Origin: a virus
Length of the DNA stretch: 51,529 bases
IMG/VR virus record: IMGVR_UViG_3300042895_002727
Location: 1-51,529 of that record
Strand: one strand, 5' to 3'
Part shown: positions 1-51,529 of the stretch, piece by piece
Numbering within the stretch: position 1 is the stretch's first letter
Layout: every line of letters starts with the position of its first letter
Made by a program: the position numbers and the translations under genes
The notes under the pieces: model-generated
The model's database searches: none
Told to the model about the DNA's origin: nothing
Seen by the model: the letters and a program-made list of their open reading frames with translations, nothing else

Positions 1-1025
1 GTAGTCGTAGTACTTGTGGTAGTTGTGCTACTGGTAGTAGTAGTTTGGGCAACAGTAGTTGTAGTTGTAGTTGTAGGGGGAACCGTTGGTGCGGTTTCGC
101 TATTAGAAGCAACTCCACCGAATGTAGTGCAAGTTCCAGAGACGCAACGCTCTGTTGAGCCAGCCTCGCTGTCAATCATCAGCACTGGAGAGAGGGAGGT
201 GTCCCCAAGGTTAAAGACAGCAAAACCAAGTTTGTATGTTCCGGTTATATCGACTTTGTATGTAGATGTTTGCCAACCAGTAGCACCATAGGAATTCGTT
301 GAATAGTCGCCAGTTCCTGGGTTGGTGAATCCAAGAAGGGCATACGACTGTACGTAATTGTTCACTCTTATAACTGGAGTTCCAGTTACAGTTACTGGCA
401 CAAGGCCGGTCACAGAACCATCGTTATAAGGAACATAGTCCGTTCCTAGGTAGTTCCAAGACATTGTGTAGGTAGTGCCAGCAGTTAGTTGTACTTCTCT
501 AGTAATCCATGCCGCGTTGGTTGGCGTAGGACTCCCAAACCCAGATGCATTTCTATCTGCTGTCAACTGTGCCTGTATTGCTGTTTGCGGAGACCCAGAC
601 AATCCGAGCGCAGTCATTGCGTCAGAGAATGTAATTTGTCCCATCGGTTGCAGGGCGACTGCTTTTGCTGCATTGTTTGGCCCAAATGTCCAACTTCCAG
701 CAGATACCGCTGGAGCGTAATATGGGTTCGCTGACCCATCTTGTTTTGTAGGGCTGCCCATTGCTCCATGTTGACTATGGGTGAATGTCCTAGAACCAGT
801 AAATATAGTTACGCCAGTTCCGTTTCCAGTAATGGTGCTTCCTAGGCTCCCTGACTGGCTTCCCTTTTCCCAGCCCGTAAAGGTTCCATCCTCAAATCCA
901 GCATCAGGGAAAGAATCAGCCTGGACTGGCGCAGAAAAACCGAAAATCGATACCAACAAAAGGAATACCGAAGGAACCGCCATTATCAATGCAGGCTTAT
1001 TAACGCGGCGACGCCGTACGAACAT
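1..1025 (-). CDS. Secreted surface protein with Thr-rich linker (3' end outside window)
   Basis: Reading leftward from an ATG at 1025, the frame stays open to the window edge (341 codons), so the C-terminus is missing. Residues 1-36 form a classical signal peptide: four arginines at 4-7, a hydrophobic core, and a likely cleavage after PVQA at residue 36. A beta-rich, Gly/Thr/Ser-rich domain follows, beginning FPDAGFEDGTFTGW like carbohydrate-binding or 'choice-of-anchor' modules. The last visible ~30 residues are a Thr-rich linker, common in secreted actinobacterial proteins. A strong AAAGGAGG ribosome site sits 5 bases before the start. Export of a phage product is unusual; a host-surface or adhesin-like role is inferred. 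Family not identified. Confidence 0.8.
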   Translation of the reverse strand, partial: MFVRRRRVNKPALIMAVPSVFLLLVSIFGFSAPVQADSFPDAGFEDGTFTGWEKGSQSGSLGSTITGNGTGVTIFTGSRTFTHSQHGAMGSPTKQDGSANPYYAPAVSAGSWTFGPNNAAKAVALQPMGQITFSDAMTALGLSGSPQTAIQAQLTADRNASGFGSPTPTNAAWITREVQLTAGTTYTMSWNYLGTDYVPYNDGSVTGLVPVTVTGTPVIRVNNYVQSYALLGFTNPGTGDYSTNSYGATGWQTSTYKVDITGTYKLGFAVFNLGDTSLSPVLMIDSEAGSTERCVSGTCTTFGGVASNSETAPTVPPTTTTTTTVAQTTTTSSTTTTSTTT

Positions 1026-1050
1026 GGTGCCTCCTTTAAAAGAGCCTCCA

Positions 1051-1056
1051 ATTCTA
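1051..1056 (-). promoter_or_regulatory. Probable -10 element for the secreted protein
   Basis: On the minus strand this reads TAGAAT preceded by TGG, an extended -10 (TGnTAGAAT). It lies 25 bases before the ATG at 1025 with a good Shine-Dalgarno between. No convincing -35 is seen. Confidence 0.4.
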
Positions 1057-1094
1057 CCATTCAGAAATTATTAAACTGATGAATTTTCGTGATG

Positions 1095-1100
1095 TAACAT
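1095..1100 (+). promoter_or_regulatory. Probable leaderless -10 (TAACAT)
   Basis: TAACAT followed by exactly six bases and the ATG at 1107. No Shine-Dalgarno is present, so transcription would begin at or next to the start codon. The same arrangement recurs at several other starts in the window. Confidence 0.45.
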
Positions 1101-1106
1101 GTTCGT

Positions 1107-1994
1107 ATGGCTTACAACAATTTTGAAAAAATTATCCCAATCTCGATATACGACATCGAGCTTCAGTCTGCGGGTGGCAAGAAGAGCGACATCCTGTCAA
1201 GCCAAAAAGGAAAAGTCACATTGATATTCAACGTTGCTGCAGGATGTGGAAATATCCCACAGCACTCGGTTATTGAGGAGTTGAATCAAAAGTACAAAGA
1301 CGAAAAAGACTTCTCAATAATTGCTGTAGTTGTAGACGACTTCACCTGCCACGGATATCCAGAATTTCAAGATGGGATTAAGAAATATATCGAAATTAAC
1401 AATCTTGAATTGACTCCTGGGCAGGTATCTCAAAAATATGCAGTTGACCACTTTGACGTTACTTACGAGTTTTCAGAACTTACTAATGGCAGATATGACA
1501 AGCATCGATATGACTCTGATTTTGTCCCAGGAAAAGTAAAAGAACAAGAGCAACACACACTTTGGCATTATCTCACTGGTGCATATGAGGCTGACAAGGA
1601 TGAAAACGGATTGCCGTTCCACGATGAGGACGTCCCTTGGTCGGACTACAAGCTGCTAAACCCAGAAAACAAAAAATCATTTCCCCCGCTAAGAGGAAAT
1701 TTTGAAAAGTTTTTAGTTGATAGAACTGGAACAAAAGTTAAAAGATACGCAAATGGATTCCTGCTTGGAGAAAGAGATTATATTGGCATAGCTTTCCCAT
1801 GGGTTGAAGAGAGATATCAGGAAAATGGAAAACGTGATTGGAATCCAGTCATGACCCCACAGGAGAACCAGGAGCCAACAAGCCATGAGCAGGAATCAAG
1901 TTGGCCAACAAAAGAACAGAGAAAAGGGATTGAGTTTTCGCTTAAGTCAATTAGCGAAGATATTGATGAGTATCTAAATCAAAAAATCAAATAG
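1107..1994 (+). CDS. Glutathione-peroxidase-like thioredoxin-fold protein
   Basis: 295 aa. The N-terminal half follows the glutathione peroxidase pattern: GKVTLIFNVAAGCGNIPQ places Cys47 at the peroxidatic position, DFSIIAVVVDDFTCHGYPEF corresponds to the usual FPCNQFG strand/loop, VTYEFSELTNG matches the V-x-F-x-x-x-x-VNG element, and FEKFLVDRTGTKVKRY matches the late KFLVDxxGxVVxRY strand. The catalytic Gln of the CNQF loop is not conserved, though a Cys (TCH) is near it. Compared with typical ~160-180 aa GPx, there is an insertion around residues 125-190 and a C-terminal extension after ~245. It probably reduces peroxides or acts as a thiol oxidoreductase in the cytoplasm. It is a lone gene whose 3' end overlaps the convergent gene by 8 bases. 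Confidence 0.7.
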   Translation: MAYNNFEKIIPISIYDIELQSAGGKKSDILSSQKGKVTLIFNVAAGCGNIPQHSVIEELNQKYKDEKDFSIIAVVVDDFTCHGYPEFQDGIKKYIEINNLELTPGQVSQKYAVDHFDVTYEFSELTNGRYDKHRYDSDFVPGKVKEQEQHTLWHYLTGAYEADKDENGLPFHDEDVPWSDYKLLNPENKKSFPPLRGNFEKFLVDRTGTKVKRYANGFLLGERDYIGIAFPWVEERYQENGKRDWNPVMTPQENQEPTSHEQESSWPTKEQRKGIEFSLKSISEDIDEYLNQKIK

Positions 1995-3261
1995 CTCTGT
2001 CCGCTATCTTCCTTTGCTCAACAGCCACTAGCTTGCCTTCGTGCTTTGCCTGCACGTCTTTTCTAACCCAAGTCATTCCGTATGTTGTGTCAAGATTCTC
2101 AGCACCTTCTCTGCGCAACAATCTCTCGGCCATGGACTGGAACGTCGGGTCATCACTCAGGTTTAGATAAGCATTGTGCGACCATGGCAAGTCATAGAAC
2201 GCCGGAGCATTAACAAGAAGCGCTCCTGCGGTATTCCAGTGCTCTTCAATTCTTGGTTCCTGGTTAATGATTGGACCAGACAGGCAGTAGGCAGGAACAT
2301 CCACACCCACTAGAGGCCTGTTGACTTCAAGCATTTTTTCAATAGCGTTGCTATCAAGAGACATGTCAGAATCTATGTAAAGTACTGCAGAGTAATTAAT
2401 TACGCCATAATTCAATTCAGTGCAATCTTCGCCCCAATGATGACCGCTTGTCACTCTGTTTCTTTGAGCAAATTCTCTTATTAGGTTTCTGCCGGTTTCT
2501 ATGCGAATCCATCTGTTTCCGGAATCCACTTTGGCTTGCATGTCGTTTATGGAGTATGTCCAGTAATCCCCATTTACTTCACGAAGAGCTTCAATTACTT
2601 CTGCAAAAGGCTCTATCCCTCTGTTGTCAACCTCGAATGCAGAAAACCATTTCACATTTGGGAACTTTCGACATATCTCAACTCTGTCTGACAGCCAGTT
2701 CAAGTGTTCTTTAGCGTCACATTTCCAGGCAACAAGCGGTGTTCCAATTACGAAATGTTTGTCATAGTCAATTGGCTTGAATACTGGAGCATCAGGTATC
2801 TTGATTTGTGGTTTATTTAACATCCCAACAAAGTCTGAACAAACACCTGAAAAACCTATTTTCCAATTGGAATCAATTTCCCACCATGAACGCTCTGGCA
2901 AAACATTTATACATTTATCTGAAGTTGATTTTTTACCTGGGTATGCCCAAACATAACCCCTGCTTGTAATTGTGTAATCGTCCGTATTGTGGAAAAAACA
3001 ATGCAATTGATAATGCAGTGAAAAGCTAAGAGCCTCTGGATTTTTGCAATGGACCCATAACTGATGCGTCCTATCGATAAGCCATTCTTTAGGCACTGAG
3101 TATTGAGGGCTATCGTGGCCAAGAAATATCCCAGACTCGTTAACCCAAAGGTCTACTTCTACGTCAAAACCATTTGCTATTGCTTCCTCCACATAGTCTG
3201 GATGATTCTCAAATTCTGGTTTTGGACCTGTTGTGTTTCCTCTGTGAGATATGTAAATCAT
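1987..3261 (-). CDS. GDPD-like phosphodiesterase fused to GT-A glycosyltransferase
   Basis: 424 aa. Residues 1 to about 200 carry the glycerophosphodiester phosphodiesterase signature: His6-Arg7 in ISHRG, Glu35-x-Asp37 in FDVEVDLW, and His49 in LGHDSPQY. These are the family's metal-binding and acid/base positions. The C-terminal part has a GT-A-type acidic motif (LYIDSDMS) and glycosyltransferase-like architecture. GDPD enzymes cleave glycerophosphodiesters; a fusion to a glycosyltransferase suggests a role in building or remodelling a phosphate-linked glycan, which is inference. It is the last gene of a five-gene leftward operon; its ATG overlaps the stop of the methyltransferase gene (ATGA). 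Confidence 0.7.
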   Translation of the reverse strand: MIYISHRGNTTGPKPEFENHPDYVEEAIANGFDVEVDLWVNESGIFLGHDSPQYSVPKEWLIDRTHQLWVHCKNPEALSFSLHYQLHCFFHNTDDYTITSRGYVWAYPGKKSTSDKCINVLPERSWWEIDSNWKIGFSGVCSDFVGMLNKPQIKIPDAPVFKPIDYDKHFVIGTPLVAWKCDAKEHLNWLSDRVEICRKFPNVKWFSAFEVDNRGIEPFAEVIEALREVNGDYWTYSINDMQAKVDSGNRWIRIETGRNLIREFAQRNRVTSGHHWGEDCTELNYGVINYSAVLYIDSDMSLDSNAIEKMLEVNRPLVGVDVPAYCLSGPIINQEPRIEEHWNTAGALLVNAPAFYDLPWSHNAYLNLSDDPTFQSMAERLLRREGAENLDTTYGMTWVRKDVQAKHEGKLVAVEQRKIADRAI

Positions 3262-3965
3262 TTTTCAACCTGAACCCATATCCAGTTCTTGTGGTTATCA
3301 CCAGGGCCAGTTGGCCTAATGTCGTATTTAAAGTTCGTGAAACCAATTTTGCCAACCAGGTCATCAAAAAGTGTTTGCTCATCCTGGATGCTTACATCCG
3401 AGTGACCATTAGTGCTTCCAGCATCGTAGTTATTGTCGTAATAGCCAGCAGTCGGTATTTCACCTTTTCCGCCGTACCCCATCTGGAAACACAACTTTCC
3501 ACCTGGCTTCAAGACTCTGAAGATGTCTTTAAGGATGTTAAATCTGATTTCATGCACGCAAATATGCTGAAAACAAATAACTGCAAAAACAACATCGTAA
3601 ATGTCGTCCTCAATTGCTGAAAGATTATCTCCGCTGGTTACATAGAGATTTGGCTCTGAAATATTATTTGCTTTTGTATTGATTCTGGCTTTTTCTATAT
3701 TTACATCAGATATATCAATTCCGTCAACTCGAGCAAATCTGTCTGCAAACTTGACCAAGTTTCTCCCAGGTCCGCATCCATATTCAAGTGCTACAAGACC
3801 ATTTGTATCAAAGTCCTTGAATAAGAAATTGTCATAGTCTGACCAGTTATTGTGTGCGTCGTACGAGCCAACAACTGGGTCTCTGAAGTCAAGCGACCAT
3901 TTTGATGCATATTCGTCATAATACGAATTTTGCATAGCTAGATAATCTTTTTTACTTTTGCTCAT
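3258..3965 (-). CDS. SAM-dependent methyltransferase (class I)
   Basis: 235 aa from the ATG at 3965. That start overlaps the upstream stop as ATGA with a GGAG twelve bases before it, and is preferred over an in-frame start 17 codons earlier. Motif I is LEYGCGPGRNL, the acidic residue after strand 2 is in VDGIDIS, and the motif after strand 5 is FRVLKPGGKLCFQM. This is the Methyltransf_11/25 type fold. Small-molecule or sugar O-methylation is likely, given neighbours that make and transfer sugars. The substrate is not readable from sequence. Confidence 0.85.
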   Translation of the reverse strand: MSKSKKDYLAMQNSYYDEYASKWSLDFRDPVVGSYDAHNNWSDYDNFLFKDFDTNGLVALEYGCGPGRNLVKFADRFARVDGIDISDVNIEKARINTKANNISEPNLYVTSGDNLSAIEDDIYDVVFAVICFQHICVHEIRFNILKDIFRVLKPGGKLCFQMGYGGKGEIPTAGYYDNNYDAGSTNGHSDVSIQDEQTLFDDLVGKIGFTNFKYDIRPTGPGDNHKNWIWVQVEK

Positions 3966-5335
3966 TTGTTGTTCTCCAAGTAGTAATTGAGGTCTTCCGG
4001 TGTTCCAATACCCCACATCTTTGGAACTTCCTTTATCCGAATCTTTTTCCCATCTTGAATTGCTTCATTGAATACTGGGCAAACATAGAACTCATTATTA
4101 GTTCTGATGTCTTTTTCAATCATTTGATTTGCGTATTTCACGTAATCCGAGCCGTGCTTCCAGTAATAAATTCCAACTGTGGCATTATCTGAAATTGGGT
4201 TCTTTTCTGCAACCTCATCGACAAGGCCGTCATCCCCAAGCTTCGCGTATGACCACTTTGGATGAGTTGCCTTAAATGTAAGAATCCCACCATCAACACC
4301 TTCTGCTCCAAATGCGTACAAGCACTCGTTGCTATTCCAGTCCACTATCTGGTCGGAGTTTGCCATCAATAATGGTTCGTCGTTATCTATTAGACCAGAT
4401 GCCAAAAGCGTCGTGCATGCAGCACCTTCGGTCATTCCATCAACTAAAACAATGTCGCAACCTGGCTTGATGAGTCCTAATACTTGTTTTAGGTTGTATT
4501 TCTCGTAATGTTCTTTTTGAACAAGGAATATGAAGTGAGCATCAATATTCAAGTTCTCAACAACAACTTGAATCATTGGCTTCCCGTTAACTTCGATTAG
4601 CGGTTTTGGAAACGTATATCCAGCCTGCGCAAAACGCGAACCAGCTCCAGCCATTGGTATTAAAACATTCATTTTTTCATTCCTCCACGCAACAGGCTTC
4701 TTGCCTCTTGTTTCTATTTCATCAACAAAGCGCATTAAACGTTCTTTGCTTAAGTCGCTGGCGTTCTTTATTGCATGTAGGTTTGCCCCAGAACTAAGCG
4801 CACCTTCCCTGCCGATATGGGAATCCTCAATAATTATAGTATTTGCTGGTGTCGCATCAAGGGAGACCATGCATTGCCAATACATTTCAGGATGAGGTTT
4901 GTGGTTCCTTACATCTTCATTGCTCATTATGTAACTGACATATTTGAGTACGCCAATTGCATCTAGTGCTGTAATTACAGTGTCTCTTATAGCGTTTGAC
5001 GCAACAGCTATTCGCCAACCCTTTTCTTTAAGGGTCTGCATTATGTCAATGGCTATATAGTTTTTGGGAAAACCTGAAAGTATTTGAAGAGTAGCTTTTT
5101 GCTTGTCTTCCCAGACTTGCTGATGCGCTGACTCTGGTAAACCCTTTTCCTCGGTGAGCATCTTTAGTTTTGTTGTTGTTCCAAGGCCGTCATATCTGGA
5201 TAGGTGCTCTTCTTCGGAAATAACATACTCTTGTCCAATTCGACTTAGAGCGATGTTCAGCGAATCGTAGTGGACTTCTCGTGATTCAATCAGAACCCCA
5301 TCGAGGTCGAAGATGACAAGAAAGTTATTTTTCAT
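3962..5335 (-). CDS. Bifunctional HAD phosphatase/mutase - sugar nucleotidyltransferase
   Basis: 457 aa from the ATG at 5335, chosen because the HAD domain starts there; it overlaps the upstream gene by 11 bases. Residues 1-215 are a HAD hydrolase of the beta-phosphoglucomutase type: motif I FDLDGVL (Asp10, Asp12), motif II VASNA, motif III HKPHPEMY and motif IV IIIEDSHIG. Residues ~222-457 are a nucleotidyltransferase with the signature IPMAGAGSRF followed by FPKPLIEV, as in glucose-1-phosphate nucleotidylyltransferases. One chain could convert a sugar 6-phosphate to the 1-phosphate and activate it as an NDP-sugar for the neighbouring glycosyltransferases. The internal Met222 at the junction suggests a fusion of two former genes. 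Confidence 0.85.
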   Translation of the reverse strand: MKNNFLVIFDLDGVLIESREVHYDSLNIALSRIGQEYVISEEEHLSRYDGLGTTTKLKMLTEEKGLPESAHQQVWEDKQKATLQILSGFPKNYIAIDIMQTLKEKGWRIAVASNAIRDTVITALDAIGVLKYVSYIMSNEDVRNHKPHPEMYWQCMVSLDATPANTIIIEDSHIGREGALSSGANLHAIKNASDLSKERLMRFVDEIETRGKKPVAWRNEKMNVLIPMAGAGSRFAQAGYTFPKPLIEVNGKPMIQVVVENLNIDAHFIFLVQKEHYEKYNLKQVLGLIKPGCDIVLVDGMTEGAACTTLLASGLIDNDEPLLMANSDQIVDWNSNECLYAFGAEGVDGGILTFKATHPKWSYAKLGDDGLVDEVAEKNPISDNATVGIYYWKHGSDYVKYANQMIEKDIRTNNEFYVCPVFNEAIQDGKKIRIKEVPKMWGIGTPEDLNYYLENNK

Positions 5336-5981
5336 TTGGATTGGGCCCTGCATGTCTGTGCCACTTGTTGTGACGAACAATACTATTTCCGTTGCACTTC
5401 ATTACGTATTTGTTGCGCACACGCATTGACCACTCAACGTCTTCTTCTTCGTTCCACCCGCGCGATTCATCAAGAGGTTCCTCAATCATGACGTGCTTTT
5501 TAATCATGAAGAATCCACCAGATATGTACATATATTGTGTTTGCGTCCAGTCGTTGTAATCAAGCGACCAGGCGCGCCCATGTCCTGGCTTGTCCCAAAG
5601 TGACCAATCCATTGGATTTCTGTCGCCATTGATTAGGTACTGGGGGCACGAACAGATTTCCCAGTCTGTACCAAACTTCTTGAACTCCTCATACCAGCTC
5701 GCGTCAAATACGTGATAGTCATGCATCAGCACAATATTCTCGTACTTTGCATTCTGAACAAGAATGTTTTTCTTCCTTGTAATCCACTTTGGTTTAACTG
5801 ATTCGTCAAAGTCAATTTTCACAATGTCTGGTCCATCAATACCAGATGAATCACCACCACCAACAATAAGTATTTCAAATCTTGGAATTTTTAAACTTCG
5901 AATATTGTCTATTATTTCGTCAAGTCTTTGCTTGTCCTCGTAGACAGTGATTATGCCAAATGTAAAATCTATATCGCTCAT
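5325..5981 (-). CDS. GT2-like (GT-A) glycosyltransferase
   Basis: 218 aa. The N-terminal strand FGIITVYEDKQRLDEII and the later ILIVGGGDSSG segment are the nucleotide-binding start of a GT-A fold. IVLMHDYHVF occupies the DxD-like metal position, and GWNEEEDVEWSMRVR is the typical late acidic motif with a catalytic-base candidate of family-2 enzymes. SGGFFMIKK precedes it, as in enzymes that refine an acceptor loop. It lies 9 bases downstream of the GT-B gene and overlaps the next gene, so it is co-transcribed. Donor and acceptor are unknown. Confidence 0.75.
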   Translation of the reverse strand: MSDIDFTFGIITVYEDKQRLDEIIDNIRSLKIPRFEILIVGGGDSSGIDGPDIVKIDFDESVKPKWITRKKNILVQNAKYENIVLMHDYHVFDASWYEEFKKFGTDWEICSCPQYLINGDRNPMDWSLWDKPGHGRAWSLDYNDWTQTQYMYISGGFFMIKKHVMIEEPLDESRGWNEEEDVEWSMRVRNKYVMKCNGNSIVRHNKWHRHAGPNPNEK

Positions 5982-5990
5982 TACGGTGGC

Positions 5991-7088
5991 CTATATTTTT
6001 TCCAAAATCACCCTAAAAGTGGCATCCCAATCTTCACCTCTTTTGTCTATCGTAAAATCCTTCAGCATCTCTAAATTGTGCTCTATTTCATCTCTTCTGA
6101 TTTGAGTTATCCTCAATTCATCAAAATGATAAATCCAGTCATCTGCCGTATAGGCAACTCTGCCAATACCCTTATCGGCTAGGTATTTGTACTCAGGAGA
6201 GTAAGAAGATATAAAGGGAACCCCAGCAGCTGCGTACTCAAGACCTTTAATGAACGACTTTGCATGATTAAAAGGGACATTGCTAAGTGGAACCATCCCT
6301 ATGTCGATTGGCTCAAACAGTTTCGGATAAGACATAATCGGAACTAATGGAGAGGTTCTTGTTATGTTGTCTGGTATCCCAAGTTGTTTATTGGCAAATG
6401 GAGCTCCGTTTAATGTGTGTCCAGAGTGATGAAAACCCATCTTTCTGCTCACTAGGTATTTACCTAAAAACGGCGAAAGTGTCTCCAGGTCGTTGGAACG
6501 CCACGGGGTCGCACCAACCCAGCCAAGTTTTAACCGATGGTTCATTCTTGGGGTTCGTGGTCTCCACCTATTAATATCAATCCCATTTCTAACCAGGAAT
6601 ACGTTGTCGCGCTTCTTTGCGTAATAATCAAAAAGAAACGGAGTTGATGTAATTACCGCATCAGCCCGCATGATTATTTCAGCATAAATTTCACGGTTAT
6701 TGTCTGGATTGTTTTTGGGGTCAGTTGCTGCATGTGCGCGATTGGTTACAGCCAAACCATCGAACCAGTCATCTATGTCGACAACTATTTTTTGACCAAG
6801 CTCCTTGGCTCGCGGCATCGCCTCCAAAACCGCACGCTGCATTAAAAGCTTGAAAACAATAATGTCCCAGCCGTGGACAGCCTTGTCTCCAGGTACAACC
6901 ATCCCAAATCCGCGTTGTGGATTGAAACCAGGGAAACCAACGGTAGTGAACCAGCCCCTTTTGTTTAGTTCGTCAGAAGGCAGTTTGCATCTATACCACG
7001 CACAGCCGTTTGGCTGAAGTGGGTCAGTCCCCCATGACCAGTCGCTGGTCAAGAAACCGATTGTTGGTTTTCGTTTTTTTGGAGCCAC
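5991..7088 (-). CDS. GT-B glycosyltransferase (GT4-like)
   Basis: 365 aa from a GTG at 7088. The C-terminal Rossmann domain begins LKLGWVGATPWRSNDL, the second-domain opening of GT-B enzymes. FIKGLEYAAAGVPFISS is the donor-binding helix equivalent to the E-x7-E region. The N-terminal domain contains IVVDIDDWFDGL, seen in phage and bacterial glycosyltransferases that follow a chain of conserved aspartates. First gene of the leftward sugar operon. Its GTG is preceded by TGC-TAAAGT and six bases, so translation is probably leaderless. Likely transfers a sugar to a phage or host surface molecule. Confidence 0.8.
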   Translation of the reverse strand: MAPKKRKPTIGFLTSDWSWGTDPLQPNGCAWYRCKLPSDELNKRGWFTTVGFPGFNPQRGFGMVVPGDKAVHGWDIIVFKLLMQRAVLEAMPRAKELGQKIVVDIDDWFDGLAVTNRAHAATDPKNNPDNNREIYAEIIMRADAVITSTPFLFDYYAKKRDNVFLVRNGIDINRWRPRTPRMNHRLKLGWVGATPWRSNDLETLSPFLGKYLVSRKMGFHHSGHTLNGAPFANKQLGIPDNITRTSPLVPIMSYPKLFEPIDIGMVPLSNVPFNHAKSFIKGLEYAAAGVPFISSYSPEYKYLADKGIGRVAYTADDWIYHFDELRITQIRRDEIEHNLEMLKDFTIDKRGEDWDATFRVILEKI

Positions 7089-7094
7089 GCCGAG

Positions 7095-7100
7095 ACTTTA
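7095..7100 (-). promoter_or_regulatory. Probable leaderless -10 (TAAAGT) of the glycan operon
   Basis: On the minus strand TGC-TAAAGT is an extended -10. It is followed by exactly six bases and the GTG at 7088, leaving no room for a Shine-Dalgarno after the transcription start. Confidence 0.5.
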
Positions 7101-7171
7101 GCAGAATCCAAAAAGTTGCAGAGTAGGCAGGTGTGGTAAATTGGGTATACCGAAAGATTGAGGAGATAGAT

Positions 7172-7387
7172 ATGGAAAGCAAATTTGTTAAAGACACAGT
7201 TGAGCGAGCAGTCAGAACTTTTCTTCAGGCCTACCTTGCCGCATGGGTTGCTACTGGAGCCGACTTTGATGGTTTGGTCAACCAGAGCAATTTGAAAGTT
7301 GGAGTTACAGCCGTTGCTCTCTCAGTGGCAATGTCAATGGGTCTCAAGAAGGTCGGACCAAATAAGGACTCTGCTTCAGCAATTTGA
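7172..7387 (+). CDS. Holin-like membrane protein (r1t type)
   Basis: 71 aa from the ATG at 7172, which has GAGGAG six bases upstream; the longer in-frame start lacks a ribosome site. Residues 3-20 (SKFVKDTVERAVRTFLQA) match the start of the r1t-type holins common in phages of Gram-positive and actinobacterial hosts. Two hydrophobic segments follow (about 10-26 and 40-58), with a short polar SASAI tail. Holins form inner-membrane lesions that release or activate the endolysin. No endolysin gene is present in the window, so the lysis module is incomplete here. Confidence 0.75.
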   Translation: MESKFVKDTVERAVRTFLQAYLAAWVATGADFDGLVNQSNLKVGVTAVALSVAMSMGLKKVGPNKDSASAI

Positions 7388-7421
7388 TGCTAACTACCGA
7401 CCAAGTCGACGTGTTCTAATC

Positions 7422-7427
7422 TACAAT
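7422..7427 (+). promoter_or_regulatory. Possible -10 (TACAAT)
   Basis: TACAAT in the 67-bp gap between the holin and the first virion gene; no clear -35. It would give a leader of about 20 bases before the GTG at 7455. Confidence 0.25.
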
Positions 7428-7454
7428 CTTCTAGGTCAATGATTGGAGAAAACC

Positions 7455-7871
7455 GTGTCAATGGTTGCGGGAAAATACAATATAACTTGTCAGCAAGGGT
7501 CAACTTTTGACCTCCAACTGACCCTGCAGTACACGAACCCGGATTATCCAGGGAATTGCGAAGACCCAGAAGTTTGCCCAGAATTCCTGATTTGGGACTT
7601 AACTGGATACACAGCAAGAATGCAGGTTAGAAAGTACATTGATTCGGCAACACCAATTGCCACCCTGACAACTGAGAACATATCAACATTTAGAATAATT
7701 CTTGGGAATGCAGACCCAGATGACGGAACGATAAATCTTTTTATACGGGCCGAGGACACCAGGGCGATATCAACATCCGGCGTTTATGACATTGAGATAA
7801 TCTCGCCCTCAAATGAAGTAGACAGAATTCTTGAGGGTGACTTTATCCTCTCCAAAGAGGTGACGCGATGA
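7455..7871 (+). CDS. Baseplate/tail structural protein, BppU-N-like
   Basis: About 138 aa. The start is ambiguous: GTG at 7455 has GGAG six bases upstream, while ATG at 7461 has the same GGAG twelve bases away. The middle reads WDLTGYTARMQVRKYIDSATPI, then I-x-LG and a GTINLFIRAEDT strand, and ends GVYDIEII...VDRILEGDFILSKEVTR. This 'DLTGYT-A-x-M-x-V-R' beta-sandwich is recurrent in phage upper-baseplate or neck proteins. A late structural role is inferred. Translationally coupled to the next gene (ATGA). Confidence 0.55.
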   Translation: MSMVAGKYNITCQQGSTFDLQLTLQYTNPDYPGNCEDPEVCPEFLIWDLTGYTARMQVRKYIDSATPIATLTTENISTFRIILGNADPDDGTINLFIRAEDTRAISTSGVYDIEIISPSNEVDRILEGDFILSKEVTR

Positions 7872-8302
7872 CGCAGAATGTTGTCCAAGTAATTACGACA
7901 GAAACCCCTAACAGGGTTCTCGTTACAACTACGCGTGCTCCTGGGGTTCAGCAGTTCACTTACCAGGTGCAGGTTTTTACCGTTCCTGGAACCCTGAGCG
8001 TGGGAACAGGTAGGGCAAAGTTCTATATCCCGGGGCCAATTACTCTCGGAAACGTCAGAGCATCTGTTGGTACAGCGCCAACAGGGGCGGACATAACCAT
8101 AGATGTGAACAAAAATGGGACAACCGTTTTCACCACCCAAGCAAACAGGCCCAAAATTTTTGCTGGTCAAACTCTTGTGTCAACGTCTACACCGAATATC
8201 AAAGAGTTTTCTGCAGGTGACTACATAACTGTTGATATTGACACTGTTGGTTCATTAAATCCAGGAATGGACCTAACTGTTCAAATAGAGTTCACTCCAT
8301 AG
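7868..8302 (+). CDS. Small beta-rich virion protein
   Basis: 144 aa with ATGA overlap to the gene before. An all-beta pattern from about residue 28 (FTYQVQVFTVPGTLSVGTGRA) resembles the jelly-roll modules found in tail and fibre proteins: IPGPITLGNVRASVGTAPTGADITIDVNKNG followed by SAGDYITVDIDTVGS. No catalytic motif. Presumably a fibre-associated or decoration protein. The same layout (I-x-x-V-x-A...GD-x-I-T) is faintly shared with the 103-aa protein at 19533-19844. Confidence 0.5.
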   Translation: MTQNVVQVITTETPNRVLVTTTRAPGVQQFTYQVQVFTVPGTLSVGTGRAKFYIPGPITLGNVRASVGTAPTGADITIDVNKNGTTVFTTQANRPKIFAGQTLVSTSTPNIKEFSAGDYITVDIDTVGSLNPGMDLTVQIEFTP

Positions 8303-8358
8303 GTGTATTCTATTAGCAAGCGGTATTAACCGGCCCCTAGCGAAAAGGTATCATTCAC

Positions 8359-8727
8359 ATGACAATTTCAAACTACTTAGAAAACGAGCTACTCGATACC
8401 TTGGATGGTTCGGGTTCGGCATACTCGGCTTCTGCTACTTATCTCAAGCTTCATCTTGGGGACCCGGGCGAAAATGGAACCGGCAACCCTGCAGTAGAAA
8501 CAGACCGAAAGGCTGTCGCTTTTGGCGCTGCATCTGGCGGTTCAAAGACTTCAACAGCAACTGTTGAGTGGTTACTTGTAGCTGCAACAGAGACATACTC
8601 ACACTGGTCAATGTGGGACAACTCAACAGCTGGCAACTGCCTCTGGTACGGTGCTCTTTCTGCAAACGCTTCAGTTACTGCAGGCGACACTTTCGAGATT
8701 ACTTCTCTTACACTAACACTCGACTAA
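8359..8727 (+). CDS. Phage tail-fibre-type structural protein
   Basis: 122 aa. LKLHLGDPGENGTGNPA, then RKAVAFGAASGGS, YSHWSMWDNSTAGNCLWYGAL and AGDTFEITSLTLTL follow in order. This arrangement is seen in a widespread family of small phage tail/fibre proteins that mark particle structural clusters. AAAAGG ten bases upstream is an acceptable ribosome site; TATCAT also sits four bases before the ATG. Lies between the baseplate-like pair and the giant repeat protein. Confidence 0.65.
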   Translation: MTISNYLENELLDTLDGSGSAYSASATYLKLHLGDPGENGTGNPAVETDRKAVAFGAASGGSKTSTATVEWLLVAATETYSHWSMWDNSTAGNCLWYGALSANASVTAGDTFEITSLTLTLD

Positions 8728-8749
8728 TCCACAAGGGGAGTGACCCCTC

Positions 8750-11161
8750 ATGGATGAACAAGAGATAATTAGTTTCTCGGAGCCGTTCCGAGGGACGTCG
8801 TCGTTCTATGTAGGATTTAAAACAGTATCGGAGACTGCCTCCGCTACAGCAATCGGTTCTTCGTCCGTATCGCAACTTCATACGGCGATAAGAACCGCTT
8901 CAGCATCTGCTACATCTAGCCACGCTATTGTCTCGGTACATATTTCTCCACGAGGGGCCACTGGCTCTGGTTCTGCAACTGCGGGAGACGAAGCAATTGG
9001 TCTACACGTCTCACCAAGACAAGCCTCTGCTTCTGCAGCCGGAAACAGCTCTGCAACTGGCTTGCATATCTCGCCAAGAACAGCAAGCGGAAGCGGAACC
9101 GGCTCTTCAAGCAATCTAAGTGAAGTAATAACATTCCTTAGAGCTGCAAGTGCATCAGGTGGGGCGACAGCTGGTGACGAAGCAATTGGTCTTCACACAG
9201 CTCCTAGAGGGGCAACTGGTTCTGGTCAGTCCAGTGAATCATCAACAAGAGTTAGAACAGCTGTTGTTTCTGCTTCCGGTTCAGCAACAAGTGGTTCAAC
9301 TGCAACTGGACTGCACACATCCCCAAGAACAGCAACTGCAGATGGAACGTCAAGCGAGTCTGCAACACGACTTATCATTTCACCAAGAAGTGTTACCGGT
9401 TCAGGAAATGGCGATTCATTTGTTTCCGCCCTTCACACGCATCTTAGAACTGCTTCAGCTAGTGGTTCTGGAACATCAAACAACTCAATCGTTCATTCGA
9501 ACCTTAGAACCGCTCAAGGTTCAGGTTCCGCAACTGCAGGTGACACTGCATTAATCCTTCATTCAAGTCTCAGAACTGCAAGTGCTTCTGGAAGCGGTTC
9601 TGAAAGTTCATCATCATTTAAGACCCCAGTCAGAACAGGTTCTGCAGCAGGACAATCTTCTGATTCTTCAAATGGTCTGCATACAGCGCCACGAACAGCA
9701 AATGGTTCTGGCGATGGAGATTCATCAGTTTCTCAGCTGTTCACTCATCCGAGAACGGCATCTGCATCGGGCACTGGTTCATCAAATAACTCTGTTCTGT
9801 ATTCAAATATCAGAACTGGATATGGTTCTGGTTCGGCTACAGCTGGTGATGAAGCAACGATTCTTCACTCTTCGCTTAGAACAGCATCTGCAAGTGGAAC
9901 AGGTTCAGAGACATCTGAAGAAAAGAGCACATTCTTTAGAACTGTTTCAGCTAATGGAAGCGGCTCTTCAACTTCAGAGCAATTGCACACAGTTTATAGA
10001 ACTGGAACAGCATCAGGACAGTCTGGGTCTCTTGCATCATTTAGATATGGAAAAATTAGAACCGCATACGGTGATGGTGGAGCAACTGTTAATGACGAAG
10101 CGATTGGCCTCCATACCGCACCTCGTTCAGCCAGTGGAGATGGAGTCGGTTCAGAAAGTACTGCATCATTTAAGACTCCAATCAGAACAGGAGGCGCGTC
10201 CGGTCAGGGTTCAGAGGATTCAACTGGTTTGCATACTGCACCACGAGATGCAAACGGTTCTGGAACTGGTGATTCTTCAGCATCGATTATTACAACATTC
10301 ATTAGAACTGCTTCTGGTTCTGGTGCTGGAACTTCGAATAACACAATTCTGTACTCGAATCTACGAACCGGATATGGCTCTGGCTCTGCGACTGCTGGCG
10401 ATACTGCAATCGGATTGCATACTGCTCCACGCACTGCATCAGGTTTTGGAACTGGTGGGTCAAGCAATACGACTCTTCACAGTAATCTCCGCTCCGCAAC
10501 TGCATCTGGTGGAGCGACAGCTGGAGATGAAGCGATTTGTCTACATATCGCTCCTAGAAGTGCAACTGGTTCTGGAACTGGAAGCCAAAGCACTAACGAA
10601 TTCAAGATTCTTTATAGAACATCAATATCTTCTGGAACAGCGACACAAACAGCAATCGGAAAGCACACTTCACCGAGAGGGGCAACTGCATCAGGCGGAG
10701 CTACGGCAGGAGATACTGCTGTCGGATTGCACACAGCACCAAGAACCGCAACTGGAACAGGAACTAGCGGCTCTAGCAACCTAACCCTTCATGGCAATTT
10801 GCGTTCAGCAACTGCTTCTGGTGGCGCAACCGTTGGGGACATAGCGATAGGTCTGCACACAGCACCAAGAGCTGCAAATGGAAATGGAAATGGTTCATCA
10901 TCATTAGTTCAATTGCTGACAATCCTAAGAACAGCATCAGCACATGGTCAAAGTTCGCAGTCAACAACTCAACTAATAACAACTCCACTTACAGCAACTG
11001 GTACCGGCGGAGCTACTGCAGGAGATACTGCAGTTGGTCTGCACACTGCGCCTAGAACCGCAAGTGGAACTGGTATATCCGGAGGATTTGCAACTTATGA
11101 CCAAGACCCAGTATCAGGCATTACTGCTGGGTACTGGGGTATTCAGGCCCTTGTTAGTTGA
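8750..11161 (+). CDS. Giant 20/22-residue repeat protein, probable fibre
   Basis: 803 aa. After a 47-residue head (with one degenerate unit), residues 48-768 are 35 contiguous repeats: 24 of 20 residues, 10 of 22 and one of 21, ending in a 35-residue cap (YWGIQALVS). Consensus: R-T-A-S-x-S-G-x-G, a Ser/Asn/Gly stretch, then L-H-T-x-P. Every 22-residue unit has the two-residue-longer GGATAGDxAI core. The strict length and small-residue content suggest a beta-solenoid or other regular fibre shaft. Arg begins almost every unit. GGGGAG precedes the start. No family recognised. The position among tail genes suggests a long fibre or whisker. Confidence 0.75.
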   Translation: MDEQEIISFSEPFRGTSSFYVGFKTVSETASATAIGSSSVSQLHTAIRTASASATSSHAIVSVHISPRGATGSGSATAGDEAIGLHVSPRQASASAAGNSSATGLHISPRTASGSGTGSSSNLSEVITFLRAASASGGATAGDEAIGLHTAPRGATGSGQSSESSTRVRTAVVSASGSATSGSTATGLHTSPRTATADGTSSESATRLIISPRSVTGSGNGDSFVSALHTHLRTASASGSGTSNNSIVHSNLRTAQGSGSATAGDTALILHSSLRTASASGSGSESSSSFKTPVRTGSAAGQSSDSSNGLHTAPRTANGSGDGDSSVSQLFTHPRTASASGTGSSNNSVLYSNIRTGYGSGSATAGDEATILHSSLRTASASGTGSETSEEKSTFFRTVSANGSGSSTSEQLHTVYRTGTASGQSGSLASFRYGKIRTAYGDGGATVNDEAIGLHTAPRSASGDGVGSESTASFKTPIRTGGASGQGSEDSTGLHTAPRDANGSGTGDSSASIITTFIRTASGSGAGTSNNTILYSNLRTGYGSGSATAGDTAIGLHTAPRTASGFGTGGSSNTTLHSNLRSATASGGATAGDEAICLHIAPRSATGSGTGSQSTNEFKILYRTSISSGTATQTAIGKHTSPRGATASGGATAGDTAVGLHTAPRTATGTGTSGSSNLTLHGNLRSATASGGATVGDIAIGLHTAPRAANGNGNGSSSLVQLLTILRTASAHGQSSQSTTQLITTPLTATGTGGATAGDTAVGLHTAPRTASGTGISGGFATYDQDPVSGITAGYWGIQALVS
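8891..11053 (+). repeat. 35 tandem 60/66-bp coding repeats with higher-order structure
   Basis: Unit boundaries fall on the conserved Arg codon; unit lengths sum exactly to 721 codons. Units 9-11, 14-16 and 23-25 resemble one another more than their neighbours, and units 12-14 resemble 21-23, so blocks of several units were duplicated. DNA copies have diverged mostly at synonymous and small-residue positions. Confidence 0.85.
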
Positions 11162-11184
11162 GATGAAGTAAACTAGGAGTAATC

Positions 11185-14100
11185 ATGGCAGCATATACAC
11201 GTAAACAATATTCGGGCGCGGCTCGCAATACGACAACGACGACACTCTTGACGAATGTCGGAACAACTGTTGACATTGCAGCAACCACTGGCTGGCCATC
11301 AATTGCTGGTATCCCTTTTTATGTTGTCATCAATCCATCTTCTATTTATGAAGAAAAGTGTCTGGCAACGATTTCCGGTTCAACCCTCACTCTCGTTAGA
11401 GCTCAGGATGACACCACCGCTTCAGAGCACCAAATTGGCTCTGTCATCTACCCAGTATTCACCGCCAACGACGCAGATGAAGCCAATGAACTTGTAAGCA
11501 AACTCACCACCAAAGGTGACTTACTCGTCACTGATGGAACCAACCTTCTTCGTTTGGGTGTTGGAGCAGAAGGCTACTTCCTCAAAGCAAGTAGCTCAGC
11601 ATCCGCTGGAGTCGAGTGGGCATCAATCCCGACAATCAACAGCCTAAACGACATTGGCGACGTAACAATCAGTGATGTAGAAGAGGGAGATTTCCTTGTT
11701 TACAAGAACTCTGCTTCTGCTTGGATTAACGAAACAATCCACTTCATTACAGTCTCGGACACGGAACCTACTGACGAGATAAGAGTCGGCGACCTTTGGT
11801 ATAACTCAAGCGAACTTGAGCTTTATACCTATTACTCAGGTTCTTGGATTCAAGTAACGCTCACACCAGAATTCCCAACAGTCGAAGAGCTTAATAACGT
11901 ATACATCAGCACAGCTAGTACTGGCGACGTTCTTGCATTTGATGGTCTTGATTGGTACAACGACACTGTTTCAAATTTGCTCGGTTCTCATATAATTGCA
12001 TTAAGCGGAGATGTGTCTGGCTCTGTTTTATTTGACAGTTCTGCAAGCGTAAATATTTCTACGACTATTCAACCAAATAGCGTTACACTTGGGACCGACA
12101 CAACAGGAAACTATGTAAACGACCTGACTGCTGGAACTGGTGTCACCATAACTCATACACCTGGTGAAGGCTCAAGCCCAACCGTGGCAATTGGTCAGGC
12201 CGTCGGAACTTCATCTTCTGTTCAGTTCGCAGCAGTCACTGCACCATTAATCGGTAATTCCTCTACTGCTACAACTCTTGAAAATGCACGAACAATCTCT
12301 TTAGGTGGAGATGTTACTGGTTCTGTATCGTTCAATGGTTCGTCTGATGTAAGTATAACTGCAACAATTCAGCCAAACTCCGTAGCGCTTGGGACAGATA
12401 CAACTGGAAACTCTGACAACGTAACAGAGGGAACTACAAATTTATACTTCACTGACGGAAGAGCAAGAACTGCGCTTTTAGCTGATAATGCAGGAACAGC
12501 TAGCGGAATAAGGTTTATTGCACCAAACACCGGCACCGTTGAATTAATAAGCCACGAGGCAACCAGGTTCGTGCGAGTGACTTCAAACGCCGCCGCTGGT
12601 GGTGGCAAGACAGAGATACAGGGCTCAGCTGAAATTCTTGCATCTTCTTCTATTTCCGACCCAGGCCATCTAACTGTTGCCGGAAGCGTCACTGTGGGTG
12701 GCGGAGTTGTCTTTGAAGGAGCCACCGCAAACGACTACGAAACATTCCTTGTTGCAACAGACCCAACTGCAGATAGGACAATCACACTCCCCAATGCAGA
12801 TGGAACTGTGGCGCTTGCTGGTTCCATAGCGCTCGGAACTGACACAACCGGGAACTACATGTCCGACCTTACCCAGGGCACTGGCATAACAATTACACAT
12901 ACTCCAGGTGAGGGCTCAAATGCAACTATTGCAATTGGGCAAGCTGTAGCAACTAGTTCGTCTGTTTCATTTGCAAGACTTGAAACATCTGGTGATGTCG
13001 TTGTCGGTGGGGACTTAACTGTAAACGGAACCACCACGACATTAAACACCGAAACGTTATTAGTCGAAGACAACATAGTTGTTTTGAATTCGGGAATCAC
13101 AGGGTTACCAACACTTAACTCTGGAATTGAAGTAGAGCGTGGAACTTCCGCAAATGTCGTTATGCGCTGGAACGAGTCCGCAGATAGATGGGACTTCACC
13201 AACGACGGAACTACTTATAACAACGTTCTGCTTCTGTCAGAAATAGGTCAAGACAGTCTCAACGATACAGTCATTACAAGTCCGCTTAATCGTCAGTCTC
13301 TTGTTTATGACGGAACAAACTGGGTCAACGAATTTGCTTCTACGGTAACGTATGCAAGAAATGCCGAAGCAAACGCACTTAGCGTTGGAGAAGTTGTTTA
13401 CCTATTTGGTGCTGCTGGGGACTTGGCTTCAGTAAAGAGGGCATCTAATTCATCAGAGGCAACATCATCCAAAACTGTCGGTGTTGTTTCTGTTGGCGCG
13501 GATTCAGGCGCAAATGTAACAGTTACAACGCTTGGATATGTAAGTGGAATCGCATTGGGTTCATACACTGCTGGTGACGCACTCTGGCTGGGTTCAACTC
13601 CCGGAACGTTCACCGTAACGAAGCCAGTTGCTCCTGCTCATACCGTGTTTGTTGGAGTGGTGGCCAGGGCAAACTCCGGAAACGGTATCATGTATGTCAA
13701 GTGTCAAAACGGTTACGAGATAGAAGAACTCCACAACGTAAAAATCAATGGAGTGTCTGACGGTCAATTCTTGCGCTACAACAGTGCATCAACCGTATGG
13801 GTTAACGATTCAATTAATCTTGGCACAGATACCGTCGGTGACTACATGCTCAACGTATCTGCTGGAACTGGAATCGCTATCTCTCACACTCAGGGCGAAG
13901 GCTCTACTGCTTCGGTTTCAACAACGGGTGTTCAATCACTCAGTGCAAAGGCCGGCAACTATACGCTCGCTTCCGGAGATGCCGCAGAGACAATCATCAT
14001 TATGGACTCGAGCTCTGCTAATGACTTGACTGTTCCAAGCGCTTCAGTTGTTGCGTTCGGTACTGGCACAAGCATTACCGTTGTTCAAAGAGGAACCGGT

Positions 14101-14244
14101 AAAACAAGAATACTTGCTGGCTCTGGAGTGACACTTCTTGCAACACCTGGTGTTTATCTAAGAGCACGCTATTCATCTTGCACATTGGTCAAAACAGAAA
14201 ATGCAAACGAATGGTTTGTTATAGGTGACTTGGCGGCGTCATGA
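11185..14244 (+). CDS. Large tail-fibre protein with duplicated modules
   Basis: 1019 aa with AGGAG six bases before the ATG. An N-terminal ~150-residue domain (start AAYTRKQYSGAARNTTTTTL, then EANELVSKLTTKGDLLV) looks like a particle-binding head. Then come repeated shaft modules built around LGTDTTGNY-x-x-DLT-x-GTG-x-x-ITHTPGEGS, GDVSGSVLF and SGDVVVGGDLTVNGTTTTLNTETLLVEDNIVVLNSG, a combination familiar from long fibres of T4-like cyanophages. The last ~75 residues (LTVPSASVVAFGTGTSITVV to VIGDLAAS) match the C-terminus of the 258-aa protein at 22612-23388. Both are followed immediately by an FN3/Phe-Phe-Pro gene. Likely a receptor-binding fibre subunit. Confidence 0.8.
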   Translation: MAAYTRKQYSGAARNTTTTTLLTNVGTTVDIAATTGWPSIAGIPFYVVINPSSIYEEKCLATISGSTLTLVRAQDDTTASEHQIGSVIYPVFTANDADEANELVSKLTTKGDLLVTDGTNLLRLGVGAEGYFLKASSSASAGVEWASIPTINSLNDIGDVTISDVEEGDFLVYKNSASAWINETIHFITVSDTEPTDEIRVGDLWYNSSELELYTYYSGSWIQVTLTPEFPTVEELNNVYISTASTGDVLAFDGLDWYNDTVSNLLGSHIIALSGDVSGSVLFDSSASVNISTTIQPNSVTLGTDTTGNYVNDLTAGTGVTITHTPGEGSSPTVAIGQAVGTSSSVQFAAVTAPLIGNSSTATTLENARTISLGGDVTGSVSFNGSSDVSITATIQPNSVALGTDTTGNSDNVTEGTTNLYFTDGRARTALLADNAGTASGIRFIAPNTGTVELISHEATRFVRVTSNAAAGGGKTEIQGSAEILASSSISDPGHLTVAGSVTVGGGVVFEGATANDYETFLVATDPTADRTITLPNADGTVALAGSIALGTDTTGNYMSDLTQGTGITITHTPGEGSNATIAIGQAVATSSSVSFARLETSGDVVVGGDLTVNGTTTTLNTETLLVEDNIVVLNSGITGLPTLNSGIEVERGTSANVVMRWNESADRWDFTNDGTTYNNVLLLSEIGQDSLNDTVITSPLNRQSLVYDGTNWVNEFASTVTYARNAEANALSVGEVVYLFGAAGDLASVKRASNSSEATSSKTVGVVSVGADSGANVTVTTLGYVSGIALGSYTAGDALWLGSTPGTFTVTKPVAPAHTVFVGVVARANSGNGIMYVKCQNGYEIEELHNVKINGVSDGQFLRYNSASTVWVNDSINLGTDTVGDYMLNVSAGTGIAISHTQGEGSTASVSTTGVQSLSAKAGNYTLASGDAAETIIIMDSSSANDLTVPSASVVAFGTGTSITVVQRGTGKTRILAGSGVTLLATPGVYLRARYSSCTLVKTENANEWFVIGDLAAS

Positions 14245-15281
14245 TTCCTGGCAATCAGGCAAGTGGTGGGAAGTTTATCGACCCACCAAGCGAAGTAACT
14301 AGTGTTGTAGGTGCTGGCGGAACAGCAGACATAACAATCACCCATACTGGATATAAGGGCAAGTCTGGAATAGTTACATATCGCGTAACTGCGAGCAATG
14401 GAGTAACTGCAACAACTAGTTCCACAACGGTATCCATGCTGGCCGGACTCACCCCGGGAGAAACTTACACATTCTCTGCTGTTGCGATTGAGTCAACAAG
14501 TGCTACTGAATCAGTGGCGTCAGCATCTTCTAGTCCACTTGTTCTTGGTTCTGCACCTTCCGCTCCAGCAACACCAACAGTAACTCTTCCAAGCACTTAT
14601 GGAAATACAACGGCTTCTGTAGCCTGGATTGCGCCAGCCTCTGTTGGCTCTTCGATTACTGACTACACAGTTCAATACTCGTCAGACAGTGGTTCGACAT
14701 GGACGACGTTCAGCCGTGCCGCGTCGACAGCAACTTCCGTGACGGTTACCGGTTTGACAAACGGAACTGCATATGTATTCAGAGTGAATGCAATAAACGG
14801 AATTGGGACTGGAAGCTACTCGACTGCGTCTAGCTCAATCACTCCGTTGTTCGGCAAGGTTCCAACTCCGATTATTGGAGATATTGCAGAGACGGAAAGT
14901 TCAATTCCATGGTGTTACACCAACTACTTCACTGATGGCCTAGAGCAACCTGGCAACGGTGGAACCGCTACGTACAATTACTACGGATTCAATGTTGACG
15001 CGCCAAACGACCAATCTGGAAGTTGTCATGGATGGTTTGGTCTTGGTTATGACACAACTAGATACACATATGTATATGTTTCAAAACCAGGGTGGGCAAA
15101 CTCTGACGCTATCTACATATCAGAAACCACCAACCCAGCGCCGCCGTTCTTCCCGTTCTTCCCGTTCTTCCCGTTCTTCCCGTTCTTCCCGACCTTCGCA
15201 TGCCCTGACTGTCCAGGAATTGGACCATGTTGCCCTCCAGCTGGTTGCGGCGGGTTTAAGGACGGTTTTATATGTATCTAG
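14241..15281 (+). CDS. FN3 x2 protein with (FFP)5 tail and Cys-rich end
   Basis: 346 aa, starting within the previous stop (ATGA), so coupled to the fibre. Residues ~12-105 and ~108-205 are two fibronectin type III domains (LAGLTPGETYTFSAVA; VTGLTNGTAYVFRVNAING). A beta domain with CYTNYF, SGSCHGWFGLGYD and YVYVSKPGW follows. Then PAPP and five perfect FFP triplets lead to a short Cys-rich end (CPDCPGIGPCC, GCGGFKDGFICI). Probably a fibre-tip or capsid-surface adhesin. The FFP tail may bind membranes, drive assembly, or be modified by the phage's prolyl-hydroxylase-like enzymes. Two related proteins occur at 23392-24633 and 44797-45732. Confidence 0.75.
   Translation: MIPGNQASGGKFIDPPSEVTSVVGAGGTADITITHTGYKGKSGIVTYRVTASNGVTATTSSTTVSMLAGLTPGETYTFSAVAIESTSATESVASASSSPLVLGSAPSAPATPTVTLPSTYGNTTASVAWIAPASVGSSITDYTVQYSSDSGSTWTTFSRAASTATSVTVTGLTNGTAYVFRVNAINGIGTGSYSTASSSITPLFGKVPTPIIGDIAETESSIPWCYTNYFTDGLEQPGNGGTATYNYYGFNVDAPNDQSGSCHGWFGLGYDTTRYTYVYVSKPGWANSDAIYISETTNPAPPFFPFFPFFPFFPFFPTFACPDCPGIGPCCPPAGCGGFKDGFICI
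15147..15191 (+). repeat. Five perfect 9-bp repeats encoding FFP
   Basis: Five exact copies of ttcttcccg in frame. Perfect DNA identity means this array can expand or shrink by slippage without a frameshift. Confidence 0.9.
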
Positions 15282-15318
15282 AGTGTGAATCGGTATTCGG
15301 TAGTGCATTAGATACCGC

Positions 15319-15324
15319 TAGAAT
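15319..15324 (+). promoter_or_regulatory. Possible -10 (TAGAAT)
   Basis: TAGAAT nine bases before the ATG at 15334 in a 52-bp gap, with no Shine-Dalgarno; a near-leaderless start is plausible. Confidence 0.35.
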
Positions 15325-15333
15325 CTAAACACT

Positions 15334-15579
15334 ATGGAACAACAAAAAACTGCAAAACGTTTAAGAAAATTCTCAGTTGTCGTTGACGGAGAAGTTGCCT
15401 TTACTTGGGCTCCAAATCCTGAATGGATAGACCAGCAGGGCGGCTATGAATATATTGTTACAGCCCTAGCAAGTGACCCAAAGATAATAGAGATACCAAT
15501 AGATAGTGAATACTACGACCACATCCGAGGTGGATGGGTGTATGAAAACGGCGCCCCACGAGCGCCATTGGAGGATTAG
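15334..15579 (+). CDS. Small conserved phage protein, paralogue of 44526-44759
   Basis: 81 aa of unknown function. It shares with the 77-aa protein at 44526-44759 a VVDGEV strand near the N-terminus, a central helix ending in S-x-P-x-I-x-x-I, and a GW-x-Y-x-x-G-x-x-x-P ending. Both genes lie directly downstream of an FN3/Phe-Phe-Pro gene, so the pair may be linked functionally (assembly factor or chaperone). That is inference from gene order. Confidence 0.55.
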   Translation: MEQQKTAKRLRKFSVVVDGEVAFTWAPNPEWIDQQGGYEYIVTALASDPKIIEIPIDSEYYDHIRGGWVYENGAPRAPLED

Positions 15580-15587
15580 TCACAGTT

Positions 15588-16055
15588 ATGAGCGATGCAA
15601 ACGTAGATAAGCCATGGGAAAATCTAGATACCAACGTTCAGGATTTCACATTTGCCGAATGGTCTTTTTTGGAGTATAGGTTTGGAGAATTTGGAGAGCC
15701 AGGTTTTTCTAAACAGACAATTCCAGCAGCCGCCCCACACCTTTTCGGCCACGAGAATTCGGTCGATGTAAACATAGATTTATATCGCGGAGAAGATGGC
15801 TTGCTTCTGTGTGTTTACGGTTCGTACATAAAAGACGAGGTGCAAAAGCCGTTCATGCTCAATGTCCACCCAGATTACCAAAATATGGGAATAGCTTCAA
15901 AGGTCTTGGATTATTCGCGAGAAGAGTTTCTGAACGGGCGCGGATATGAATACGACTTCAATGAGGGTCTATTGGGTGTAAAAAGCACTGCAGCCGGAGC
16001 AAGATGGGCTCAAAAATACATTGAGCAGAAGCGAGCAGAAGAAAATCCACAATGA
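15588..16055 (+). CDS. GNAT-like acetyltransferase
   Basis: 155 aa. FMLNVHPDYQNMGIASKVLDYSREEF fits motif A of the GNAT fold (V-x-P-x-Y/W-Q-x-x-G-I-x-x-x-L), which binds the acetyl-CoA pyrophosphate. The preceding strands (LLLCVYGSYIKDE) fit the core sheet. The C-terminus is a polar helix (RWAQKYIEQKRAEENPQ). It might acetylate a virion protein or sugar; substrate unknown. It starts eight bases after the previous stop and overlaps the next gene by four. Confidence 0.55.
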   Translation: MSDANVDKPWENLDTNVQDFTFAEWSFLEYRFGEFGEPGFSKQTIPAAAPHLFGHENSVDVNIDLYRGEDGLLLCVYGSYIKDEVQKPFMLNVHPDYQNMGIASKVLDYSREEFLNGRGYEYDFNEGLLGVKSTAAGARWAQKYIEQKRAEENPQ

Positions 16056-16294
16056 CTTTAAAAACATGGAATTACGATGATGAGCTTGTTCAGCTTATTT
16101 CAGATAAATACCACATCAGTGGCAAATCTGGGGCGCAAGCAATGATTGATGCCTGGACTGACATTAGGGACGGAAAGCTCGTAGATGTTTGCATTGAATT
16201 AAACATTCCAGAACCACTCGGCTATGTTCACGGACTGAATACATTTTCAAAAAAGCTAATGGAAAACGAAAGACTAGAGGTAGTGAAAGACTGA
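16052..16294 (+). CDS. Small protein of unknown function
   Basis: 80 aa, ATGA-coupled to the GNAT-like gene. Mostly helical, with a polar N-terminus (LKTWNYDDELVQLISDKYHI) and an end LNTFSKKLMENERLEVVKD. No recognised domain. Its place between fibre genes suggests an assembly or regulatory accessory. Confidence 0.45.
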   Translation: MTLKTWNYDDELVQLISDKYHISGKSGAQAMIDAWTDIRDGKLVDVCIELNIPEPLGYVHGLNTFSKKLMENERLEVVKD

Positions 16295-16301
16295 GGTATG
16301 C

Positions 16302-16307
16302 CATAAT
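16302..16307 (+). promoter_or_regulatory. Possible leaderless -10 (CATAAT)
   Basis: CATAAT (one mismatch from TATAAT) followed by six bases and the ATG at 16314 in a 19-bp gap that lacks a Shine-Dalgarno. Confidence 0.35.
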
Positions 16308-16313
16308 GAACAC

Positions 16314-16496
16314 ATGCCAATTGTTTTCCCACCATCGCCGTCAACAAATGACGAGTTTTCTGTCGCCGGAAAGTCTTGGGTGTGGAATGGGTTGCGTTGG
16401 CAAAGGTTTAAATCTGCGATAATTGACGGTGGGTTTGCCGACATCGAAATCGATGAGGCCAACGATACCCAGGTTGCTGACGGAGGCGATGCTTAA
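16314..16496 (+). CDS. Short fibre-module protein (FPxxPxxxD / WxWNGxxW)
   Basis: 60 aa. The pattern MPIVFPPSPSTNDEF, then GKSWVWNGLRWQRF, is repeated as the N-terminus of the 258-aa fibre protein at 22612 (MPAIDFPSDAQSGDL, GKTWTFNGSGWVLV). It is a small phage particle module, here stand-alone. The stop overlaps the next start as TAATG, so it is coupled to the 1006-aa fibre, which it may help anchor. Confidence 0.55.
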   Translation: MPIVFPPSPSTNDEFSVAGKSWVWNGLRWQRFKSAIIDGGFADIEIDEANDTQVADGGDA

Positions 16497-19400
16497 TGGC
16501 TTATAAGAAGATTTTATTCCGTCGCGACCTTGCTGCCAACTGGACCTCAGTAGACCCAGTACTTTCGGCCGGCGAAATAGGCCTTGAGTCAGACACTGAG
16601 AAGATAAAGCTTGGCGATGGGTCGAGTTCATGGACTGAGCTTGACTATTTCTATGGAAGTCTTGACGCTGTCAACTACGTAGAGTCCCTCACACAGGGCA
16701 CTGGCGTAACAATTACGGGCAACTCAGGCTCTGGAACTACGCCGACCATAAACATCGGGCAGAGCGTTGCTGTTTCAGCGTCTCCAGCATTTGCTCAGGT
16801 AACTCTTAATAATCTCCCGACAGATGACTCCCATGCAGCCACAAAAGCCTATGTTGACGGAATTGCTGCGTCTATAAATTGGCATGATTTTGCAATCTTC
16901 GCTACTGCCGCAGTTCTTCCAAACACACCAACGTACTCAAATGGAACTAATGGTGTTGGCGCAACACTCACTTCTGTTGGCAACGCAAGACTTGTTGTTG
17001 ACGGACAAAACGCATCAGACGGGCAACGAATTCTTGTAAAGAACCAAGCCAATCCCATTCATAACGGTGTCTACGTTGTAGAAGCTCAGGGAAGTGTTTC
17101 TTCTCAATGGGTTTTGGAAAGAGCTTCAGATTTTGACTCAAGTACATATAGCGCAGAAATACAACCTGGAGAAGCACTTTATGTAGGTTCTGGAGCAACC
17201 AATGTAAACCAAGGTTTTCTAGTTGTCTCGTCTGGAACCGGTGATGACAAAGCACACATAATCGGCGTAGACGCAATAAACTTTACACAATTTTCTGGAA
17301 CAGCACCAATAACAGCTGGAACTGGAATAACAAAAACCGGAAACACACTTGCTATTGGTCAAAATGTAGCCACAAGCTCAAGCGTTACATTTGCTGGAGT
17401 AACTGCATATCTAAACGGTGTAGCCGCTGAAGCTGTAGTTCTTGAAACGCCAAGATTGATTGGCGGTCAATCATTTGATGGTTCAGCTAATATCACCCTA
17501 TACACAACAGACATAAATGGTCTTACTGCAACTTCTGGTGATTTAAATAAATTATTTGAAATTGCAACCACAAGAGAACAGCTCGAATATCTAAATAGCG
17601 CAAGCGCAAATATTCAATCACAGCTAAATGAAAAAGCAGACCTGCTTAATCCAATTTTCTACAGCAATATAACCGCAACCAACAATATCTATGCCTCCGA
17701 GTTTCAAGGCACGCTAGTTGGTACTCATATTGGAGAAGTTACTGGAGATGTAACAGGAATTCTATACGGAAGTGTTTCTGGAAGCGTGGCAGGAAATGTA
17801 ACCGGAGATTTAACTGGCAATGTCTACGGAGATGTGTTTGGAGATACAACAGGTCTTCATATTGGAAACGTATCAGGAGATGTAACGGGAAACCTGATTG
17901 GAAACGTCTCTGGAAGCGTAAGCGGAGATGTTCTTGGAAATGTTACTGGAAACCTATTTGGAAACGTAACTGGAAACTTAACCGGAAACGTAACCGGTTC
18001 TGTTGACGGAAGCATCTCAGGAAACTCGGCAACAGTTTCATCAATATCAACTCATGCATTGGATGAACTTTCTGATGTTTCTGCATCAGCACCAACAAGT
18101 GGTCAGTTTCTTAAGTGGAACGGAACAGCTTGGGTTCCAGATTTGGTTGACCTAAGCACTGACACAAGTGGAAACTTCGTTGCTTCGGTCATAGCCGGAA
18201 CTGGTGTTTCTCTAACAAATGGAGTGGCTTCAGAGGCAGGAACCCCAACTATCAATATCGGACAACCTGTCGGTTCTGGAGACTCACCACTATTTTCAGG
18301 ACTCTCGATAGGGAACACAAACCTAAGCGTAAACGGCAACTTGACATATAATGCAGGAACAAATCTTGCTACTGTCAACACTCTTTCCGAGCACGGCCTT
18401 TATGTCGGAGCAAGGATTACAGTTTCCGGAGCAACGCAAGAGGGGTATAACGGAGACTTTACTGTTGCTCAAGTAACATCTGCATACCAGTTTAGATACA
18501 CCCCAGTAGTAACACCGTCATCATCAATCTCGTCTGGAAGCCCAGAGGTGAAGTTTGGCGGAGGAATAACCTTTGAAGGCTCAAGCCCTGATGAATTTGA
18601 AACAGTAATCACGTTTACAAATCCAACAGCAGATAGGGTTATTTCATTCCCAGACGCAACTACCACCCTAATTGGAACGAACACCACAGACACGTTAACA
18701 AATAAGACCTTAACAAGCCCAATAATTACTGGCGTATCTCCAATACTGACATTGTCTGGTGATGTTTCTGGCTCAGTTACCTTCACCGACCTTGGCAATG
18801 TGACGATGTCAACAGCCATCCAGCCAAACTCTGTTGTAATGGGAACTGATACAACTGGGAATTATGTAGCCAACCTTATTGCTGGCACAGGTGTAACGAT
18901 TATTGAAAATTCCGGGGAAAGCGCAACCCCAACTATTTCAATTGGGCAGGAAGTTGGAACCAGCGCATGCGTTCAGTTTGACACACTTGTAGTAACTAAC
19001 CTATTTGCTACAAACCAAGAAACAACTAGCCAAGCAGAACTAAATATCGCCGACAGCAAGATTGTTCTTAATGCTGGGACAATTGGCGCACCTACGGTCA
19101 ACGGTGCAATCGTAATTGACCGAGGCTCAAGTGCAAGCGTCGATATTAGATGGAATGAAATAGAAGACAGATGGGAAGCAACTAGAGACGGAAGTAGCTA
19201 CCACATCATTGACGCTGGCGCAAAAATGACGCTAAGTACAACGCCGCCAAGCTCCCCAGATGATGGTGACTTCTGGTTTGAGACAGACTCCGCCATAACC
19301 TTTGTCTACTACGACTCGTACTGGGTTGAAATTGGCTCATCTGGAATTGGTGCCGTCATTGGGTCTAGCTCTCCAGAAAACCCGTCCAATGGACAATTTT

Positions 19401-19516
19401 GGTTTAAAAATACAACTAGCGAAGTTTTCGTCTACTATGACGGAGCCTGGGTTCTTGTATCTCGTTCAACTAGCACCGACGATGTCGGAGTAGCGTCTAT
19501 CATGGGAGCGTTCTAA
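16496..19516 (+). CDS. Large tail-fibre protein with Mtd-like N-terminus
   Basis: 1006 aa. Residues 1-50 (KKILFRRDLAANW, VLSAGEIGLESDTEKIKLGDG, SSWTELDY) match the N-terminal domain of major-tropism-determinant-type fibres, which attaches them to the particle. An ATKAYVDGI motif at ~120, a shaft of G-N-V-x-G-x-x repeats at ~412-512, the TDTSGNFVASVIAGTGV and TNKTLTSPIITG fibre modules, and a C-terminal pair of DGxFWF...YDxxWV elements follow. No C-type-lectin variable domain or reverse transcriptase is visible, so tropism switching is not indicated. Likely a receptor-binding fibre. Confidence 0.8.
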   Translation: MAYKKILFRRDLAANWTSVDPVLSAGEIGLESDTEKIKLGDGSSSWTELDYFYGSLDAVNYVESLTQGTGVTITGNSGSGTTPTINIGQSVAVSASPAFAQVTLNNLPTDDSHAATKAYVDGIAASINWHDFAIFATAAVLPNTPTYSNGTNGVGATLTSVGNARLVVDGQNASDGQRILVKNQANPIHNGVYVVEAQGSVSSQWVLERASDFDSSTYSAEIQPGEALYVGSGATNVNQGFLVVSSGTGDDKAHIIGVDAINFTQFSGTAPITAGTGITKTGNTLAIGQNVATSSSVTFAGVTAYLNGVAAEAVVLETPRLIGGQSFDGSANITLYTTDINGLTATSGDLNKLFEIATTREQLEYLNSASANIQSQLNEKADLLNPIFYSNITATNNIYASEFQGTLVGTHIGEVTGDVTGILYGSVSGSVAGNVTGDLTGNVYGDVFGDTTGLHIGNVSGDVTGNLIGNVSGSVSGDVLGNVTGNLFGNVTGNLTGNVTGSVDGSISGNSATVSSISTHALDELSDVSASAPTSGQFLKWNGTAWVPDLVDLSTDTSGNFVASVIAGTGVSLTNGVASEAGTPTINIGQPVGSGDSPLFSGLSIGNTNLSVNGNLTYNAGTNLATVNTLSEHGLYVGARITVSGATQEGYNGDFTVAQVTSAYQFRYTPVVTPSSSISSGSPEVKFGGGITFEGSSPDEFETVITFTNPTADRVISFPDATTTLIGTNTTDTLTNKTLTSPIITGVSPILTLSGDVSGSVTFTDLGNVTMSTAIQPNSVVMGTDTTGNYVANLIAGTGVTIIENSGESATPTISIGQEVGTSACVQFDTLVVTNLFATNQETTSQAELNIADSKIVLNAGTIGAPTVNGAIVIDRGSSASVDIRWNEIEDRWEATRDGSSYHIIDAGAKMTLSTTPPSSPDDGDFWFETDSAITFVYYDSYWVEIGSSGIGAVIGSSSPENPSNGQFWFKNTTSEVFVYYDGAWVLVSRSTSTDDVGVASIMGAF
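17731..18030 (+). repeat. Gly-Asn-Val-Thr-Gly shaft repeats in fibre gene
   Basis: About 100 codons of short imperfect units of type G-[ND]-[VL]-x-G-[NDS]-[VL]-x-G, the sort of repeat that forms triple-beta-helical or collagen-like fibre shafts in cyanophage-type fibres. Confidence 0.7.
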
Positions 19517-19532
19517 ATGACTGGAGTAATCA

Positions 19533-19844
19533 ATGGCTAATACAGCTGAAATTCTTTTTAGAGGCGCTGCAACGGTTTACACAAACCCTGCGACGGTGCT
19601 CTACACAGTGCCGTCGTTGACGACTACTGTTGTTACGAATATTGTCGTGGCCAATAATGCCGTAGCTGGCGGCACATACTCAATCGGTCTGGATGGTATC
19701 CCTCTTGTTCCAACACTTGAAATACCTGGAAATTCTGTTATTTCCCTAGACCTCAAGCAGGTTCTCGCGGCAGGGGACACAATCACTGGGAATGCAAACT
19801 CAACTGACATTAAATTCCACATCAGCGGGATGGAGATAGCGTAA
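19533..19844 (+). CDS. Small virion protein
   Basis: 103 aa with GGAG upstream. Beta-rich: TVYTNPATVLYTVPSLTTTVVTNIVVAN, then GNSVISLDLKQVLAAGDTI, resembling small phage head-fibre or tail-associated jelly-roll proteins. TAATG overlap couples it to the 921-aa gene. No catalytic residues evident. Confidence 0.55.
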   Translation: MANTAEILFRGAATVYTNPATVLYTVPSLTTTVVTNIVVANNAVAGGTYSIGLDGIPLVPTLEIPGNSVISLDLKQVLAAGDTITGNANSTDIKFHISGMEIA

Positions 19845-22609
19845 TGGGTCTTAACCAAATACCACCTGGCTTAACGCCGATTACACCAGAAGAAGTACTT
19901 TTTGACCCTGTCCAAAAGTTAAGAGTCTCACAGCCACAGTCGTTGATTGACACCGACTTTGAGTATGGAACACAAATTTCAAAGTGGGAAAACCTTACGA
20001 CAGTTGGAAATAGACCGTTTATTTATGACTCGGCAAGTTTTATATCGTCGATTACTGGCATTACGATGAGTACTTCATCAAGAACAGTCACGGTTGCACT
20101 GACTGATACAACTGGGCTTGCTGTTGGAACGCCTATTACCGTCAGAGATACACAGCTATCTATTGCCAACGGTGCGTACCTAATTGAATCTGTTACGACA
20201 AATACATCATTTACGTACACAGGTAAAGCGGTAAACACCGGAACATTGACAGCAATTTTTGATGCAAATAAGACTTCAATTTTTACTGGTGTTATTTTTA
20301 CAAACGCAAAAATAGGCGCAGCTCCAACAGTTTCGTATTCTGGCACTGCAGTTACAGTGACCACGACAATTCCGCACGGTCTTTCAATCGGTAACGAAGT
20401 GGCAGTAACTGGAATTACTACTTCAGGCACAAACCCACCAAACGGCGCAAACTTTGTTTCAAGAATAATTAGCGCAACACAGTTTGTTTATCATGCCCCA
20501 GTTGCACCAACCGGGACTCTTACAGCAACAAGCGCGGCGATTTATACAGCCCCATCAGGAAACTTTCTACACAGACCTTTTGACGGCGGTGTTATTTTCT
20601 CAAACAACGGAACATCTAATTACGAAATGGCCGCACGTCAAACACGCCGTTATTTCCGCTATCAGTCAGGAAAAGGCATCCAGATGTCATCTGGAACACT
20701 GCTCAAACCAGACCTTCAGTTGGACCAGTTGTCATACAGCACGTCAACAAACTTGGTTACAGTGCAAACCAAGGAAAAGCATAACCTCTACCCAGGCTCG
20801 ACAATAACCATTTTTGGTGCTAATGAGGCAATCTTTAACGGTACAACAACCGTTTATACGATTACTGGGTACAATACATTTACGTATACTCCAGCAACTT
20901 CGACTGGAACGAACGTTCTTGCTTCTGGTCCTTATTACATTACCGTTGCAGGTTGGTATGGAAACGTAAACAGAATTGGTTTGTTTGACGACCAAAACGG
21001 AGTGTTCTTTGAATTTGACGGGCAAACGTTGTGGGCCGTAAAACGTTCATCAACATTCCAGATTTCTGGAAAGTCAACATTCACAAATGGCTCATGCACC
21101 GTGACTCAAACAAACGCAGCGTTCCCAACGAGATATGCTGGTCAGCTTGAAATCGGTGACTACATCGTTGCTCGAGGTCAGTCGTACAGAATTACCGACA
21201 TTGCAAGCAACACTGAATTGACAATCAGCCCTGCATGGCGTGGTTCTACTTCAACCATGGTTTCAGTTTCCAAAACAGTGGACTCAAAGTATCCACAAGC
21301 TGAATGGAATCTAGACAAGTTTGATGGAACTGGAGCATCTGGTTACAACGTTGACCTTTCTAGAATGCAGATGTTCTACATCGACTATTCTTGGTATGGT
21401 GCTGGTTTCATCCGTTGGGGTATGCGTGCAAAAGACGGAAAAGTTACTTACTGTCACAAGATAATCAACAACAACACAAATGCCGAAGCGTACATGCGTT
21501 CGGGAAACCTTCCAGCGCGATACGAATCTCTCAGCCAGCCGCCACATACGCAGCTAACTGGAACTTTGTCTGACTCCGAAACAACAACGATGAATGTTGG
21601 AAGCACAACAGGATTCCCAAGCATTGGAACATTGTGTGTATTCAATACGGCAACTGGTTACGAATACATCAACTACACTGGGAAAACTGCAACAACATTT
21701 ACTGGTCTTACAAGACAAAAAACAGGAAACGCTTCCCTCGCCTTAACAATTGCTGCTGGGGCAAACGATGGAACTGTCGCATCAAACTCTGGACTGCAAG
21801 TCGGTCAAAGAGTCACTGGAACAGACGTACCAGACGGAACATTCATTCAACAGATTGATGGCACCAATATCAAGTTAAGTGCTGCTGTGACTGGGGCTAA
21901 CCCAACAGTAAACGCAATCCCGATGGGAACAAGCGCAGCTCTTGCATTTACATACTCAGCATCCAATCCAGTTGGAGTTGAGCTTGCATTCCCAACATAT
22001 GCGCCTTCAATATCTCACTGGGGTACATCGGCAATCATGGACGGAAGATTCGACGACGACAAGTCGCTCGTGTTTACTTATGGTCAGACAACCGGTATTT
22101 CTATCTCGGCAGGAGCAACACGAACCCTGATTGCTATTCGCGTCTCTCCATCAGCAGACAACGGAACCTCGGCGTTCTTCGGTGAAAGAGAGCTTGTTAA
22201 CAGAATGCAGTTGGTGCTAAGAAACCTTGACGTAACGACTACTTCTTCTACATCAAACGTTCTTGTTCAGGCTATCCTGAATGGTGTTCCATCAAACTCT
22301 CGTACATGGGCAAAGCCAACAGCGGTTACATCAAGTTTGGCCCAAATTGCAGACTACCAAGGAACATCAACAACGGTTAGCGGTGGCGAAGTAACTGGTG
22401 GTTTCTTTGTGGGTGGTACAGGTGGTGTGCAGATTGACCTCGGAGACGTTCGAGACCTTGGTAACTCAATTCTTGGCGGAGGCACGACGATAACAACAAC
22501 AGGCATTTACCCAGACGGTCCAGACACATTGCACATTGTTGCTACAAACATCGGTTCTGCTTCTGCGACAGTGTTTGCCCGCCTCTCATGGACGGAAGCA
22601 CAGGCTTAA
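19844..22609 (+). CDS. Very large tail/fibre structural protein
   Basis: 921 aa. The N-terminus (PEEVLFDPVQKLRVSQPQSL, DTDFEYGTQISKWE) matches a class of large structural proteins in T4-like cyanophages. Three beta modules with the same opening follow (SSRTVTVALTDTTGLAVGT, YSGTAVTVTTTIPHGLSIGN, TSTNLVTVQTKEKHNLYPGS), i.e. repeated 'x-x-V-T-V-x-T-x-x-x-H-x-L-x-x-G' units. A long C-terminal domain contains FDDQNGVFFEFDG, WYGAGFIRWGMR and ISAGATRTLIAIRVSPS. Virion fibre or baseplate-attached protein; no enzyme signature seen. Confidence 0.7.
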   Translation: MGLNQIPPGLTPITPEEVLFDPVQKLRVSQPQSLIDTDFEYGTQISKWENLTTVGNRPFIYDSASFISSITGITMSTSSRTVTVALTDTTGLAVGTPITVRDTQLSIANGAYLIESVTTNTSFTYTGKAVNTGTLTAIFDANKTSIFTGVIFTNAKIGAAPTVSYSGTAVTVTTTIPHGLSIGNEVAVTGITTSGTNPPNGANFVSRIISATQFVYHAPVAPTGTLTATSAAIYTAPSGNFLHRPFDGGVIFSNNGTSNYEMAARQTRRYFRYQSGKGIQMSSGTLLKPDLQLDQLSYSTSTNLVTVQTKEKHNLYPGSTITIFGANEAIFNGTTTVYTITGYNTFTYTPATSTGTNVLASGPYYITVAGWYGNVNRIGLFDDQNGVFFEFDGQTLWAVKRSSTFQISGKSTFTNGSCTVTQTNAAFPTRYAGQLEIGDYIVARGQSYRITDIASNTELTISPAWRGSTSTMVSVSKTVDSKYPQAEWNLDKFDGTGASGYNVDLSRMQMFYIDYSWYGAGFIRWGMRAKDGKVTYCHKIINNNTNAEAYMRSGNLPARYESLSQPPHTQLTGTLSDSETTTMNVGSTTGFPSIGTLCVFNTATGYEYINYTGKTATTFTGLTRQKTGNASLALTIAAGANDGTVASNSGLQVGQRVTGTDVPDGTFIQQIDGTNIKLSAAVTGANPTVNAIPMGTSAALAFTYSASNPVGVELAFPTYAPSISHWGTSAIMDGRFDDDKSLVFTYGQTTGISISAGATRTLIAIRVSPSADNGTSAFFGERELVNRMQLVLRNLDVTTTSSTSNVLVQAILNGVPSNSRTWAKPTAVTSSLAQIADYQGTSTTVSGGEVTGGFFVGGTGGVQIDLGDVRDLGNSILGGGTTITTTGIYPDGPDTLHIVATNIGSASATVFARLSWTEAQA

Positions 22610-22611
22610 TC

Positions 22612-23388
22612 ATGCCAGCGATTGACTTTCCATCAGACGCGCAATCAGGCGACCTTCACGTAAGTGCGGGTAAGACCTGGACCTTCAACGGTTCTGGTTG
22701 GGTTCTTGTAACAATCCCATCAGCAATGTTTTCTTCGGGCGCTGTTGCTGGTTCGTCTCTAACCGAGGATTCTGTTCCTCTCAACAGACTTGTGGACAGC
22801 GACGCTGGGAAAATTGTTATGTACAACTCATCCGGTGTTGCTACTTCAACCGCCATATCCGGCGATGTTGAAATGACTAGCTCTGGTGTTTTGACGATTA
22901 ATGATGACGCTATTAGCGATATCCATATTACCAGCGGCGCAGAAATTAACCCGGACAAAATTGCGGGTACTGCTGTAGTTTTAACAGACCAGGCAGTGAT
23001 TACTTCATACATGATTGAAGATGGAACCATCGTCGACGGAGACATATCATCAGATGCTGGAATAGGTAGAAACAAATTGGCCGAGCCATTGACAAATGCT
23101 CAAGCAGCCAGTTACGTACTTGTGCTTTCAGATAGAAATAAGATTGTTGAAATGGGTGTTGGAACTGCAAACACTTTGACGGTTCCGCCAGACTCAACAG
23201 TCCTATTTCCCACTGGAACTCACATCACGATTATTCAGACCGGCTCAGGGCAGTGCACTGTAACACAAGGTTCAGGGGTGACAGTCAATGCAACTCCAGG
23301 ACGTAAGCTTCGCGCACAGTGGTCTGGTGCTACGCTGATAAAAAGAGCAGCCGATACCTGGGTGCTCATCGGAGACCTTTCGGCGTAA
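22612..23388 (+). CDS. Fibre protein with FP/WTFNG head and shared C-domain
   Basis: 258 aa from the ATG at 22612. The first ~35 residues repeat the module of the 60-aa protein at 16314. The middle has stacked fibre segments (EDSVPLNRLVDSDAGKIVMY; INDDAISDIHITSGAEINPDKIA). Residues ~185-258 are homologous to the end of the 1019-aa fibre (LTVPPDSTVLFPTGTHITII to VLIGDLSA). Reads as a short fibre built from two modules found elsewhere in this window, i.e. module shuffling among fibres. It precedes the FN3/FFPP gene by three bases. Confidence 0.7.
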   Translation: MPAIDFPSDAQSGDLHVSAGKTWTFNGSGWVLVTIPSAMFSSGAVAGSSLTEDSVPLNRLVDSDAGKIVMYNSSGVATSTAISGDVEMTSSGVLTINDDAISDIHITSGAEINPDKIAGTAVVLTDQAVITSYMIEDGTIVDGDISSDAGIGRNKLAEPLTNAQAASYVLVLSDRNKIVEMGVGTANTLTVPPDSTVLFPTGTHITIIQTGSGQCTVTQGSGVTVNATPGRKLRAQWSGATLIKRAADTWVLIGDLSA

Positions 23389-23391
23389 ATC

Positions 23392-24633
23392 ATGGAAGCA
23401 CTAAAAGATAGTGGCGGTAAAAAGCCAACGACACCGACAGATGTCGTTGCGACCAATACCGGCGCAGGCACAGTAGCTTCAATATCTTTTACCCCGTCTG
23501 AATATATTGGCAAAGACACAATTACCTATACGGTGACGTCTAGCCCTGGAGACGTTAGTGCTTCAGCATCTAGCTCACCAATAACACTCACAGGTCTTAC
23601 TTCTGGAACAACTTATACATTTTCTCTAGTAGCAAACACAAACTATGGAGTTCCATCCGACACTGTCACAACTGGGTCTGTTGCAATCGGCCAAAACCCA
23701 GGTGCACCAACAATTGGAACTGCTTCAATTGTCGCAAACGTCGATAGAGCAATTGATGTTCCATACACAGCTGGAACTGCAGGAACTGGTGTAACAACTT
23801 TTACCGCGACATCATCACCCGGTGGAATAACCGCAACTGGTTCTAGCCCAATTCGAGTTACCGGCCTAACTGCTGGAACCGCTTATACGTTTACCGTTAC
23901 TGCATCAAACCTATTTGGTTCAGCAACTTCTGGTTCTTCAAACTCAGTGACTGCAGGTAACGCTCCAACCGCTCCAACAATTGGTACCGCAGCAATAGTT
24001 CAAAACGTGGACAGAGCAATCGATGTCCCCTTCACTCCTGGTTCAGCTGGGACTGGTTCTCCAACTTATACGGTAACCACGACTCCAGGCAGCTTGACTT
24101 TTACTGGTACAAGTCCAATCAGAGCAACTGGGCTAACAGCTGGAACCGCTTATACATTCACCGTCAGTGCATCTACGACATACGGCTCTGCAACGTCAGT
24201 ATCATCAAACTCTGTTACTGCAGGAAATAGACCAGGAGCGCCAACGAGCGTTTCTGCTGCTGGCGGCAACGCGCAAGCAACTATTACATATACAAATGCC
24301 ACTGCTGGAACTGGTGCTACAACGCATACAACAGTTTCGTCCCCTGGTGGGGTTTCATCAACTGGGGCATCACCAGTCACCCTTACTGGTCTTAGCAACG
24401 GTACTTCTTATACGTTTACCGTAACGGCATCAAACGCGTATGGCTCGCAATCTGCAACTTCAGGTTCGGTTACACCAGTTGCCCCACCTTACTTTCCACC
24501 TTATTTTCCTCCATTCTTCCCGCCATTCTTCCCTCCATTTTTTCCACCTTTCTTCCCACCGTTTTTCCCACCGTTTTTCCCACCTTTCTTCCCACCGTTC
24601 TTCCCTCCGTCATTCTTTCCAGGATTTAAGTGA
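23392..24633 (+). CDS. FN3 x4 protein with (Y/F)FPP x10 tail
   Basis: 413 aa. Four fibronectin type III domains occupy ~8-100, ~103-190, ~191-280 and ~281-362, each with the GLTxGTxYTF strand. Domains 2 and 3 are close duplicates (NVDRAIDVP). Residues 367-406 are two YFPP and eight FFPP units, followed by SFFPGFK. Unlike the related protein at 14241 there is no Cys-rich end; the chain stops in the repeat. The DNA repeats differ at wobble bases, so the peptide pattern looks selected. The next gene, nine bases on, encodes a prolyl-hydroxylase-like enzyme, the suggestive placement behind the fibre-modification hypothesis. Confidence 0.75.
   Translation: MEALKDSGGKKPTTPTDVVATNTGAGTVASISFTPSEYIGKDTITYTVTSSPGDVSASASSSPITLTGLTSGTTYTFSLVANTNYGVPSDTVTTGSVAIGQNPGAPTIGTASIVANVDRAIDVPYTAGTAGTGVTTFTATSSPGGITATGSSPIRVTGLTAGTAYTFTVTASNLFGSATSGSSNSVTAGNAPTAPTIGTAAIVQNVDRAIDVPFTPGSAGTGSPTYTVTTTPGSLTFTGTSPIRATGLTAGTAYTFTVSASTTYGSATSVSSNSVTAGNRPGAPTSVSAAGGNAQATITYTNATAGTGATTHTTVSSPGGVSSTGASPVTLTGLSNGTSYTFTVTASNAYGSQSATSGSVTPVAPPYFPPYFPPFFPPFFPPFFPPFFPPFFPPFFPPFFPPFFPPSFFPGFK
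24490..24609 (+). repeat. Ten 12-bp units encoding YFPP/FFPP
   Basis: Two YFPP and eight FFPP units. Codons vary between ttc and ttt and among cca, cct and ccg from unit to unit, so the protein repeat is conserved while the DNA is not. Confidence 0.9.
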
Positions 24634-24642
24634 GCGCTGTAG

Positions 24643-25257
24643 ATGGATTCAGATTGGATTGATGTAGAGTCTCTTCCATTTTCAAACCCTGGAAACATAG
24701 TTATAAAAGAAAATTTTATTTCTGCGGAAAATGTAAAAAAAATATACGAATATTGCAAAAAAACAACTGAGTGGGGAACACAGAGCCCACTAGGTTCTGA
24801 CAGTATTCATACACATATTCAAATACAAAACAATTCTCCGCAGATACACCAGATACTGCAAAATTGTGTAAATGATGTTCAATATGAAATTGAATATCAT
24901 TTTGGTAGAGAACTCGAAAAAGCAAATCCAGGTTTAAGGAAATGGCATCCAGGCGAAAGACAAGACCTTCATGCTGACGGAGAAACCGCAGGTGGATGGC
25001 CTACATACAACTACATAGTTGATTATGGTTCAATTATGTATTTGAACGACAACTATGAGGGCGGAGAAATTTTTTTCCCAAAATATCACATAAAACTTAA
25101 ACCGAAACCTGGGACACTCATATTTTTCCCATCAAACAGAAATTACACTCACGGAGTTAACGAAATTATTTCTGGCGTGCGGTACACATCTGCCCATTTT
25201 TGGGTTCCAACAAAAAATAAAATGTTGGTTGACATGGCTAAAATTAATGAAATATAA
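24643..25257 (+). CDS. 2OG-Fe(II) oxygenase, prolyl-hydroxylase-like (group B)
   Basis: 204 aa. Double-stranded beta-helix with the iron triad His110-x-Asp112 (DLHADGE) and His170 (YTHGV). Arg180, ten residues later (SGVRYTS), would bind 2-oxoglutarate. YLNDNYEGGEIFFP and KPKPGTLIFFPS are the flanking strands typical of phage P4H-like enzymes. It would hydroxylate a substrate using O2, 2-oxoglutarate and Fe(II). First gene of the rightward accessory run, immediately after the FFPP-tailed FN3 gene. Confidence 0.88.
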   Translation: MDSDWIDVESLPFSNPGNIVIKENFISAENVKKIYEYCKKTTEWGTQSPLGSDSIHTHIQIQNNSPQIHQILQNCVNDVQYEIEYHFGRELEKANPGLRKWHPGERQDLHADGETAGGWPTYNYIVDYGSIMYLNDNYEGGEIFFPKYHIKLKPKPGTLIFFPSNRNYTHGVNEIISGVRYTSAHFWVPTKNKMLVDMAKINEI

Positions 25258-25996
25258 AAAAGCTTATTTTTTGCACATACCAAAAACATCCGGAATGAAG
25301 ATGCAGTACGACTTGTTAAATGCTGCTCGTAAATGCAAAAACAAAGTTAAGCCTTCTGTGTATTTGCCGGGCGAATTTGAATTTGTATTCAACCCAGATA
25401 CAGCCAAAACAAATGAAATAATCTGTGGACATTTCGGGAGAAATCCAATAGAAACAGTTAAAAACATTTTTTCATTTTCTATGATTCGTGAGCCATACGA
25501 ACAATACCTAAGCACATTAAAATACGCTGCGAGCTATACGAATCAACCGTTCACGGAAGATTTTCTTGATTTTTTTTTGACAGAGGGCAATGAAATGTTG
25601 TCTCAATTTGAGGGTATGTCCGGCTGCGAAAACCCTCAGTCTTGTTTTCTTTATTCAAAGACTTCATACCTCGCATTGCAAACTGCAAATCACGAAAAAG
25701 TTGTGTTTGTGGAAAAACCACAATCAATAGAAGATGTGATGAATAAAATTGAAAACATAATTATTGGAACTGTTGTAAATAGAGATTATTTTATCAATAT
25801 TTTAAATGCGTATTTGTATGATTTGTTTCAGATAAAAATAGAGAACAGCATTGAGATAGTAAATTCAACACCAAGACTAGATTTTAAGATAAGCAAAAAA
25901 CATAAAAATTTAATCATGTCAAAAATTTGGCTAGATTTTGAAATTTACAACATACTTTTTACTAAAGAACAAAAAAGAATTCTTGATGCACGATAA
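25247..25996 (+). CDS. Sulfotransferase-like protein
   Basis: 249 aa from the ATG at 25247, which overlaps the oxygenase stop and begins MKYKKAYFLHIPKTSG. HIPKTSG is the PAPS 5'-phosphosulfate loop of the Sulfotransfer_2 type family. FSMIREPYEQYLSTLKYA corresponds to the 3'-phosphate-binding motif (R-x-P-x-x-R/E-x-x-S). The ~100-residue C-terminus is AT-rich and poorly conserved. Likely transfers sulfate to a glycan or protein. Paralogue of the next gene. Base composition is more AT-rich than the fibre genes, suggesting separate acquisition. Confidence 0.7.
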   Translation: MKYKKAYFLHIPKTSGMKMQYDLLNAARKCKNKVKPSVYLPGEFEFVFNPDTAKTNEIICGHFGRNPIETVKNIFSFSMIREPYEQYLSTLKYAASYTNQPFTEDFLDFFLTEGNEMLSQFEGMSGCENPQSCFLYSKTSYLALQTANHEKVVFVEKPQSIEDVMNKIENIIIGTVVNRDYFINILNAYLYDLFQIKIENSIEIVNSTPRLDFKISKKHKNLIMSKIWLDFEIYNILFTKEQKRILDAR

Positions 25997-26747
25997 ATTT
26001 ATGAAGCGCTTGTACCACTTGCATATACCCAGAACTTCAGGAATGGGTATTTGCCACGCACTATGGAAAACATTTTACAATAATGGAATTGTTGATGTGT
26101 ATTTACCAGACGCACATGAATCACAGCTAATGTACGACGACGAAGGAATGAGAGACTTTCCTTTCATATCTGGACACTTTGCAAAAAATCCAATTGTTTA
26201 CAATAACGACGGCTTTGAAGTTTTCTCAATAGTCAGAGACCCAGTAGAGCATTTTGTGAGTATTGCGGCTTACGCATCAGTTGGCGCTGGTTTAAAAATG
26301 TCGAATGAATACATGGATGAGTTCATCTATGGGAACATGACACCCTTTGGGGTTAATGAGCTGTTTTCAAACTCTGGAAACATACAGTCAAAAATGTTGT
26401 TTTGCAGAATTGCATTTGTTGACAAGTCTCTTGTGTCGCTTAGTAATGACGATGTTCGGAATGATGAAAATATTGTTTTTATAGAAAATGACATGCCGGA
26501 CGAAGATGGGATAAAAGAGTTAATTGAATATATGAACTTGTTTTCGCTTCCTAAAAGATTAGAGGCAATTAGCTGGCTTGAGCAAAAATTAAAAAAATCA
26601 CATGGTTTTTCTTTGGATAAATCAATTTATAACACATTAAATTGTTCAAATAAAAATGGATTCAAACCAGATAAAAGCCACATAAAAGAAATAAAACGAC
26701 GTTCTGAGATAGACCAATATTTGTATGATTTGGTGCAGAAACGGTAA
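25986..26747 (+). CDS. Sulfotransferase-like protein, paralogue
   Basis: 253 aa from 25986; the ATG at 26001 (MKRLYHLHIPRTSG) is equally plausible and aligns better with the upstream paralogue. HIPRTSG is the PAPS loop with Arg replacing Lys. FPFISGHFAKNP matches the paralogue's IICGHFGRNP. FSIVRDPVEHFVSIAAYA is the 3'-phosphate motif. The Lys-to-Arg change in the loop could alter activity. Tandem duplication with the previous gene, overlapping by 11 bases. Confidence 0.68.
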   Translation: MHDKFMKRLYHLHIPRTSGMGICHALWKTFYNNGIVDVYLPDAHESQLMYDDEGMRDFPFISGHFAKNPIVYNNDGFEVFSIVRDPVEHFVSIAAYASVGAGLKMSNEYMDEFIYGNMTPFGVNELFSNSGNIQSKMLFCRIAFVDKSLVSLSNDDVRNDENIVFIENDMPDEDGIKELIEYMNLFSLPKRLEAISWLEQKLKKSHGFSLDKSIYNTLNCSNKNGFKPDKSHIKEIKRRSEIDQYLYDLVQKR

Positions 26748-26752
26748 TTTGG

Positions 26753-26758
26753 TAGTCT
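26753..26758 (+). promoter_or_regulatory. Possible leaderless -10 (TAGTCT)
   Basis: TAGTCT seven bases before the ATG at 26766; no ribosome site is present between them. Confidence 0.35.
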
Positions 26759-26765
26759 TGTTGAC

Positions 26766-27395
26766 ATGTCGGCAATTGAAAATTCACCATGGGAAATACC
26801 ACCGGGCCATTTTGGTAGCGGTCCAGAAAATATTCATATAATCGAAAATTTTATAGACCAAGAAGACCTAAACAAAATACAAAATTTTTGCCCAACTATA
26901 AACGAGTGGAACAATGAAGCAGAAAGCGTTTACTCGGAAGATGGAACATGTTTGTACAACGCTGATTATTGGAATGATAGACAGTGCAGCAGCGAAATCA
27001 TTCTTAGACTAAATCCTGATGTCCATAAAATAATAGATAAATATATACATAAAATGAAGAACACAATTGAAAATATTTTCAATGTACAGGTATCAGTCCG
27101 ACCACCCGTGATAATGAAGTGGCGACCCGGGATAGAGCAACGCCCGCATGCAGACAAACAGCTCAATGATGGAAGACCAAACGCTTTTGTAAATTACGAT
27201 ATAAACTCGTTATTTTATTACAACGATGATTTTGACGGTGGCGAACTTTATTATCCGCAACACGAAATCAGCGTTAAACCAAGACCAGGTTTAGCAGTAA
27301 TACACCCAGGAGATGTTAATTATTTGCATGGTGTGACCATGATTGAAAAAGGCTACAGGTATACAACGCCATCTTTTTATACTGTGGAGAAGTGA
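26766..27395 (+). CDS. 2OG-Fe(II) oxygenase, prolyl-hydroxylase-like (group B)
   Basis: 209 aa. Iron triad His128, Asp130 (RPHADKQ) and His188 (YLHGV), with Arg198 ten residues on (GYRYTTPSF). MKWRPGIEQRPHAD aligns with KWHPGERQDLHAD of the enzyme at 24643, showing these two are paralogues. YYNDDFDGGELYYP is the strand after the HxD. Stop and next start abut (TGA-GTG). Confidence 0.88.
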   Translation: MSAIENSPWEIPPGHFGSGPENIHIIENFIDQEDLNKIQNFCPTINEWNNEAESVYSEDGTCLYNADYWNDRQCSSEIILRLNPDVHKIIDKYIHKMKNTIENIFNVQVSVRPPVIMKWRPGIEQRPHADKQLNDGRPNAFVNYDINSLFYYNDDFDGGELYYPQHEISVKPRPGLAVIHPGDVNYLHGVTMIEKGYRYTTPSFYTVEK

Positions 27396-27929
27396 GTGAA
27401 AATATTCTATGAATTTAATTTTATTTCCGAGAAAGAACGCTCGTTAATTATTGAATTTGTAAATAAATATCCAGAAGTTGAAAATCACGCAAAAGACGAT
27501 GATTGCGTAAGGTATTACAGTAGTGATTATATTTTGTGTTTAGACGATTTTGTCTACGGTATTCTTTTTTCTATTTCCGAAAGGGTGCGAATTGCTGCTG
27601 AGGAAATGTTCGGTTTGAGTCTTGATTCCTGTGTGCCAAATTTGTTCAAAACGGAGGTCGGCCACAAACCGGAAGAGCATGCAGACAATGTCAACATGGA
27701 TGGCTCCCACAAGGATGGCTGTTCAAATTTTGTTGTTTCTTCGATTGTTTACTTTAATGATGATTTTTTAGGAGGAGAACTAGTTTTTCCAAAATTATCT
27801 ATTTCATACAAACCAATTGCTCGTAGCTGCGTGCTTTTCCCAAGCGGAATCGATTATTCGCACTATGTGGATAATGTAAAAAACGGCTATCGCTTGGTGT
27901 TGCCGCTCTGGTTTGAGGGTGTAGGATGA
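27396..27929 (+). CDS. 2OG-Fe(II) oxygenase, short group B member
   Basis: 177 aa from a GTG directly after the previous TGA, with GGAGAAG in the upstream coding end. Triad His95, Asp97 (EEHADNV) and His156 (DYSHYV), with Arg166 (GYRLVLPLW). YFNDDFLGGELVFP is the conserved strand. Shorter than its neighbours at the N-terminus but with a full catalytic core. Confidence 0.85.
   Translation: MKIFYEFNFISEKERSLIIEFVNKYPEVENHAKDDDCVRYYSSDYILCLDDFVYGILFSISERVRIAAEEMFGLSLDSCVPNLFKTEVGHKPEEHADNVNMDGSHKDGCSNFVVSSIVYFNDDFLGGELVFPKLSISYKPIARSCVLFPSGIDYSHYVDNVKNGYRLVLPLWFEGVG
27922..27927 (+). promoter_or_regulatory. Possible -10 (TAGGAT) or ribosome site
   Basis: TAGGAT six bases before the ATG at 27934 fits the leaderless pattern, but the AGGA inside it is also a usable Shine-Dalgarno at seven bases, so its role is ambiguous. 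Confidence 0.25.
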
Positions 27930-27933
27930 TTTC

Positions 27934-28668
27934 ATGAAAAACATTGAAGTAGAATATGTTGGCGACCCCAAAGCAGGTTTTCTAGTTTACAGAAATGTGC
28001 TTAGCGAGGATTTGAGAATCCCAGAGCGCCTCGAGGCGACTGTTGGGGGAAGCAGTACGCCACCATACTCATGGATGCAGGCGCTGGTTGGCGATGGTGA
28101 AGTAATGAAGGACTACAGAGATTGCGTGGACTGTAAAATAAGTCCAACACATCTTGAAAATTGTCCATCAGAATTTTCTGAATTAATAAATATATACAAC
28201 GATACCGTATATGGATTAACAGCCTGCCTTCAAGATTACGAAGCAAGATACAACTTGCGCATGGATTTTATGGAGGCAATTAATTATGTTAGATACAGGG
28301 AGGGGCAGCACTTCAGCATACACGCTGACCATGGTTTTTCTTACATATGCACAGTGTCTTCGGTTATGTATTTAAATGACGATTACGAGGGTGGAGAATT
28401 ATGGTTCCCATACCTTGACATAAAGTTCAAACCAACTTATGGCGACATAGTGATGTTCCCATCTACATACATTTATGCTCATGCATCTCTGCCTGTAACG
28501 AGGGGTACCAAATACGCAGCAGTTACAATGTTTGACTACAATGACAGATTCCATAAAATGTGGAAAGGTTACGGCAAAGACCTTGACGGGGAAAAAGCAA
28601 CATACGATAAGTCAAATGTTTTTTCAACATCTAGCGACATTGGGGAAAGGTTTATTTTTAAAAAATGA
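27934..28668 (+). CDS. Prolyl 4-hydroxylase-like 2OG oxygenase (group A, Lys type)
   Basis: 244 aa. Triad His130, Asp132 (SIHADHGF) and His183 (YAHASL). The 2-oxoglutarate residue, ten after the distal His, is Lys193 (GTKYAAV) rather than Arg. Authentic collagen-type and algal prolyl 4-hydroxylases have the same H-x9-K arrangement. Group A hallmarks are YRDCVDCK at ~61-68 and YLNDDYEGGELWFP. A ~45-residue C-terminal extension is unique to this copy. ATGA overlap with the DUF6065 gene that follows. Paralogues at 40038 and 41535 have the same type of partner. Confidence 0.88.
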   Translation: MKNIEVEYVGDPKAGFLVYRNVLSEDLRIPERLEATVGGSSTPPYSWMQALVGDGEVMKDYRDCVDCKISPTHLENCPSEFSELINIYNDTVYGLTACLQDYEARYNLRMDFMEAINYVRYREGQHFSIHADHGFSYICTVSSVMYLNDDYEGGELWFPYLDIKFKPTYGDIVMFPSTYIYAHASLPVTRGTKYAAVTMFDYNDRFHKMWKGYGKDLDGEKATYDKSNVFSTSSDIGERFIFKK

Positions 28669-29366
28669 CAAAGTTATTCCTTAAAAAAATGCACTCGAAA
28701 CCACCTGTTATAGAACAGTCTCGTATTAAAAGAGACTGGATGGATAACACCTACAATAAACACGCTTATCAGTGCCTGCCAATGACTGTTGCAAACGTCT
28801 ACGGATGGGAATTGCAAATGGAGGAAGACCTTGTTGTCCAGTGGGATGGAGGAAATACTCCTCCCGTTATTCTTTCTGGCGAGATATCTTCATCCGGTCG
28901 CGTTCAGGCTACATCTTCAATAATAGGAATGATTTCCATCCATATGGGGTGGGTCATTAATACTGAAGAAGGTTACAACACGTGGTTTTCAGGCTCTCCA
29001 AACTATTTTGTAGATGGAGCAATACCGCTCACTGCGACAATACCCAGCTACTGGTGGCCGGATGAATCTCAAATGAACTGGAAAATAACAAAAATTGGAG
29101 AGCCTGTAGTTTTTGAAGCAGGAAGTCCATTTTGTTTTTTTAATATTTACGATAATTCAATTCTGGAAAACACCGAAGTTATTGTTTCAAATTTCTGGGA
29201 CGATGCCGAGCTGGTGGATTCTAGAATGAAATATGGTGAACTCAAGGCGCGAAATGGTATTGAAAAACCATGGACTTGGACCAAAGGGATTCGTACAGGT
29301 CTTGACGCTGACGATAATCGGATAGGGCCGACATTCACTGGTCTGCCGAAATTGGCCAATCCGTAG
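28665..29366 (+). CDS. DUF6065-type protein
   Basis: 233 aa. IKRDWMDNTYNKHAYQCLPMTVAN and GWELQMEEDLVVQWDGG match the opening of the DUF6065 family found in phages and bacteria; function unknown. The homologous protein at 42197-42901 shares VKRDWMDETSGNHAYRCFPVTQAN. Overlaps the group-A hydroxylase by four bases. A beta-sandwich or cupin-like fold is likely from the strand pattern. The repeated pairing suggests it recognises or presents the hydroxylase substrate, which is inference. Confidence 0.7.
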   Translation: MTKLFLKKMHSKPPVIEQSRIKRDWMDNTYNKHAYQCLPMTVANVYGWELQMEEDLVVQWDGGNTPPVILSGEISSSGRVQATSSIIGMISIHMGWVINTEEGYNTWFSGSPNYFVDGAIPLTATIPSYWWPDESQMNWKITKIGEPVVFEAGSPFCFFNIYDNSILENTEVIVSNFWDDAELVDSRMKYGELKARNGIEKPWTWTKGIRTGLDADDNRIGPTFTGLPKLANP

Positions 29367-29411
29367 TGTAGAATATGGGTACTTGTCCAACGTACGGATT
29401 ACGGAGCAGCC

Positions 29412-29648
29412 ATGAAATTTGAATCTTCTTTTACAACTCAGGAAAAAAAGCTTGTTTATCAGCGCACCCTGAAGGACATTGAGAGACAGCTTATGGAGAG
29501 ACTGCTCCAAGAAGGTTTCGACCCAGACACGTTTGATGATGTCAACTTCACCCCAGGTATGGACTCAAACGGCATTATTCATGGCCACAAATTGATTGCT
29601 GATTTTATCTCAAAGATTAACAACATCAAGTTAAGAATTGCTGAGTAA
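29412..29648 (+). CDS. Small helical protein, unknown
   Basis: 78 aa with GGAG upstream. Helical charged N-terminus (TTQEKKLVYQRTLKDIERQLMERLLQ) and a short acidic loop (DPDTFDDV). No family recognised. First of four small tandem genes. Confidence 0.5.
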   Translation: MKFESSFTTQEKKLVYQRTLKDIERQLMERLLQEGFDPDTFDDVNFTPGMDSNGIIHGHKLIADFISKINNIKLRIAE

Positions 29649-29651
29649 GCT
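29646..29651 (+). promoter_or_regulatory. Possible leaderless -10 (TAAGCT)
   Basis: TAAGCT begins on the upstream gene's TAA stop and is followed by six bases and the ATG at 29658; no Shine-Dalgarno. Confidence 0.35.
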
Positions 29652-29657
29652 TCCAAC

Positions 29658-29891
29658 ATGGCACTAACACCAGAACAATTGGCAAAGGCCAAGGCTGAAG
29701 CAATTCAGATACTCGAATACTCAATATACACGCTTGCTTTTGTTCTTGGTGTGGAAGATGATGACCTAGAGGCTGGTATGGAAAACCCAGTTGACCTTTC
29801 GGTAAACGAAAACACTGCATTGCTTGCACAGTACGATGCATACGAATGTTTGAAACTTCAATTGGCGGCGCTGGCAAGACTCCGGGATTAG
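29658..29891 (+). CDS. Small helical protein, unknown
   Basis: 77 aa, predicted as two long helices (TPEQLAKAKAEAIQILEYSIYTLAFVL and NTALLAQYDAYECLKLQLAAL) separated by an acidic loop. No known family. Confidence 0.5.
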   Translation: MALTPEQLAKAKAEAIQILEYSIYTLAFVLGVEDDDLEAGMENPVDLSVNENTALLAQYDAYECLKLQLAALARLRD

Positions 29892-29900
29892 TGGGCGGTT

Positions 29901-30209
29901 ATGAAAATAGCTCCAAAAATACCACGGAAGATTTCAATAGTCGAAATTGCACTAAATTCTGGGAGGTATGAAATATGCCCAGATATGGACCCGGATTATC
30001 CATTCATCCAAGAACCAATGCAAAACCCGAATAGGGATAGCCAAGTTCCTCGCTGGAATCCAGCGCTTTTATCCTTTGAACTCCCAGATGGAGCTGCCTT
30101 TTTTTGCGACCTACTCCAGTCAAATGACCCACAGAGAAAATGGGAAGAAACAGAACCTGGAGACTTCACCCGTAACGAATTAGTGGAGGAAATAGCAAAT
30201 GAGAACTAG
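29901..30209 (+). CDS. Small protein, unknown
   Basis: 102 aa. Opens ISIVEIALNSGRYEICPDMDPDYPFI and ends in a charged helix (NELVEEIANEN). Contains no metal or nucleotide motif I can name. Overlaps the next gene by 11 bases. Confidence 0.5.
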   Translation: MKIAPKIPRKISIVEIALNSGRYEICPDMDPDYPFIQEPMQNPNRDSQVPRWNPALLSFELPDGAAFFCDLLQSNDPQRKWEETEPGDFTRNELVEEIANEN

Positions 30210-30519
30210 GGAAAGTGGCGGAGCAAACTTGTACGACGCCGAAAAAGACGCCAAAAGAAATGAACAAAAACTTGCGGTCATATGTTTTATTACAGACCAA
30301 GACCCAAGCGACATTGATTCAATGAGGATTGATTACGCAGCTGTAAAAATACGCCAGCTCTGGAAGTACAGCAGTGACATTAGGGGAGGCGCAAGCGCTG
30401 ATTATACGTCTAATTCAATACCAAGATTTTTGGCAAAAATAAATGTAAAGATGACAAGTATTGCACGAGAGGCATACTGGAACTACAAGTTGGCAAAGGC
30501 GTCTGAAAATGGACAATAG
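30199..30519 (+). CDS. Small charged protein, unknown
   Basis: 106 aa, Lys/Asp/Arg-rich helix at the N-terminus (YDAEKDAKRNEQKL). FITDQDPSDIDSMRIDYAA and a helical end (TSIAREAYWNYKLAKA) follow. Overlaps the methyltransferase-like gene. Confidence 0.5.
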   Translation: MRTRESGGANLYDAEKDAKRNEQKLAVICFITDQDPSDIDSMRIDYAAVKIRQLWKYSSDIRGGASADYTSNSIPRFLAKINVKMTSIAREAYWNYKLAKASENGQ

Positions 30520-31270
30520 GTGGCTACGTACTGCAATGGTTACGCATCTGTTGAGTAATACTCCCATGCAGCGTGTTCTGGGGACGGAATCATCCTGGGA
30601 AGATATAACTAACGAGGTCTTTGAGTCAGCGCAAAAAGCAATTGATTGGCGAGCATCCTTGAACTTGAATATGTCAATCGCATCCAGGGGTACTTCGGAG
30701 GGGGTTTGGTATATGGATTTGCTCCTAAACCCACAGACTGGGTGGAGAGAGATAATGGCAAACATGCATAACTCGGTTGAGTTGTTTATGTCTGTCAAGA
30801 ATCCAGAAAAAATACTGTTTTTTAGTCCGGATTTGTGGAGTTCGCAATTCATAGAATTCTCTAAGAGAAAAAACATCAGCATAAATTTTGTTAACAATCA
30901 ATCTCTTTATAATTTTGAAACTTTTCTACGTGACCACTCCATGAGTATCGGTTCGGAAAGCCTTAGAGATACAAGTTATGGCGTTGTCGAGCCAGACGAG
31001 ATAGGCGACGGAGAGGCTTCCGGTTTTGACCTAATTCAAGTTATGGGCTGGGATGTTGCTTACGATATAGAGTTGCTTGAAAAATGCATTGGCTCCCTGT
31101 CTTCTGGCGGTGTGCTGCTGATAAACTCAACAAACAATTCCGGGAAGATTTACAGAGACGATTACAACCTGCACCCACTAAGTGATTTACACGAAGTGCT
31201 AAAGTTTTCAAATGGAAGCACATTTCACAACTCTGAAAGTTACGGATACACGGCTTTCGTTAAGGACTAA
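30509..31270 (+). CDS. Methyltransferase-like Rossmann protein
   Basis: 253 aa from the ATG at 30509 (MDNRWLRTAMV), which overlaps the previous stop. The second half has the shape of a class I methyltransferase C-terminal part: FDLIQVMGWDVAYDIELLEKCIGSLSSGGVLLINSTNNSG. Glycine motif I is not clear and the N-terminal half is divergent, so activity is uncertain. An O-methyltransferase for a small substrate is one option. Adjacent to the AspH-like gene, separated by one base. Confidence 0.45.
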   Translation: MDNRWLRTAMVTHLLSNTPMQRVLGTESSWEDITNEVFESAQKAIDWRASLNLNMSIASRGTSEGVWYMDLLLNPQTGWREIMANMHNSVELFMSVKNPEKILFFSPDLWSSQFIEFSKRKNISINFVNNQSLYNFETFLRDHSMSIGSESLRDTSYGVVEPDEIGDGEASGFDLIQVMGWDVAYDIELLEKCIGSLSSGGVLLINSTNNSGKIYRDDYNLHPLSDLHEVLKFSNGSTFHNSESYGYTAFVKD

Positions 31271-31271
31271 A

Positions 31272-31967
31272 ATGTCAATGGAGCCAGCATTCTGGGATGA
31301 TATTATTAGGGAAATCCCCGTATGCGTGGAGATTGAAAAAAATTGGCTCTCTATAAAAGACGAATTTAATTCCTATATGGAACATAGCCACCCATTCCCA
31401 ACCAGGGGTGGCGGCAACACTCTTGCGTCGCCAAAGCTCAAGATAAAATCAAACGAAAAAGAAGAAGAAGAAGAAATAGACCTTTATTCAGGGGTGTGGG
31501 ATGTTTGTTTTGCTGGGACAAGACCAAGCGCAGATAGCAGGCAGTGGGGAAATACCGAACTGCTGGGTAGCGTGGTTAAGTGGAAGACAAAAAAAGACCT
31601 AGAGGCACATCTTGATTACTCAAGTTCTTATTTTAAGACATTTAATTCAATAGTCTCAGAGTTTGCAGATGATGGACAGTGTTCTGGCGGAATGTTCAGC
31701 ATAGTGAAACCAGGGGCAATAATTAATCCACACAATGGTTCTGACAAAATAATGAGATGTCACTTATGCATTGTAAACGATAAACAATGCAAAATTACCG
31801 TTGGAAATGAGACCAGGACATGGGATGAGGGGAAAATTCTTGCGTTCAAGGATGGCCCGCCATACAGGCACTCTGTAATACACGAAGGAACAAATGACAG
31901 GGTGGTTTTAATATTTGATTTTGACCTAGAGTATCTACGCGATACGGTTGGTAGTGGGTACCTGTGA
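31272..31967 (+). CDS. Aspartyl/asparaginyl beta-hydroxylase-like oxygenase
   Basis: 231 aa from the ATG at 31272 after AAGGA. Strong match to the AspH catalytic domain: INPHNGSDKIMRCHLCIV (His154, Arg162), GNETRTWDEGKILAF and YRHSVIHEG (His200), then DRVVLIFDFD (Arg210). AspH enzymes bind Fe(II) with two His and no carboxylate, as here, and hydroxylate Asp/Asn in EGF-like or similar domains using 2-oxoglutarate. Residues ~62-71 are a run of acidic amino acids. Distinct lineage from the P4H-like neighbours. The stop overlaps the desaturase start (GTGA). Confidence 0.85.
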   Translation: MSMEPAFWDDIIREIPVCVEIEKNWLSIKDEFNSYMEHSHPFPTRGGGNTLASPKLKIKSNEKEEEEEIDLYSGVWDVCFAGTRPSADSRQWGNTELLGSVVKWKTKKDLEAHLDYSSSYFKTFNSIVSEFADDGQCSGGMFSIVKPGAIINPHNGSDKIMRCHLCIVNDKQCKITVGNETRTWDEGKILAFKDGPPYRHSVIHEGTNDRVVLIFDFDLEYLRDTVGSGYL

Positions 31968-32788
31968 ACCAACTGTACCCAGACAAAACAAACGACGGAA
32001 TAAGGTGGCCGATAATTTTTTTCTGGATTTCTCTTATGTTCTCCTACGTGTTGGTTGCGTTAGTTTCCATTGTTGGGCATTTCCCACTGTTTATCGCCAC
32101 ATTAATAAACACGGTAATTTGTTACTACCTATTTGTGGTAATGCACGAGGCAATACACGGGAACGTAAACGGTGGAATAAAAAAGTTTAAATTTTTGAAT
32201 AAGTTAGTTGGTCATTCTAGTTCCGTGTTTTTGGGTTTGCCGTTTTTGGGTTACGGCAAATTACATATCGCGCATCATAGGTACGCAAATTCAAAATTGG
32301 ACCCTGATAGTAGTTGTTCGGATGGTGCTATTTCAATAATTGAATTCCCAACAAAAAGATTGTACGAAAAAGTAGTTGTTTGTTTTCCAGGTGGCATTAA
32401 GCTTTTAAAAAAAACGTTAGGCAGAAGAGAGGCGATATTTGCGTATTTAATGTATAAAGATAAGGCTCAAGTTAATTTTTACAGAGCAACTTTCGTCTTA
32501 TTTCTTTCGTCGTATATGTTTGGGAAACTGATGGAATTTACGTTCATATGGCTTTTCCCAACCTTTATTTTTCCGTATCTAGTGTTCGTTTTCTTATCGT
32601 GGTTCCCACACATAAGCTATTCGTACGTTTCTGGGAAAACAACAGAGGCAGAGAACCAAAATTTTACTGCAAAAAATAATAAATTTGTTTTTGGATTCAT
32701 ATTTACCGGACTACACCATAAGCACCTTAACCACCACCTAAAGCCAAGCGTACCATTTTACAAATTGAATAAAGTTAAAAATATATGA
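31964..32788 (+). CDS. Membrane fatty-acid-desaturase/hydroxylase-like protein
   Basis: 274 aa from GTG. All three histidine boxes of membrane di-iron desaturases/hydroxylases are present: HEAIH at 61-65, HIAHH at 101-105, and HHKHLNHH at 251-258. Hydrophobic stretches at ~15-60, ~88-98 and ~178-212 fit four transmembrane spans with the boxes cytoplasmic. It would introduce a double bond or hydroxyl into a lipid or terpenoid (beta-carotene-hydroxylase-like is possible). AT-rich relative to neighbours, suggesting transfer. The stop overlaps the next start. Host lipid remodelling during infection is inferred. Confidence 0.8.
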   Translation: MNQLYPDKTNDGIRWPIIFFWISLMFSYVLVALVSIVGHFPLFIATLINTVICYYLFVVMHEAIHGNVNGGIKKFKFLNKLVGHSSSVFLGLPFLGYGKLHIAHHRYANSKLDPDSSCSDGAISIIEFPTKRLYEKVVVCFPGGIKLLKKTLGRREAIFAYLMYKDKAQVNFYRATFVLFLSSYMFGKLMEFTFIWLFPTFIFPYLVFVFLSWFPHISYSYVSGKTTEAENQNFTAKNNKFVFGFIFTGLHHKHLNHHLKPSVPFYKLNKVKNI

Positions 32789-33456
32789 AAATTTACGATG
32801 ACGCCATAGATGAGACTGTTTATTCAGCAATCATCCAGGATGCATCATTTTTCCCTGGTCCAATGACAGCTGATTCACGCATTGCTAGCGAGCTCAACTC
32901 TTATCATGATGAAAAATCCAGCTGCTATGCACCTTATATGTTTTGGCATGGTTGGTGGTCTTCTTCGGCCAACACACTTAGGAAGCAAGTCATTAGGGAG
33001 ATATGGGAAACCAATCTACCAATGCCGATAAGTGAAGTTCTTGGATTTGAGTACTGGACAAGAACATTTGGGGCTGGACAGTTTCTTGGACCCCATGTTG
33101 ATGAAGACACTTTTCTTTATCAGGATAAAAAAATATACAACGGGCCTGAAGTTGGGTGTGTCTATTACGGCCCATCAAAAGAAAAAGTGGTTGGTGGGTT
33201 TCTTGAGCTTTTTGAATCAAAGCTTGTCTTTGGTGAGCACAATGCGCTTGAATGGGAAAATTTGAAAAAACATATTGACCCGATTGAGATGCGAGAGCGA
33301 ATTGCCTTTAGAGAAAATCGATTGGTTATATTTGATGCAGGTCGGGTTGTGCATCAAACTAGCCCTTGTTTGTATGGGGTTAGAAATGTAATGGTTGTCA
33401 ATGTGTGGCTGAAATCAAACCCACCAGTAGATATGTCCAACTTTGTATATGAGTAA
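32785..33456 (+). CDS. 2OG-Fe(II) oxygenase, divergent
   Basis: 223 aa. His104-Val-Asp106 (GPHVDED), His190 (VVHQTSP) and Arg200 (YGVRNVMVVNVW), spaced like the others. A ~45-residue insertion between strand IV and the distal His (YGPSKEKVVGGFLELF...) distinguishes it. N-terminus MKIYDDAIDETVYSAII. Not closely related to groups A-C in this window. Confidence 0.8.
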   Translation: MKIYDDAIDETVYSAIIQDASFFPGPMTADSRIASELNSYHDEKSSCYAPYMFWHGWWSSSANTLRKQVIREIWETNLPMPISEVLGFEYWTRTFGAGQFLGPHVDEDTFLYQDKKIYNGPEVGCVYYGPSKEKVVGGFLELFESKLVFGEHNALEWENLKKHIDPIEMRERIAFRENRLVIFDAGRVVHQTSPCLYGVRNVMVVNVWLKSNPPVDMSNFVYE

Positions 33457-34093
33457 AATAAATACTATTCCTTTAATAAATCAAAACATATTTACATCGC
33501 AGCTTTTGGACATAGACAATGAACAGATTGTGTCCGATATAAACTTATACGGTTTTCCAGTTAATGCAGATTGCGAAGAATATGGCTCAGTAAGTCGTGG
33601 TTTTGTGCAGTATGAAGATACAGTTGTTCCAGTAACACCTGAATTCACAAAACTTGAAAAATTAATTGTTCAAATTGTTGACGAAGTAACAAATCGTAAA
33701 TACAAAATTGATGAAATATGGGCGATAAAATTAATGCCTGGGCAGAGTGTGATAGCTCACAGTCATTACAAAAACCATCACACACACCCTGGTGACTATT
33801 TTTCTATTGCTTACTACCCATCTGCCCCACTTGATTCTGCGGATTTAATTTTTTCAGCGCACTGGTGTGGTTATATGCACAACACTATTTCTGTTAAGCC
33901 GCAAGATGGACTGTTGATTATTTTTAACTCATTTATTACCCACATGACAGCACGGCAAATGATTGAAAGTCCAAGGATTGTTGTAAGCATGAATCTTAGC
34001 CCAATTGAACCCAGAGTAAACCCAAATGCAGATTGGGGAATATACACGGATAGACCAATCATAGAATCTCCGGTGGTTAAAAAAACTGACTAA
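33449..34093 (+). CDS. 2OG-Fe(II) oxygenase-like (TIGR02466-type)
   Basis: 214 aa from the ATG at 33449. A cupin-like core with IAHSHYKNHHTHPGDYFSIAYYP, SAHWCGYMHNTISV and DGLLIIFNSFITHMT (His165), then SPRIVVSMNL (Arg176), follows the TIGR02466 family. The histidine-rich loop (104-113) makes the exact iron ligands uncertain, and a canonical H-x-D is not obvious. Possible substrate hydroxylase, or a degenerate member. Confidence 0.6.
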   Translation: MSKINTIPLINQNIFTSQLLDIDNEQIVSDINLYGFPVNADCEEYGSVSRGFVQYEDTVVPVTPEFTKLEKLIVQIVDEVTNRKYKIDEIWAIKLMPGQSVIAHSHYKNHHTHPGDYFSIAYYPSAPLDSADLIFSAHWCGYMHNTISVKPQDGLLIIFNSFITHMTARQMIESPRIVVSMNLSPIEPRVNPNADWGIYTDRPIIESPVVKKTD

Positions 34094-34096
34094 CAT
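34091..34096 (+). promoter_or_regulatory. Probable leaderless -10 (TAACAT)
   Basis: TAACAT, overlapping the upstream TAA stop, six bases before the ATG at 34103; same hexamer and spacing as at 1095-1107. Confidence 0.45.
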
Positions 34097-34102
34097 ACTG
34101 AC

Positions 34103-34963
34103 ATGTCTTTCAATGTGGAAAATCTCGGTGGTGGTGTAGTTGTATTCAGGGATGCAGTAAATGTTCCAGTCGTGGAGATTACAGGCCTGATAGATGAACT
34201 TTCTGACGCAGCCATAAAAGCACAGTATGAGTATGTATACGATATTGACGGAAAACCAATTCACGCAATAAACAAAAGTGGTTTTATTTACGAACTTAAT
34301 GAAATATCAAAAACTCCAATAAGAGTTCAAGAGCTGAATCACGGTTTCTTTATAGAGTGCGAAGAAGCTATCTACAGGTGCTTACTTGAGTATGTAGAAA
34401 TGTTTCCCGCTGTACTGCAGTGTCTTTGGTGGAAAAGCGAAGGGCACGCACTTAAATATCCATCTGGCTCAAAACTGGGTTTCCACTGCGACAACGATGT
34501 CAACTACAGGTATGGTCATTTCCCTCCTTTTGAGCACGCCACTAGAAACGTCATAAGTGCTCTCCTCTATATAAACGATAATTGCGATGAATCGGATTGC
34601 GATGAGTATTCATTTACTGGCGGAGAAATGGTTTTGCCGTATTTTGACATAACCATAAAACCTAAAAGTGGAACAATTCTTTTTATGCCAGCAAACTACT
34701 TGGGCGCTCATGAAATACTAGAAGTAACTTCAGGTTCTAGGTACTCATACCTTTCGTGGTTTGCACAGGGCTCCCCGCAACAAGACAAAGGGGTCTCACC
34801 GCAAGAGCCAACGGATTCCGCACAAAGGCCGGTGGGTGGACAATGGTGGATGAAAACCATAGTTGAAGACTACGAACAATACTTAATGGATAAATATGGT
34901 GATGAGGGTAAGATACCATCAGGAAAGACTCCATTCAAATCAAGAAAAGATGACCATCAATGA
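34103..34963 (+). CDS. 2OG-Fe(II) oxygenase, group C
   Basis: 286 aa. The N-terminal tag LGGGVVVFRDAV marks group C. The core has LKYPSGSKLGFHCDND (His128, Asp130), FTGGEMVLPYFDI, GAHEILEV (His203) and SGSRYSYLSWF (Arg213). The C-terminal ~60 residues (QQDKGVSPQEPTDSAQRPV, EDYEQYLMDKY) form a flexible tail and helix shared with other group C members. First of three consecutive rightward copies; two more are inverted at 37119-39075. Confidence 0.85.
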   Translation: MSFNVENLGGGVVVFRDAVNVPVVEITGLIDELSDAAIKAQYEYVYDIDGKPIHAINKSGFIYELNEISKTPIRVQELNHGFFIECEEAIYRCLLEYVEMFPAVLQCLWWKSEGHALKYPSGSKLGFHCDNDVNYRYGHFPPFEHATRNVISALLYINDNCDESDCDEYSFTGGEMVLPYFDITIKPKSGTILFMPANYLGAHEILEVTSGSRYSYLSWFAQGSPQQDKGVSPQEPTDSAQRPVGGQWWMKTIVEDYEQYLMDKYGDEGKIPSGKTPFKSRKDDHQ

Positions 34964-35850
34964 TTTTTAACAACTCTAAAGCCGAACATCTTGGTGGTGG
35001 TGTTGTTGTATTTCGTAACGCCATAAGCCTTGATTGGGATTACGTTAACCGAATATCTAAAGAAATTGTTGACAGAGAGATGGGCGATATGTACCAGCCG
35101 GCTATCAATCCAGACAATGGCTTGGAAGAATATGTTAACAGAAGTGGTTATTTTTTTTCAAAAAATGGGATAGATAGAATGCCAAGAAGGGGGTCTAGGG
35201 TACACCAGGACACAAGACCAGAAGTAGCTGAATTATTTTGTTTTATTGAGGAATGCAAAGATAAATATCTTTTCAGATATATGCACATGTTCCCAATTGT
35301 TTTCAAAAACATATGGTGGAAAGTGAAAGGACATTTAGTCAATTACTCTTCCGAGTGTGGGGGTTTCATAGGGGAGCATAGCGACACGAGCGTTGACTAT
35401 GTTTATGGATTACCACACCCTCAACATCAGCTTGCTTCAAGAAACACACTGTCATGTTTGGTTTATTTTGGTAACTGCCTAGATGGGGAGAAAGTTTTTG
35501 AGCTGGGTGACTTTACAGGTGGGCATCATAAGTTTACATATTTGGATATTGAGTACATTCCAAGAAGAGGCGATGTTTTGATGTTTCCATCAAACTATAT
35601 TGCTGCGCATGAAGTTACTCCGGTTGAATCAGGCAACAGATTCACCTATCTTGGATGGTACGCTCATGGAACGCCAAATCCATCAGTTAACGAAGAAGTT
35701 GAAGACCCTCTCGTCAACCCAGAAAAAGCGGCTGTATCCTCCAATGTTTATATCCCGCATCTCAGGGAAAGATTTATTGAATATCTGGAATCGGTTGGCG
35801 AGGAAAAATCTTCTAATACATATCGACTGGCAATGGGTGAACACGCATGA
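34960..35850 (+). CDS. 2OG-Fe(II) oxygenase, group C
   Basis: 296 aa, ATGA overlap with the previous gene. Tag LGGGVVVFRNAI; triad His140, Asp142 (IGEHSDTS) and His217 (AAHEVTP), with Arg227 (GNRFTYLGWYAHG). GGHHKFTYLDIEYIPRRGDVLMFPSNY is the conserved strand pair. The 5' end uses a near-identical tag to the preceding copy, consistent with tandem duplication. Confidence 0.85.
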   Translation: MIFNNSKAEHLGGGVVVFRNAISLDWDYVNRISKEIVDREMGDMYQPAINPDNGLEEYVNRSGYFFSKNGIDRMPRRGSRVHQDTRPEVAELFCFIEECKDKYLFRYMHMFPIVFKNIWWKVKGHLVNYSSECGGFIGEHSDTSVDYVYGLPHPQHQLASRNTLSCLVYFGNCLDGEKVFELGDFTGGHHKFTYLDIEYIPRRGDVLMFPSNYIAAHEVTPVESGNRFTYLGWYAHGTPNPSVNEEVEDPLVNPEKAAVSSNVYIPHLRERFIEYLESVGEEKSSNTYRLAMGEHA

Positions 35851-36587
35851 AAATCAAACACTTGGGTCATGGGATAGCCATCGTTTATGGCCTAATCGAG
35901 CGTGATGAAATTGACGAAAACGAATTGCTGCATATAGCCAATGCAAAGATTCCTCAGGGTTATTCGCTTATTGACGGCAAGCTTATAAGTGATGGTGGTT
36001 ATGAATTTGACGAACAAGGCAAGCAAGCAGCTCCAAGCAGATACACGGACATAGAAGAACTCGGGATAACAACATTGCTAAGAAAAGCAATTTATTCAGC
36101 TGCTGTGGAGTACTGCAAAATTTTTCCTGTTGCAACGGAGTGCATAACTGGTCAAACCGATGGATACCTAATTAGATACCTAACTGGCAATGGAATGGGG
36201 CCGCATTCAGACTGCAACATTCCTTACAAACCCGGAACATTGGAACCACTAACAACAAGCCCTGCTTTCAACACGCTCACAACATCAATTTTTATAAATG
36301 ATGGCTATGCAGGCGGGGACGTCAGATTCAGGACCTGGGGAATAAATGCAAAACCGGAGTTTGGCTCCGCACTTATATATCCATCTAATTTTATTGGTTG
36401 CCACGAAGTAGATGAAGTCACAAGTGGAGAGCGCTGGGCATTTCTGTCGTGGTTTTATCACGGTAATGGCCAAGAAAATAAACCAGGCGCTTATGATTGG
36501 GTTAATAAATTCAGGTCAGATGTTGGTTTGCTGAATAGCCAACAAAAACAGGTTTTAGTCGGCGAGCATAAAACACAAAACCATTAA
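35847..36587 (+). CDS. 2OG-Fe(II) oxygenase, group C, shortened
   Basis: 246 aa. Tag reduced to LGHGIAIVYGLI; triad His120, Asp122 (GPHSDCN) and His186 (GCHEVDE), with Arg196 (GERWAFLSWF). Lacks the insertion and some of the C-terminal extension of the other group C enzymes. Convergent with the dehydrogenase-like gene, sharing four bases at the 3' ends. Confidence 0.82.
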   Translation: MKIKHLGHGIAIVYGLIERDEIDENELLHIANAKIPQGYSLIDGKLISDGGYEFDEQGKQAAPSRYTDIEELGITTLLRKAIYSAAVEYCKIFPVATECITGQTDGYLIRYLTGNGMGPHSDCNIPYKPGTLEPLTTSPAFNTLTTSIFINDGYAGGDVRFRTWGINAKPEFGSALIYPSNFIGCHEVDEVTSGERWAFLSWFYHGNGQENKPGAYDWVNKFRSDVGLLNSQQKQVLVGEHKTQNH

Positions 36588-37126
36588 AAAAGTCTTTTAA
36601 ATCTTGTTCGGTTTAAAGCTTTTGCTGACTCTGCAACAATTTCTACTTTCCATATTCCGTCAACGAATAGTGATTCAATCACTTTTGCTGACTTCCACAG
36701 ACCTGAAAGATATAAATTTCTTTTGTCCTCTCCTCCACCTTGGTCATAACCAAGCGGATAGCCTCGGAAAAGAGCCTCCACATAATTAATCCCGCCAGAT
36801 TCCGCTATTGATGCAATATTCAGTTCTGATTCTAGACCGTGGAGATTGTTGCCGTCTACATATATTCCTGTAAATGCGTACTTCTTTGCCAGCTCTATTG
36901 TTTCCTCTGCAACTCCACCTCTGCCGATGCAAATGAAAATGTCTACTGAGCCAAATAGTTCTTTAACCGACTCGTGTTCTATGGCATCTTTTATTTTTCT
37001 GCCTGCGGCAACTGTCGTTTCAGAACGACCTTCTGATGTCCAGTGGACAATATGCCCAGAATTAATAACGCTGTGAGCAATTGTCACACCCATATTGCCA
37101 AGAGATACTATTCCAACCTTACTCAA
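36584..37126 (-). CDS. Truncated NAD(P)-binding dehydrogenase-like protein
   Basis: 180 aa. VGIVSLGNMGVTIAHSVINSGHIVHW is the Rossmann dinucleotide-binding start of 3-hydroxyisobutyrate/6-phosphogluconate dehydrogenase-type enzymes. VDIFICIGRGGVAEETIEL and GIYVDGNNLHG continue the fold. Such enzymes are usually ~290 aa with a helical C-terminal domain, so this chain is about a hundred residues short. It may bind NAD(P)H only. Last gene of the leftward operon; overlaps the upstream stop by 8 bases. Confidence 0.6.
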   Translation of the reverse strand: MSKVGIVSLGNMGVTIAHSVINSGHIVHWTSEGRSETTVAAGRKIKDAIEHESVKELFGSVDIFICIGRGGVAEETIELAKKYAFTGIYVDGNNLHGLESELNIASIAESGGINYVEALFRGYPLGYDQGGGEDKRNLYLSGLWKSAKVIESLFVDGIWKVEIVAESAKALNRTRFKRLF

Positions 37127-38090
37127 CTGATTCAGCTTTCATGTTCAACGGATTAATGTAACCATTTTTGCCCTCAAGATTTCTTACGAGTGTTTTGCTG
37201 TCACCTGGGTTAACTGAGGACGCGTACTTTTGGTAGTCATCGTAAATCGTATCAATCCAGTGCGGAACGCACCAGCTGGAAACCTCATCCTCTTCCGAGA
37301 CTTCTATCCTTGCGTTTGGGTCAGGGCTTCCTTGCGAAAAGAATTCAAGATAGGCGTACCTTGTTCCGCCGGTGACGGTGTTTACCCCGTGCGAAGCAAT
37401 GTAATTTGTTGGGAATATTATGATGTCCCCACGCTTTGCCATATGGCTAATTCCAAGGTATGGGAAGTAGAGCTCCCCTCCAGAGTAATTCGTTCCGTCT
37501 AATTCGTCCGGAGTGGCAACGCAGTCATTTATATACAGCAAGACGGCAACTGTCTGCCTGGCTCCAAGCTGACCATAGGGGATGTACCTCTCCCCGTTCG
37601 TGGCTCTATAGTTTGTGTCGTTGTCGTTGTGTAGTCCCAGGTACTTTCCAGAGTCGTACCTCAGAACGTGTCCCCTGCTTCTCCACCATATAGTCCCAAC
37701 CACGAGTGGAAACATATCCACATACCGTATTAGAGACTTGTATATGCAGTCTTCCCAGTTTCTGAACACGGATACAATTTCTTCTTCTGTATGGTCCTGG
37801 ACCGGCTCAAGAACTCTTACAGGGACTCTCTCCACTTGCTCGATAGAGAACTTATTCCCATCTTCGTTCTTTGCGTAGACTACGCCATTTATGTCGATGT
37901 CGTACTTCCATCTTTGCTGGTGTGCTGCAAGAGCATTTTTGTCAATCCAATTCGACATGGTTTCTAGGTCAACGTCGACTGCATTATGAAATACAATCAC
38001 ACCTCCACCAAGGTCCGTGAATTCAAGATTCGATATTTCTTCTATAACCTCATCCGTGACTTCAAGTGTCCTGGTCTCATATCGTTTCAA
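37119..38090 (-). CDS. 2OG-Fe(II) oxygenase, group C (inverted)
   Basis: 323 aa. Tag LGGGVIVFHNAV; triad His154, Asp156 (GLHNDND) and His234 (ASHGVNT), with Arg244 (GTRYAYLEFF). The core GARQTVAVLLYINDCVATPDELDGTNYSGGELYFPYL is nearly the same as in the next copy, so the two are a recent pair. The C-terminal tail is longer than in the rightward copies. 14-base overlap with the following gene on this strand. Confidence 0.85.
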   Translation of the reverse strand: MKRYETRTLEVTDEVIEEISNLEFTDLGGGVIVFHNAVDVDLETMSNWIDKNALAAHQQRWKYDIDINGVVYAKNEDGNKFSIEQVERVPVRVLEPVQDHTEEEIVSVFRNWEDCIYKSLIRYVDMFPLVVGTIWWRSRGHVLRYDSGKYLGLHNDNDTNYRATNGERYIPYGQLGARQTVAVLLYINDCVATPDELDGTNYSGGELYFPYLGISHMAKRGDIIIFPTNYIASHGVNTVTGGTRYAYLEFFSQGSPDPNARIEVSEEDEVSSWCVPHWIDTIYDDYQKYASSVNPGDSKTLVRNLEGKNGYINPLNMKAESVE

Positions 38091-39075
38091 CTTGGTTCAC
38101 CTCCAGCGCAGTGTGCGTATCGCCGTATTGAGTGACGCATCTATTTTGGAATACAGGGTTTGAGCCAAGCTCTAAACCTGGGGTTGGTTTTGACCAGATT
38201 GAGTATTCAGACTTGCAATAAAACTCGTAGTCGTCATAGATGTTGTCGAACCAAACTGGCTCACACCATTGAATACTCGCGTCTTTTTCCTTTATTCTTA
38301 TGTTTGCAGCATTATCTGTTCCGCCTTGTCCGAAGAACGAGAGATATGCATATCTTGTGCCACCATCCATCTTTGTTACACCGTGAGCGCATATGTAGTT
38401 TGTAGGGAACATAATGATGTCCCCCTTTTTGGGCTTGTAGTCAATCCCGAGGTATGCAAACTTAAGATGGCCGCCAGAAAAGTTGGTGCCATCAAGTTCT
38501 TCCTTAGTGTCAACGCAGTCGTTGAAATACGCAAGGGCTCCAGCGGTCTGTCGGAGCGCCACCTGCCCCCTTGGCATATACCTGACACCCTGGGTCACTT
38601 TGTAGTTCGTGTCATTGTCTTGATGCCACCCAAGAATGCCCCCACCGTCATATCTGAGTATGTGACCCCTGGTCCTCCACCAGAGGCTTCCGACTATCAG
38701 CGGAAACATGTCCGTATAGCGTATTAGACACTTGTAGATTGCGTCCTCAAGATAGGTGAAGTATTCGACCACATTGGGGCTTGTCGCCTCTGTAACGGGC
38801 TCCAGGAGCCTTACAGGGGCATTTGGGACGTCTTCTAGGCGGTATCTAAAGCCGTCCTCGTTTATCCCGTATTCAACCCCATCCTCATCGGTTACATACG
38901 ACCATCTGCTCTTATGTGCCTCTGCAGCACAATCGTCTATATGTCTGAGAATAAAGTCCTCAACGGAAAAAGCGTTTCTAAAAACGACTATTCCACTGCC
39001 AAGGTCCTCGACAACTAATTCACTTATCTCTTTAAGTTCATTGGCCCCAATGGTCGGGGTCGAAGGCATTTTCAT
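38077..39075 (-). CDS. 2OG-Fe(II) oxygenase, group C (inverted)
   Basis: 332 aa from the ATG at 39075, two bases after the GPx-like stop. Tag LGSGIVVFRNAF; triad His151, Asp153 (WHQDND) and His231 (CAHGVTK), with Arg241 (GTRYAYLSFFGQG). Shares ALAYFNDCVDTKEELDGTNFSGGHLKF with the 37119 copy. The region is richer in G+C than the rightward oxygenases, hinting at different ages. Confidence 0.85.
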   Translation of the reverse strand: MKMPSTPTIGANELKEISELVVEDLGSGIVVFRNAFSVEDFILRHIDDCAAEAHKSRWSYVTDEDGVEYGINEDGFRYRLEDVPNAPVRLLEPVTEATSPNVVEYFTYLEDAIYKCLIRYTDMFPLIVGSLWWRTRGHILRYDGGGILGWHQDNDTNYKVTQGVRYMPRGQVALRQTAGALAYFNDCVDTKEELDGTNFSGGHLKFAYLGIDYKPKKGDIIMFPTNYICAHGVTKMDGGTRYAYLSFFGQGGTDNAANIRIKEKDASIQWCEPVWFDNIYDDYEFYCKSEYSIWSKPTPGLELGSNPVFQNRCVTQYGDTHTALEVNQVETI

Positions 39076-39077
39076 AA

Positions 39078-39701
39078 TCAACCTACAAGAGACTTCACTG
39101 CCTCTATAACGGTCCATGAGGAGCCCGCTGCAAGCGGCTGTTCGGCAAGTGGGAGGTCGGCCCAGTTCAATCTCGCAACTTGCTGACCTTCTCTGCTAAC
39201 CATGAATTTCTCATAGTTGTGAGGTATGCGCATTATCGCTTGTCCAGCTAGGTTCTGCCCGGATGCAGCTTTATCTGAACCATCTGCCTTGCTGTCATCA
39301 AAAGCACGAACGGTGTCACCTTTTAGGAAACTCCATATTTTATGTTCGCCCGGACCGTTTACTTCAATTTTTTCTGTAATTGGGAAAGTCACAAATGGAT
39401 AGGCCTCTGATATGAATTGACTTATATCCTCATTGTCGGATGGTTCCATTTGGCCAAACTGATTGCACGGAAATCCCACAACGCTAAAACCTTTGTCTGA
39501 AAACATTTCATGAAGCTGCTGTAGCTCCCATAATTGTCTGGCAGCTCTTGCGTAAGACCAGATGGGGCTACATTTTGGGGTGTAGCCAGTCTTGGTGACG
39601 ATGTTCGTGAATAAGCAAACCTTGCCACGAACCGAGTCCATAACATCAAACGTTCCATCTACAGATTTTATCGGCATATCAAAAACTGACTTGATGCTCA
39701 T
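39078..39701 (-). CDS. Glutathione-peroxidase-like protein lacking the peroxidatic Cys
   Basis: 207 aa. Good GPx match (GFPCNQFGQMEPSDNEDI, PFVTFPITEKIEVNG, YEKFMVSREGQQVARL), but the peroxidatic position in TNIVTKTGYTPKC is Thr38, where the family has Cys or selenocysteine. Cys44 and Cys79 remain, with Gln81 in CNQF. There is a ~10-residue insertion (SPIWSYARAARQ) before the first helix. Probably not a standard peroxidase; a regulatory, structural or Cys44-based oxidoreductase role is possible. Overlaps the lipocalin-like gene upstream by four bases. Confidence 0.75.
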   Translation of the reverse strand: MSIKSVFDMPIKSVDGTFDVMDSVRGKVCLFTNIVTKTGYTPKCSPIWSYARAARQLWELQQLHEMFSDKGFSVVGFPCNQFGQMEPSDNEDISQFISEAYPFVTFPITEKIEVNGPGEHKIWSFLKGDTVRAFDDSKADGSDKAASGQNLAGQAIMRIPHNYEKFMVSREGQQVARLNWADLPLAEQPLAAGSSWTVIEAVKSLVG

Positions 39702-39997
39702 ATCTTTACCCCGTTTATTTCGATGTTTGCGTATTTGCCGATTTCTACAAATCCAGCAAGAGATTTGCCTACTGACTCAAATTGACACAGAAAGTCGACG
39801 CTCATTGGTATGTCTGTGTGGCCGCAAATCTTCACTGTCATGGACTCGTCAGAGGTGCTGATTAGAGCATCTGAAAATTCCACGATTCCCCTGTCATGTG
39901 AAATTGAGCCAGAACCATCGTCATTCAAACGCAGGTTATATGTCTCTTTTCCCAGGGGCGAGGTTGCGGTTATGAACCATGTTCCTATTAATTCCAT
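39698..39997 (-). CDS. Lipocalin-like beta-barrel protein
   Basis: 99 aa. MELIGTWFITATSPLGKETYNLRLNDDGSG, then SMTVKICGHTDIPMSVDFLCQFESVG and a closing strand EIGKYANIEINGVK, fit a small bacterial beta-barrel family (G-T-W-x(4)-S-P-x-G ... L-x-F-x-G). The ligand is unknown. First gene of the leftward operon that includes the GPx-like protein and two oxygenases. The start is six bases after a TAGCAT and has no ribosome site. Confidence 0.55.
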   Translation of the reverse strand: MELIGTWFITATSPLGKETYNLRLNDDGSGSISHDRGIVEFSDALISTSDESMTVKICGHTDIPMSVDFLCQFESVGKSLAGFVEIGKYANIEINGVKI

Positions 39998-40003
39998 GTA
40001 ACG

Positions 40004-40009
40004 ATGCTA
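40004..40009 (-). promoter_or_regulatory. Probable leaderless -10 (TAGCAT)
   Basis: TAGCAT six bases before the minus-strand ATG at 39997, in the 40-bp divergent gap shared with 40026-40031. Confidence 0.45.
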
Positions 40010-40025
40010 GCACCGAGCCTGACTA

Positions 40026-40031
40026 TAAGAT
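40026..40031 (+). promoter_or_regulatory. Probable leaderless -10 (TAAGAT)
   Basis: TAAGAT six bases before the plus-strand ATG at 40038. With 40004-40009 it forms a back-to-back promoter pair whose -10 elements are 16 bases apart. Confidence 0.45.
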
Positions 40032-40037
40032 ACATGT

Positions 40038-40751
40038 ATGAGTATTTATGATGAAAACGCAATTCCATGGTTCACAAAAGACAGGTCAGAGACTGCGTCA
40101 AATAGAATCCATCGAGCTGCCAGTGAAACAATTACAGCCCAAAATCCAGCACTAGGATTAAACATATACCAAAATACTTTTTCGCTTGAAGATTCAAATA
40201 GATACATCAAGATTCTTGAGTCAAATTTGTCCGGGAACAAAAAATACAGCTGGAACGAAGCCCAGGTAACAAATTCTAATATTCCGATAAAAAAAGCAAG
40301 AGACTGTTACGATTTCAAATACAAGCAAGAAAATCTAGGACCAAGAGACGAGCACAACTCCGAGCTTCTGGACCTTCATCAAGAGATATATGAAAAACTC
40401 AAGTTTTGCATTGATGACTATGCTAGATACTGGGGTATAAGTGTTGTTTACTATGAAGCTTTCAACTTCGTAAAATACGATGGCGAGGGTAAGCATTTCA
40501 ATATACATGCAGACCATGGACCGGCATACAATTGCACTGTTTCTGCCGTCATCTACATCAACGACGATTATGAGGGTGGAGAAATTGAATTCCCAAGACT
40601 TGACGGTTATGTGCACAAACCAAAAGTTGGGGATATTGCAATTTTTCCATCAAATTATATTTACGAGCATGCGTCACTTCCAATAAAATCTGGCATAAAG
40701 TACTGTGTAGTAGTCATGACCGACATAAATAAGCTAGGGCATAAACAATGA
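40038..40751 (+). CDS. Prolyl 4-hydroxylase-like 2OG oxygenase (group A, Lys type)
   Basis: 237 aa. Triad His157, Asp159 (NIHADHGP) and His211 (YEHASL). Lys221 (GIKYCVV), ten residues after the distal His, is the prolyl-4-hydroxylase type 2-oxoglutarate ligand. The group A hallmark RDCYDFKYK is at ~89-96, and YINDDYEGGEIEFP follows. A unique ~30-residue N-terminal extension precedes the core. Overlaps the next gene, a DUF6065-like protein, by four bases; it opens the rightward operon from the divergent promoter. Confidence 0.88.
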   Translation: MSIYDENAIPWFTKDRSETASNRIHRAASETITAQNPALGLNIYQNTFSLEDSNRYIKILESNLSGNKKYSWNEAQVTNSNIPIKKARDCYDFKYKQENLGPRDEHNSELLDLHQEIYEKLKFCIDDYARYWGISVVYYEAFNFVKYDGEGKHFNIHADHGPAYNCTVSAVIYINDDYEGGEIEFPRLDGYVHKPKVGDIAIFPSNYIYEHASLPIKSGIKYCVVVMTDINKLGHKQ

Positions 40752-41524
40752 GCGAGCAATACAACATCGCAATATTCAGACCACATAGACCATGGCTGGA
40801 CAAAGAAAATAAATACGCCCCATCAGCAGCACAAAGCGCCGCTCCACAATGGTATAAAGATGCTGACAGTTTTGAAAAAAATCTAAACGGGGAATACCGT
40901 AAAGCAACAAAAGAAATTTGTCCATTTCCAAAAGAAGGAACAACAGACGATTACGGTAAAATTCCGACATGGAAAGCCTGTCCTGCTATTCTGGACGCCT
41001 TTTTAACCGGATATGTTTTTAAAACTCCTTGCGACTTGACATTTTACAAAAACACTCAAGGTTTAATTGACGTCAAGGTAGAAAATAGTCAGTATAAAAA
41101 CTTCTGCACGCCAAGAACGCCGATGCCGGATTTCGTACATCCACAGGGTTATTACGACCACCATTTTGCATGGTTTGCTGACTGGGGCATAGAACTCCCA
41201 GAAGGTTATAGTGCCTTGTTTATGACGCCGATGAATAGGTTTGACCTTCCATTCTTGAACACAACAGGAATCGTTGACTCAGATAAGGTTCATTTACTGG
41301 GAAGTTTTCCGTTTTTCCTCATTGAGGGCTGGGAGGGCGTAATACCTGCTGGGACTCCCTATCTCCAGATTTTCCCGTTCAAAAGAGAAGACTGGGAACA
41401 CAAAGTGGAAATGTTGGGACAAGAAGAAATGCAGTCCAAATACATGAACAATGCAAGATTTTACCGCCAGCCCGATGGTGGGGTTTACAAAAACAAAATT
41501 TGGTCAAGAAGAAAATACAAGTAG
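40748..41524 (+). CDS. DUF6065-like phage protein
   Basis: 258 aa. Order of motifs: RPWLDKENKYAPSAAQSAAPQWYKD, TWKACPAILDAFLTGYVFKTPCDLTF, WGIELPEGYSALFMTPMNRFDLPF, TGIVDSDKVHLLGSFPFFL and VIPAGTPYLQIFPFKRE. This is a recurrent architecture in marine and freshwater phages, related to DUF6065; biochemical role unknown. It is longer and more divergent than the members at 28665 and 42197. Like them, it directly follows a group A hydroxylase with an ATGA overlap. Confidence 0.65.
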   Translation: MSEQYNIAIFRPHRPWLDKENKYAPSAAQSAAPQWYKDADSFEKNLNGEYRKATKEICPFPKEGTTDDYGKIPTWKACPAILDAFLTGYVFKTPCDLTFYKNTQGLIDVKVENSQYKNFCTPRTPMPDFVHPQGYYDHHFAWFADWGIELPEGYSALFMTPMNRFDLPFLNTTGIVDSDKVHLLGSFPFFLIEGWEGVIPAGTPYLQIFPFKREDWEHKVEMLGQEEMQSKYMNNARFYRQPDGGVYKNKIWSRRKYK

Positions 41525-41534
41525 GGCATTTCAA

Positions 41535-42200
41535 ATGCAAACATGGACAGAAAAAATCGATTTTGGGCATGGCATAAAGTGTTACAGAAATATAATCAAA
41601 TCGAGTTTTGATGTTATCAATAGAATTGAATCGAACCTAAAACCAGTCGGCGATACAACTGGTTATAGTTGGCAGCCAGCATATGTTGGATACCAAGAAT
41701 TAGTGCCAGAGTACAGAGACTGTGTTGATTTTAAATTTAAAAAAACAGATATTGAACACGACAAAAGCACTGTTAGCTTGAATTTACAATCGCTTTGGCA
41801 GGACATTTATGATTCCGCACTTCCGGCCGTCAGAGACTATCGCTCCGAACACAACATAGCGTCCCTCAAGTATTGGGAAGCAATGAATTTTGTTAAGTAT
41901 GGCCCAGGTCAGCACTTCAAAGAACACCAAGACCACGGATTCTCATATAACTGCACGGTCTCGTTGGTTGGATATGTCAACGACGATTACGAAGGCGGAG
42001 AGCTATTTTTTAGACTGCAAAATTTAAAAATAAAACCACAGGCAGGAGACCTTTATGTATTTCCGTCAAACTACATGTACCCACATCAAGCCATGCCGGT
42101 GACCGCAGGGACAAAGTACTCAATCGTAACCATGCTTGATTACAGCAAAAAATATCATACGCCAGATATGTACGACAGGAAATGGAATGATGAGAAATGA
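41535..42200 (+). CDS. Prolyl 4-hydroxylase-like 2OG oxygenase (group A, Lys type)
   Basis: 221 aa from the ATG at 41535 (MQTWTEKIDFGHG). Triad His131, Asp133 (EHQDHGFS) and His184 (YPHQAM), with Lys194 (GTKYSIV). RDCVDFKFKK at 61-70 and YVNDDYEGGELFFR mark group A. The shortest member, being just the catalytic core. Overlaps a DUF6065 gene by four bases, the same arrangement as at 27934. Confidence 0.88.
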   Translation: MQTWTEKIDFGHGIKCYRNIIKSSFDVINRIESNLKPVGDTTGYSWQPAYVGYQELVPEYRDCVDFKFKKTDIEHDKSTVSLNLQSLWQDIYDSALPAVRDYRSEHNIASLKYWEAMNFVKYGPGQHFKEHQDHGFSYNCTVSLVGYVNDDYEGGELFFRLQNLKIKPQAGDLYVFPSNYMYPHQAMPVTAGTKYSIVTMLDYSKKYHTPDMYDRKWNDEK

Positions 42201-42901
42201 TTGAAATTTCTGTTGAAAAAACAAACGGTTCAATTTTTGAAATCTCTCAGATGTCCGTAAAAAGAGACTGGATGGACGAAACATCAGGGAACCATGCGTA
42301 TAGGTGCTTCCCGGTCACGCAGGCGAATGTGGTCGGGTGGAGCCTCTCCTGTAAAGAAGACATAGTTTTCACATGGGACGGAATCAACGACCAGACCCCA
42401 GACCATATAAAAATAACAAGCCCTATTGATGCATATGCTGGCAGGGGTCAGTCTTCGATAAGTTTAAACACCGGACTAATTTTTAGAACCGCCGAAGACA
42501 TAAGTCTTTGGACAATCAATCCAGTCAATTATTTTAATAATGATTTTGAGACAATGTCCAACTTTATTAGCACGTCATTTTATGACCACCCGATACCTCT
42601 GGCAATAAAAGCAAAAAATGCCAATGCGGAGACACGAATAATAGCTGGAACACCAATTGCCACAATAATCCCTATATCGCTAACTGCTTTAAATAATTCG
42701 TCAATAAATATCACAACTTATTCGGACCCAGAAAACACAAGACTTAAAGCAAATTCGAGCTATGGGTACGCAGCGCAAAAACTTAATCGAGCTGGAGAGT
42801 TCACCGACTGGTACAGGGATGCAGTAAACGAGAAGAACGAATCCATAGGTTCGCACGAAGCAAAAGTGTTAAGATTATATGTGAATGACACAACAAAATA
42901 A
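42197..42901 (+). CDS. DUF6065-type protein
   Basis: 234 aa. VKRDWMDETSGNHAYRCFPVTQAN and GWSLSCKEDIVFTWDGIND are the family signature; close relative of the protein at 28665-29366. The middle ISLNTGLIFRT and PVNYF match that paralogue's MGWVIN and PNYF. C-terminal half divergent. Function unknown; coupled to the group A hydroxylase before it. Confidence 0.7.
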   Translation: MIEISVEKTNGSIFEISQMSVKRDWMDETSGNHAYRCFPVTQANVVGWSLSCKEDIVFTWDGINDQTPDHIKITSPIDAYAGRGQSSISLNTGLIFRTAEDISLWTINPVNYFNNDFETMSNFISTSFYDHPIPLAIKAKNANAETRIIAGTPIATIIPISLTALNNSSINITTYSDPENTRLKANSSYGYAAQKLNRAGEFTDWYRDAVNEKNESIGSHEAKVLRLYVNDTTK

Positions 42902-42930
42902 AAAATTATATAACAGTGTAAGAATTTGAA

Positions 42931-43623
42931 ATGTGGAATAAAAACATATTTCAAACATATGAGTGCGACTTTGAAGAACTTCATGAATCTTTCAAAAAAT
43001 GCTGCAACTTATGGAAAAACACATATCCAGATTGGAAATATTGTTTTAAAAACCCCAAAGAAAGACGCGAAGAAGTAATAAATATTTTATGCCTATCTCC
43101 AATTGAGGCCGAAATATATGACAATTATTCAGGAATGACTCAATCGGATATCTGGAGATATTCTGTGACCTGTTTTTACGGCGGCATGTATGCGGATTTG
43201 GATTCAATTCCAATATTAAATATAGAGCCAATACTTCATGAATTAAACCACACAATAGAAATGGTTGCCTTGCCAAATGGGGACCAAGTAAATGGGCTTC
43301 CTGGGTCCAACAATTGTAATTTTATTCTTAAATTACATAGTGAAATAGGTCTTAGTCTTTTAGCTGACGTAAAAAAACATTTTGAAGAAAATGAAGAAAG
43401 ACTCAAAAATAATGCAAAACCAAAAAAAACACCTACACATCACTTATTTAGAAAAACAGTTGCTTCTAACAGGTCTAAAGTGGCGCAGATATTCGACCAG
43501 CGATATGTCACTCATAGCAGAGACTACAAGCCAGATACAGATTATAGGCTTAGAAATGAAAAACAAATGAATCATAGTTATTTTGTTGAGGAATATTGTG
43601 ACTGTTTGTGGTGTCGCCAATGA
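42931..43623 (+). CDS. GT32-like (DXD sugar-binding) glycosyltransferase
   Basis: 230 aa. QSDIWRYSVTCFYGGMYADLDSIPI contains the donor-binding DxD (Asp89-Leu-Asp91) and the S-D-x-x-R-Y-x-x-x-x-x-x-G-G-x-Y pattern of Gly_transf_sug/OCH1-type enzymes. NLWKNTYPDWKYCF upstream is the acceptor-side motif. A free-standing small enzyme with a Cys-rich C-terminus (CDCLWC). Could add a sugar to a hydroxylated residue or a glycan; inference from neighbours. Confidence 0.8.
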   Translation: MWNKNIFQTYECDFEELHESFKKCCNLWKNTYPDWKYCFKNPKERREEVINILCLSPIEAEIYDNYSGMTQSDIWRYSVTCFYGGMYADLDSIPILNIEPILHELNHTIEMVALPNGDQVNGLPGSNNCNFILKLHSEIGLSLLADVKKHFEENEERLKNNAKPKKTPTHHLFRKTVASNRSKVAQIFDQRYVTHSRDYKPDTDYRLRNEKQMNHSYFVEEYCDCLWCRQ

Positions 43624-44279
43624 TTGAGAACTTTCTGCTTCAACTCAAGTTGAATAATCTGGAATTTGAAGAAATTACCGACGAGTTGATTCGGATTAAA
43701 AATTTCATAACACAGGAAGAGCTAGATGCGATAACTAGTGCAATAGAGAACACTACGCAAAAAGATTGGGAAACCCACTACATGTCTGGTGTTGTTAATT
43801 TTTGCAAGCTCAAGTTTGGAAGAACCGATATTGACAACTTGATTGCAGAGGGAAAATTTGAAATCACCCATGGTTTTTCAGACAAGACACTAGGTATTGA
43901 GCATCTTGGTGTTTGTCGCTCTATTCATCGCCGCTTGTCATCAATGATACTTGAATGCGACCAATCTCTAACTCTTAGCGGTTTATCAACCGTGCAAAGA
44001 TTGCCACCCGGCACGGAATTGAAATCACATGTTGACCAACATACTGACCCGTCAATCAGGTATGCCTCAATACTATATATAAACGATGATTACAATTCTG
44101 GGGAGATTTTCTTCAAGAATCGTGAAATTGCCTTGAAACCAAATCCAAAAGACCTTTTATTTTTCCCTGGCAACAGCGAGTACGAACATGGGGTAAAGAC
44201 TGTTTCTGATGGACCAGTGAGGTATGTTGTAGTTGGTTTCGTAAAAGAAATAGGTTTTTACGAAAGAAACAGGTATTAA
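43620..44279 (+). CDS. 2OG-Fe(II) oxygenase, group B relative
   Basis: 219 aa from the ATG at 43620 (ATGA overlap with the GT32 gene). Triad His137, Asp139 (KSHVDQH) and His190 (YEHGV), with Arg201 (GPVRYVVVGF), one residue further than in the other copies. YINDDYNSGEIFFKN is the conserved strand. It is translationally coupled to a glycosyltransferase, so a hydroxylate-then-glycosylate step on one substrate is attractive but unproven. Confidence 0.83.
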   Translation: MIENFLLQLKLNNLEFEEITDELIRIKNFITQEELDAITSAIENTTQKDWETHYMSGVVNFCKLKFGRTDIDNLIAEGKFEITHGFSDKTLGIEHLGVCRSIHRRLSSMILECDQSLTLSGLSTVQRLPPGTELKSHVDQHTDPSIRYASILYINDDYNSGEIFFKNREIALKPNPKDLLFFPGNSEYEHGVKTVSDGPVRYVVVGFVKEIGFYERNRY

Positions 44280-44295
44280 AGATTAGTGATTGAAA

Positions 44296-44529
44296 TTACC
44301 ATTTTCCAAGAGGGCACTCAGCGTTCTTGAGTTTCGTCTTCAACTTCATGAAACATCCGCACTCCTTGCATTGATGAGTAGCCCCTAGAAGACTTGGGCA
44401 CAATTCGCATATATCCATACGCGCCGTAGCCTCCTCTACCGAAACATGCTCAGCTTTTGGATTGACCATGTCCCATGGCCTGGTCGTGCCAAGTTTTTTC
44501 TTATATTCCTGCCATGGCGTCATTCTCAC
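44296..44529 (-). CDS. Zinc-binding small protein
   Basis: 77 aa. Six cysteines in two clusters, MDICELCP (41, 44) and QCKECGCF (54, 57, 59), plus AECPLGKW (72). The CPLGKW ending and the cluster spacing recur in small zinc proteins of T4-like cyanophages. Probably a structural zinc ribbon. Overlaps the start of 44526-44759's coding end by four bases. Convergent with the oxygenase run across a 16-base gap. Confidence 0.7.
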   Translation of the reverse strand: MRMTPWQEYKKKLGTTRPWDMVNPKAEHVSVEEATARMDICELCPSLLGATHQCKECGCFMKLKTKLKNAECPLGKW

Positions 44530-44759
44530 TCACCTGCCGGCGGACTGAATACTCCGTCACTATATGTCCATCCGGTTGTAACATTGAGTCTGTCTTCTTC
44601 AGTGATGACAATAGCCTGTGGGTTTGATGACATAACCGCTGTCAATAGGTTTGCTTGTAGTGGAAACGGCATTTTGACCCCAACCTCTCCATCAACGACA
44701 AAAGCAACCCATAGAAAGTTGTCCGGGTTATCTTGCGGATAAATGTTAATTGGTTCCAT
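44526..44759 (-). CDS. Small conserved phage protein, paralogue of 15334-15579
   Basis: 77 aa. Shares FVVDGEVGVKM-type strand, central helix, S-x-P-x-A-I-V-I and GW-x-Y-x-x-G ending with the 81-aa protein at 15334. Sits just downstream of the third FN3/Phe-Phe-Pro gene, the same neighbour relation as its paralogue. Function unknown. Confidence 0.55.
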   Translation of the reverse strand: MEPINIYPQDNPDNFLWVAFVVDGEVGVKMPFPLQANLLTAVMSSNPQAIVITEEDRLNVTTGWTYSDGVFSPPAGE

Positions 44760-44796
44760 TGATAGTCAATCCTTTAGCGTGTTGGTTGTGAACATC

Positions 44797-45732
44797 TTAA
44801 CTGCAAGCACAGTATACATACAAGTTAAATTGACAACAACCATCTGAGCTGATATACGAGGTCCAATACGAATTACCGCTCCCACATGTGTTGGTGCCAA
44901 AGTTACAGCAGTATGGTGGGTCTGCAGGGTATCCTGCATTAATGCAGTGTGGGTCCCAAGGTTGGGTGTTAAATCCCTGTGATTGCCATACTCCCCCTGG
45001 TGGGGCTCCGTATGCAGCGCAATTCACGCCAGCACATGGGTCGACGAAGTCAGGGAAGAACGGGAAGAACGGGAAGAACGGTGGAGCGAAGGTAGGGAAG
45101 AACGGGAAGAACGGTGGAGCGGCAGGAGTGGAAGAAGCAGAAGCAGCAGACAGGGCGCTATCTCCAACTGAGTTTACTGCGGCAATCTTGAAGTAATAGG
45201 CTGTGCCATTCGTTAGTCCAGTAACCGTGACTGACGTAGTGGTGCTTACGGTGTCGCTGAATAGCGTGTAAGTGCCGGCTTCTGAAGTTGCGTAGTAAAT
45301 CTTGTAATCGGTAATTGCAGAACCATTGGCCGATGGTGCAGTCCATGAGAGGGCGACTGAAGCGTTCCCTGCAGATTGCGTTGGAGCTGAAGGTGTAGCT
45401 GGAACTCCTGCTGGGGTCACTGAATTTGAAGACCCAGATGTCGACGAGCCAAAAGAGTTGGATGCCGTGACTGTAAATGTGTATTCGGTACCGTTTGTTA
45501 AACCTGTAACCACGACTGGCGAGCTTGCACCGGACGCCGTTAAGCCACCTGGGCTTGAAGTAGCCGTATACGTAGGTGCCCCAGTTCCAAGTACTGCGGG
45601 TTCAGTAAAAACAACGCTTGCCTGCTGGTCTCCCCGTGTGGCCGTCCCAATCGTTGGTGCGCCAGGTTTAACCCCTGTCCCAAACCCGAACTTGCGGGTT
45701 GCTCCGCTTCCGATGCGATTGACAAATGGCAT
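44797..45732 (-). CDS. FN3 x2 protein with FFP tail and Cys-rich end
   Basis: 311 aa. FN3 domains at ~22-107 and ~109-205 (VTGLTNGTEYTFTVTASN; VTGLTNGTAYYFKIAAVN). A PPFFPFFPTFAPPFFPFFP segment then leads to a Cys-rich C-terminus (DPCAGVNC, PPYCCNFGTNTCG, GCCQFNLYVYCACS) that could be disulfide-bonded. Sister of the proteins at 14241 and 23392, here beside the baseplate genes on the opposite strand. Follows a fibre gene by six bases, as the other two follow fibres. Confidence 0.75.
   Translation of the reverse strand: MPFVNRIGSGATRKFGFGTGVKPGAPTIGTATRGDQQASVVFTEPAVLGTGAPTYTATSSPGGLTASGASSPVVVTGLTNGTEYTFTVTASNSFGSSTSGSSNSVTPAGVPATPSAPTQSAGNASVALSWTAPSANGSAITDYKIYYATSEAGTYTLFSDTVSTTTSVTVTGLTNGTAYYFKIAAVNSVGDSALSAASASSTPAAPPFFPFFPTFAPPFFPFFPFFPDFVDPCAGVNCAAYGAPPGGVWQSQGFNTQPWDPHCINAGYPADPPYCCNFGTNTCGSGNSYWTSYISSDGCCQFNLYVYCACS
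45051..45119 (-). repeat. FFP-encoding repeats, two short blocks
   Basis: Minus-strand 9-bp units for FFP in two blocks (PPFFPFFP and PPFFPFFPFFP) separated by a TFA-encoding break. Shorter and more interrupted than the arrays at 15147 and 24490. Confidence 0.8.
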
Positions 45733-45738
45733 ATATTT

Positions 45739-46716
45739 TTATGCGAATCTTGTCTGACTCGCAAGCATCGTGAACGCAGCGCTACCAGTCTTTATAATTG
45801 CCAGCGTATAGGCGTCTATCGAGCTTGCATTTCCGATAGTTGGAGCTGCTCCACCCATCCACTTTGGCGTAATAGCTGAACCGTCGACTTGGAATACAGT
45901 CGGTCTTCTCTGCGTCGTACCTATCGTTGCAAGAAAAGTCACTGTAGCAATTTGTCCAGTTGAGATAGTGTCATTAAGAGAGACGCTTGATGTTCCTCTT
46001 ACGTTTAGCGTCCAGTCAGCTGATGCATTTCCGGTGTAGTACACAGTTGGATTTGTGTTGAAATCAATATTGATTGTCCCATTGGCTGAAGCTGAAACAA
46101 TATTTGCCATTTCAATTACTGTGGTTACATCTGCCGTTGCAAGCGTTGCTTTTCCAGCAACAAAGTTTCCAGAAGCATCTCGGGCCACTATCGCGGAAGC
46201 AGTGTTGGCATCTGTAGCAGTTGTTGCCGAGTTAGAAACTTTTCCAGCAGTTGAAATTGTTGCAAGCTTGGTGTCAGCAATTGCCGCGGAACTGTTTATA
46301 TCGGCGTTGACAATGGTGTCGTTAAGAATTTTGCCTGAAGTAACCGCCCCATCTGCCAACTCTGTTGCCGTGATTGTTCCAGCAGCTATATCCGCCGCGA
46401 TTACGGTTCCCGGAGCAATTTTGTCTGATGTTACAGAGTTTGCAGCAAGCTTTACGTTAGAGATTGTTCCGTCGCCTACGGTAAACTGGGCTGAGTCAAC
46501 CCATGTAGCGCCGTCAAAAAATTGAATTAAGTTCACATCATCGAGGTAGCAAATACGGCCCTCATCTAGCGCTGGCTGCCCCACTCCGCCAAAAGCGGCG
46601 TCGCGAGTTGCGGCGTCCGCGAAACGGGTGACAGTCTGGTCCATGAGATAGCCATTAACCTGTGCTGCCGTGAGTATCTCTCCAGAAGCAAATACCCTGA
46701 TTCCTGAGCCAGCCAT
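45739..46716 (-). CDS. Tail-fibre protein
   Basis: 325 aa with AAGGAG upstream. The N-terminus (FASGEILTAAQVNGYLMDQTV, RDAAF, GRICYLDDVNLIQFFDGATW) is a common particle-attachment module. Stacked 'T-S-D-K-I-x-x-G-T' steps form the shaft. The C-terminus (DWTLNVRGTSSVSLNDTIS, VFQVDGSAITPKWMGG, IDAYTLAIIKTGSAAFTMLASQ) matches tips of T4-like cyanophage fibres. Lies next to baseplate genes, so likely a baseplate-anchored fibre. Confidence 0.75.
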   Translation of the reverse strand: MAGSGIRVFASGEILTAAQVNGYLMDQTVTRFADAATRDAAFGGVGQPALDEGRICYLDDVNLIQFFDGATWVDSAQFTVGDGTISNVKLAANSVTSDKIAPGTVIAADIAAGTITATELADGAVTSGKILNDTIVNADINSSAAIADTKLATISTAGKVSNSATTATDANTASAIVARDASGNFVAGKATLATADVTTVIEMANIVSASANGTINIDFNTNPTVYYTGNASADWTLNVRGTSSVSLNDTISTGQIATVTFLATIGTTQRRPTVFQVDGSAITPKWMGGAAPTIGNASSIDAYTLAIIKTGSAAFTMLASQTRFA

Positions 46717-46760
46717 TTTTAAATCTCCTTATTATTAAGTGAAAAGTTTATCATTTTTAT

Positions 46761-48287
46761 TTATGCCGAAGTCGTGAAGGTAACGGCGGCTGATTCAACT
46801 GCGCTAACACCAGCTTCATTAACCGCTTTCAACTTGACCCAATAATTTGTTGAACTACTAAGCCCTGTTATGGTGATGGGCGGGCTCCCCTTTGCAGGCG
46901 ACAGTGCTGTGTATGAACCATAAGTTGTCCCATTTGTTGACAGCGCATACTGGTAATTCGAGATGATTCCACCACCATCTCCGCCCCCTGGAACAGAAAG
47001 TGGCAAGAACGTAAGGGTTGCACTTGTAGACGTCACAGAGGTCACGGTAATGCTGTCTGGAGCGTCTGTGGGGGCAACAACGACACCAAGTCTTATCTCC
47101 GAGAGACGCCCAAATGATATATCGTTAAGTGTTAAATAGAACTCATCAACGGTGCTATGGTAAATTTTATAACCCATTGGCCTTGCTGGTTCCATTGCAG
47201 CAAGGACGAGATGGCTGGATTCACCGTTTGATGCATCTGGCGTTTCGTTCTCTAGAGTTCTTACAAGAAAGCTCCAATTATCCCCGTTGTAGTTTGGAGT
47301 TATAGAAACGCTTCTTGATGATTCGGTATCGTCTTTGGTTTTTATTAGCACTTGCTTTGCCGAGTTGAGTAAAGCACCTCGAGTACCAGAACCACGTCCA
47401 TAATAGGATGTAAGCAGCTGCCATTCTATGAATTCTCTTTCTTCCCCATAAGTTTCAAAAAATCGTGACCCATCTGATTTGGAAATATTTTTTCGAATAC
47501 CGGAGCCGCTGAACTGAGAGAGCCAGTTAATGTACTTGTCTTTTACAAATGCAGGATTTGTAAGAGAGCTGTTTATTTCTAGCTCTGCAAGCTGTTCTGC
47601 GTTACTGATTTCGTTACGTTCAAATGGATATATTGATTGGTACTCGGCCATTACCTCATTTCCTGCAGATGTGAGAACATCGATTAATCTATGAAATGGA
47701 GCAGTCGGATACTGCTCTGCGCTATCTATTTCCCAATAGAAATCTGGCATGAAGTTTCTAGACAGCGGTATGTATTGATTGTTGTAGAAAGCTCTGTCAT
47801 TAATTAGGTTTGGATAGGTTAAGTATATATTTCCACCACCATGACCAGATACCGTTATTGATGCGGAAACAGAATGCACTTGCTCATCATCTGGAACCAA
47901 AACAGTATTTGACTGTATGGCACCATACACTCCACCAGAAAGACTTTGTTGATGAGGGTCGATTGCGGTCTCGCCATCAACCACGAGCTGAGAAGTAATA
48001 GTGCATTCGGAAGATGGTCTTATCTTTGCGTTAAAGGATAATGTTTCTCCATTTTCAGCAAGTCTTAAAAGTTGCTCATCTAGAATTATGGTTATATCAC
48101 CAGAACCAGAAGGCGCAATTCGTAGAACGTACCGCAAGTTTGTGATGAATTCAGTTGGTATAACGCTGAGCGTGCTATTTGTTGAAATCCATTCTGTTCC
48201 AGAGGAAGAAATAGGGATAGTGACGCTTGCAGATGTTGACCTCAGCAGGGCGCTGTCAGCCGATAGGAGGTTTACTGTTGTTGCCAT
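46761..48287 (-). CDS. Tail protein (gpI-like) with C-terminal FN3
   Basis: 508 aa. A central helical region (FMPDFYWEIDSAEQYPTAPFHRLIDVL, EVMAEYQSIYPFERNEI) is the gpI/baseplate-spoke type used in contractile tails. The N-terminal ~150 residues are beta-rich. The last ~95 residues form an FN3 domain (ITVTSVTSTSATLTFLP, ITGLSSSTNYWVKLKAVNEAG). It directly follows baseplate J in the usual order. FN3 on a baseplate protein may help bind the cell surface. Confidence 0.7.
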   Translation of the reverse strand: MATTVNLLSADSALLRSTSASVTIPISSSGTEWISTNSTLSVIPTEFITNLRYVLRIAPSGSGDITIILDEQLLRLAENGETLSFNAKIRPSSECTITSQLVVDGETAIDPHQQSLSGGVYGAIQSNTVLVPDDEQVHSVSASITVSGHGGGNIYLTYPNLINDRAFYNNQYIPLSRNFMPDFYWEIDSAEQYPTAPFHRLIDVLTSAGNEVMAEYQSIYPFERNEISNAEQLAELEINSSLTNPAFVKDKYINWLSQFSGSGIRKNISKSDGSRFFETYGEEREFIEWQLLTSYYGRGSGTRGALLNSAKQVLIKTKDDTESSRSVSITPNYNGDNWSFLVRTLENETPDASNGESSHLVLAAMEPARPMGYKIYHSTVDEFYLTLNDISFGRLSEIRLGVVVAPTDAPDSITVTSVTSTSATLTFLPLSVPGGGDGGGIISNYQYALSTNGTTYGSYTALSPAKGSPPITITGLSSSTNYWVKLKAVNEAGVSAVESAAVTFTTSA

Positions 48288-48288
48288 A

Positions 48289-49737
48289 TCATTCAGGCGC
48301 CAATGTATAAGTTATAGTCAAATCTTCTGCAGAGATAAGCGGGAGAGAGCCTTTATTCAAAAAGAGAATATCGTCACCAAACTGAGGCAGCCATCCATTA
48401 TTTGTTCCAGTTATTGAAAGAGACTCAACATAAATTACACCAGGGATATTACTAATTAAAGAAATAAGACGTGTTTTTCTAACCCTGTCATCACCAAATG
48501 GAAATTCAGCTGGGGATAGATATGCAACTATATTGTTTTCAATATTCTCCTGCAATGTCTCTTGCACAAATGATGGGTCAAGAACAATAGATGCAACCAA
48601 CTCCATTGTTAATAGATTTGCATCAAGCACATTGAAGGAAAGACCAGCAACAGACCTATCTGTGATATCTAGGAGTATCGTTTCTTTTTCGGTACTTGTT
48701 AAAAAAGTATTAAGTCCATAAGTGAATAGTGAAACATTGCCAGGATTTTCGATTCCAGCAGATGCTGTTCCAGTTATGCTTGTGCTTCCAGAGTTTGTGT
48801 TTACGCTAACAAAAGAAAATGTTGTGTCTGATGCTCCAGTGATTGTTCTTTGTCCGTTAAATGAAGCTCCACAGTTTTCAAGGGTAACAACGTCTCCAAC
48901 AACAAATAGGTGATTTTCGTCAGTCTCAACAGTAGCAAGGTTTGTATTAAGAAATGTTGTCACAACGTTCGACTGTCTTGGAACAGATATATCGCCAAGT
49001 CCTGGGTCGCCATCTGTTAGGTCATATGATTTAGCGCGACCAACAACATCTGGATAGCTTGATATAACATATGCATCAAGCTGTGATGATTTATTTATAG
49101 CGGAACTCAGCGAGCGAAGATATGTTGCGGATTTAGACAAGTAATCTGAATCCTCATCCGCATTTATGCCGTTTGTAAAATTTGAAAAAGTAACTACGGA
49201 AAATATATTTGTTCCAGCACTGATTACATTAAGTTCTGTCCCCGGCGTGGTTATTGGTGGGATTATTCCTGGAGTCAGGCAGGATACTGTTACCGAGGCA
49301 CTAGGCAAGTCGTCTTCTGGTCCAGGGTTCTCAATCCCTTCAATAACAACTGTTGTGGAAGTCTGAAAAGCAAATTCTGTCACTTCGTCTTCAAATAATG
49401 TCTCATAACTAAATATTGTTCCAGCAGGAATCGTTCCGCCCGAATAAGAATCGAGAGTTATGGTTACGTCGACCTCGGCCGAAACAGCCTGCTGCTTTGA
49501 GTAGCCAAGTATGTTCATTATTCCTTCCATCAACCTGTCTGGAAGTCTGTTTATTGATGCAATACTCAACGAGCCAATATATGCTGCAGCTTGAAATATT
49601 GCGTCCTCTGGAGTTCCTACGCGCAGATTGAATTCAGGAAGAGTTAATCTTGCAGCTTCTATCGCGTCAAAATAAATGTCGCCTGGCTCAGCATCAAATA
49701 TGCTTAGGTCGATATATTTGGAAAAATCTGCGGCCAT
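48289..49737 (-). CDS. Baseplate J-like protein (gp6/gp47 type)
   Basis: 482 aa. The N-terminus (SKYIDLSIFDAEPGDIYFDAIEAARLTLPEF, RVGTPEDAIFQAAAYI) and GYSKQQAVSAEVDVTITL are the baseplate J signature. An inserted beta module (NVVTTFLNTNLATVETDENHLFVVGDVVTL) occurs near 230-300, then the canonical C-domain (YLSPAEFPFGDDRVRKTRLISLISNIPGV). It forms the wedge ring of contractile tails. TAATG coupling with the gp25-like gene. Confidence 0.85.
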   Translation of the reverse strand: MAADFSKYIDLSIFDAEPGDIYFDAIEAARLTLPEFNLRVGTPEDAIFQAAAYIGSLSIASINRLPDRLMEGIMNILGYSKQQAVSAEVDVTITLDSYSGGTIPAGTIFSYETLFEDEVTEFAFQTSTTVVIEGIENPGPEDDLPSASVTVSCLTPGIIPPITTPGTELNVISAGTNIFSVVTFSNFTNGINADEDSDYLSKSATYLRSLSSAINKSSQLDAYVISSYPDVVGRAKSYDLTDGDPGLGDISVPRQSNVVTTFLNTNLATVETDENHLFVVGDVVTLENCGASFNGQRTITGASDTTFSFVSVNTNSGSTSITGTASAGIENPGNVSLFTYGLNTFLTSTEKETILLDITDRSVAGLSFNVLDANLLTMELVASIVLDPSFVQETLQENIENNIVAYLSPAEFPFGDDRVRKTRLISLISNIPGVIYVESLSITGTNNGWLPQFGDDILFLNKGSLPLISAEDLTITYTLAPE

Positions 49738-50045
49738 TATCTAACCTCGCCTTTAACCCTAAAAGAAAACTCAACTTTCATTTCGTTCCCATTTGTATTG
49801 ATATTCGTATTTAAGTTTGTTATTTGTACTTCAGGCACGAATCTCGCAGCATTTAAAATAAATACGCCCTTGTCAATTCCGCGAAATGATGGGTCAAGAA
49901 CGCCAAAACGTGGAGAGAATACGTGTGTTCTTGGCTCTGTGAGAATTGATATTGTCAAGAGCTGGGCGTAGTAGTCCTCGCTCCCATCTCTGTGTTTTTG
50001 TAAACCGCTTCTGTCAAACTTTACTGGAAATTTAATCATGTCCAT
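49737..50045 (-). CDS. gp25-like baseplate wedge protein
   Basis: 102 aa. ISILTEPRTHVFSPRFGVLDPSF is the gp25/GPW signature, including the E-P-R tripeptide; the C-terminal sheet ends VEFSFRVKGEV. It bridges sheath and baseplate in contractile tails. Coupled on both sides (TAATG). Confidence 0.88.
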   Translation of the reverse strand: MDMIKFPVKFDRSGLQKHRDGSEDYYAQLLTISILTEPRTHVFSPRFGVLDPSFRGIDKGVFILNAARFVPEVQITNLNTNINTNGNEMKVEFSFRVKGEVR

Positions 50046-50422
50046 TATGCGTTCTCCAATGTGGTTACGCGCCCATCGAGGGCTGTGATTTGACTCTGAA
50101 GACTTGTTATTGTGGCTACAAGACCGTCGACAACAACCTTCGATGCAAATACATCGGCTTTTATATTGGAAGAACCAAAAACTATCAATTCAGTAAAAAA
50201 TTCATCAGTAAATGTGCACGTTACGACGTCATCCTTGTTGAGCTTATTGAGGGTAGTCACCCCAACCGGCGCAACCGGGCCGAATGAAGCACCAAGTGCG
50301 TTTACTTTGACCGTCACAAGACCAGAATCGTTAACATATTCAACGATTCCCTTATAAAACTGTCCAGGCTGAAGCGGGTGAGACGAGCCTTTTTCTCTAT
50401 TTACAATGTTAGGGGTAGTCAT
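50045..50422 (-). CDS. Tail spike (gpV-like) protein with coiled-coil tail
   Basis: 125 aa. Residues ~18-85 fit an OB-fold spike domain (FYKGIVEYVNDSGLVTVKVNALG, DDVVTCTFTDEFFTELIVFG). Residues ~98-125 form a heptad coiled coil (ITSLQSQITALDGRVTTLENA), probably trimeric. AAGG precedes the start. Central spike at the end of the tail tube; no enzymatic domain seen. Confidence 0.65.
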   Translation of the reverse strand: MTTPNIVNREKGSSHPLQPGQFYKGIVEYVNDSGLVTVKVNALGASFGPVAPVGVTTLNKLNKDDVVTCTFTDEFFTELIVFGSSNIKADVFASKVVVDGLVATITSLQSQITALDGRVTTLENA

Positions 50423-50506
50423 GTTAAGCCTTGTTTCTTTGAGTTTGACAAGTAAAGTTTACATTAAAGTGCTTAATTGAATGAAGGTTCATAATTTTCA
50501 CATTGC

Positions 50507-51529
50507 TCATGTCAAACCAGCCGTATTGGGATAGACGCCACCGTTATAGAAATCAATTTCTGGAAATCTGACTCTCAGTATCTCTACTTGCTGCCTATGG
50601 ATAAAGTCTGCATACTTTGATGCATTTGCAGGACTGTCAAGTTTTGCTAAAAACAATCCATCAGACAGATACTTAGCAATTGCCTCTGCCTCTGTTAGTT
50701 CTACCGCAAATCCACCAACAGTCCATATTGGTGTTATTAGAACCGCAGTATTCCCTGGTTTCCATCCATTTGGATTAATTGTTAAATCTGGTTTTTGGAA
50801 TATCGTGATTGAAAATGTAGTTTTGGGTTCACCATTTACCGTCAGTATTGGACGCGAGTAAAGAGGGATGTTGCCGATAGACACCAAACCGCTTTTCATG
50901 CGAGGGTAGACAGATGGAAAATCATATTCAGTGAATTCTGTCGGAAGCGGAAAGTATGCGCCGTTTGGTGGATATGGTACGGCGGCTGCTGCAACCCTTG
51001 TAGGTATTGGTCTTTCAGCATTTGTTTGAAGAAACCTAACTCCTACTGGTAGTTCTTTTTCTTCTTTTTTCTCAAGTGTTGGTTTTCTGAAATTAACAGT
51101 CACCGGGTCTGGTGTTCTGTCTGTGAAGCCCACCGAGTCAATTAGGTAGTATCCGTTCAGACTTGGAACATCACCAACATACGCTGTCATTCCTGGTCTT
51201 ATCTGAGTTCCGTTTTGTCTATCAACAACTATCGAGCCATCTCCGTACCTGGGGTCATTTGTTGACACATTTATAGTCGGGTAGGACATAGCAAAAAAAT
51301 AACCAGGAGTCCCTTTGCCGACAGCAGGGTATTGAAGCGGTATGTATTTTGTGCTTTTTGTTTTAAACTTTTTTTCTTTTTTACTCCAAACTCGAACAGT
51401 GTCACCACTGTCAATACCCCATTTATGCATAAGGAATTTTTCTGAAGCGAACACCAAGAATCCATCGACTTCATAAATAACAAATTTTGCATCTTGCGCA
51501 AGTCTGGTTAGAACGTCCCATAGCGAGTC
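50507..51529 (-). CDS. Tail hub protein (5' end outside window)
   Basis: The frame is open from the right edge of the window to the stop at 50507 (340 codons), so the N-terminus is missing. The start of the visible part (SLWDVLTRLAQDAKFVIYEV, then DGFLVFAS) is the W-x-x-L-x-x-L-A-x-x pattern of hub/late-control-D-type proteins. RPGMTAYVGDVPSLNGYYLIDSVGF is an HDP-binding-like hub strand set. The gene next to the spike and gp25 is usually the hub. C-terminus contains YADFIHRQQVEILRVRFP. Confidence 0.65.
   Translation of the reverse strand, partial: DSLWDVLTRLAQDAKFVIYEVDGFLVFASEKFLMHKWGIDSGDTVRVWSKKEKKFKTKSTKYIPLQYPAVGKGTPGYFFAMSYPTINVSTNDPRYGDGSIVVDRQNGTQIRPGMTAYVGDVPSLNGYYLIDSVGFTDRTPDPVTVNFRKPTLEKKEEKELPVGVRFLQTNAERPIPTRVAAAAVPYPPNGAYFPLPTEFTEYDFPSVYPRMKSGLVSIGNIPLYSRPILTVNGEPKTTFSITIFQKPDLTINPNGWKPGNTAVLITPIWTVGGFAVELTEAEAIAKYLSDGLFLAKLDSPANASKYADFIHRQQVEILRVRFPEIDFYNGGVYPNTAGLT

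Follow-up and report, generated by a model that had tools for sequence, protein, structure and literature searches.

In the window, the whole 51,529-nucleotide stretch of viral DNA analysed here, three genes encode proteins that join FN3 domains to arrays of Phe-Phe-Pro or Phe-Phe-Pro-Pro units, and the locus raises the question of what such arrays are for. The original prediction offered three options: a stalk, a membrane-inserting segment or a modification target. The pairing it described holds in both protein and DNA. The Pfam fn3 profile (PF00041) matches P0003, P0001 and P0002 with E-values of 1e-17, 8e-19 and 5e-20, respectively, at 64-72 bits (cut-off 25), and the tandem repeats are also found in the DNA (Table 1). 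In P0003, the array PPFFPFFPFFPFFPFFP follows two FN3 domains and precedes a Cys-rich end. P0002 contains two blocks, PPFFPFFP and PPFFPFFPFFP, followed by a Cys-rich end of about 80 residues, while the C-terminus of P0001 is formed by ten (Y/F)FPP units and the sequence SFFPGFK. Two proteins thus carry a Cys-rich end and one ends in the repeat, as predicted. All six frames of the window contain no FFP/FFPP array outside these three proteins.

Table 1 Features of the array genes, the anchor gene and the oxygenase island in the window.
Feature	Position	Strand	Note
P0003	14241..15281	+	FN3 x2, beta-type domain, (FFP)5 array, Cys-rich end
(FFP)5 array of P0003	15141..15191	+	exact 9-bp DNA repeat
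Virion structural protein, used as anchor	19844..22609	+	homologue in cyanophage S-PM2, 44% identity
P0001	23392..24633	+	FN3 x4, terminal (Y/F)FPP array, ending GFK
(Y/F)FPP x10 array of P0001	24484..24603	+	mainly synonymous variation
2OG-Fe(II) oxygenase immediately after P0001	24643..25257	+	model resembles prolyl hydroxylases
Two sulfotransferase-like genes inside the island	25229..26747	+	phrog_3347
2OG-Fe(II) oxygenase	26766..27395	+	PF13640, just below cut-off
2OG-Fe(II) oxygenase	27396..27929	+	PF13640
2OG-Fe(II) oxygenase	27934..28668	+	PF13640
DUF6065 protein, near-constant partner of array genes	28665..29366	+	PF19541
Asp/Asn beta-hydroxylase-like	31212..31967	+	PF05118
2OG-Fe(II) oxygenase-like	32785..33456	+	PF13640, under cut-off
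2OG-Fe(II) oxygenase	33443..34093	+	PF13759
2OG-Fe(II) oxygenase	34103..34963	+	PF13640
2OG-Fe(II) oxygenase	34960..35850	+	PF13640
2OG-Fe(II) oxygenase	35847..36587	+	PF13640
2OG-Fe(II) oxygenase	37119..38090	-	PF13640
2OG-Fe(II) oxygenase	38077..39117	-	PF13640
2OG-Fe(II) oxygenase	40038..40751	+	PF13640
phrog_7084 protein	40748..41524	+	present in 131/230 array/oxygenase loci
2OG-Fe(II) oxygenase	41451..42200	+	PF13640
Second DUF6065 protein	42197..42901	+	PF19541
DXD glycosyltransferase inside the island	42931..43623	+	PF04488; rare in relatives
2OG-Fe(II) oxygenase	43608..44279	+	PF13640
P0002	44797..45732	-	FN3 x2, two short FFP blocks, Cys-rich end

A PHROGs search of the proteins finds minor-tail and central-tail-fibre FN3 families, and array genes have tail, virion structural, Mtd_N and Baseplate_J genes as neighbours, placing the arrays in a tail module. 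In the predicted structure of P0001, the four FN3 domains are confidently folded (pLDDT mostly over 90), and the array, with a pLDDT of about 37-51, is devoid of secondary structure. The model fits a segment that is extended or disordered, and which may take the form of a polyproline-II rod. A sequence search finds no known structure for the array, from which novelty of fold does not follow. The stalk option fits this arrangement of folded FN3 domains and a segment predicted to be unstructured that follows genes of tail type. The window has two further features: a 12-bp tandem repeat of 11 copies (17863-17994) inside a gene for a 1006-residue tail fibre with an Mtd_N domain (16496-19516), and a minus-strand cluster of methyltransferase-like, HAD-like and glycosyltransferase-like genes (1987-7088) that adjoins the tail module. 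One 172.5-kb contig contains both P0003 and P0002 at 100% identity; together with the S-PM2 match of the adjacent structural protein, this makes the source phage probably a T4-like myovirus.

The arrays are widespread in viruses. Two scans for the pattern in the viral collection yield at least 248 array reading frames, hundreds of viral loci carry them, and an array is present in 3 of 120 random viral contigs. Many arrays run for 40-170 residues composed almost only of Phe and Pro. When 255 distinct complete array proteins are classified mechanically, about 200 have FN3-like N-termini, and the C-termini are Cys-rich in 76, -FK in 70 and Hint/intein-like in at least 17; FFPP units number 2313 vs 1323 for FFP. 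The Phe-Lys ending is shared by terminal arrays of otherwise different proteins, and in the window it lies at 24625-24633. The Hint/intein-like domains stand directly behind the arrays (L049, L058, L163, L193, L276 and L640-L647), several of them ending in HNK, which suggests self-processing on the C-terminal side of the array. A second architecture without FN3 is seen in L256, L237 and L254, where a long FFPP array with FK at its end comes directly after a short N-terminal domain of PASTA-like type.

Cellular genomes present another picture. Across 84,980 bacterial and archaeal genomes (257 Gb), 65 stretches match the pattern and only one, L370, is an FN3-FFP protein, so the scatter of repeats over unrelated genes as low-complexity noise, which the original prediction had set against itself, is not what is seen. 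The metagenome-assembled genome (MAG) holding L370 also contains a DUF6065 locus (L666) with the same run of oxygenase and DUF6065 genes as the viruses. A bacterial origin is rejected on these grounds, the MAG sequence being most likely viral DNA placed in the wrong bin. In the cyanobacterium Kamptonema sp. UHCC 0994, pure 9-bp minisatellites of FFP type are spread over numerous contigs; their frames are very short and have no relation to the viral genes (L321-L323, L331, L334, L337, L355, L359 and L381). Among cultured isolates, tblastn with two array proteins, one array-Hint protein and two oxygenases returns none with arrays; the oxygenase matches listed are mainly from cyanophages, at about 27-34% identity. 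In cyanophage relatives of the anchor gene, the array/oxygenase module is absent from the regions read.

Between P0001 and P0002, which bound it, lies an island of 15 2OG-Fe(II) oxygenase genes, mostly co-oriented: 13 match PF13640 (11 above the cut-off), one PF13759 and one PF05118. A profile built from 13 of these enzymes finds Bacillus anthracis prolyl 4-hydroxylase (P4H) as its best match (2.8e-17), followed by P3H1 and then by PiuC-type, Chlamydomonas (algal), human and PBCV-1 prolyl hydroxylases. The iron-binding HxD...H triad is invariant in the 13 aligned enzymes (H110, D112 and H170) and the motif is present in 979 of 1002 relatives; about 10 positions past the distal His, at the place of the 2OG anchor, the aligned rows carry a Lys or Arg, in register with the lysine of the B. 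anthracis enzyme. The model of the enzyme directly downstream of P0001 (pLDDT 86) has P3H1 (Z 18.8), Pseudomonas putida P4H (18.5) and PBCV-1 vCPH (17.4) as structural neighbours, along with PHD2 and an algal P4H in complex with a Ser-Pro peptide (Z 16.9). By both profile and fold, prolyl hydroxylases are the best match of the island enzymes. PiuC-type and OGFOD1 enzymes follow closely, leaving the substrate specificity unsettled, and a shared fold is no proof of a shared substrate; metabolites, nucleic acids and residues other than proline are also substrates within the 2OG superfamily.

The island is tied to the arrays across viruses, on one side and at close range. Among the 239 array loci listed, 38-65% of the genes in slots +1 to +8 after an array gene are oxygenases, against 0-1% in slots -1 to -6. 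The three random viral contigs that carry an array all carry an oxygenase as well, none of the 120 has one without the other, and 117 have neither. Of 45 array loci lacking an oxygenase, only 7 extend over at least 3 kb downstream. In a set of loci chosen by the structural anchor gene, all 29 with arrays have 4-7 oxygenases downstream, and among the 33 without arrays the count is 0 in 25, 1 in 7 and 3 in 1. Five loci initially scored as array-free contain a degenerate FFxPPx array, in which FF and PP are retained, followed by a Hint-like domain and 5-6 oxygenases. Contigs of at least 65 kb have 6-13 PF13640 genes with arrays vs 0-2 without, a difference that holds at equal genome size; five shorter array contigs (31-54 kb) have 0-1 oxygenases and may be fragments. 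The option of a modification target gains support from these tandem prolyl-hydroxylase-like genes, which stand directly downstream of the array and are absent, or nearly so, where it is missing.

A further component follows the same split. DUF6065 is found in 222-223 of 230 loci with both array and oxygenases and in 0 of 45 array-free relatives, and whole contigs divide in the same way; it is single-copy in 221 of the 230 loci and always lies downstream. Sequence search finds no known structure for it, which does not imply a novel fold, and no paper on it was found in the open-access literature. Matches also occur in 36 of 289 alphaproteobacterial genomes, where the short stretches read around them contain no relative of the oxygenases. 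A glycosyltransferase was considered as another constant partner and rejected, being present in only 4 of the 230 loci.

The association is very tight, and it rests on few independent events. On the anchor-protein tree, two changes of array state each coincide with one in the oxygenases, whose state changes three times in all. The additional change falls at L611, where the neighbouring protein is Gly-rich with GNPG repeats. By single linkage, 271 of 278 array loci fall into one lineage. The first association tables were inflated by this relatedness, and because the tree reduces them to 2-3 independent events, small p-values overstate independence. These figures lend weight to the chief rival of hydroxylated stalks: the arrays would be unmodified spacers or tips that stand beside the island through shared descent, the gene order having been inherited from a few ancestors, and the enzymes would act elsewhere, on metabolites, DNA bases, glycans of the host surface or further tail proteins. 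The sulfotransferase-like and glycosyltransferase genes of the island, together with a fatty acid desaturase gene, are compatible with such targets, as is the DNA-repair role suggested earlier for cyanophage genes with a P4H domain (PMC2984593). Against it stand the matched gain or loss of enzymes in both array changes, the adjacent and one-sided gene order, and nearest folds and profiles that are those of prolyl hydroxylases. Shared descent as the whole explanation is possible, on the unlikely side. Collagen-like genes also occur in relatives that lack the island, which shows that the presence of a repeat with proline is not enough to bring the enzymes along.

The balance tips slightly towards proline-rich tail stalks that are hydroxylated by dedicated phage prolyl hydroxylases. 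P0001, P0002 and P0003 would be adhesins or stalks of the tail module, each consisting of a rigid rod of FN3 domains and an extended, unstructured proline-rich segment that either ends the protein or connects the rod to a Cys-rich tip. In late infection, the prolyl-hydroxylase-like oxygenases and the DUF6065 protein would modify the proline segments, thereby stiffening and solubilising a region otherwise composed of little but Phe and Pro. Hydroxylation could also prime the array for glycosylation or sulfation, producing a phage counterpart of plant hydroxyproline-rich glycoproteins. That degenerate FFxPPx arrays also precede 5-6 oxygenases argues for hydroxylated stalks, as does the constancy of proline in the array slot of P0003; inherited synteny, which could explain much of the association, argues against them, as does the unexplained need for 15 enzymes on so simple a substrate. 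The analysis establishes the proteins, the selection acting on them, their linkage to the enzymes and the likeness of these enzymes to prolyl hydroxylases; the array as substrate, proline as the hydroxylated residue, a mechanical or adhesive role and a place in the virion are each presumed in this proposal. The chances appear about even that the parts form one undescribed and widespread phage system, in which a dedicated battery of prolyl hydroxylases, FN3 proteins bearing arrays of Phe-Pro or other proline type and DUF6065 as a specific third component give rise to hydroxyproline-rich tail stalks.

The sequence of the arrays bears on a further alternative, in which the Phe-rich segment stays unmodified and attaches to lipids, LPS or adjacent particles as a hydrophobic sticker or membrane-active tip. 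Arrays of such length and composition would suit this role, as would the conserved FK terminus of 70 of the 255 proteins and the strict retention of Phe/Tyr in terminal arrays of P0001 type. In the ten-unit array of P0001, 101 of 117 pairwise differences between units fall at third codon positions, the remaining 16 are Phe/Tyr changes at second positions, and first positions have none, a mark of selection on the protein. Orthologues of 56-95% overall identity retain the array, with Phe/Tyr exchange almost the sole change and the terminal Lys kept. The array slot of P0003 is filled in its orthologues by (VDPGFP)3, PAPTPAPT, (PT)n, about 30 prolines or SPPPP; proline, not phenylalanine, is therefore conserved there, and FFP is one solution among several. 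The (FFP)5 array of P0003 itself, being an exact 9-bp repeat, is young. Poly-Pro, PT and SPPPP are no hydrophobic stickers, and the array lacks any predicted helix or other secondary structure, making the sticker improbable. The membrane-inserting option has no support, and for P0003 the replacement of the array in orthologues speaks against it. The three array proteins, described as paralogues in the original prediction, are as it described them in layout; they are not equivalent, since the P0003 slot varies while the FFPP array of P0001 is strictly conserved.

Codon pattern, conservation in orthologues and gene position rule out low-complexity noise. The least probable reading, a slipping 9- or 12-bp minisatellite translated in frame by chance, may apply to the origin of the P0003 copy and does describe the majority of the 65 cellular matches, often in short or odd frames, but it is already refuted for P0001-type arrays by their near-synonymous variation and retention in orthologues, and hundreds of viral genes carry mixed FFP/FFPP arrays at the same place behind FN3.

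P4H genes are reported to rank among the most abundant auxiliary genes of viruses in the Baltic water column, where their viral use 'remains cryptic' (PMC9301287). The loci described here offer such genes a concrete candidate substrate encoded next door, and DUF6065 gains a functional lead. If hydroxylation of the stalks is real, it would help explain why P4H genes are so common among the auxiliary genes of aquatic viruses, and it would represent, as far as could be found, the first bacteriophage system of structural proteins rich in hydroxyproline; neither FFP/FFPP phage repeats nor hydroxyproline or extensin in phage tails was found in the open-access literature, outside which most subscription journals lie. 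Hydroxylated Phe-Pro rods would also constitute a new repetitive biomaterial.

Known systems resemble the arrays or their enzymes in part. The FN3 minor tail proteins phrog_6977 and phrog_31 share the tail-type FN3 domains, but their matches cover the FN3 part only and none reaches the array. Proline-rich antimicrobial peptides of PR-39 type contain PPFFPP, as the arrays do; they are short, secreted and cationic, whereas the arrays are nearly uncharged and lie within large proteins. Collagen-like (G-X-Y) tail fibres of phages likewise place repetitive proline-containing segments in tail proteins, but the Phe-Pro arrays have no glycine at every third position. In the cyanophage isolate S-CAM7, a 'putative prolyl 4-hydroxylase' (L663, MT586120.1 19565-20161) lies near a large GPP-rich collagen-like gene, providing a cultured test case for proline hydroxylation in phages. 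Plant extensins and other hydroxyproline-rich glycoproteins have the SPPPP signature that is seen in some P0003 orthologues, and plant and algal P4H enzymes share the fold of the island enzymes. Ser-Pro3-5 repeats are absent from P0001, P0002 and P0003 and present in the orthologues L601, L598 and L587. FFP/FFPP is not an extensin motif, and glycosylation of the arrays is hypothetical, and glycosyltransferases are rare at these loci. The phages may thus assemble a stalk that is hardened chemically and akin to the plant cell wall. The closest viral parallel is vCPH of PBCV-1 (5c5t), a virus-encoded P4H of the same fold, whose presumed targets are proline-rich proteins of the virus itself. PBCV-1 is an algal virus of another kind and its enzyme is associated with collagen repeats, whereas in these tailed phages a multi-gene island is linked to Phe-Pro arrays.

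Follow-up and report, generated by a model that had tools for sequence, protein, structure and literature searches.

Does a phage gene that ends in a long proline-rich repeat stand beside the enzyme that modifies it? The window (the whole stretch of viral DNA analysed here, 51,529 nt) raises this question through two neighbouring genes:

23392..24633 (+), FN3-repeat fibre-like protein of 413 aa with a C-terminal FFPP tail, the proposed substrate (Pfam fn3, 1e-17)
24490..24609 (+), (YFPP)2(FFPP)8 repeat within that gene, then SFFPGFK and the stop codon (sequence; codon-position bias)
24643..25257 (+), 2OG-Fe(II) oxygenase of 204 aa with HAD..H..R and a predicted prolyl-hydroxylase fold (PF13640 3.8e-8, over cut-off)

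A sequence-only reading had proposed that the tail is a substrate of the adjacent enzyme and that the resulting hydroxyproline could then be glycosylated.

The FFPP tail and the adjacent oxygenase

The coordinates, the ten YFPP/FFPP units and the 9-nt spacing of that reading proved right. The fibre-like protein ends, on translation, in VTPVAPP-(YFPP)2-(FFPP)8-SFFPGFK, and 9 nt separate its stop codon from the oxygenase ORF, which shares its reading frame but is preceded by a TGA and a TAG. Among the 121 pairwise base differences between the ten repeat units, 0, 16 and 105 fall at codon positions 1, 2 and 3, respectively, and those at position 2 are F/Y changes only; the peptide is thus conserved while the DNA drifts. 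These results demonstrate that the FFPP repeat is real coding sequence whose peptide is under selection. The gene lies two genes downstream of a homologue of a cyanophage virion structural protein whose cyanophage counterpart adjoins a baseplate wedge gene, and in other phages fibre-like genes follow FFPP carriers with PASTA-like domains. FFPP proteins are therefore likely to be virion fibre components, and we infer that they are incorporated into the virion. The window protein was also tested as a member of the S74-chaperone tail-fibre class, and it contains no Peptidase_S74 domain.

The description of the next gene as P4H-like also held up. Residues H110, D112, H170 and R180 of the 24643 protein (i.e., an intact HxD..H plus a basic residue) are invariant in 61 aligned sequences, which marks it as a 2OG-Fe(II) oxygenase with its predicted iron- and 2-oxoglutarate-binding residues intact. 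Its AlphaFold2 model (pLDDT 88.8) adopts a double-stranded beta-helix fold that aligns over 160-179 residues with PHD2, P3H1 and P4H (Z 16-17.7). The VIA Z scores were 17.7 for P3H1, 17.2 for PHD2 and 17.1 for the Pseudomonas putida P4H (4iw3), and the PBCV-1 P4H was also among the matches. Since the non-prolyl enzyme PiuC follows closely (Z 16.1), the fold is supportive rather than decisive; neither the fold nor the motifs determine which substrate is used.

With about 12 oxygenase-like stretches encoded in the window, adjacency by itself is weak evidence, and we rejected it as the sole basis for a link. The features that accompany the pair are as follows:

25229..25996 (+), sulfotransferase-like protein 1 with P-loop HIPKTSG (profile against PDB: heparan sulfate 6-O-sulfotransferase 3, E 3e-6)
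25938..26747 (+), sulfotransferase-like protein 2 with HIPRTSG (same profile as 25229)
26766..27395 (+), 2OG-Fe(II) oxygenase with HAD..H..R (PF13640 6e-5, below curated cut-off; motif)
27396..27929 (+), 2OG-Fe(II) oxygenase (PF13640 3.8e-9)
27934..28668 (+), 2OG-Fe(II) oxygenase with HAD..H..K, the most general FFPP companion (PF13640 6.8e-12)
28665..29366 (+), DUF6065 protein with a predicted dUTPase-like (beta-clip) fold (PF19541 2.5e-43, 148.7 bits against a cut-off of 26.6)
40038..40751 (+), 2OG-Fe(II) oxygenase (PF13640)
41451..42200 (+), 2OG-Fe(II) oxygenase with HQD..H..K, in a second oxygenase and DUF6065 pair (PF13640 5.2e-15; motif)
42197..42901 (+), second DUF6065 protein (PF19541 4.5e-26, 86.4 bits)

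The second oxygenase and DUF6065 pair (41451-42901) is more distant in sequence than the first, which lies 3.3 kb from the FFPP gene. Judged by motif, the 2-oxoglutarate-binding position is K in 27934 and 41451 (as in collagen P4H) and R in 24643 and 26766 (as in PHD2). A phmmer search with 27934 gave the Bacillus P4H 3itq as best match (3.4e-6), and LH3 at 3e-5. The window additionally encodes a PF05118 aspartyl/asparaginyl beta-hydroxylase at 31212-31967, from another peptide-hydroxylase-type family, and glutathione-peroxidase-like genes recur in or near oxygenase cassettes (39078-39701 (-) and 1107-1994 in the window; L039:7012-7590 and L185:1860-2462 in relatives).

Co-occurrence of FFPP tails with the oxygenase/DUF6065 cassette

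Dozens of IMG/VR relatives share the arrangement of a tail followed by an oxygenase, in some cases with one or two other genes in between. Of 66 informative representatives, 28 have their first downstream oxygenase immediately after the FFPP gene and 36 have it within two genes, while none of 95 control genes upstream of FFPP has an oxygenase within two genes. The FFPP gene thus marks the 5' border of the oxygenase cassette. For PASTA-like carriers, the distance to the nearest oxygenase is 0.75-3.9 kb. Relatives of 40038 sit directly behind FN3-FFPP(-Hint) genes elsewhere (tree neighbours L170, L189, L183, L126 and L115). The oxygenases that adjoin FFPP belong to different subfamilies in different phages, with 16 changes inferred on the tree for 25 adjacent proteins, and the idea of one dedicated adjacent enzyme was consequently unsupported.

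Because the cassettes are rich in oxygenases, we tested whole records. The FFPP-minus set consisted of relatives of the window virion protein 19844 (best 80 relatives per query), and the absence of FFPP was checked along each entire record; most viral records compared are fragments. PF13640 was found in 37 of 43 FFPP-positive records (median 7 copies) versus 12 of 37 FFPP-minus relatives (mostly 1-3 copies). DUF6065 exceeded its cut-off in 34 of 43 FFPP-positive records and in none of the 37 FFPP-negative ones, and a 27934 orthologue (E<=1e-20) was present in 36 of the 43. In the reverse direction, 30 phage records were picked by DUF6065 and length with FFPP disregarded (25 clusters overall), and 28 of them carried FFPP on the same strand. 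Fisher tests gave values of 2e-14 and 7e-17, which ignore phylogeny and are not to be taken at face value. Where the cassette occurs without FFPP (L278, L279, L281, L283 and L285), the gene right before the oxygenases carries FF(S/A/G)PP variant repeats. Three FFPP-positive records without PF13640 (L094, L143 and L204; 37-53 kb) have internal FFPP only and may be fragments.

Co-occurrence in both directions identifies the 27934-type oxygenase and DUF6065 (28665) as the best-linked partners of the tail, rather than 24643 specifically. The proposed link between FFPP and a hydroxylase was therefore strengthened, with a change of principal partner from the adjacent enzyme to the 27934-type enzyme with DUF6065. 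DUF6065 usually stands immediately downstream of a 27934-type oxygenase. An oxygenase lies directly upstream of 39 of 53 non-redundant DUF6065 genes, and the best reading of 24643-like genes is that they are lineage-specific additions to the 27934 and DUF6065 pair. An independent-pairs test on the anchor protein had no power, as FFPP changes just twice on its tree. As this tree is unable to establish independence, the argument for it relies on the differing carriers and oxygenase clades. We consider it highly probable that FFPP and the oxygenase/DUF6065 cassette are functionally linked.

FFPP tails on unrelated carriers

A four-unit FFPP search found at least 120 stretches in IMG/VR viral contigs, while a looser three-unit pattern found just 13 in 257 Gb of prokaryote genomes, several of them without a repeat-bearing reading frame. 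A bacterial origin of FFPP was rejected on these grounds; FFPP tails are a phage trait. The de-replicated set comprised 101 representatives, a few bacterial or chance matches included. IMG/VR relatives of the FN3-FFPP protein keep the tail, mostly with an xFK end, and vary in length with the number of FN3 repeats. The FK end is present in 35 of the 44 representatives whose tail lies <=12 residues from the C-terminus. The aromatic slot of the repeat varies between F, Y, H and W, and proline makes up half of the repeat.

The carriers are unrelated to one another: they include FN3 proteins, proteins with PASTA-like domains (Pfam calls no domain in the PASTA-like carriers L137 and L217), proteins with weak Hint/intein-like C-termini, proteins with Cys-rich ends and one Peptidase_S74 protein. 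In this last carrier (L120:1082-1762 (-)), the sole Pfam S74 match, the S74 domain begins at residue 123, exactly after FFPPAFK; the S74 start motif is also present in L146 and L171. Autocleavage by S74 domains is known in other fibres, and cleavage in L120 would recreate the usual xFK end. A Hint/intein-like C-terminal domain follows the FFPP or FFxPP region in L149, L139, L167, L170, L189, L129 and L278, with Pfam Hint matches below the curated cut-offs in four of these; such a domain could process the carrier protein.

A second FN3 protein in the window is another possible substrate:

14241..15281 (+), FN3 protein with a FFPFFPFFPFFPFFP linker (translation; Pfam fn3)

Its orthologues carry SPPPSPPP (extensin-like), PTPT/PTPTPT or poly-Pro at the position of the FFPFFPFFPFFPFFP linker.

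Neither FFPP (tblastn with the FN3-FFPP protein, blastn with the tail) nor DUF6065 was found among the cultured phages of INPHARED, so the system is currently without an isolate, with the proviso that the low-complexity filter could hide FFPP. Literature searches on the FFPP motif and on DUF6065 returned no relevant paper. Kyanoviridae share virion protein 19844 at ~44% identity, and cyanophage 2OG-Fe(II) oxygenases (PHROG_61; PMC3037559, PMC12774648) belong to the same superfamily as those of the window, with a phrog_61 match at 1.3e-24; however, cyanophages showed no FFPP tail and no DUF6065 in INPHARED.

Other known systems resemble parts of this one. Phage collagen-like tail fibres likewise place a proline-rich low-complexity stretch in a trimeric fibre, and many fibres have an S74 chaperone as L120 does, but FFPP is not Gly-X-Y and we saw no sign of a triple helix. 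The Bacillus anthracis P4H (3itq, 5hv0; best sequence match, 1e-5) and the P. putida P4H that acts on EF-Tu are bacterial 2OG prolyl hydroxylases, although both are cellular enzymes with other substrates. The chlorovirus enzyme PBCV-1 vCPH (5c5t) is a virus-encoded protein of prolyl-hydroxylase fold whose presumed targets are proline-rich viral proteins; PBCV-1, however, is a eukaryotic virus, and the sequence match is weak (0.047). Chlorovirus repeats are collagen- or PAPK-like, not FFPP, and we know of no DUF6065 partner of vCPH.

Candidate chemistry of the tail

We hypothesized that a fibre-like protein of the phage virion would carry the FFPP tail at its C-terminus and that phage 2OG-Fe(II) oxygenases of prolyl-hydroxylase fold would hydroxylate the repeat, most likely at proline, before or during virion assembly. 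The general actor would be the 27934-type enzyme with DUF6065, which subfamily-specific enzymes such as 24643 would join. This is the best explanation of the data, and we put the chances that it is right at about even; substrate, residue and the order of steps are our deductions. Counting against it, the 6-13 oxygenases exceed the needs of one repeat, three FFPP-positive records (possibly fragments) lack PF13640, and the oxygenases stand at some distance from PASTA-like carriers.

As to a subsequent step, the proposed glycosylation found no specific support near the tail, where the cassette instead has sulfotransferase-like genes. The profile of these proteins aligns with HS6ST3 over residues 12-104, Pfam matches no family in 25229 or 25938, and the genes are conserved in the cassette. 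A sulfotransferase-like domain is naturally fused to a 2OG-oxygenase domain in L032:2823-4298 and in L053; Pfam does not call the sulfotransferase half, and the oxygenase domain may be inactive because HTN stands where HxD is expected. Given the HS6ST-like genes, sulfation and glycosylation would be equally plausible second steps, and some phages may use a sulfotransferase-like enzyme to modify the hydroxyls so formed; support for sulfation of FFPP tails is circumstantial. A glycosyltransferase gene (phrog_7162) lies at 5991-7088 (-), far from the FFPP cassette.

The oxygenases might instead act on FFPP fibres by other chemistry, with Phe, Tyr or other side chains, the lysine of xFK or fibre glycans as targets and with DUF6065 and the sulfotransferases in a pathway of glycan or side-chain decoration. 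The many oxygenase copies per genome, the conserved FK end, the PF05118 Asp/Arg-hydroxylase at 31212, the resemblance of the sulfotransferase-like proteins to carbohydrate (heparan sulfate) sulfotransferases and that of 27934 to the lysyl hydroxylase LH3 would all fit. However, 24643 and 27934 find their closest counterparts, in structure and in sequence, mainly among prolyl hydroxylases, and proline is the constant half of a repeat whose aromatic slot varies, and we regard such chemistry as rather unlikely.

A little less probable still is that tail and cassette merely share a lineage, as a cargo island in one large freshwater-type phage group in which the structural module finishes with the fibre gene and the oxygenases serve metabolism (e.g., 2-oxoglutarate or nitrogen status) or act on host glycans. 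Cyanophages carry 2OG oxygenases without FFPP, for which a 2OG-modulating role has been proposed (PMC3037559); the occurrence of just two changes in FFPP on the anchor tree and the GPx-like genes among the cassette genes also suit this account. Yet the link holds on FN3 and PASTA-like carriers, which are unrelated and stand in different gene contexts, oxygenases of different clades adjoin FFPP, DUF6065 is absent from the FFPP-minus relatives, and FFSPP variants behave like FFPP.

That the oxygenases and DUF6065 modify phage nucleotides is very improbable: some 2OG oxygenases (TET/JBP) modify bases and the DUF6065 model (AF2 pLDDT 87.7) is closest to dUTPases (VIA Z 10.9, 2.8-4.3 A over ~120 residues), but the conserved residues of DUF6065 (R23, W25, M26, H33, A34, Y35, C37, P39, N44 and G47) were not matched to dUTPase motifs in a limited comparison, P4H is a far better match to the oxygenases than TET is (E 1e-5 versus 0.06), and such a role leaves the association with FFPP unexplained.

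Returning to hydroxylation of the fibre tail, a more ambitious form of this hypothesis, which we advance tentatively, is a dedicated and widespread virion modification system. Here 27934-type enzymes would hydroxylate the prolines of a modular FFPP(n)-xFK tail on unrelated carriers; DUF6065 would be their essential partner, either substrate-binding or trimer-specific, and the tail would sometimes be sulfated. Phage 2OG oxygenases are common, yet what their substrates are "remains cryptic" (PMC9301287). Since the repeat on one side and one oxygenase plus one DUF on the other predict each other, the repeat offers a concrete candidate substrate, and it provides a first functional context for DUF6065. 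If the hypothesis holds, certain phages alter the chemistry of their own fibre tips, and host recognition and fibre stability could be affected.

Follow-up and report, generated by a model that had tools for sequence, protein, structure and literature searches.

Oxygenases of a putative protein-modification island in the tail gene cluster of a large, probably actinobacterial myovirus

Aquatic viromes are rich in phage-encoded 2-oxoglutarate (2OG) oxygenases, for which no phage substrate is established in the literature that we examined. What would a virus do with 15 of them in one block? We studied a 51,529-nt window, taken from a 172.5-kb IMG/VR genome, that contains such a block at positions 24643-44279 (Table 1; genes are named by their first coordinate). 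We propose, with a probability of roughly 45%, that the block is a post-translational modification cassette which a lineage of large actinobacterial myoviruses keeps in its tail gene cluster, and that it hydroxylates phage proteins, most likely the flanking proteins of the fn3 tail-fibre type, which are then decorated. Because such a cassette is embedded among tail genes and has partners that are paired or fused with it, a loose idea about auxiliary metabolism becomes a specific question about hydroxylated or decorated tail proteins.

The oxygenases and the virus that encodes them

The original prediction was of about 15 non-haem iron oxygenase genes in under 20 kb, and Pfam profiles (PF13640, PF13759, and PF05118) do match 15 intact genes. 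All of these matches have E ≤ 7e-5, and 13 of them exceed the Pfam cut-offs. The other two, 26766 (24.4 bits) and 32785 (24.2 bits), fall about 3 bits under the PF13640 cut-off of 27. The TIGR02466-like gene 33443 exceeds the cut-off for PF13759 and matches TIGR02466 below its cut-off, and 31212 matches Asp_Arg_Hydrox (PF05118, 6e-23). (A scan of this genome with PF13640 only gives 12 oxygenases.) The predicted spacing in the active site was also exact: 13 oxygenases have H-x-D, and the Arg or Lys lies at +10 from the distal His in 12 of these and at +11 in 43608. The exceptions to H-x-D are 33443 (H-x-H, Arg at +11) and the AspH-like 31212 (H-x-G, Arg at +10). Across 15 families with 16-237 homologues each, the Fe(II) ligand positions and the distal Arg/Lys are 97-100% conserved, with one His-to-Gln change and a few gaps among the ligands. 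The ratio dN/dS was 0.02-0.23 where it could be estimated (dS was saturated for some genes).

Five of the oxygenases form paralogue group A and three form group B, and those outside these groups are loosely related. The nearest solved relatives of a profile pooled from 14 of the sequences are PiuC, prolyl 4- and 3-hydroxylases, lysyl hydroxylase LH3, and PHD2; Tet-like proteins account for just 2 of 57. The best match of group B is a bacterial prolyl 4-hydroxylase. PiuC and the bacterial prolyl 4-hydroxylases (PF13640/P4Hc) share profile similarity, the HxD...H triad, and the Lys/Arg that anchors 2OG with the island's oxygenases, but even for these best solved relatives the similarity is remote, and they do not occur as many paralogues in one cluster. 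PADLOC reported nothing beyond a generic 2OG model.

The virus is not a T4-like cyanophage, for which Kyanoviridae-type core genes and a cyanobacterial host would be expected: the genome encodes three WhiB proteins, its portal is of the PF04860 type, and the nearest terminases (about 42% identity) are from Gordonia and Methanothermobacter phages. WhiB genes have been used as a marker for actinobacteriophages (PMC6802176), and 11 of 12 related records above 130 kb have at least one. Judging from its gene content, the virus appears to be a large uncultivated actinobacterial myovirus. INPHARED contains no near-identical genome and no match to the baseplate-side protein 46764.

Nor is the density of oxygenases exceptional to one phage, as had been claimed; this claim fails on the condition that was set for it, the finding of similar blocks in many phages. 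PF13640 genes are present in all 49 of 49 related IMG/VR records (1-14 in each), the median related locus of at least 15 kb has 11 oxygenases, and cultured cyanophages have up to 13 PF13640 genes. As the comparison records were chosen by their similarity to groups A and B, these counts show that such blocks are widespread in this virus lineage, and do not extend to phages in general. Dozens of related viruses share a syntenic island, so the one described here is not a single case. Many of the related islands lack the desaturase and AspH-like genes.

The closest parallel is in the Kyanoviridae cyanophages. Synechococcus phage S-SCSM1 has 24 published 2OG oxygenases (PMC9602691). As in our virus, they are many and divergent, and some are clustered beside tail fibre genes (seven genes in about 9 kb). 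However, S-SCSM1 belongs to another lineage with another host, and its genes are mostly scattered, with 13 PF13640 matches in 229 kb.

Table 1. Genes of the island and its surroundings
Position	Strand	Feature	Basis
5991-7088		further glycosyltransferase gene, outside island
23392-24633	+	fn3 tail-type protein, island flank, candidate substrate
24643-25257	+	2OG oxygenase	PF13640
25229-25996	+	sulfotransferase-like protein	HIPKTSG motif, weak PHROG match
25938-26747	+	second sulfotransferase-like protein	HIPRTSG motif, synteny
26766-27395	+	2OG oxygenase	PF13640, just under cut-off
27396-27929	+	2OG oxygenase	PF13640
27934-28668	+	group B 2OG oxygenase, DUF6065 pair 1 of 3	PF13640
28665-29366	+	DUF6065 protein, predicted dUTPase-like fold; start overlaps 27934 stop	PF19541
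29412-30519	+	four small conserved ORFs in island core, no assigned function
30461-31270	+	conserved island protein, possibly SAM-methyltransferase-like	inference; no Pfam match
31212-31967	+	AspH-like 2OG oxygenase	PF05118
31964-32788	+	fatty-acid-desaturase family protein	PF00487
32785-33456	+	2OG oxygenase, triad invariant	PF13640, under cut-off
33443-34093	+	TIGR02466/PF13759-type 2OG oxygenase	PF13759
34103-34963	+	group A 2OG oxygenase	PF13640
34960-35850	+	group A 2OG oxygenase	PF13640
35847-36587	+	group A 2OG oxygenase	PF13640
36584-37126	-	NAD-binding (6-phosphogluconate-dehydrogenase-like) protein
37119-38090	-	group A 2OG oxygenase	PF13640
38077-39117	-	group A 2OG oxygenase	PF13640
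39078-39701	-	glutathione-peroxidase-fold protein	PF00255
40038-40751	+	group B 2OG oxygenase, pair 2	PF13640
40748-41524	+	phrog_7084 protein, putative remote DUF6065 relative	hhalign
41451-42200	+	group B 2OG oxygenase, pair 3	PF13640
42197-42901	+	DUF6065 protein	PF19541
42931-43623	+	DXD-type glycosyltransferase	PF04488
43608-44279	+	2OG oxygenase, Arg at +11	PF13640
44797-45732	-	fn3 protein, opposite flank, candidate substrate
45739-50045	-	tail/baseplate genes, right flank

Partners of the oxygenases

The oxygenases are conserved modules within the tail cluster, and some are coupled or fused to sulfotransferase-like, dehydrogenase-like, or DUF6065 partners. The glycosyltransferase, sulfotransferase, GPx-like, and desaturase neighbours that were named earlier are real, although the GPx-like protein 39078 has the glutathione-peroxidase fold without the peroxidatic Cys, and the PHROG match of the sulfotransferase-like 25229 is weak (6e-6; its HIPKTSG motif is conserved). 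Homologues of 25229 are fused to a 26766-type oxygenase in two contigs (L094 and L043), and in another (L129) a group A oxygenase is joined to a homologue of the NAD-binding protein 36584; these fusions are known from those few contigs only.

The most regular pairing is between group B and DUF6065, which is an uncharacterised family (we found no literature on it). All three group B genes in the island have a DUF6065-type gene directly downstream, and elsewhere group B lies directly upstream of 83 of 107 nonredundant DUF6065 genes. We found no protein in which the two are fused. Two of the downstream proteins, 28665 (148.7 bits) and 42197 (87.1 bits), are members of PF19541 (cut-off 26.6 bits). 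The third, 40748, has no Pfam match, and with an hhalign probability of 96.5 to DUF6065, it is probably a remote relative.

The structural model of DUF6065 (pLDDT 92.7) suggests a dUTPase-like fold: every one of the 50 best PDB matches listed is a dUTPase (best E = 1.7e-5), with a TM-score on the query of only about 0.4 for this predicted model and partial core. The model of 40748 gives a weak dUTPase match (E = 4e-3), so it may have this fold as well. Searching the PDB by sequence with both profiles gave no credible match. The similarity to the dUTPase/dCTP deaminase superfamily does not extend to the canonical dUTPase profile: PF00692 had no match in 14 related genomes, so the family has diverged beyond the profile of catalytic dUTPases. 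The fold nevertheless points to a nucleotide as ligand, at least in the family's ancestry, and to that extent counts against the modification of tail proteins that we propose. As far as we can tell, the pairing with oxygenases and the predicted fold are both new, and they give this family a probable partner.

DUF6065 has no match in INPHARED records, a further difference from the cyanophage repertoires. The copies in Pseudoroseomonas and Rhizobium have no oxygenase neighbour. A contig that is filed as a Verrucomicrobiales MAG (L307) resembles a phage contig of the same type.

Candidate substrates and competing explanations

The order of the island is kept in relatives, where it lies between fn3/tail genes and baseplate-side genes. 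A homologue of a tail protein is in the flank at 76 of 83 loci, and at 33 it is directly beside an oxygenase. In cyanophages, too, 2OG genes are found next to those for tail fibres. The flanking protein 23392 is the most proline-rich ORF of at least 200 amino acids in the 172.5-kb genome, and 44797 is the second (proline-richness is common in fn3 domains in general). Another fn3 protein is encoded at 14241. Our search for a collagen-like G-X-Y protein found none: the one candidate was a single run of six Gly-rich units in a protein unrelated to this question, and we rejected it. A literature search on prolyl hydroxylation of phage tails returned nothing, and the section on the S-SCSM1 virion proteome neither reports hydroxylated residues nor names a 2OG oxygenase (PMC9602691).

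We propose that the oxygenases, which are of the PKHD/prolyl-hydroxylase class, would, with Fe(II), O2, and 2OG, hydroxylate phage proteins on their side chains, with the flanking fn3-type tail-fibre proteins as the likeliest targets. Similarity to PKHD proteins is compatible with prolyl or lysyl hydroxylation but does not by itself imply that the substrate is a protein. The partners that are adjacent or fused to particular oxygenases would bind or decorate the product: the new hydroxyl could receive groups from the sulfotransferase-like proteins and the glycosyltransferase or be oxidised by the NAD-binding protein, and the role of DUF6065 may be to offer the substrate to group B. LH3 follows a similar logic of hydroxylating and then decorating, and group B matches its hydroxylase domain, but the island uses separate genes and has no recognised collagen-like substrate. 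The catalytic residues are intact and conserved, the genes are under purifying selection, the synteny in the tail region is fixed, and there are pairings and fusions with tailoring domains. These observations support the predicted dedicated modification island, and from them we infer catalysis, a protein substrate, and the order of the steps. More tentatively, and as a possibility that we would not bet on, group B and DUF6065 may act together as a new hydroxylase of two components, where DUF6065, with its dUTPase fold, has no catalytic role of its own and presents a protein loop or a nucleotide-linked group as the substrate. The pair would then be one of several partner-specific modules for customising the tail.

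The cassette might instead remodel glycans and lipids of the host or virion surface by hydroxylation, sulfation, glycosylation, and desaturation, which would block superinfection or alter the envelope. This is doubtful. The block does include glycosyltransferase, sulfotransferase-like, and desaturase genes, the window encodes another glycosyltransferase, and 31212 has sub-threshold similarity to the lipid hydroxylases OlsC and LpxO. However, the nearest profiles of most of the oxygenases are protein hydroxylases, the island has a fixed place in the tail cluster and not among surface-synthesis genes, and many related islands, as noted above, have neither the desaturase nor the AspH-like gene. 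It is less likely still that group B hydroxylates a nucleotide or base that is bound by DUF6065. Besides the dUTPase matches, homologues of 40748 in haloarchaeal viruses have genes for thymidylate synthase or ribonucleotide reductase nearby, and some of the oxygenases are weakly similar to Tet_JBP. But the structural similarity is partial, and weak for 40748, PF00692 is absent from the related genomes, and the island lies among tail genes with no recognised base-modification enzymes.

Two other explanations seem quite improbable. In cyanophages, it has been proposed that 2OG oxygenases use up 2OG and so alter nitrogen signalling in the host (PMC9602691, PMC6359870). Such an effect would require neither a dozen divergent paralogues, each conserved separately, nor their paired partners and fixed order. 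Also, to our knowledge, the cyanobacterial NtcA-type argument does not apply to an actinobacterial host. It is at least as improbable that the cluster makes a modified peptide or a small molecule from a precursor, or on a carrier, encoded by the small ORFs at 29412-30519: these show no obvious precursor-peptide pattern and no synthetase or transporter was recognised, although all four are retained in the island core and the full genome contains TauD-type genes.

The oxygenase block and its relatives

When we translated 24643-44279 and scanned the products with profile models, 15 proteins matched models of 2-oxoglutarate/Fe(II) oxygenases, which bears out the original prediction of about 15 such genes in this segment. 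Eleven of the 15 reached the PF13640 cut-off, and 33443 and 31212 (genes are named by start coordinate) exceeded those of PF13759 and PF05118, respectively; 26766 and 32785 fell about 3 bits under the PF13640 cut-off (E ~6e-5). The motifs are also exactly as described: 13 of the proteins have H-x-D, with Arg or Lys at +10 in 12 of these and Arg at +11 in the product of 43608. The Fe ligands are kept almost without exception in IMG/VR homologues, and the dN/dS estimates are 0.02-0.23 (dS was saturated for several genes). Given the model matches, motifs, ligand conservation, and dN/dS, the genes are real and under purifying selection. The observation of an oxygenase block stands.

That such density is exceptional did not hold up. 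Searches with group A (34103, 34960, 35847, 37119, 38077) and group B (27934, 40038, 41451) oxygenases recovered hundreds of relatives, and PF13640 genes were found in 49 of 49 records tested (1-14 per record). The 83 related loci of at least 15 kb have a median of 11 oxygenase genes, with at least 10 in 53 of them; loci found via group A alone again have a median of 11 (range 5-15). Among cultured cyanophages, the number of PF13640 genes per genome reaches 13, and these are mostly dispersed. Published counts of 2OG oxygenases are 1-5 for most cultured T4-like cyanophages and 24 for S-SCSM1 (PMC9602691). Seven of the 2OG genes of S-SCSM1 cluster near tail fibre genes within ~9 kb. For its own lineage, the window ranks at the upper end of the range, yet it is not unique.

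The T4-like cyanophages invoked earlier are not a supported label for this virus. The 51.5-kb IMG/VR fragment aligns end to end (99.995-100% identity) with positions 27303-78831, reversed, of an IMG/VR record of 172,519 bases (G002). This genome encodes a portal of the PF04860 family and a terminase that, ranked by identity, finds its top hits among Methanothermobacter and Gordonia phages (~42-43%); it also carries three WhiB genes. Published work treats WhiB as a marker confined to actinobacteria and the phages that infect them (PMC6802176); it is also present in 11 of 12 related records above 130 kb.

Gene order, partners and fusions

Three things are new: an island conserved among actinophages, the logic of its partners, and the pairing and predicted fold of DUF6065 (PF19541). 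The conserved order runs from an fn3/tail protein through 24643, sulfotransferase-like genes, 26766, 27396, group B, DUF6065, four small ORFs, 30461, 32785, 33443, and the group A genes to a reverse-strand arm and then fn3/baseplate-side genes. In 76 of the 83 loci the flank contains a gene homologous to one of the tail proteins in the window, and in 33 an oxygenase gene lies right next to it.

In the window, all three group B genes are followed by a DUF6065-type gene (28665, 40748, 42197), with overlapping ends. Across all fetched loci, 107 DUF6065 genes remain after redundancy removal at 90%, and 83 of them have group B directly upstream on the same strand, the commonest spacings being -1 and -4 bases. 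When the count is confined to loci retrieved by DUF6065 itself, 23 of 29 show this arrangement, versus an expectation of 0.71 when other genes from these loci take its place and none above 6 in 100,000 random draws; because the loci are related to one another, this comparison is descriptive rather than a strict probability. For the family of 40748, group B is upstream in 27 of 38 cases, many of them in loci that had been retrieved with group B or 40748 as the query.

A coupling between oxygenases and partners is further supported by fusions: in related loci L094/L043 and L044 a 26766-type oxygenase is fused to a sulfotransferase-like domain, and in L129 a group A oxygenase is fused to an NAD-binding one. 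The same oxygenase-DUF6065 block, along with three genes that are TauD-like by eye, is found in L307, which is filed under a Verrucomicrobiales MAG and is probably a misbinned phage contig.

Possible functions of the island

Pooled into one profile, the oxygenases come nearest to PKHD-type PiuC, prolyl 4- and 3-hydroxylases, LH3, and PHD2, and group B comes nearest to bacterial prolyl 4-hydroxylase and LH3. Given this similarity, the fixed location in the tail cluster, and the fused tailoring domains, we tentatively propose as the best single explanation (probability about 0.45) that the island oxygenases would hydroxylate tail proteins, which would then be decorated. Among the long ORFs of this genome, those for the flanking fn3 proteins are the richest in proline; since a high proline content is common in fn3 domains, this is a weak hint of such hydroxylation. 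It is also possible that the cassette modifies surface glycans or lipids.

Another possible target is nucleotides. When the AlphaFold2 model of DUF6065 (46 sequences, mean pLDDT 92.7) was compared with the PDB by Foldseek, each of the top 50 hits listed was a dUTPase (best E 1.7e-5, probability 1.0). Only part of the core is shared, given TM-scores of 0.34-0.43 relative to the query and 0.50-0.71 relative to the target and an rmsd of mostly 5-8 Angstrom. In a viral library, unnamed relatives came first and then dUTP diphosphatases. A profile search with PF00692 found no match in 14 of 14 related genomes. The remote relative 40748, linked to DUF6065 by profile comparison (probability 96.5), gave a model (pLDDT 90.4) with weak matches to dUTPases and dCTP deaminases (best E 4e-3). 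Its homologues in haloarchaeal tailed viruses (Hafunaviridae; L313, L314, L315) border the tail genes and have thymidylate synthase or ribonucleotide reductase nearby, so a nucleotide-linked role is possible.

Other genes

Additional features in the window and in the 172.5-kb genome (G002)
Feature	Location	Remark
GPx-like protein, island	39078-39701	Thr at peroxidatic Cys/Sec position
GPx-family protein, outside island	1107-1994	PF00255, 31.6 bits; Cys retained in expected motif
Four small ORFs, mid-island	29412-30519	homologue identity down to ~20-30%
2OG oxygenases outside island (at least three; two TauD-type, one AspH-type)	L291:7717-8562, L292:5677-6477, L292:10382-10915	
NodU-type carbamoyltransferase	L291:10693-12126	close to TauD-type oxygenase gene
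ParB-like, PAPS-reductase-like, second ParB-like ORFs	L285:12917-15391	consecutive; judged by eye from translation

The island's GPx-like protein is probably not a peroxidase, judging from its residues; Cys occupies the peroxidatic position in only 38 of the 100 homologues aligned. The four small ORFs are kept in many relatives (58-97 loci each), and 29901 is the most conserved of them.
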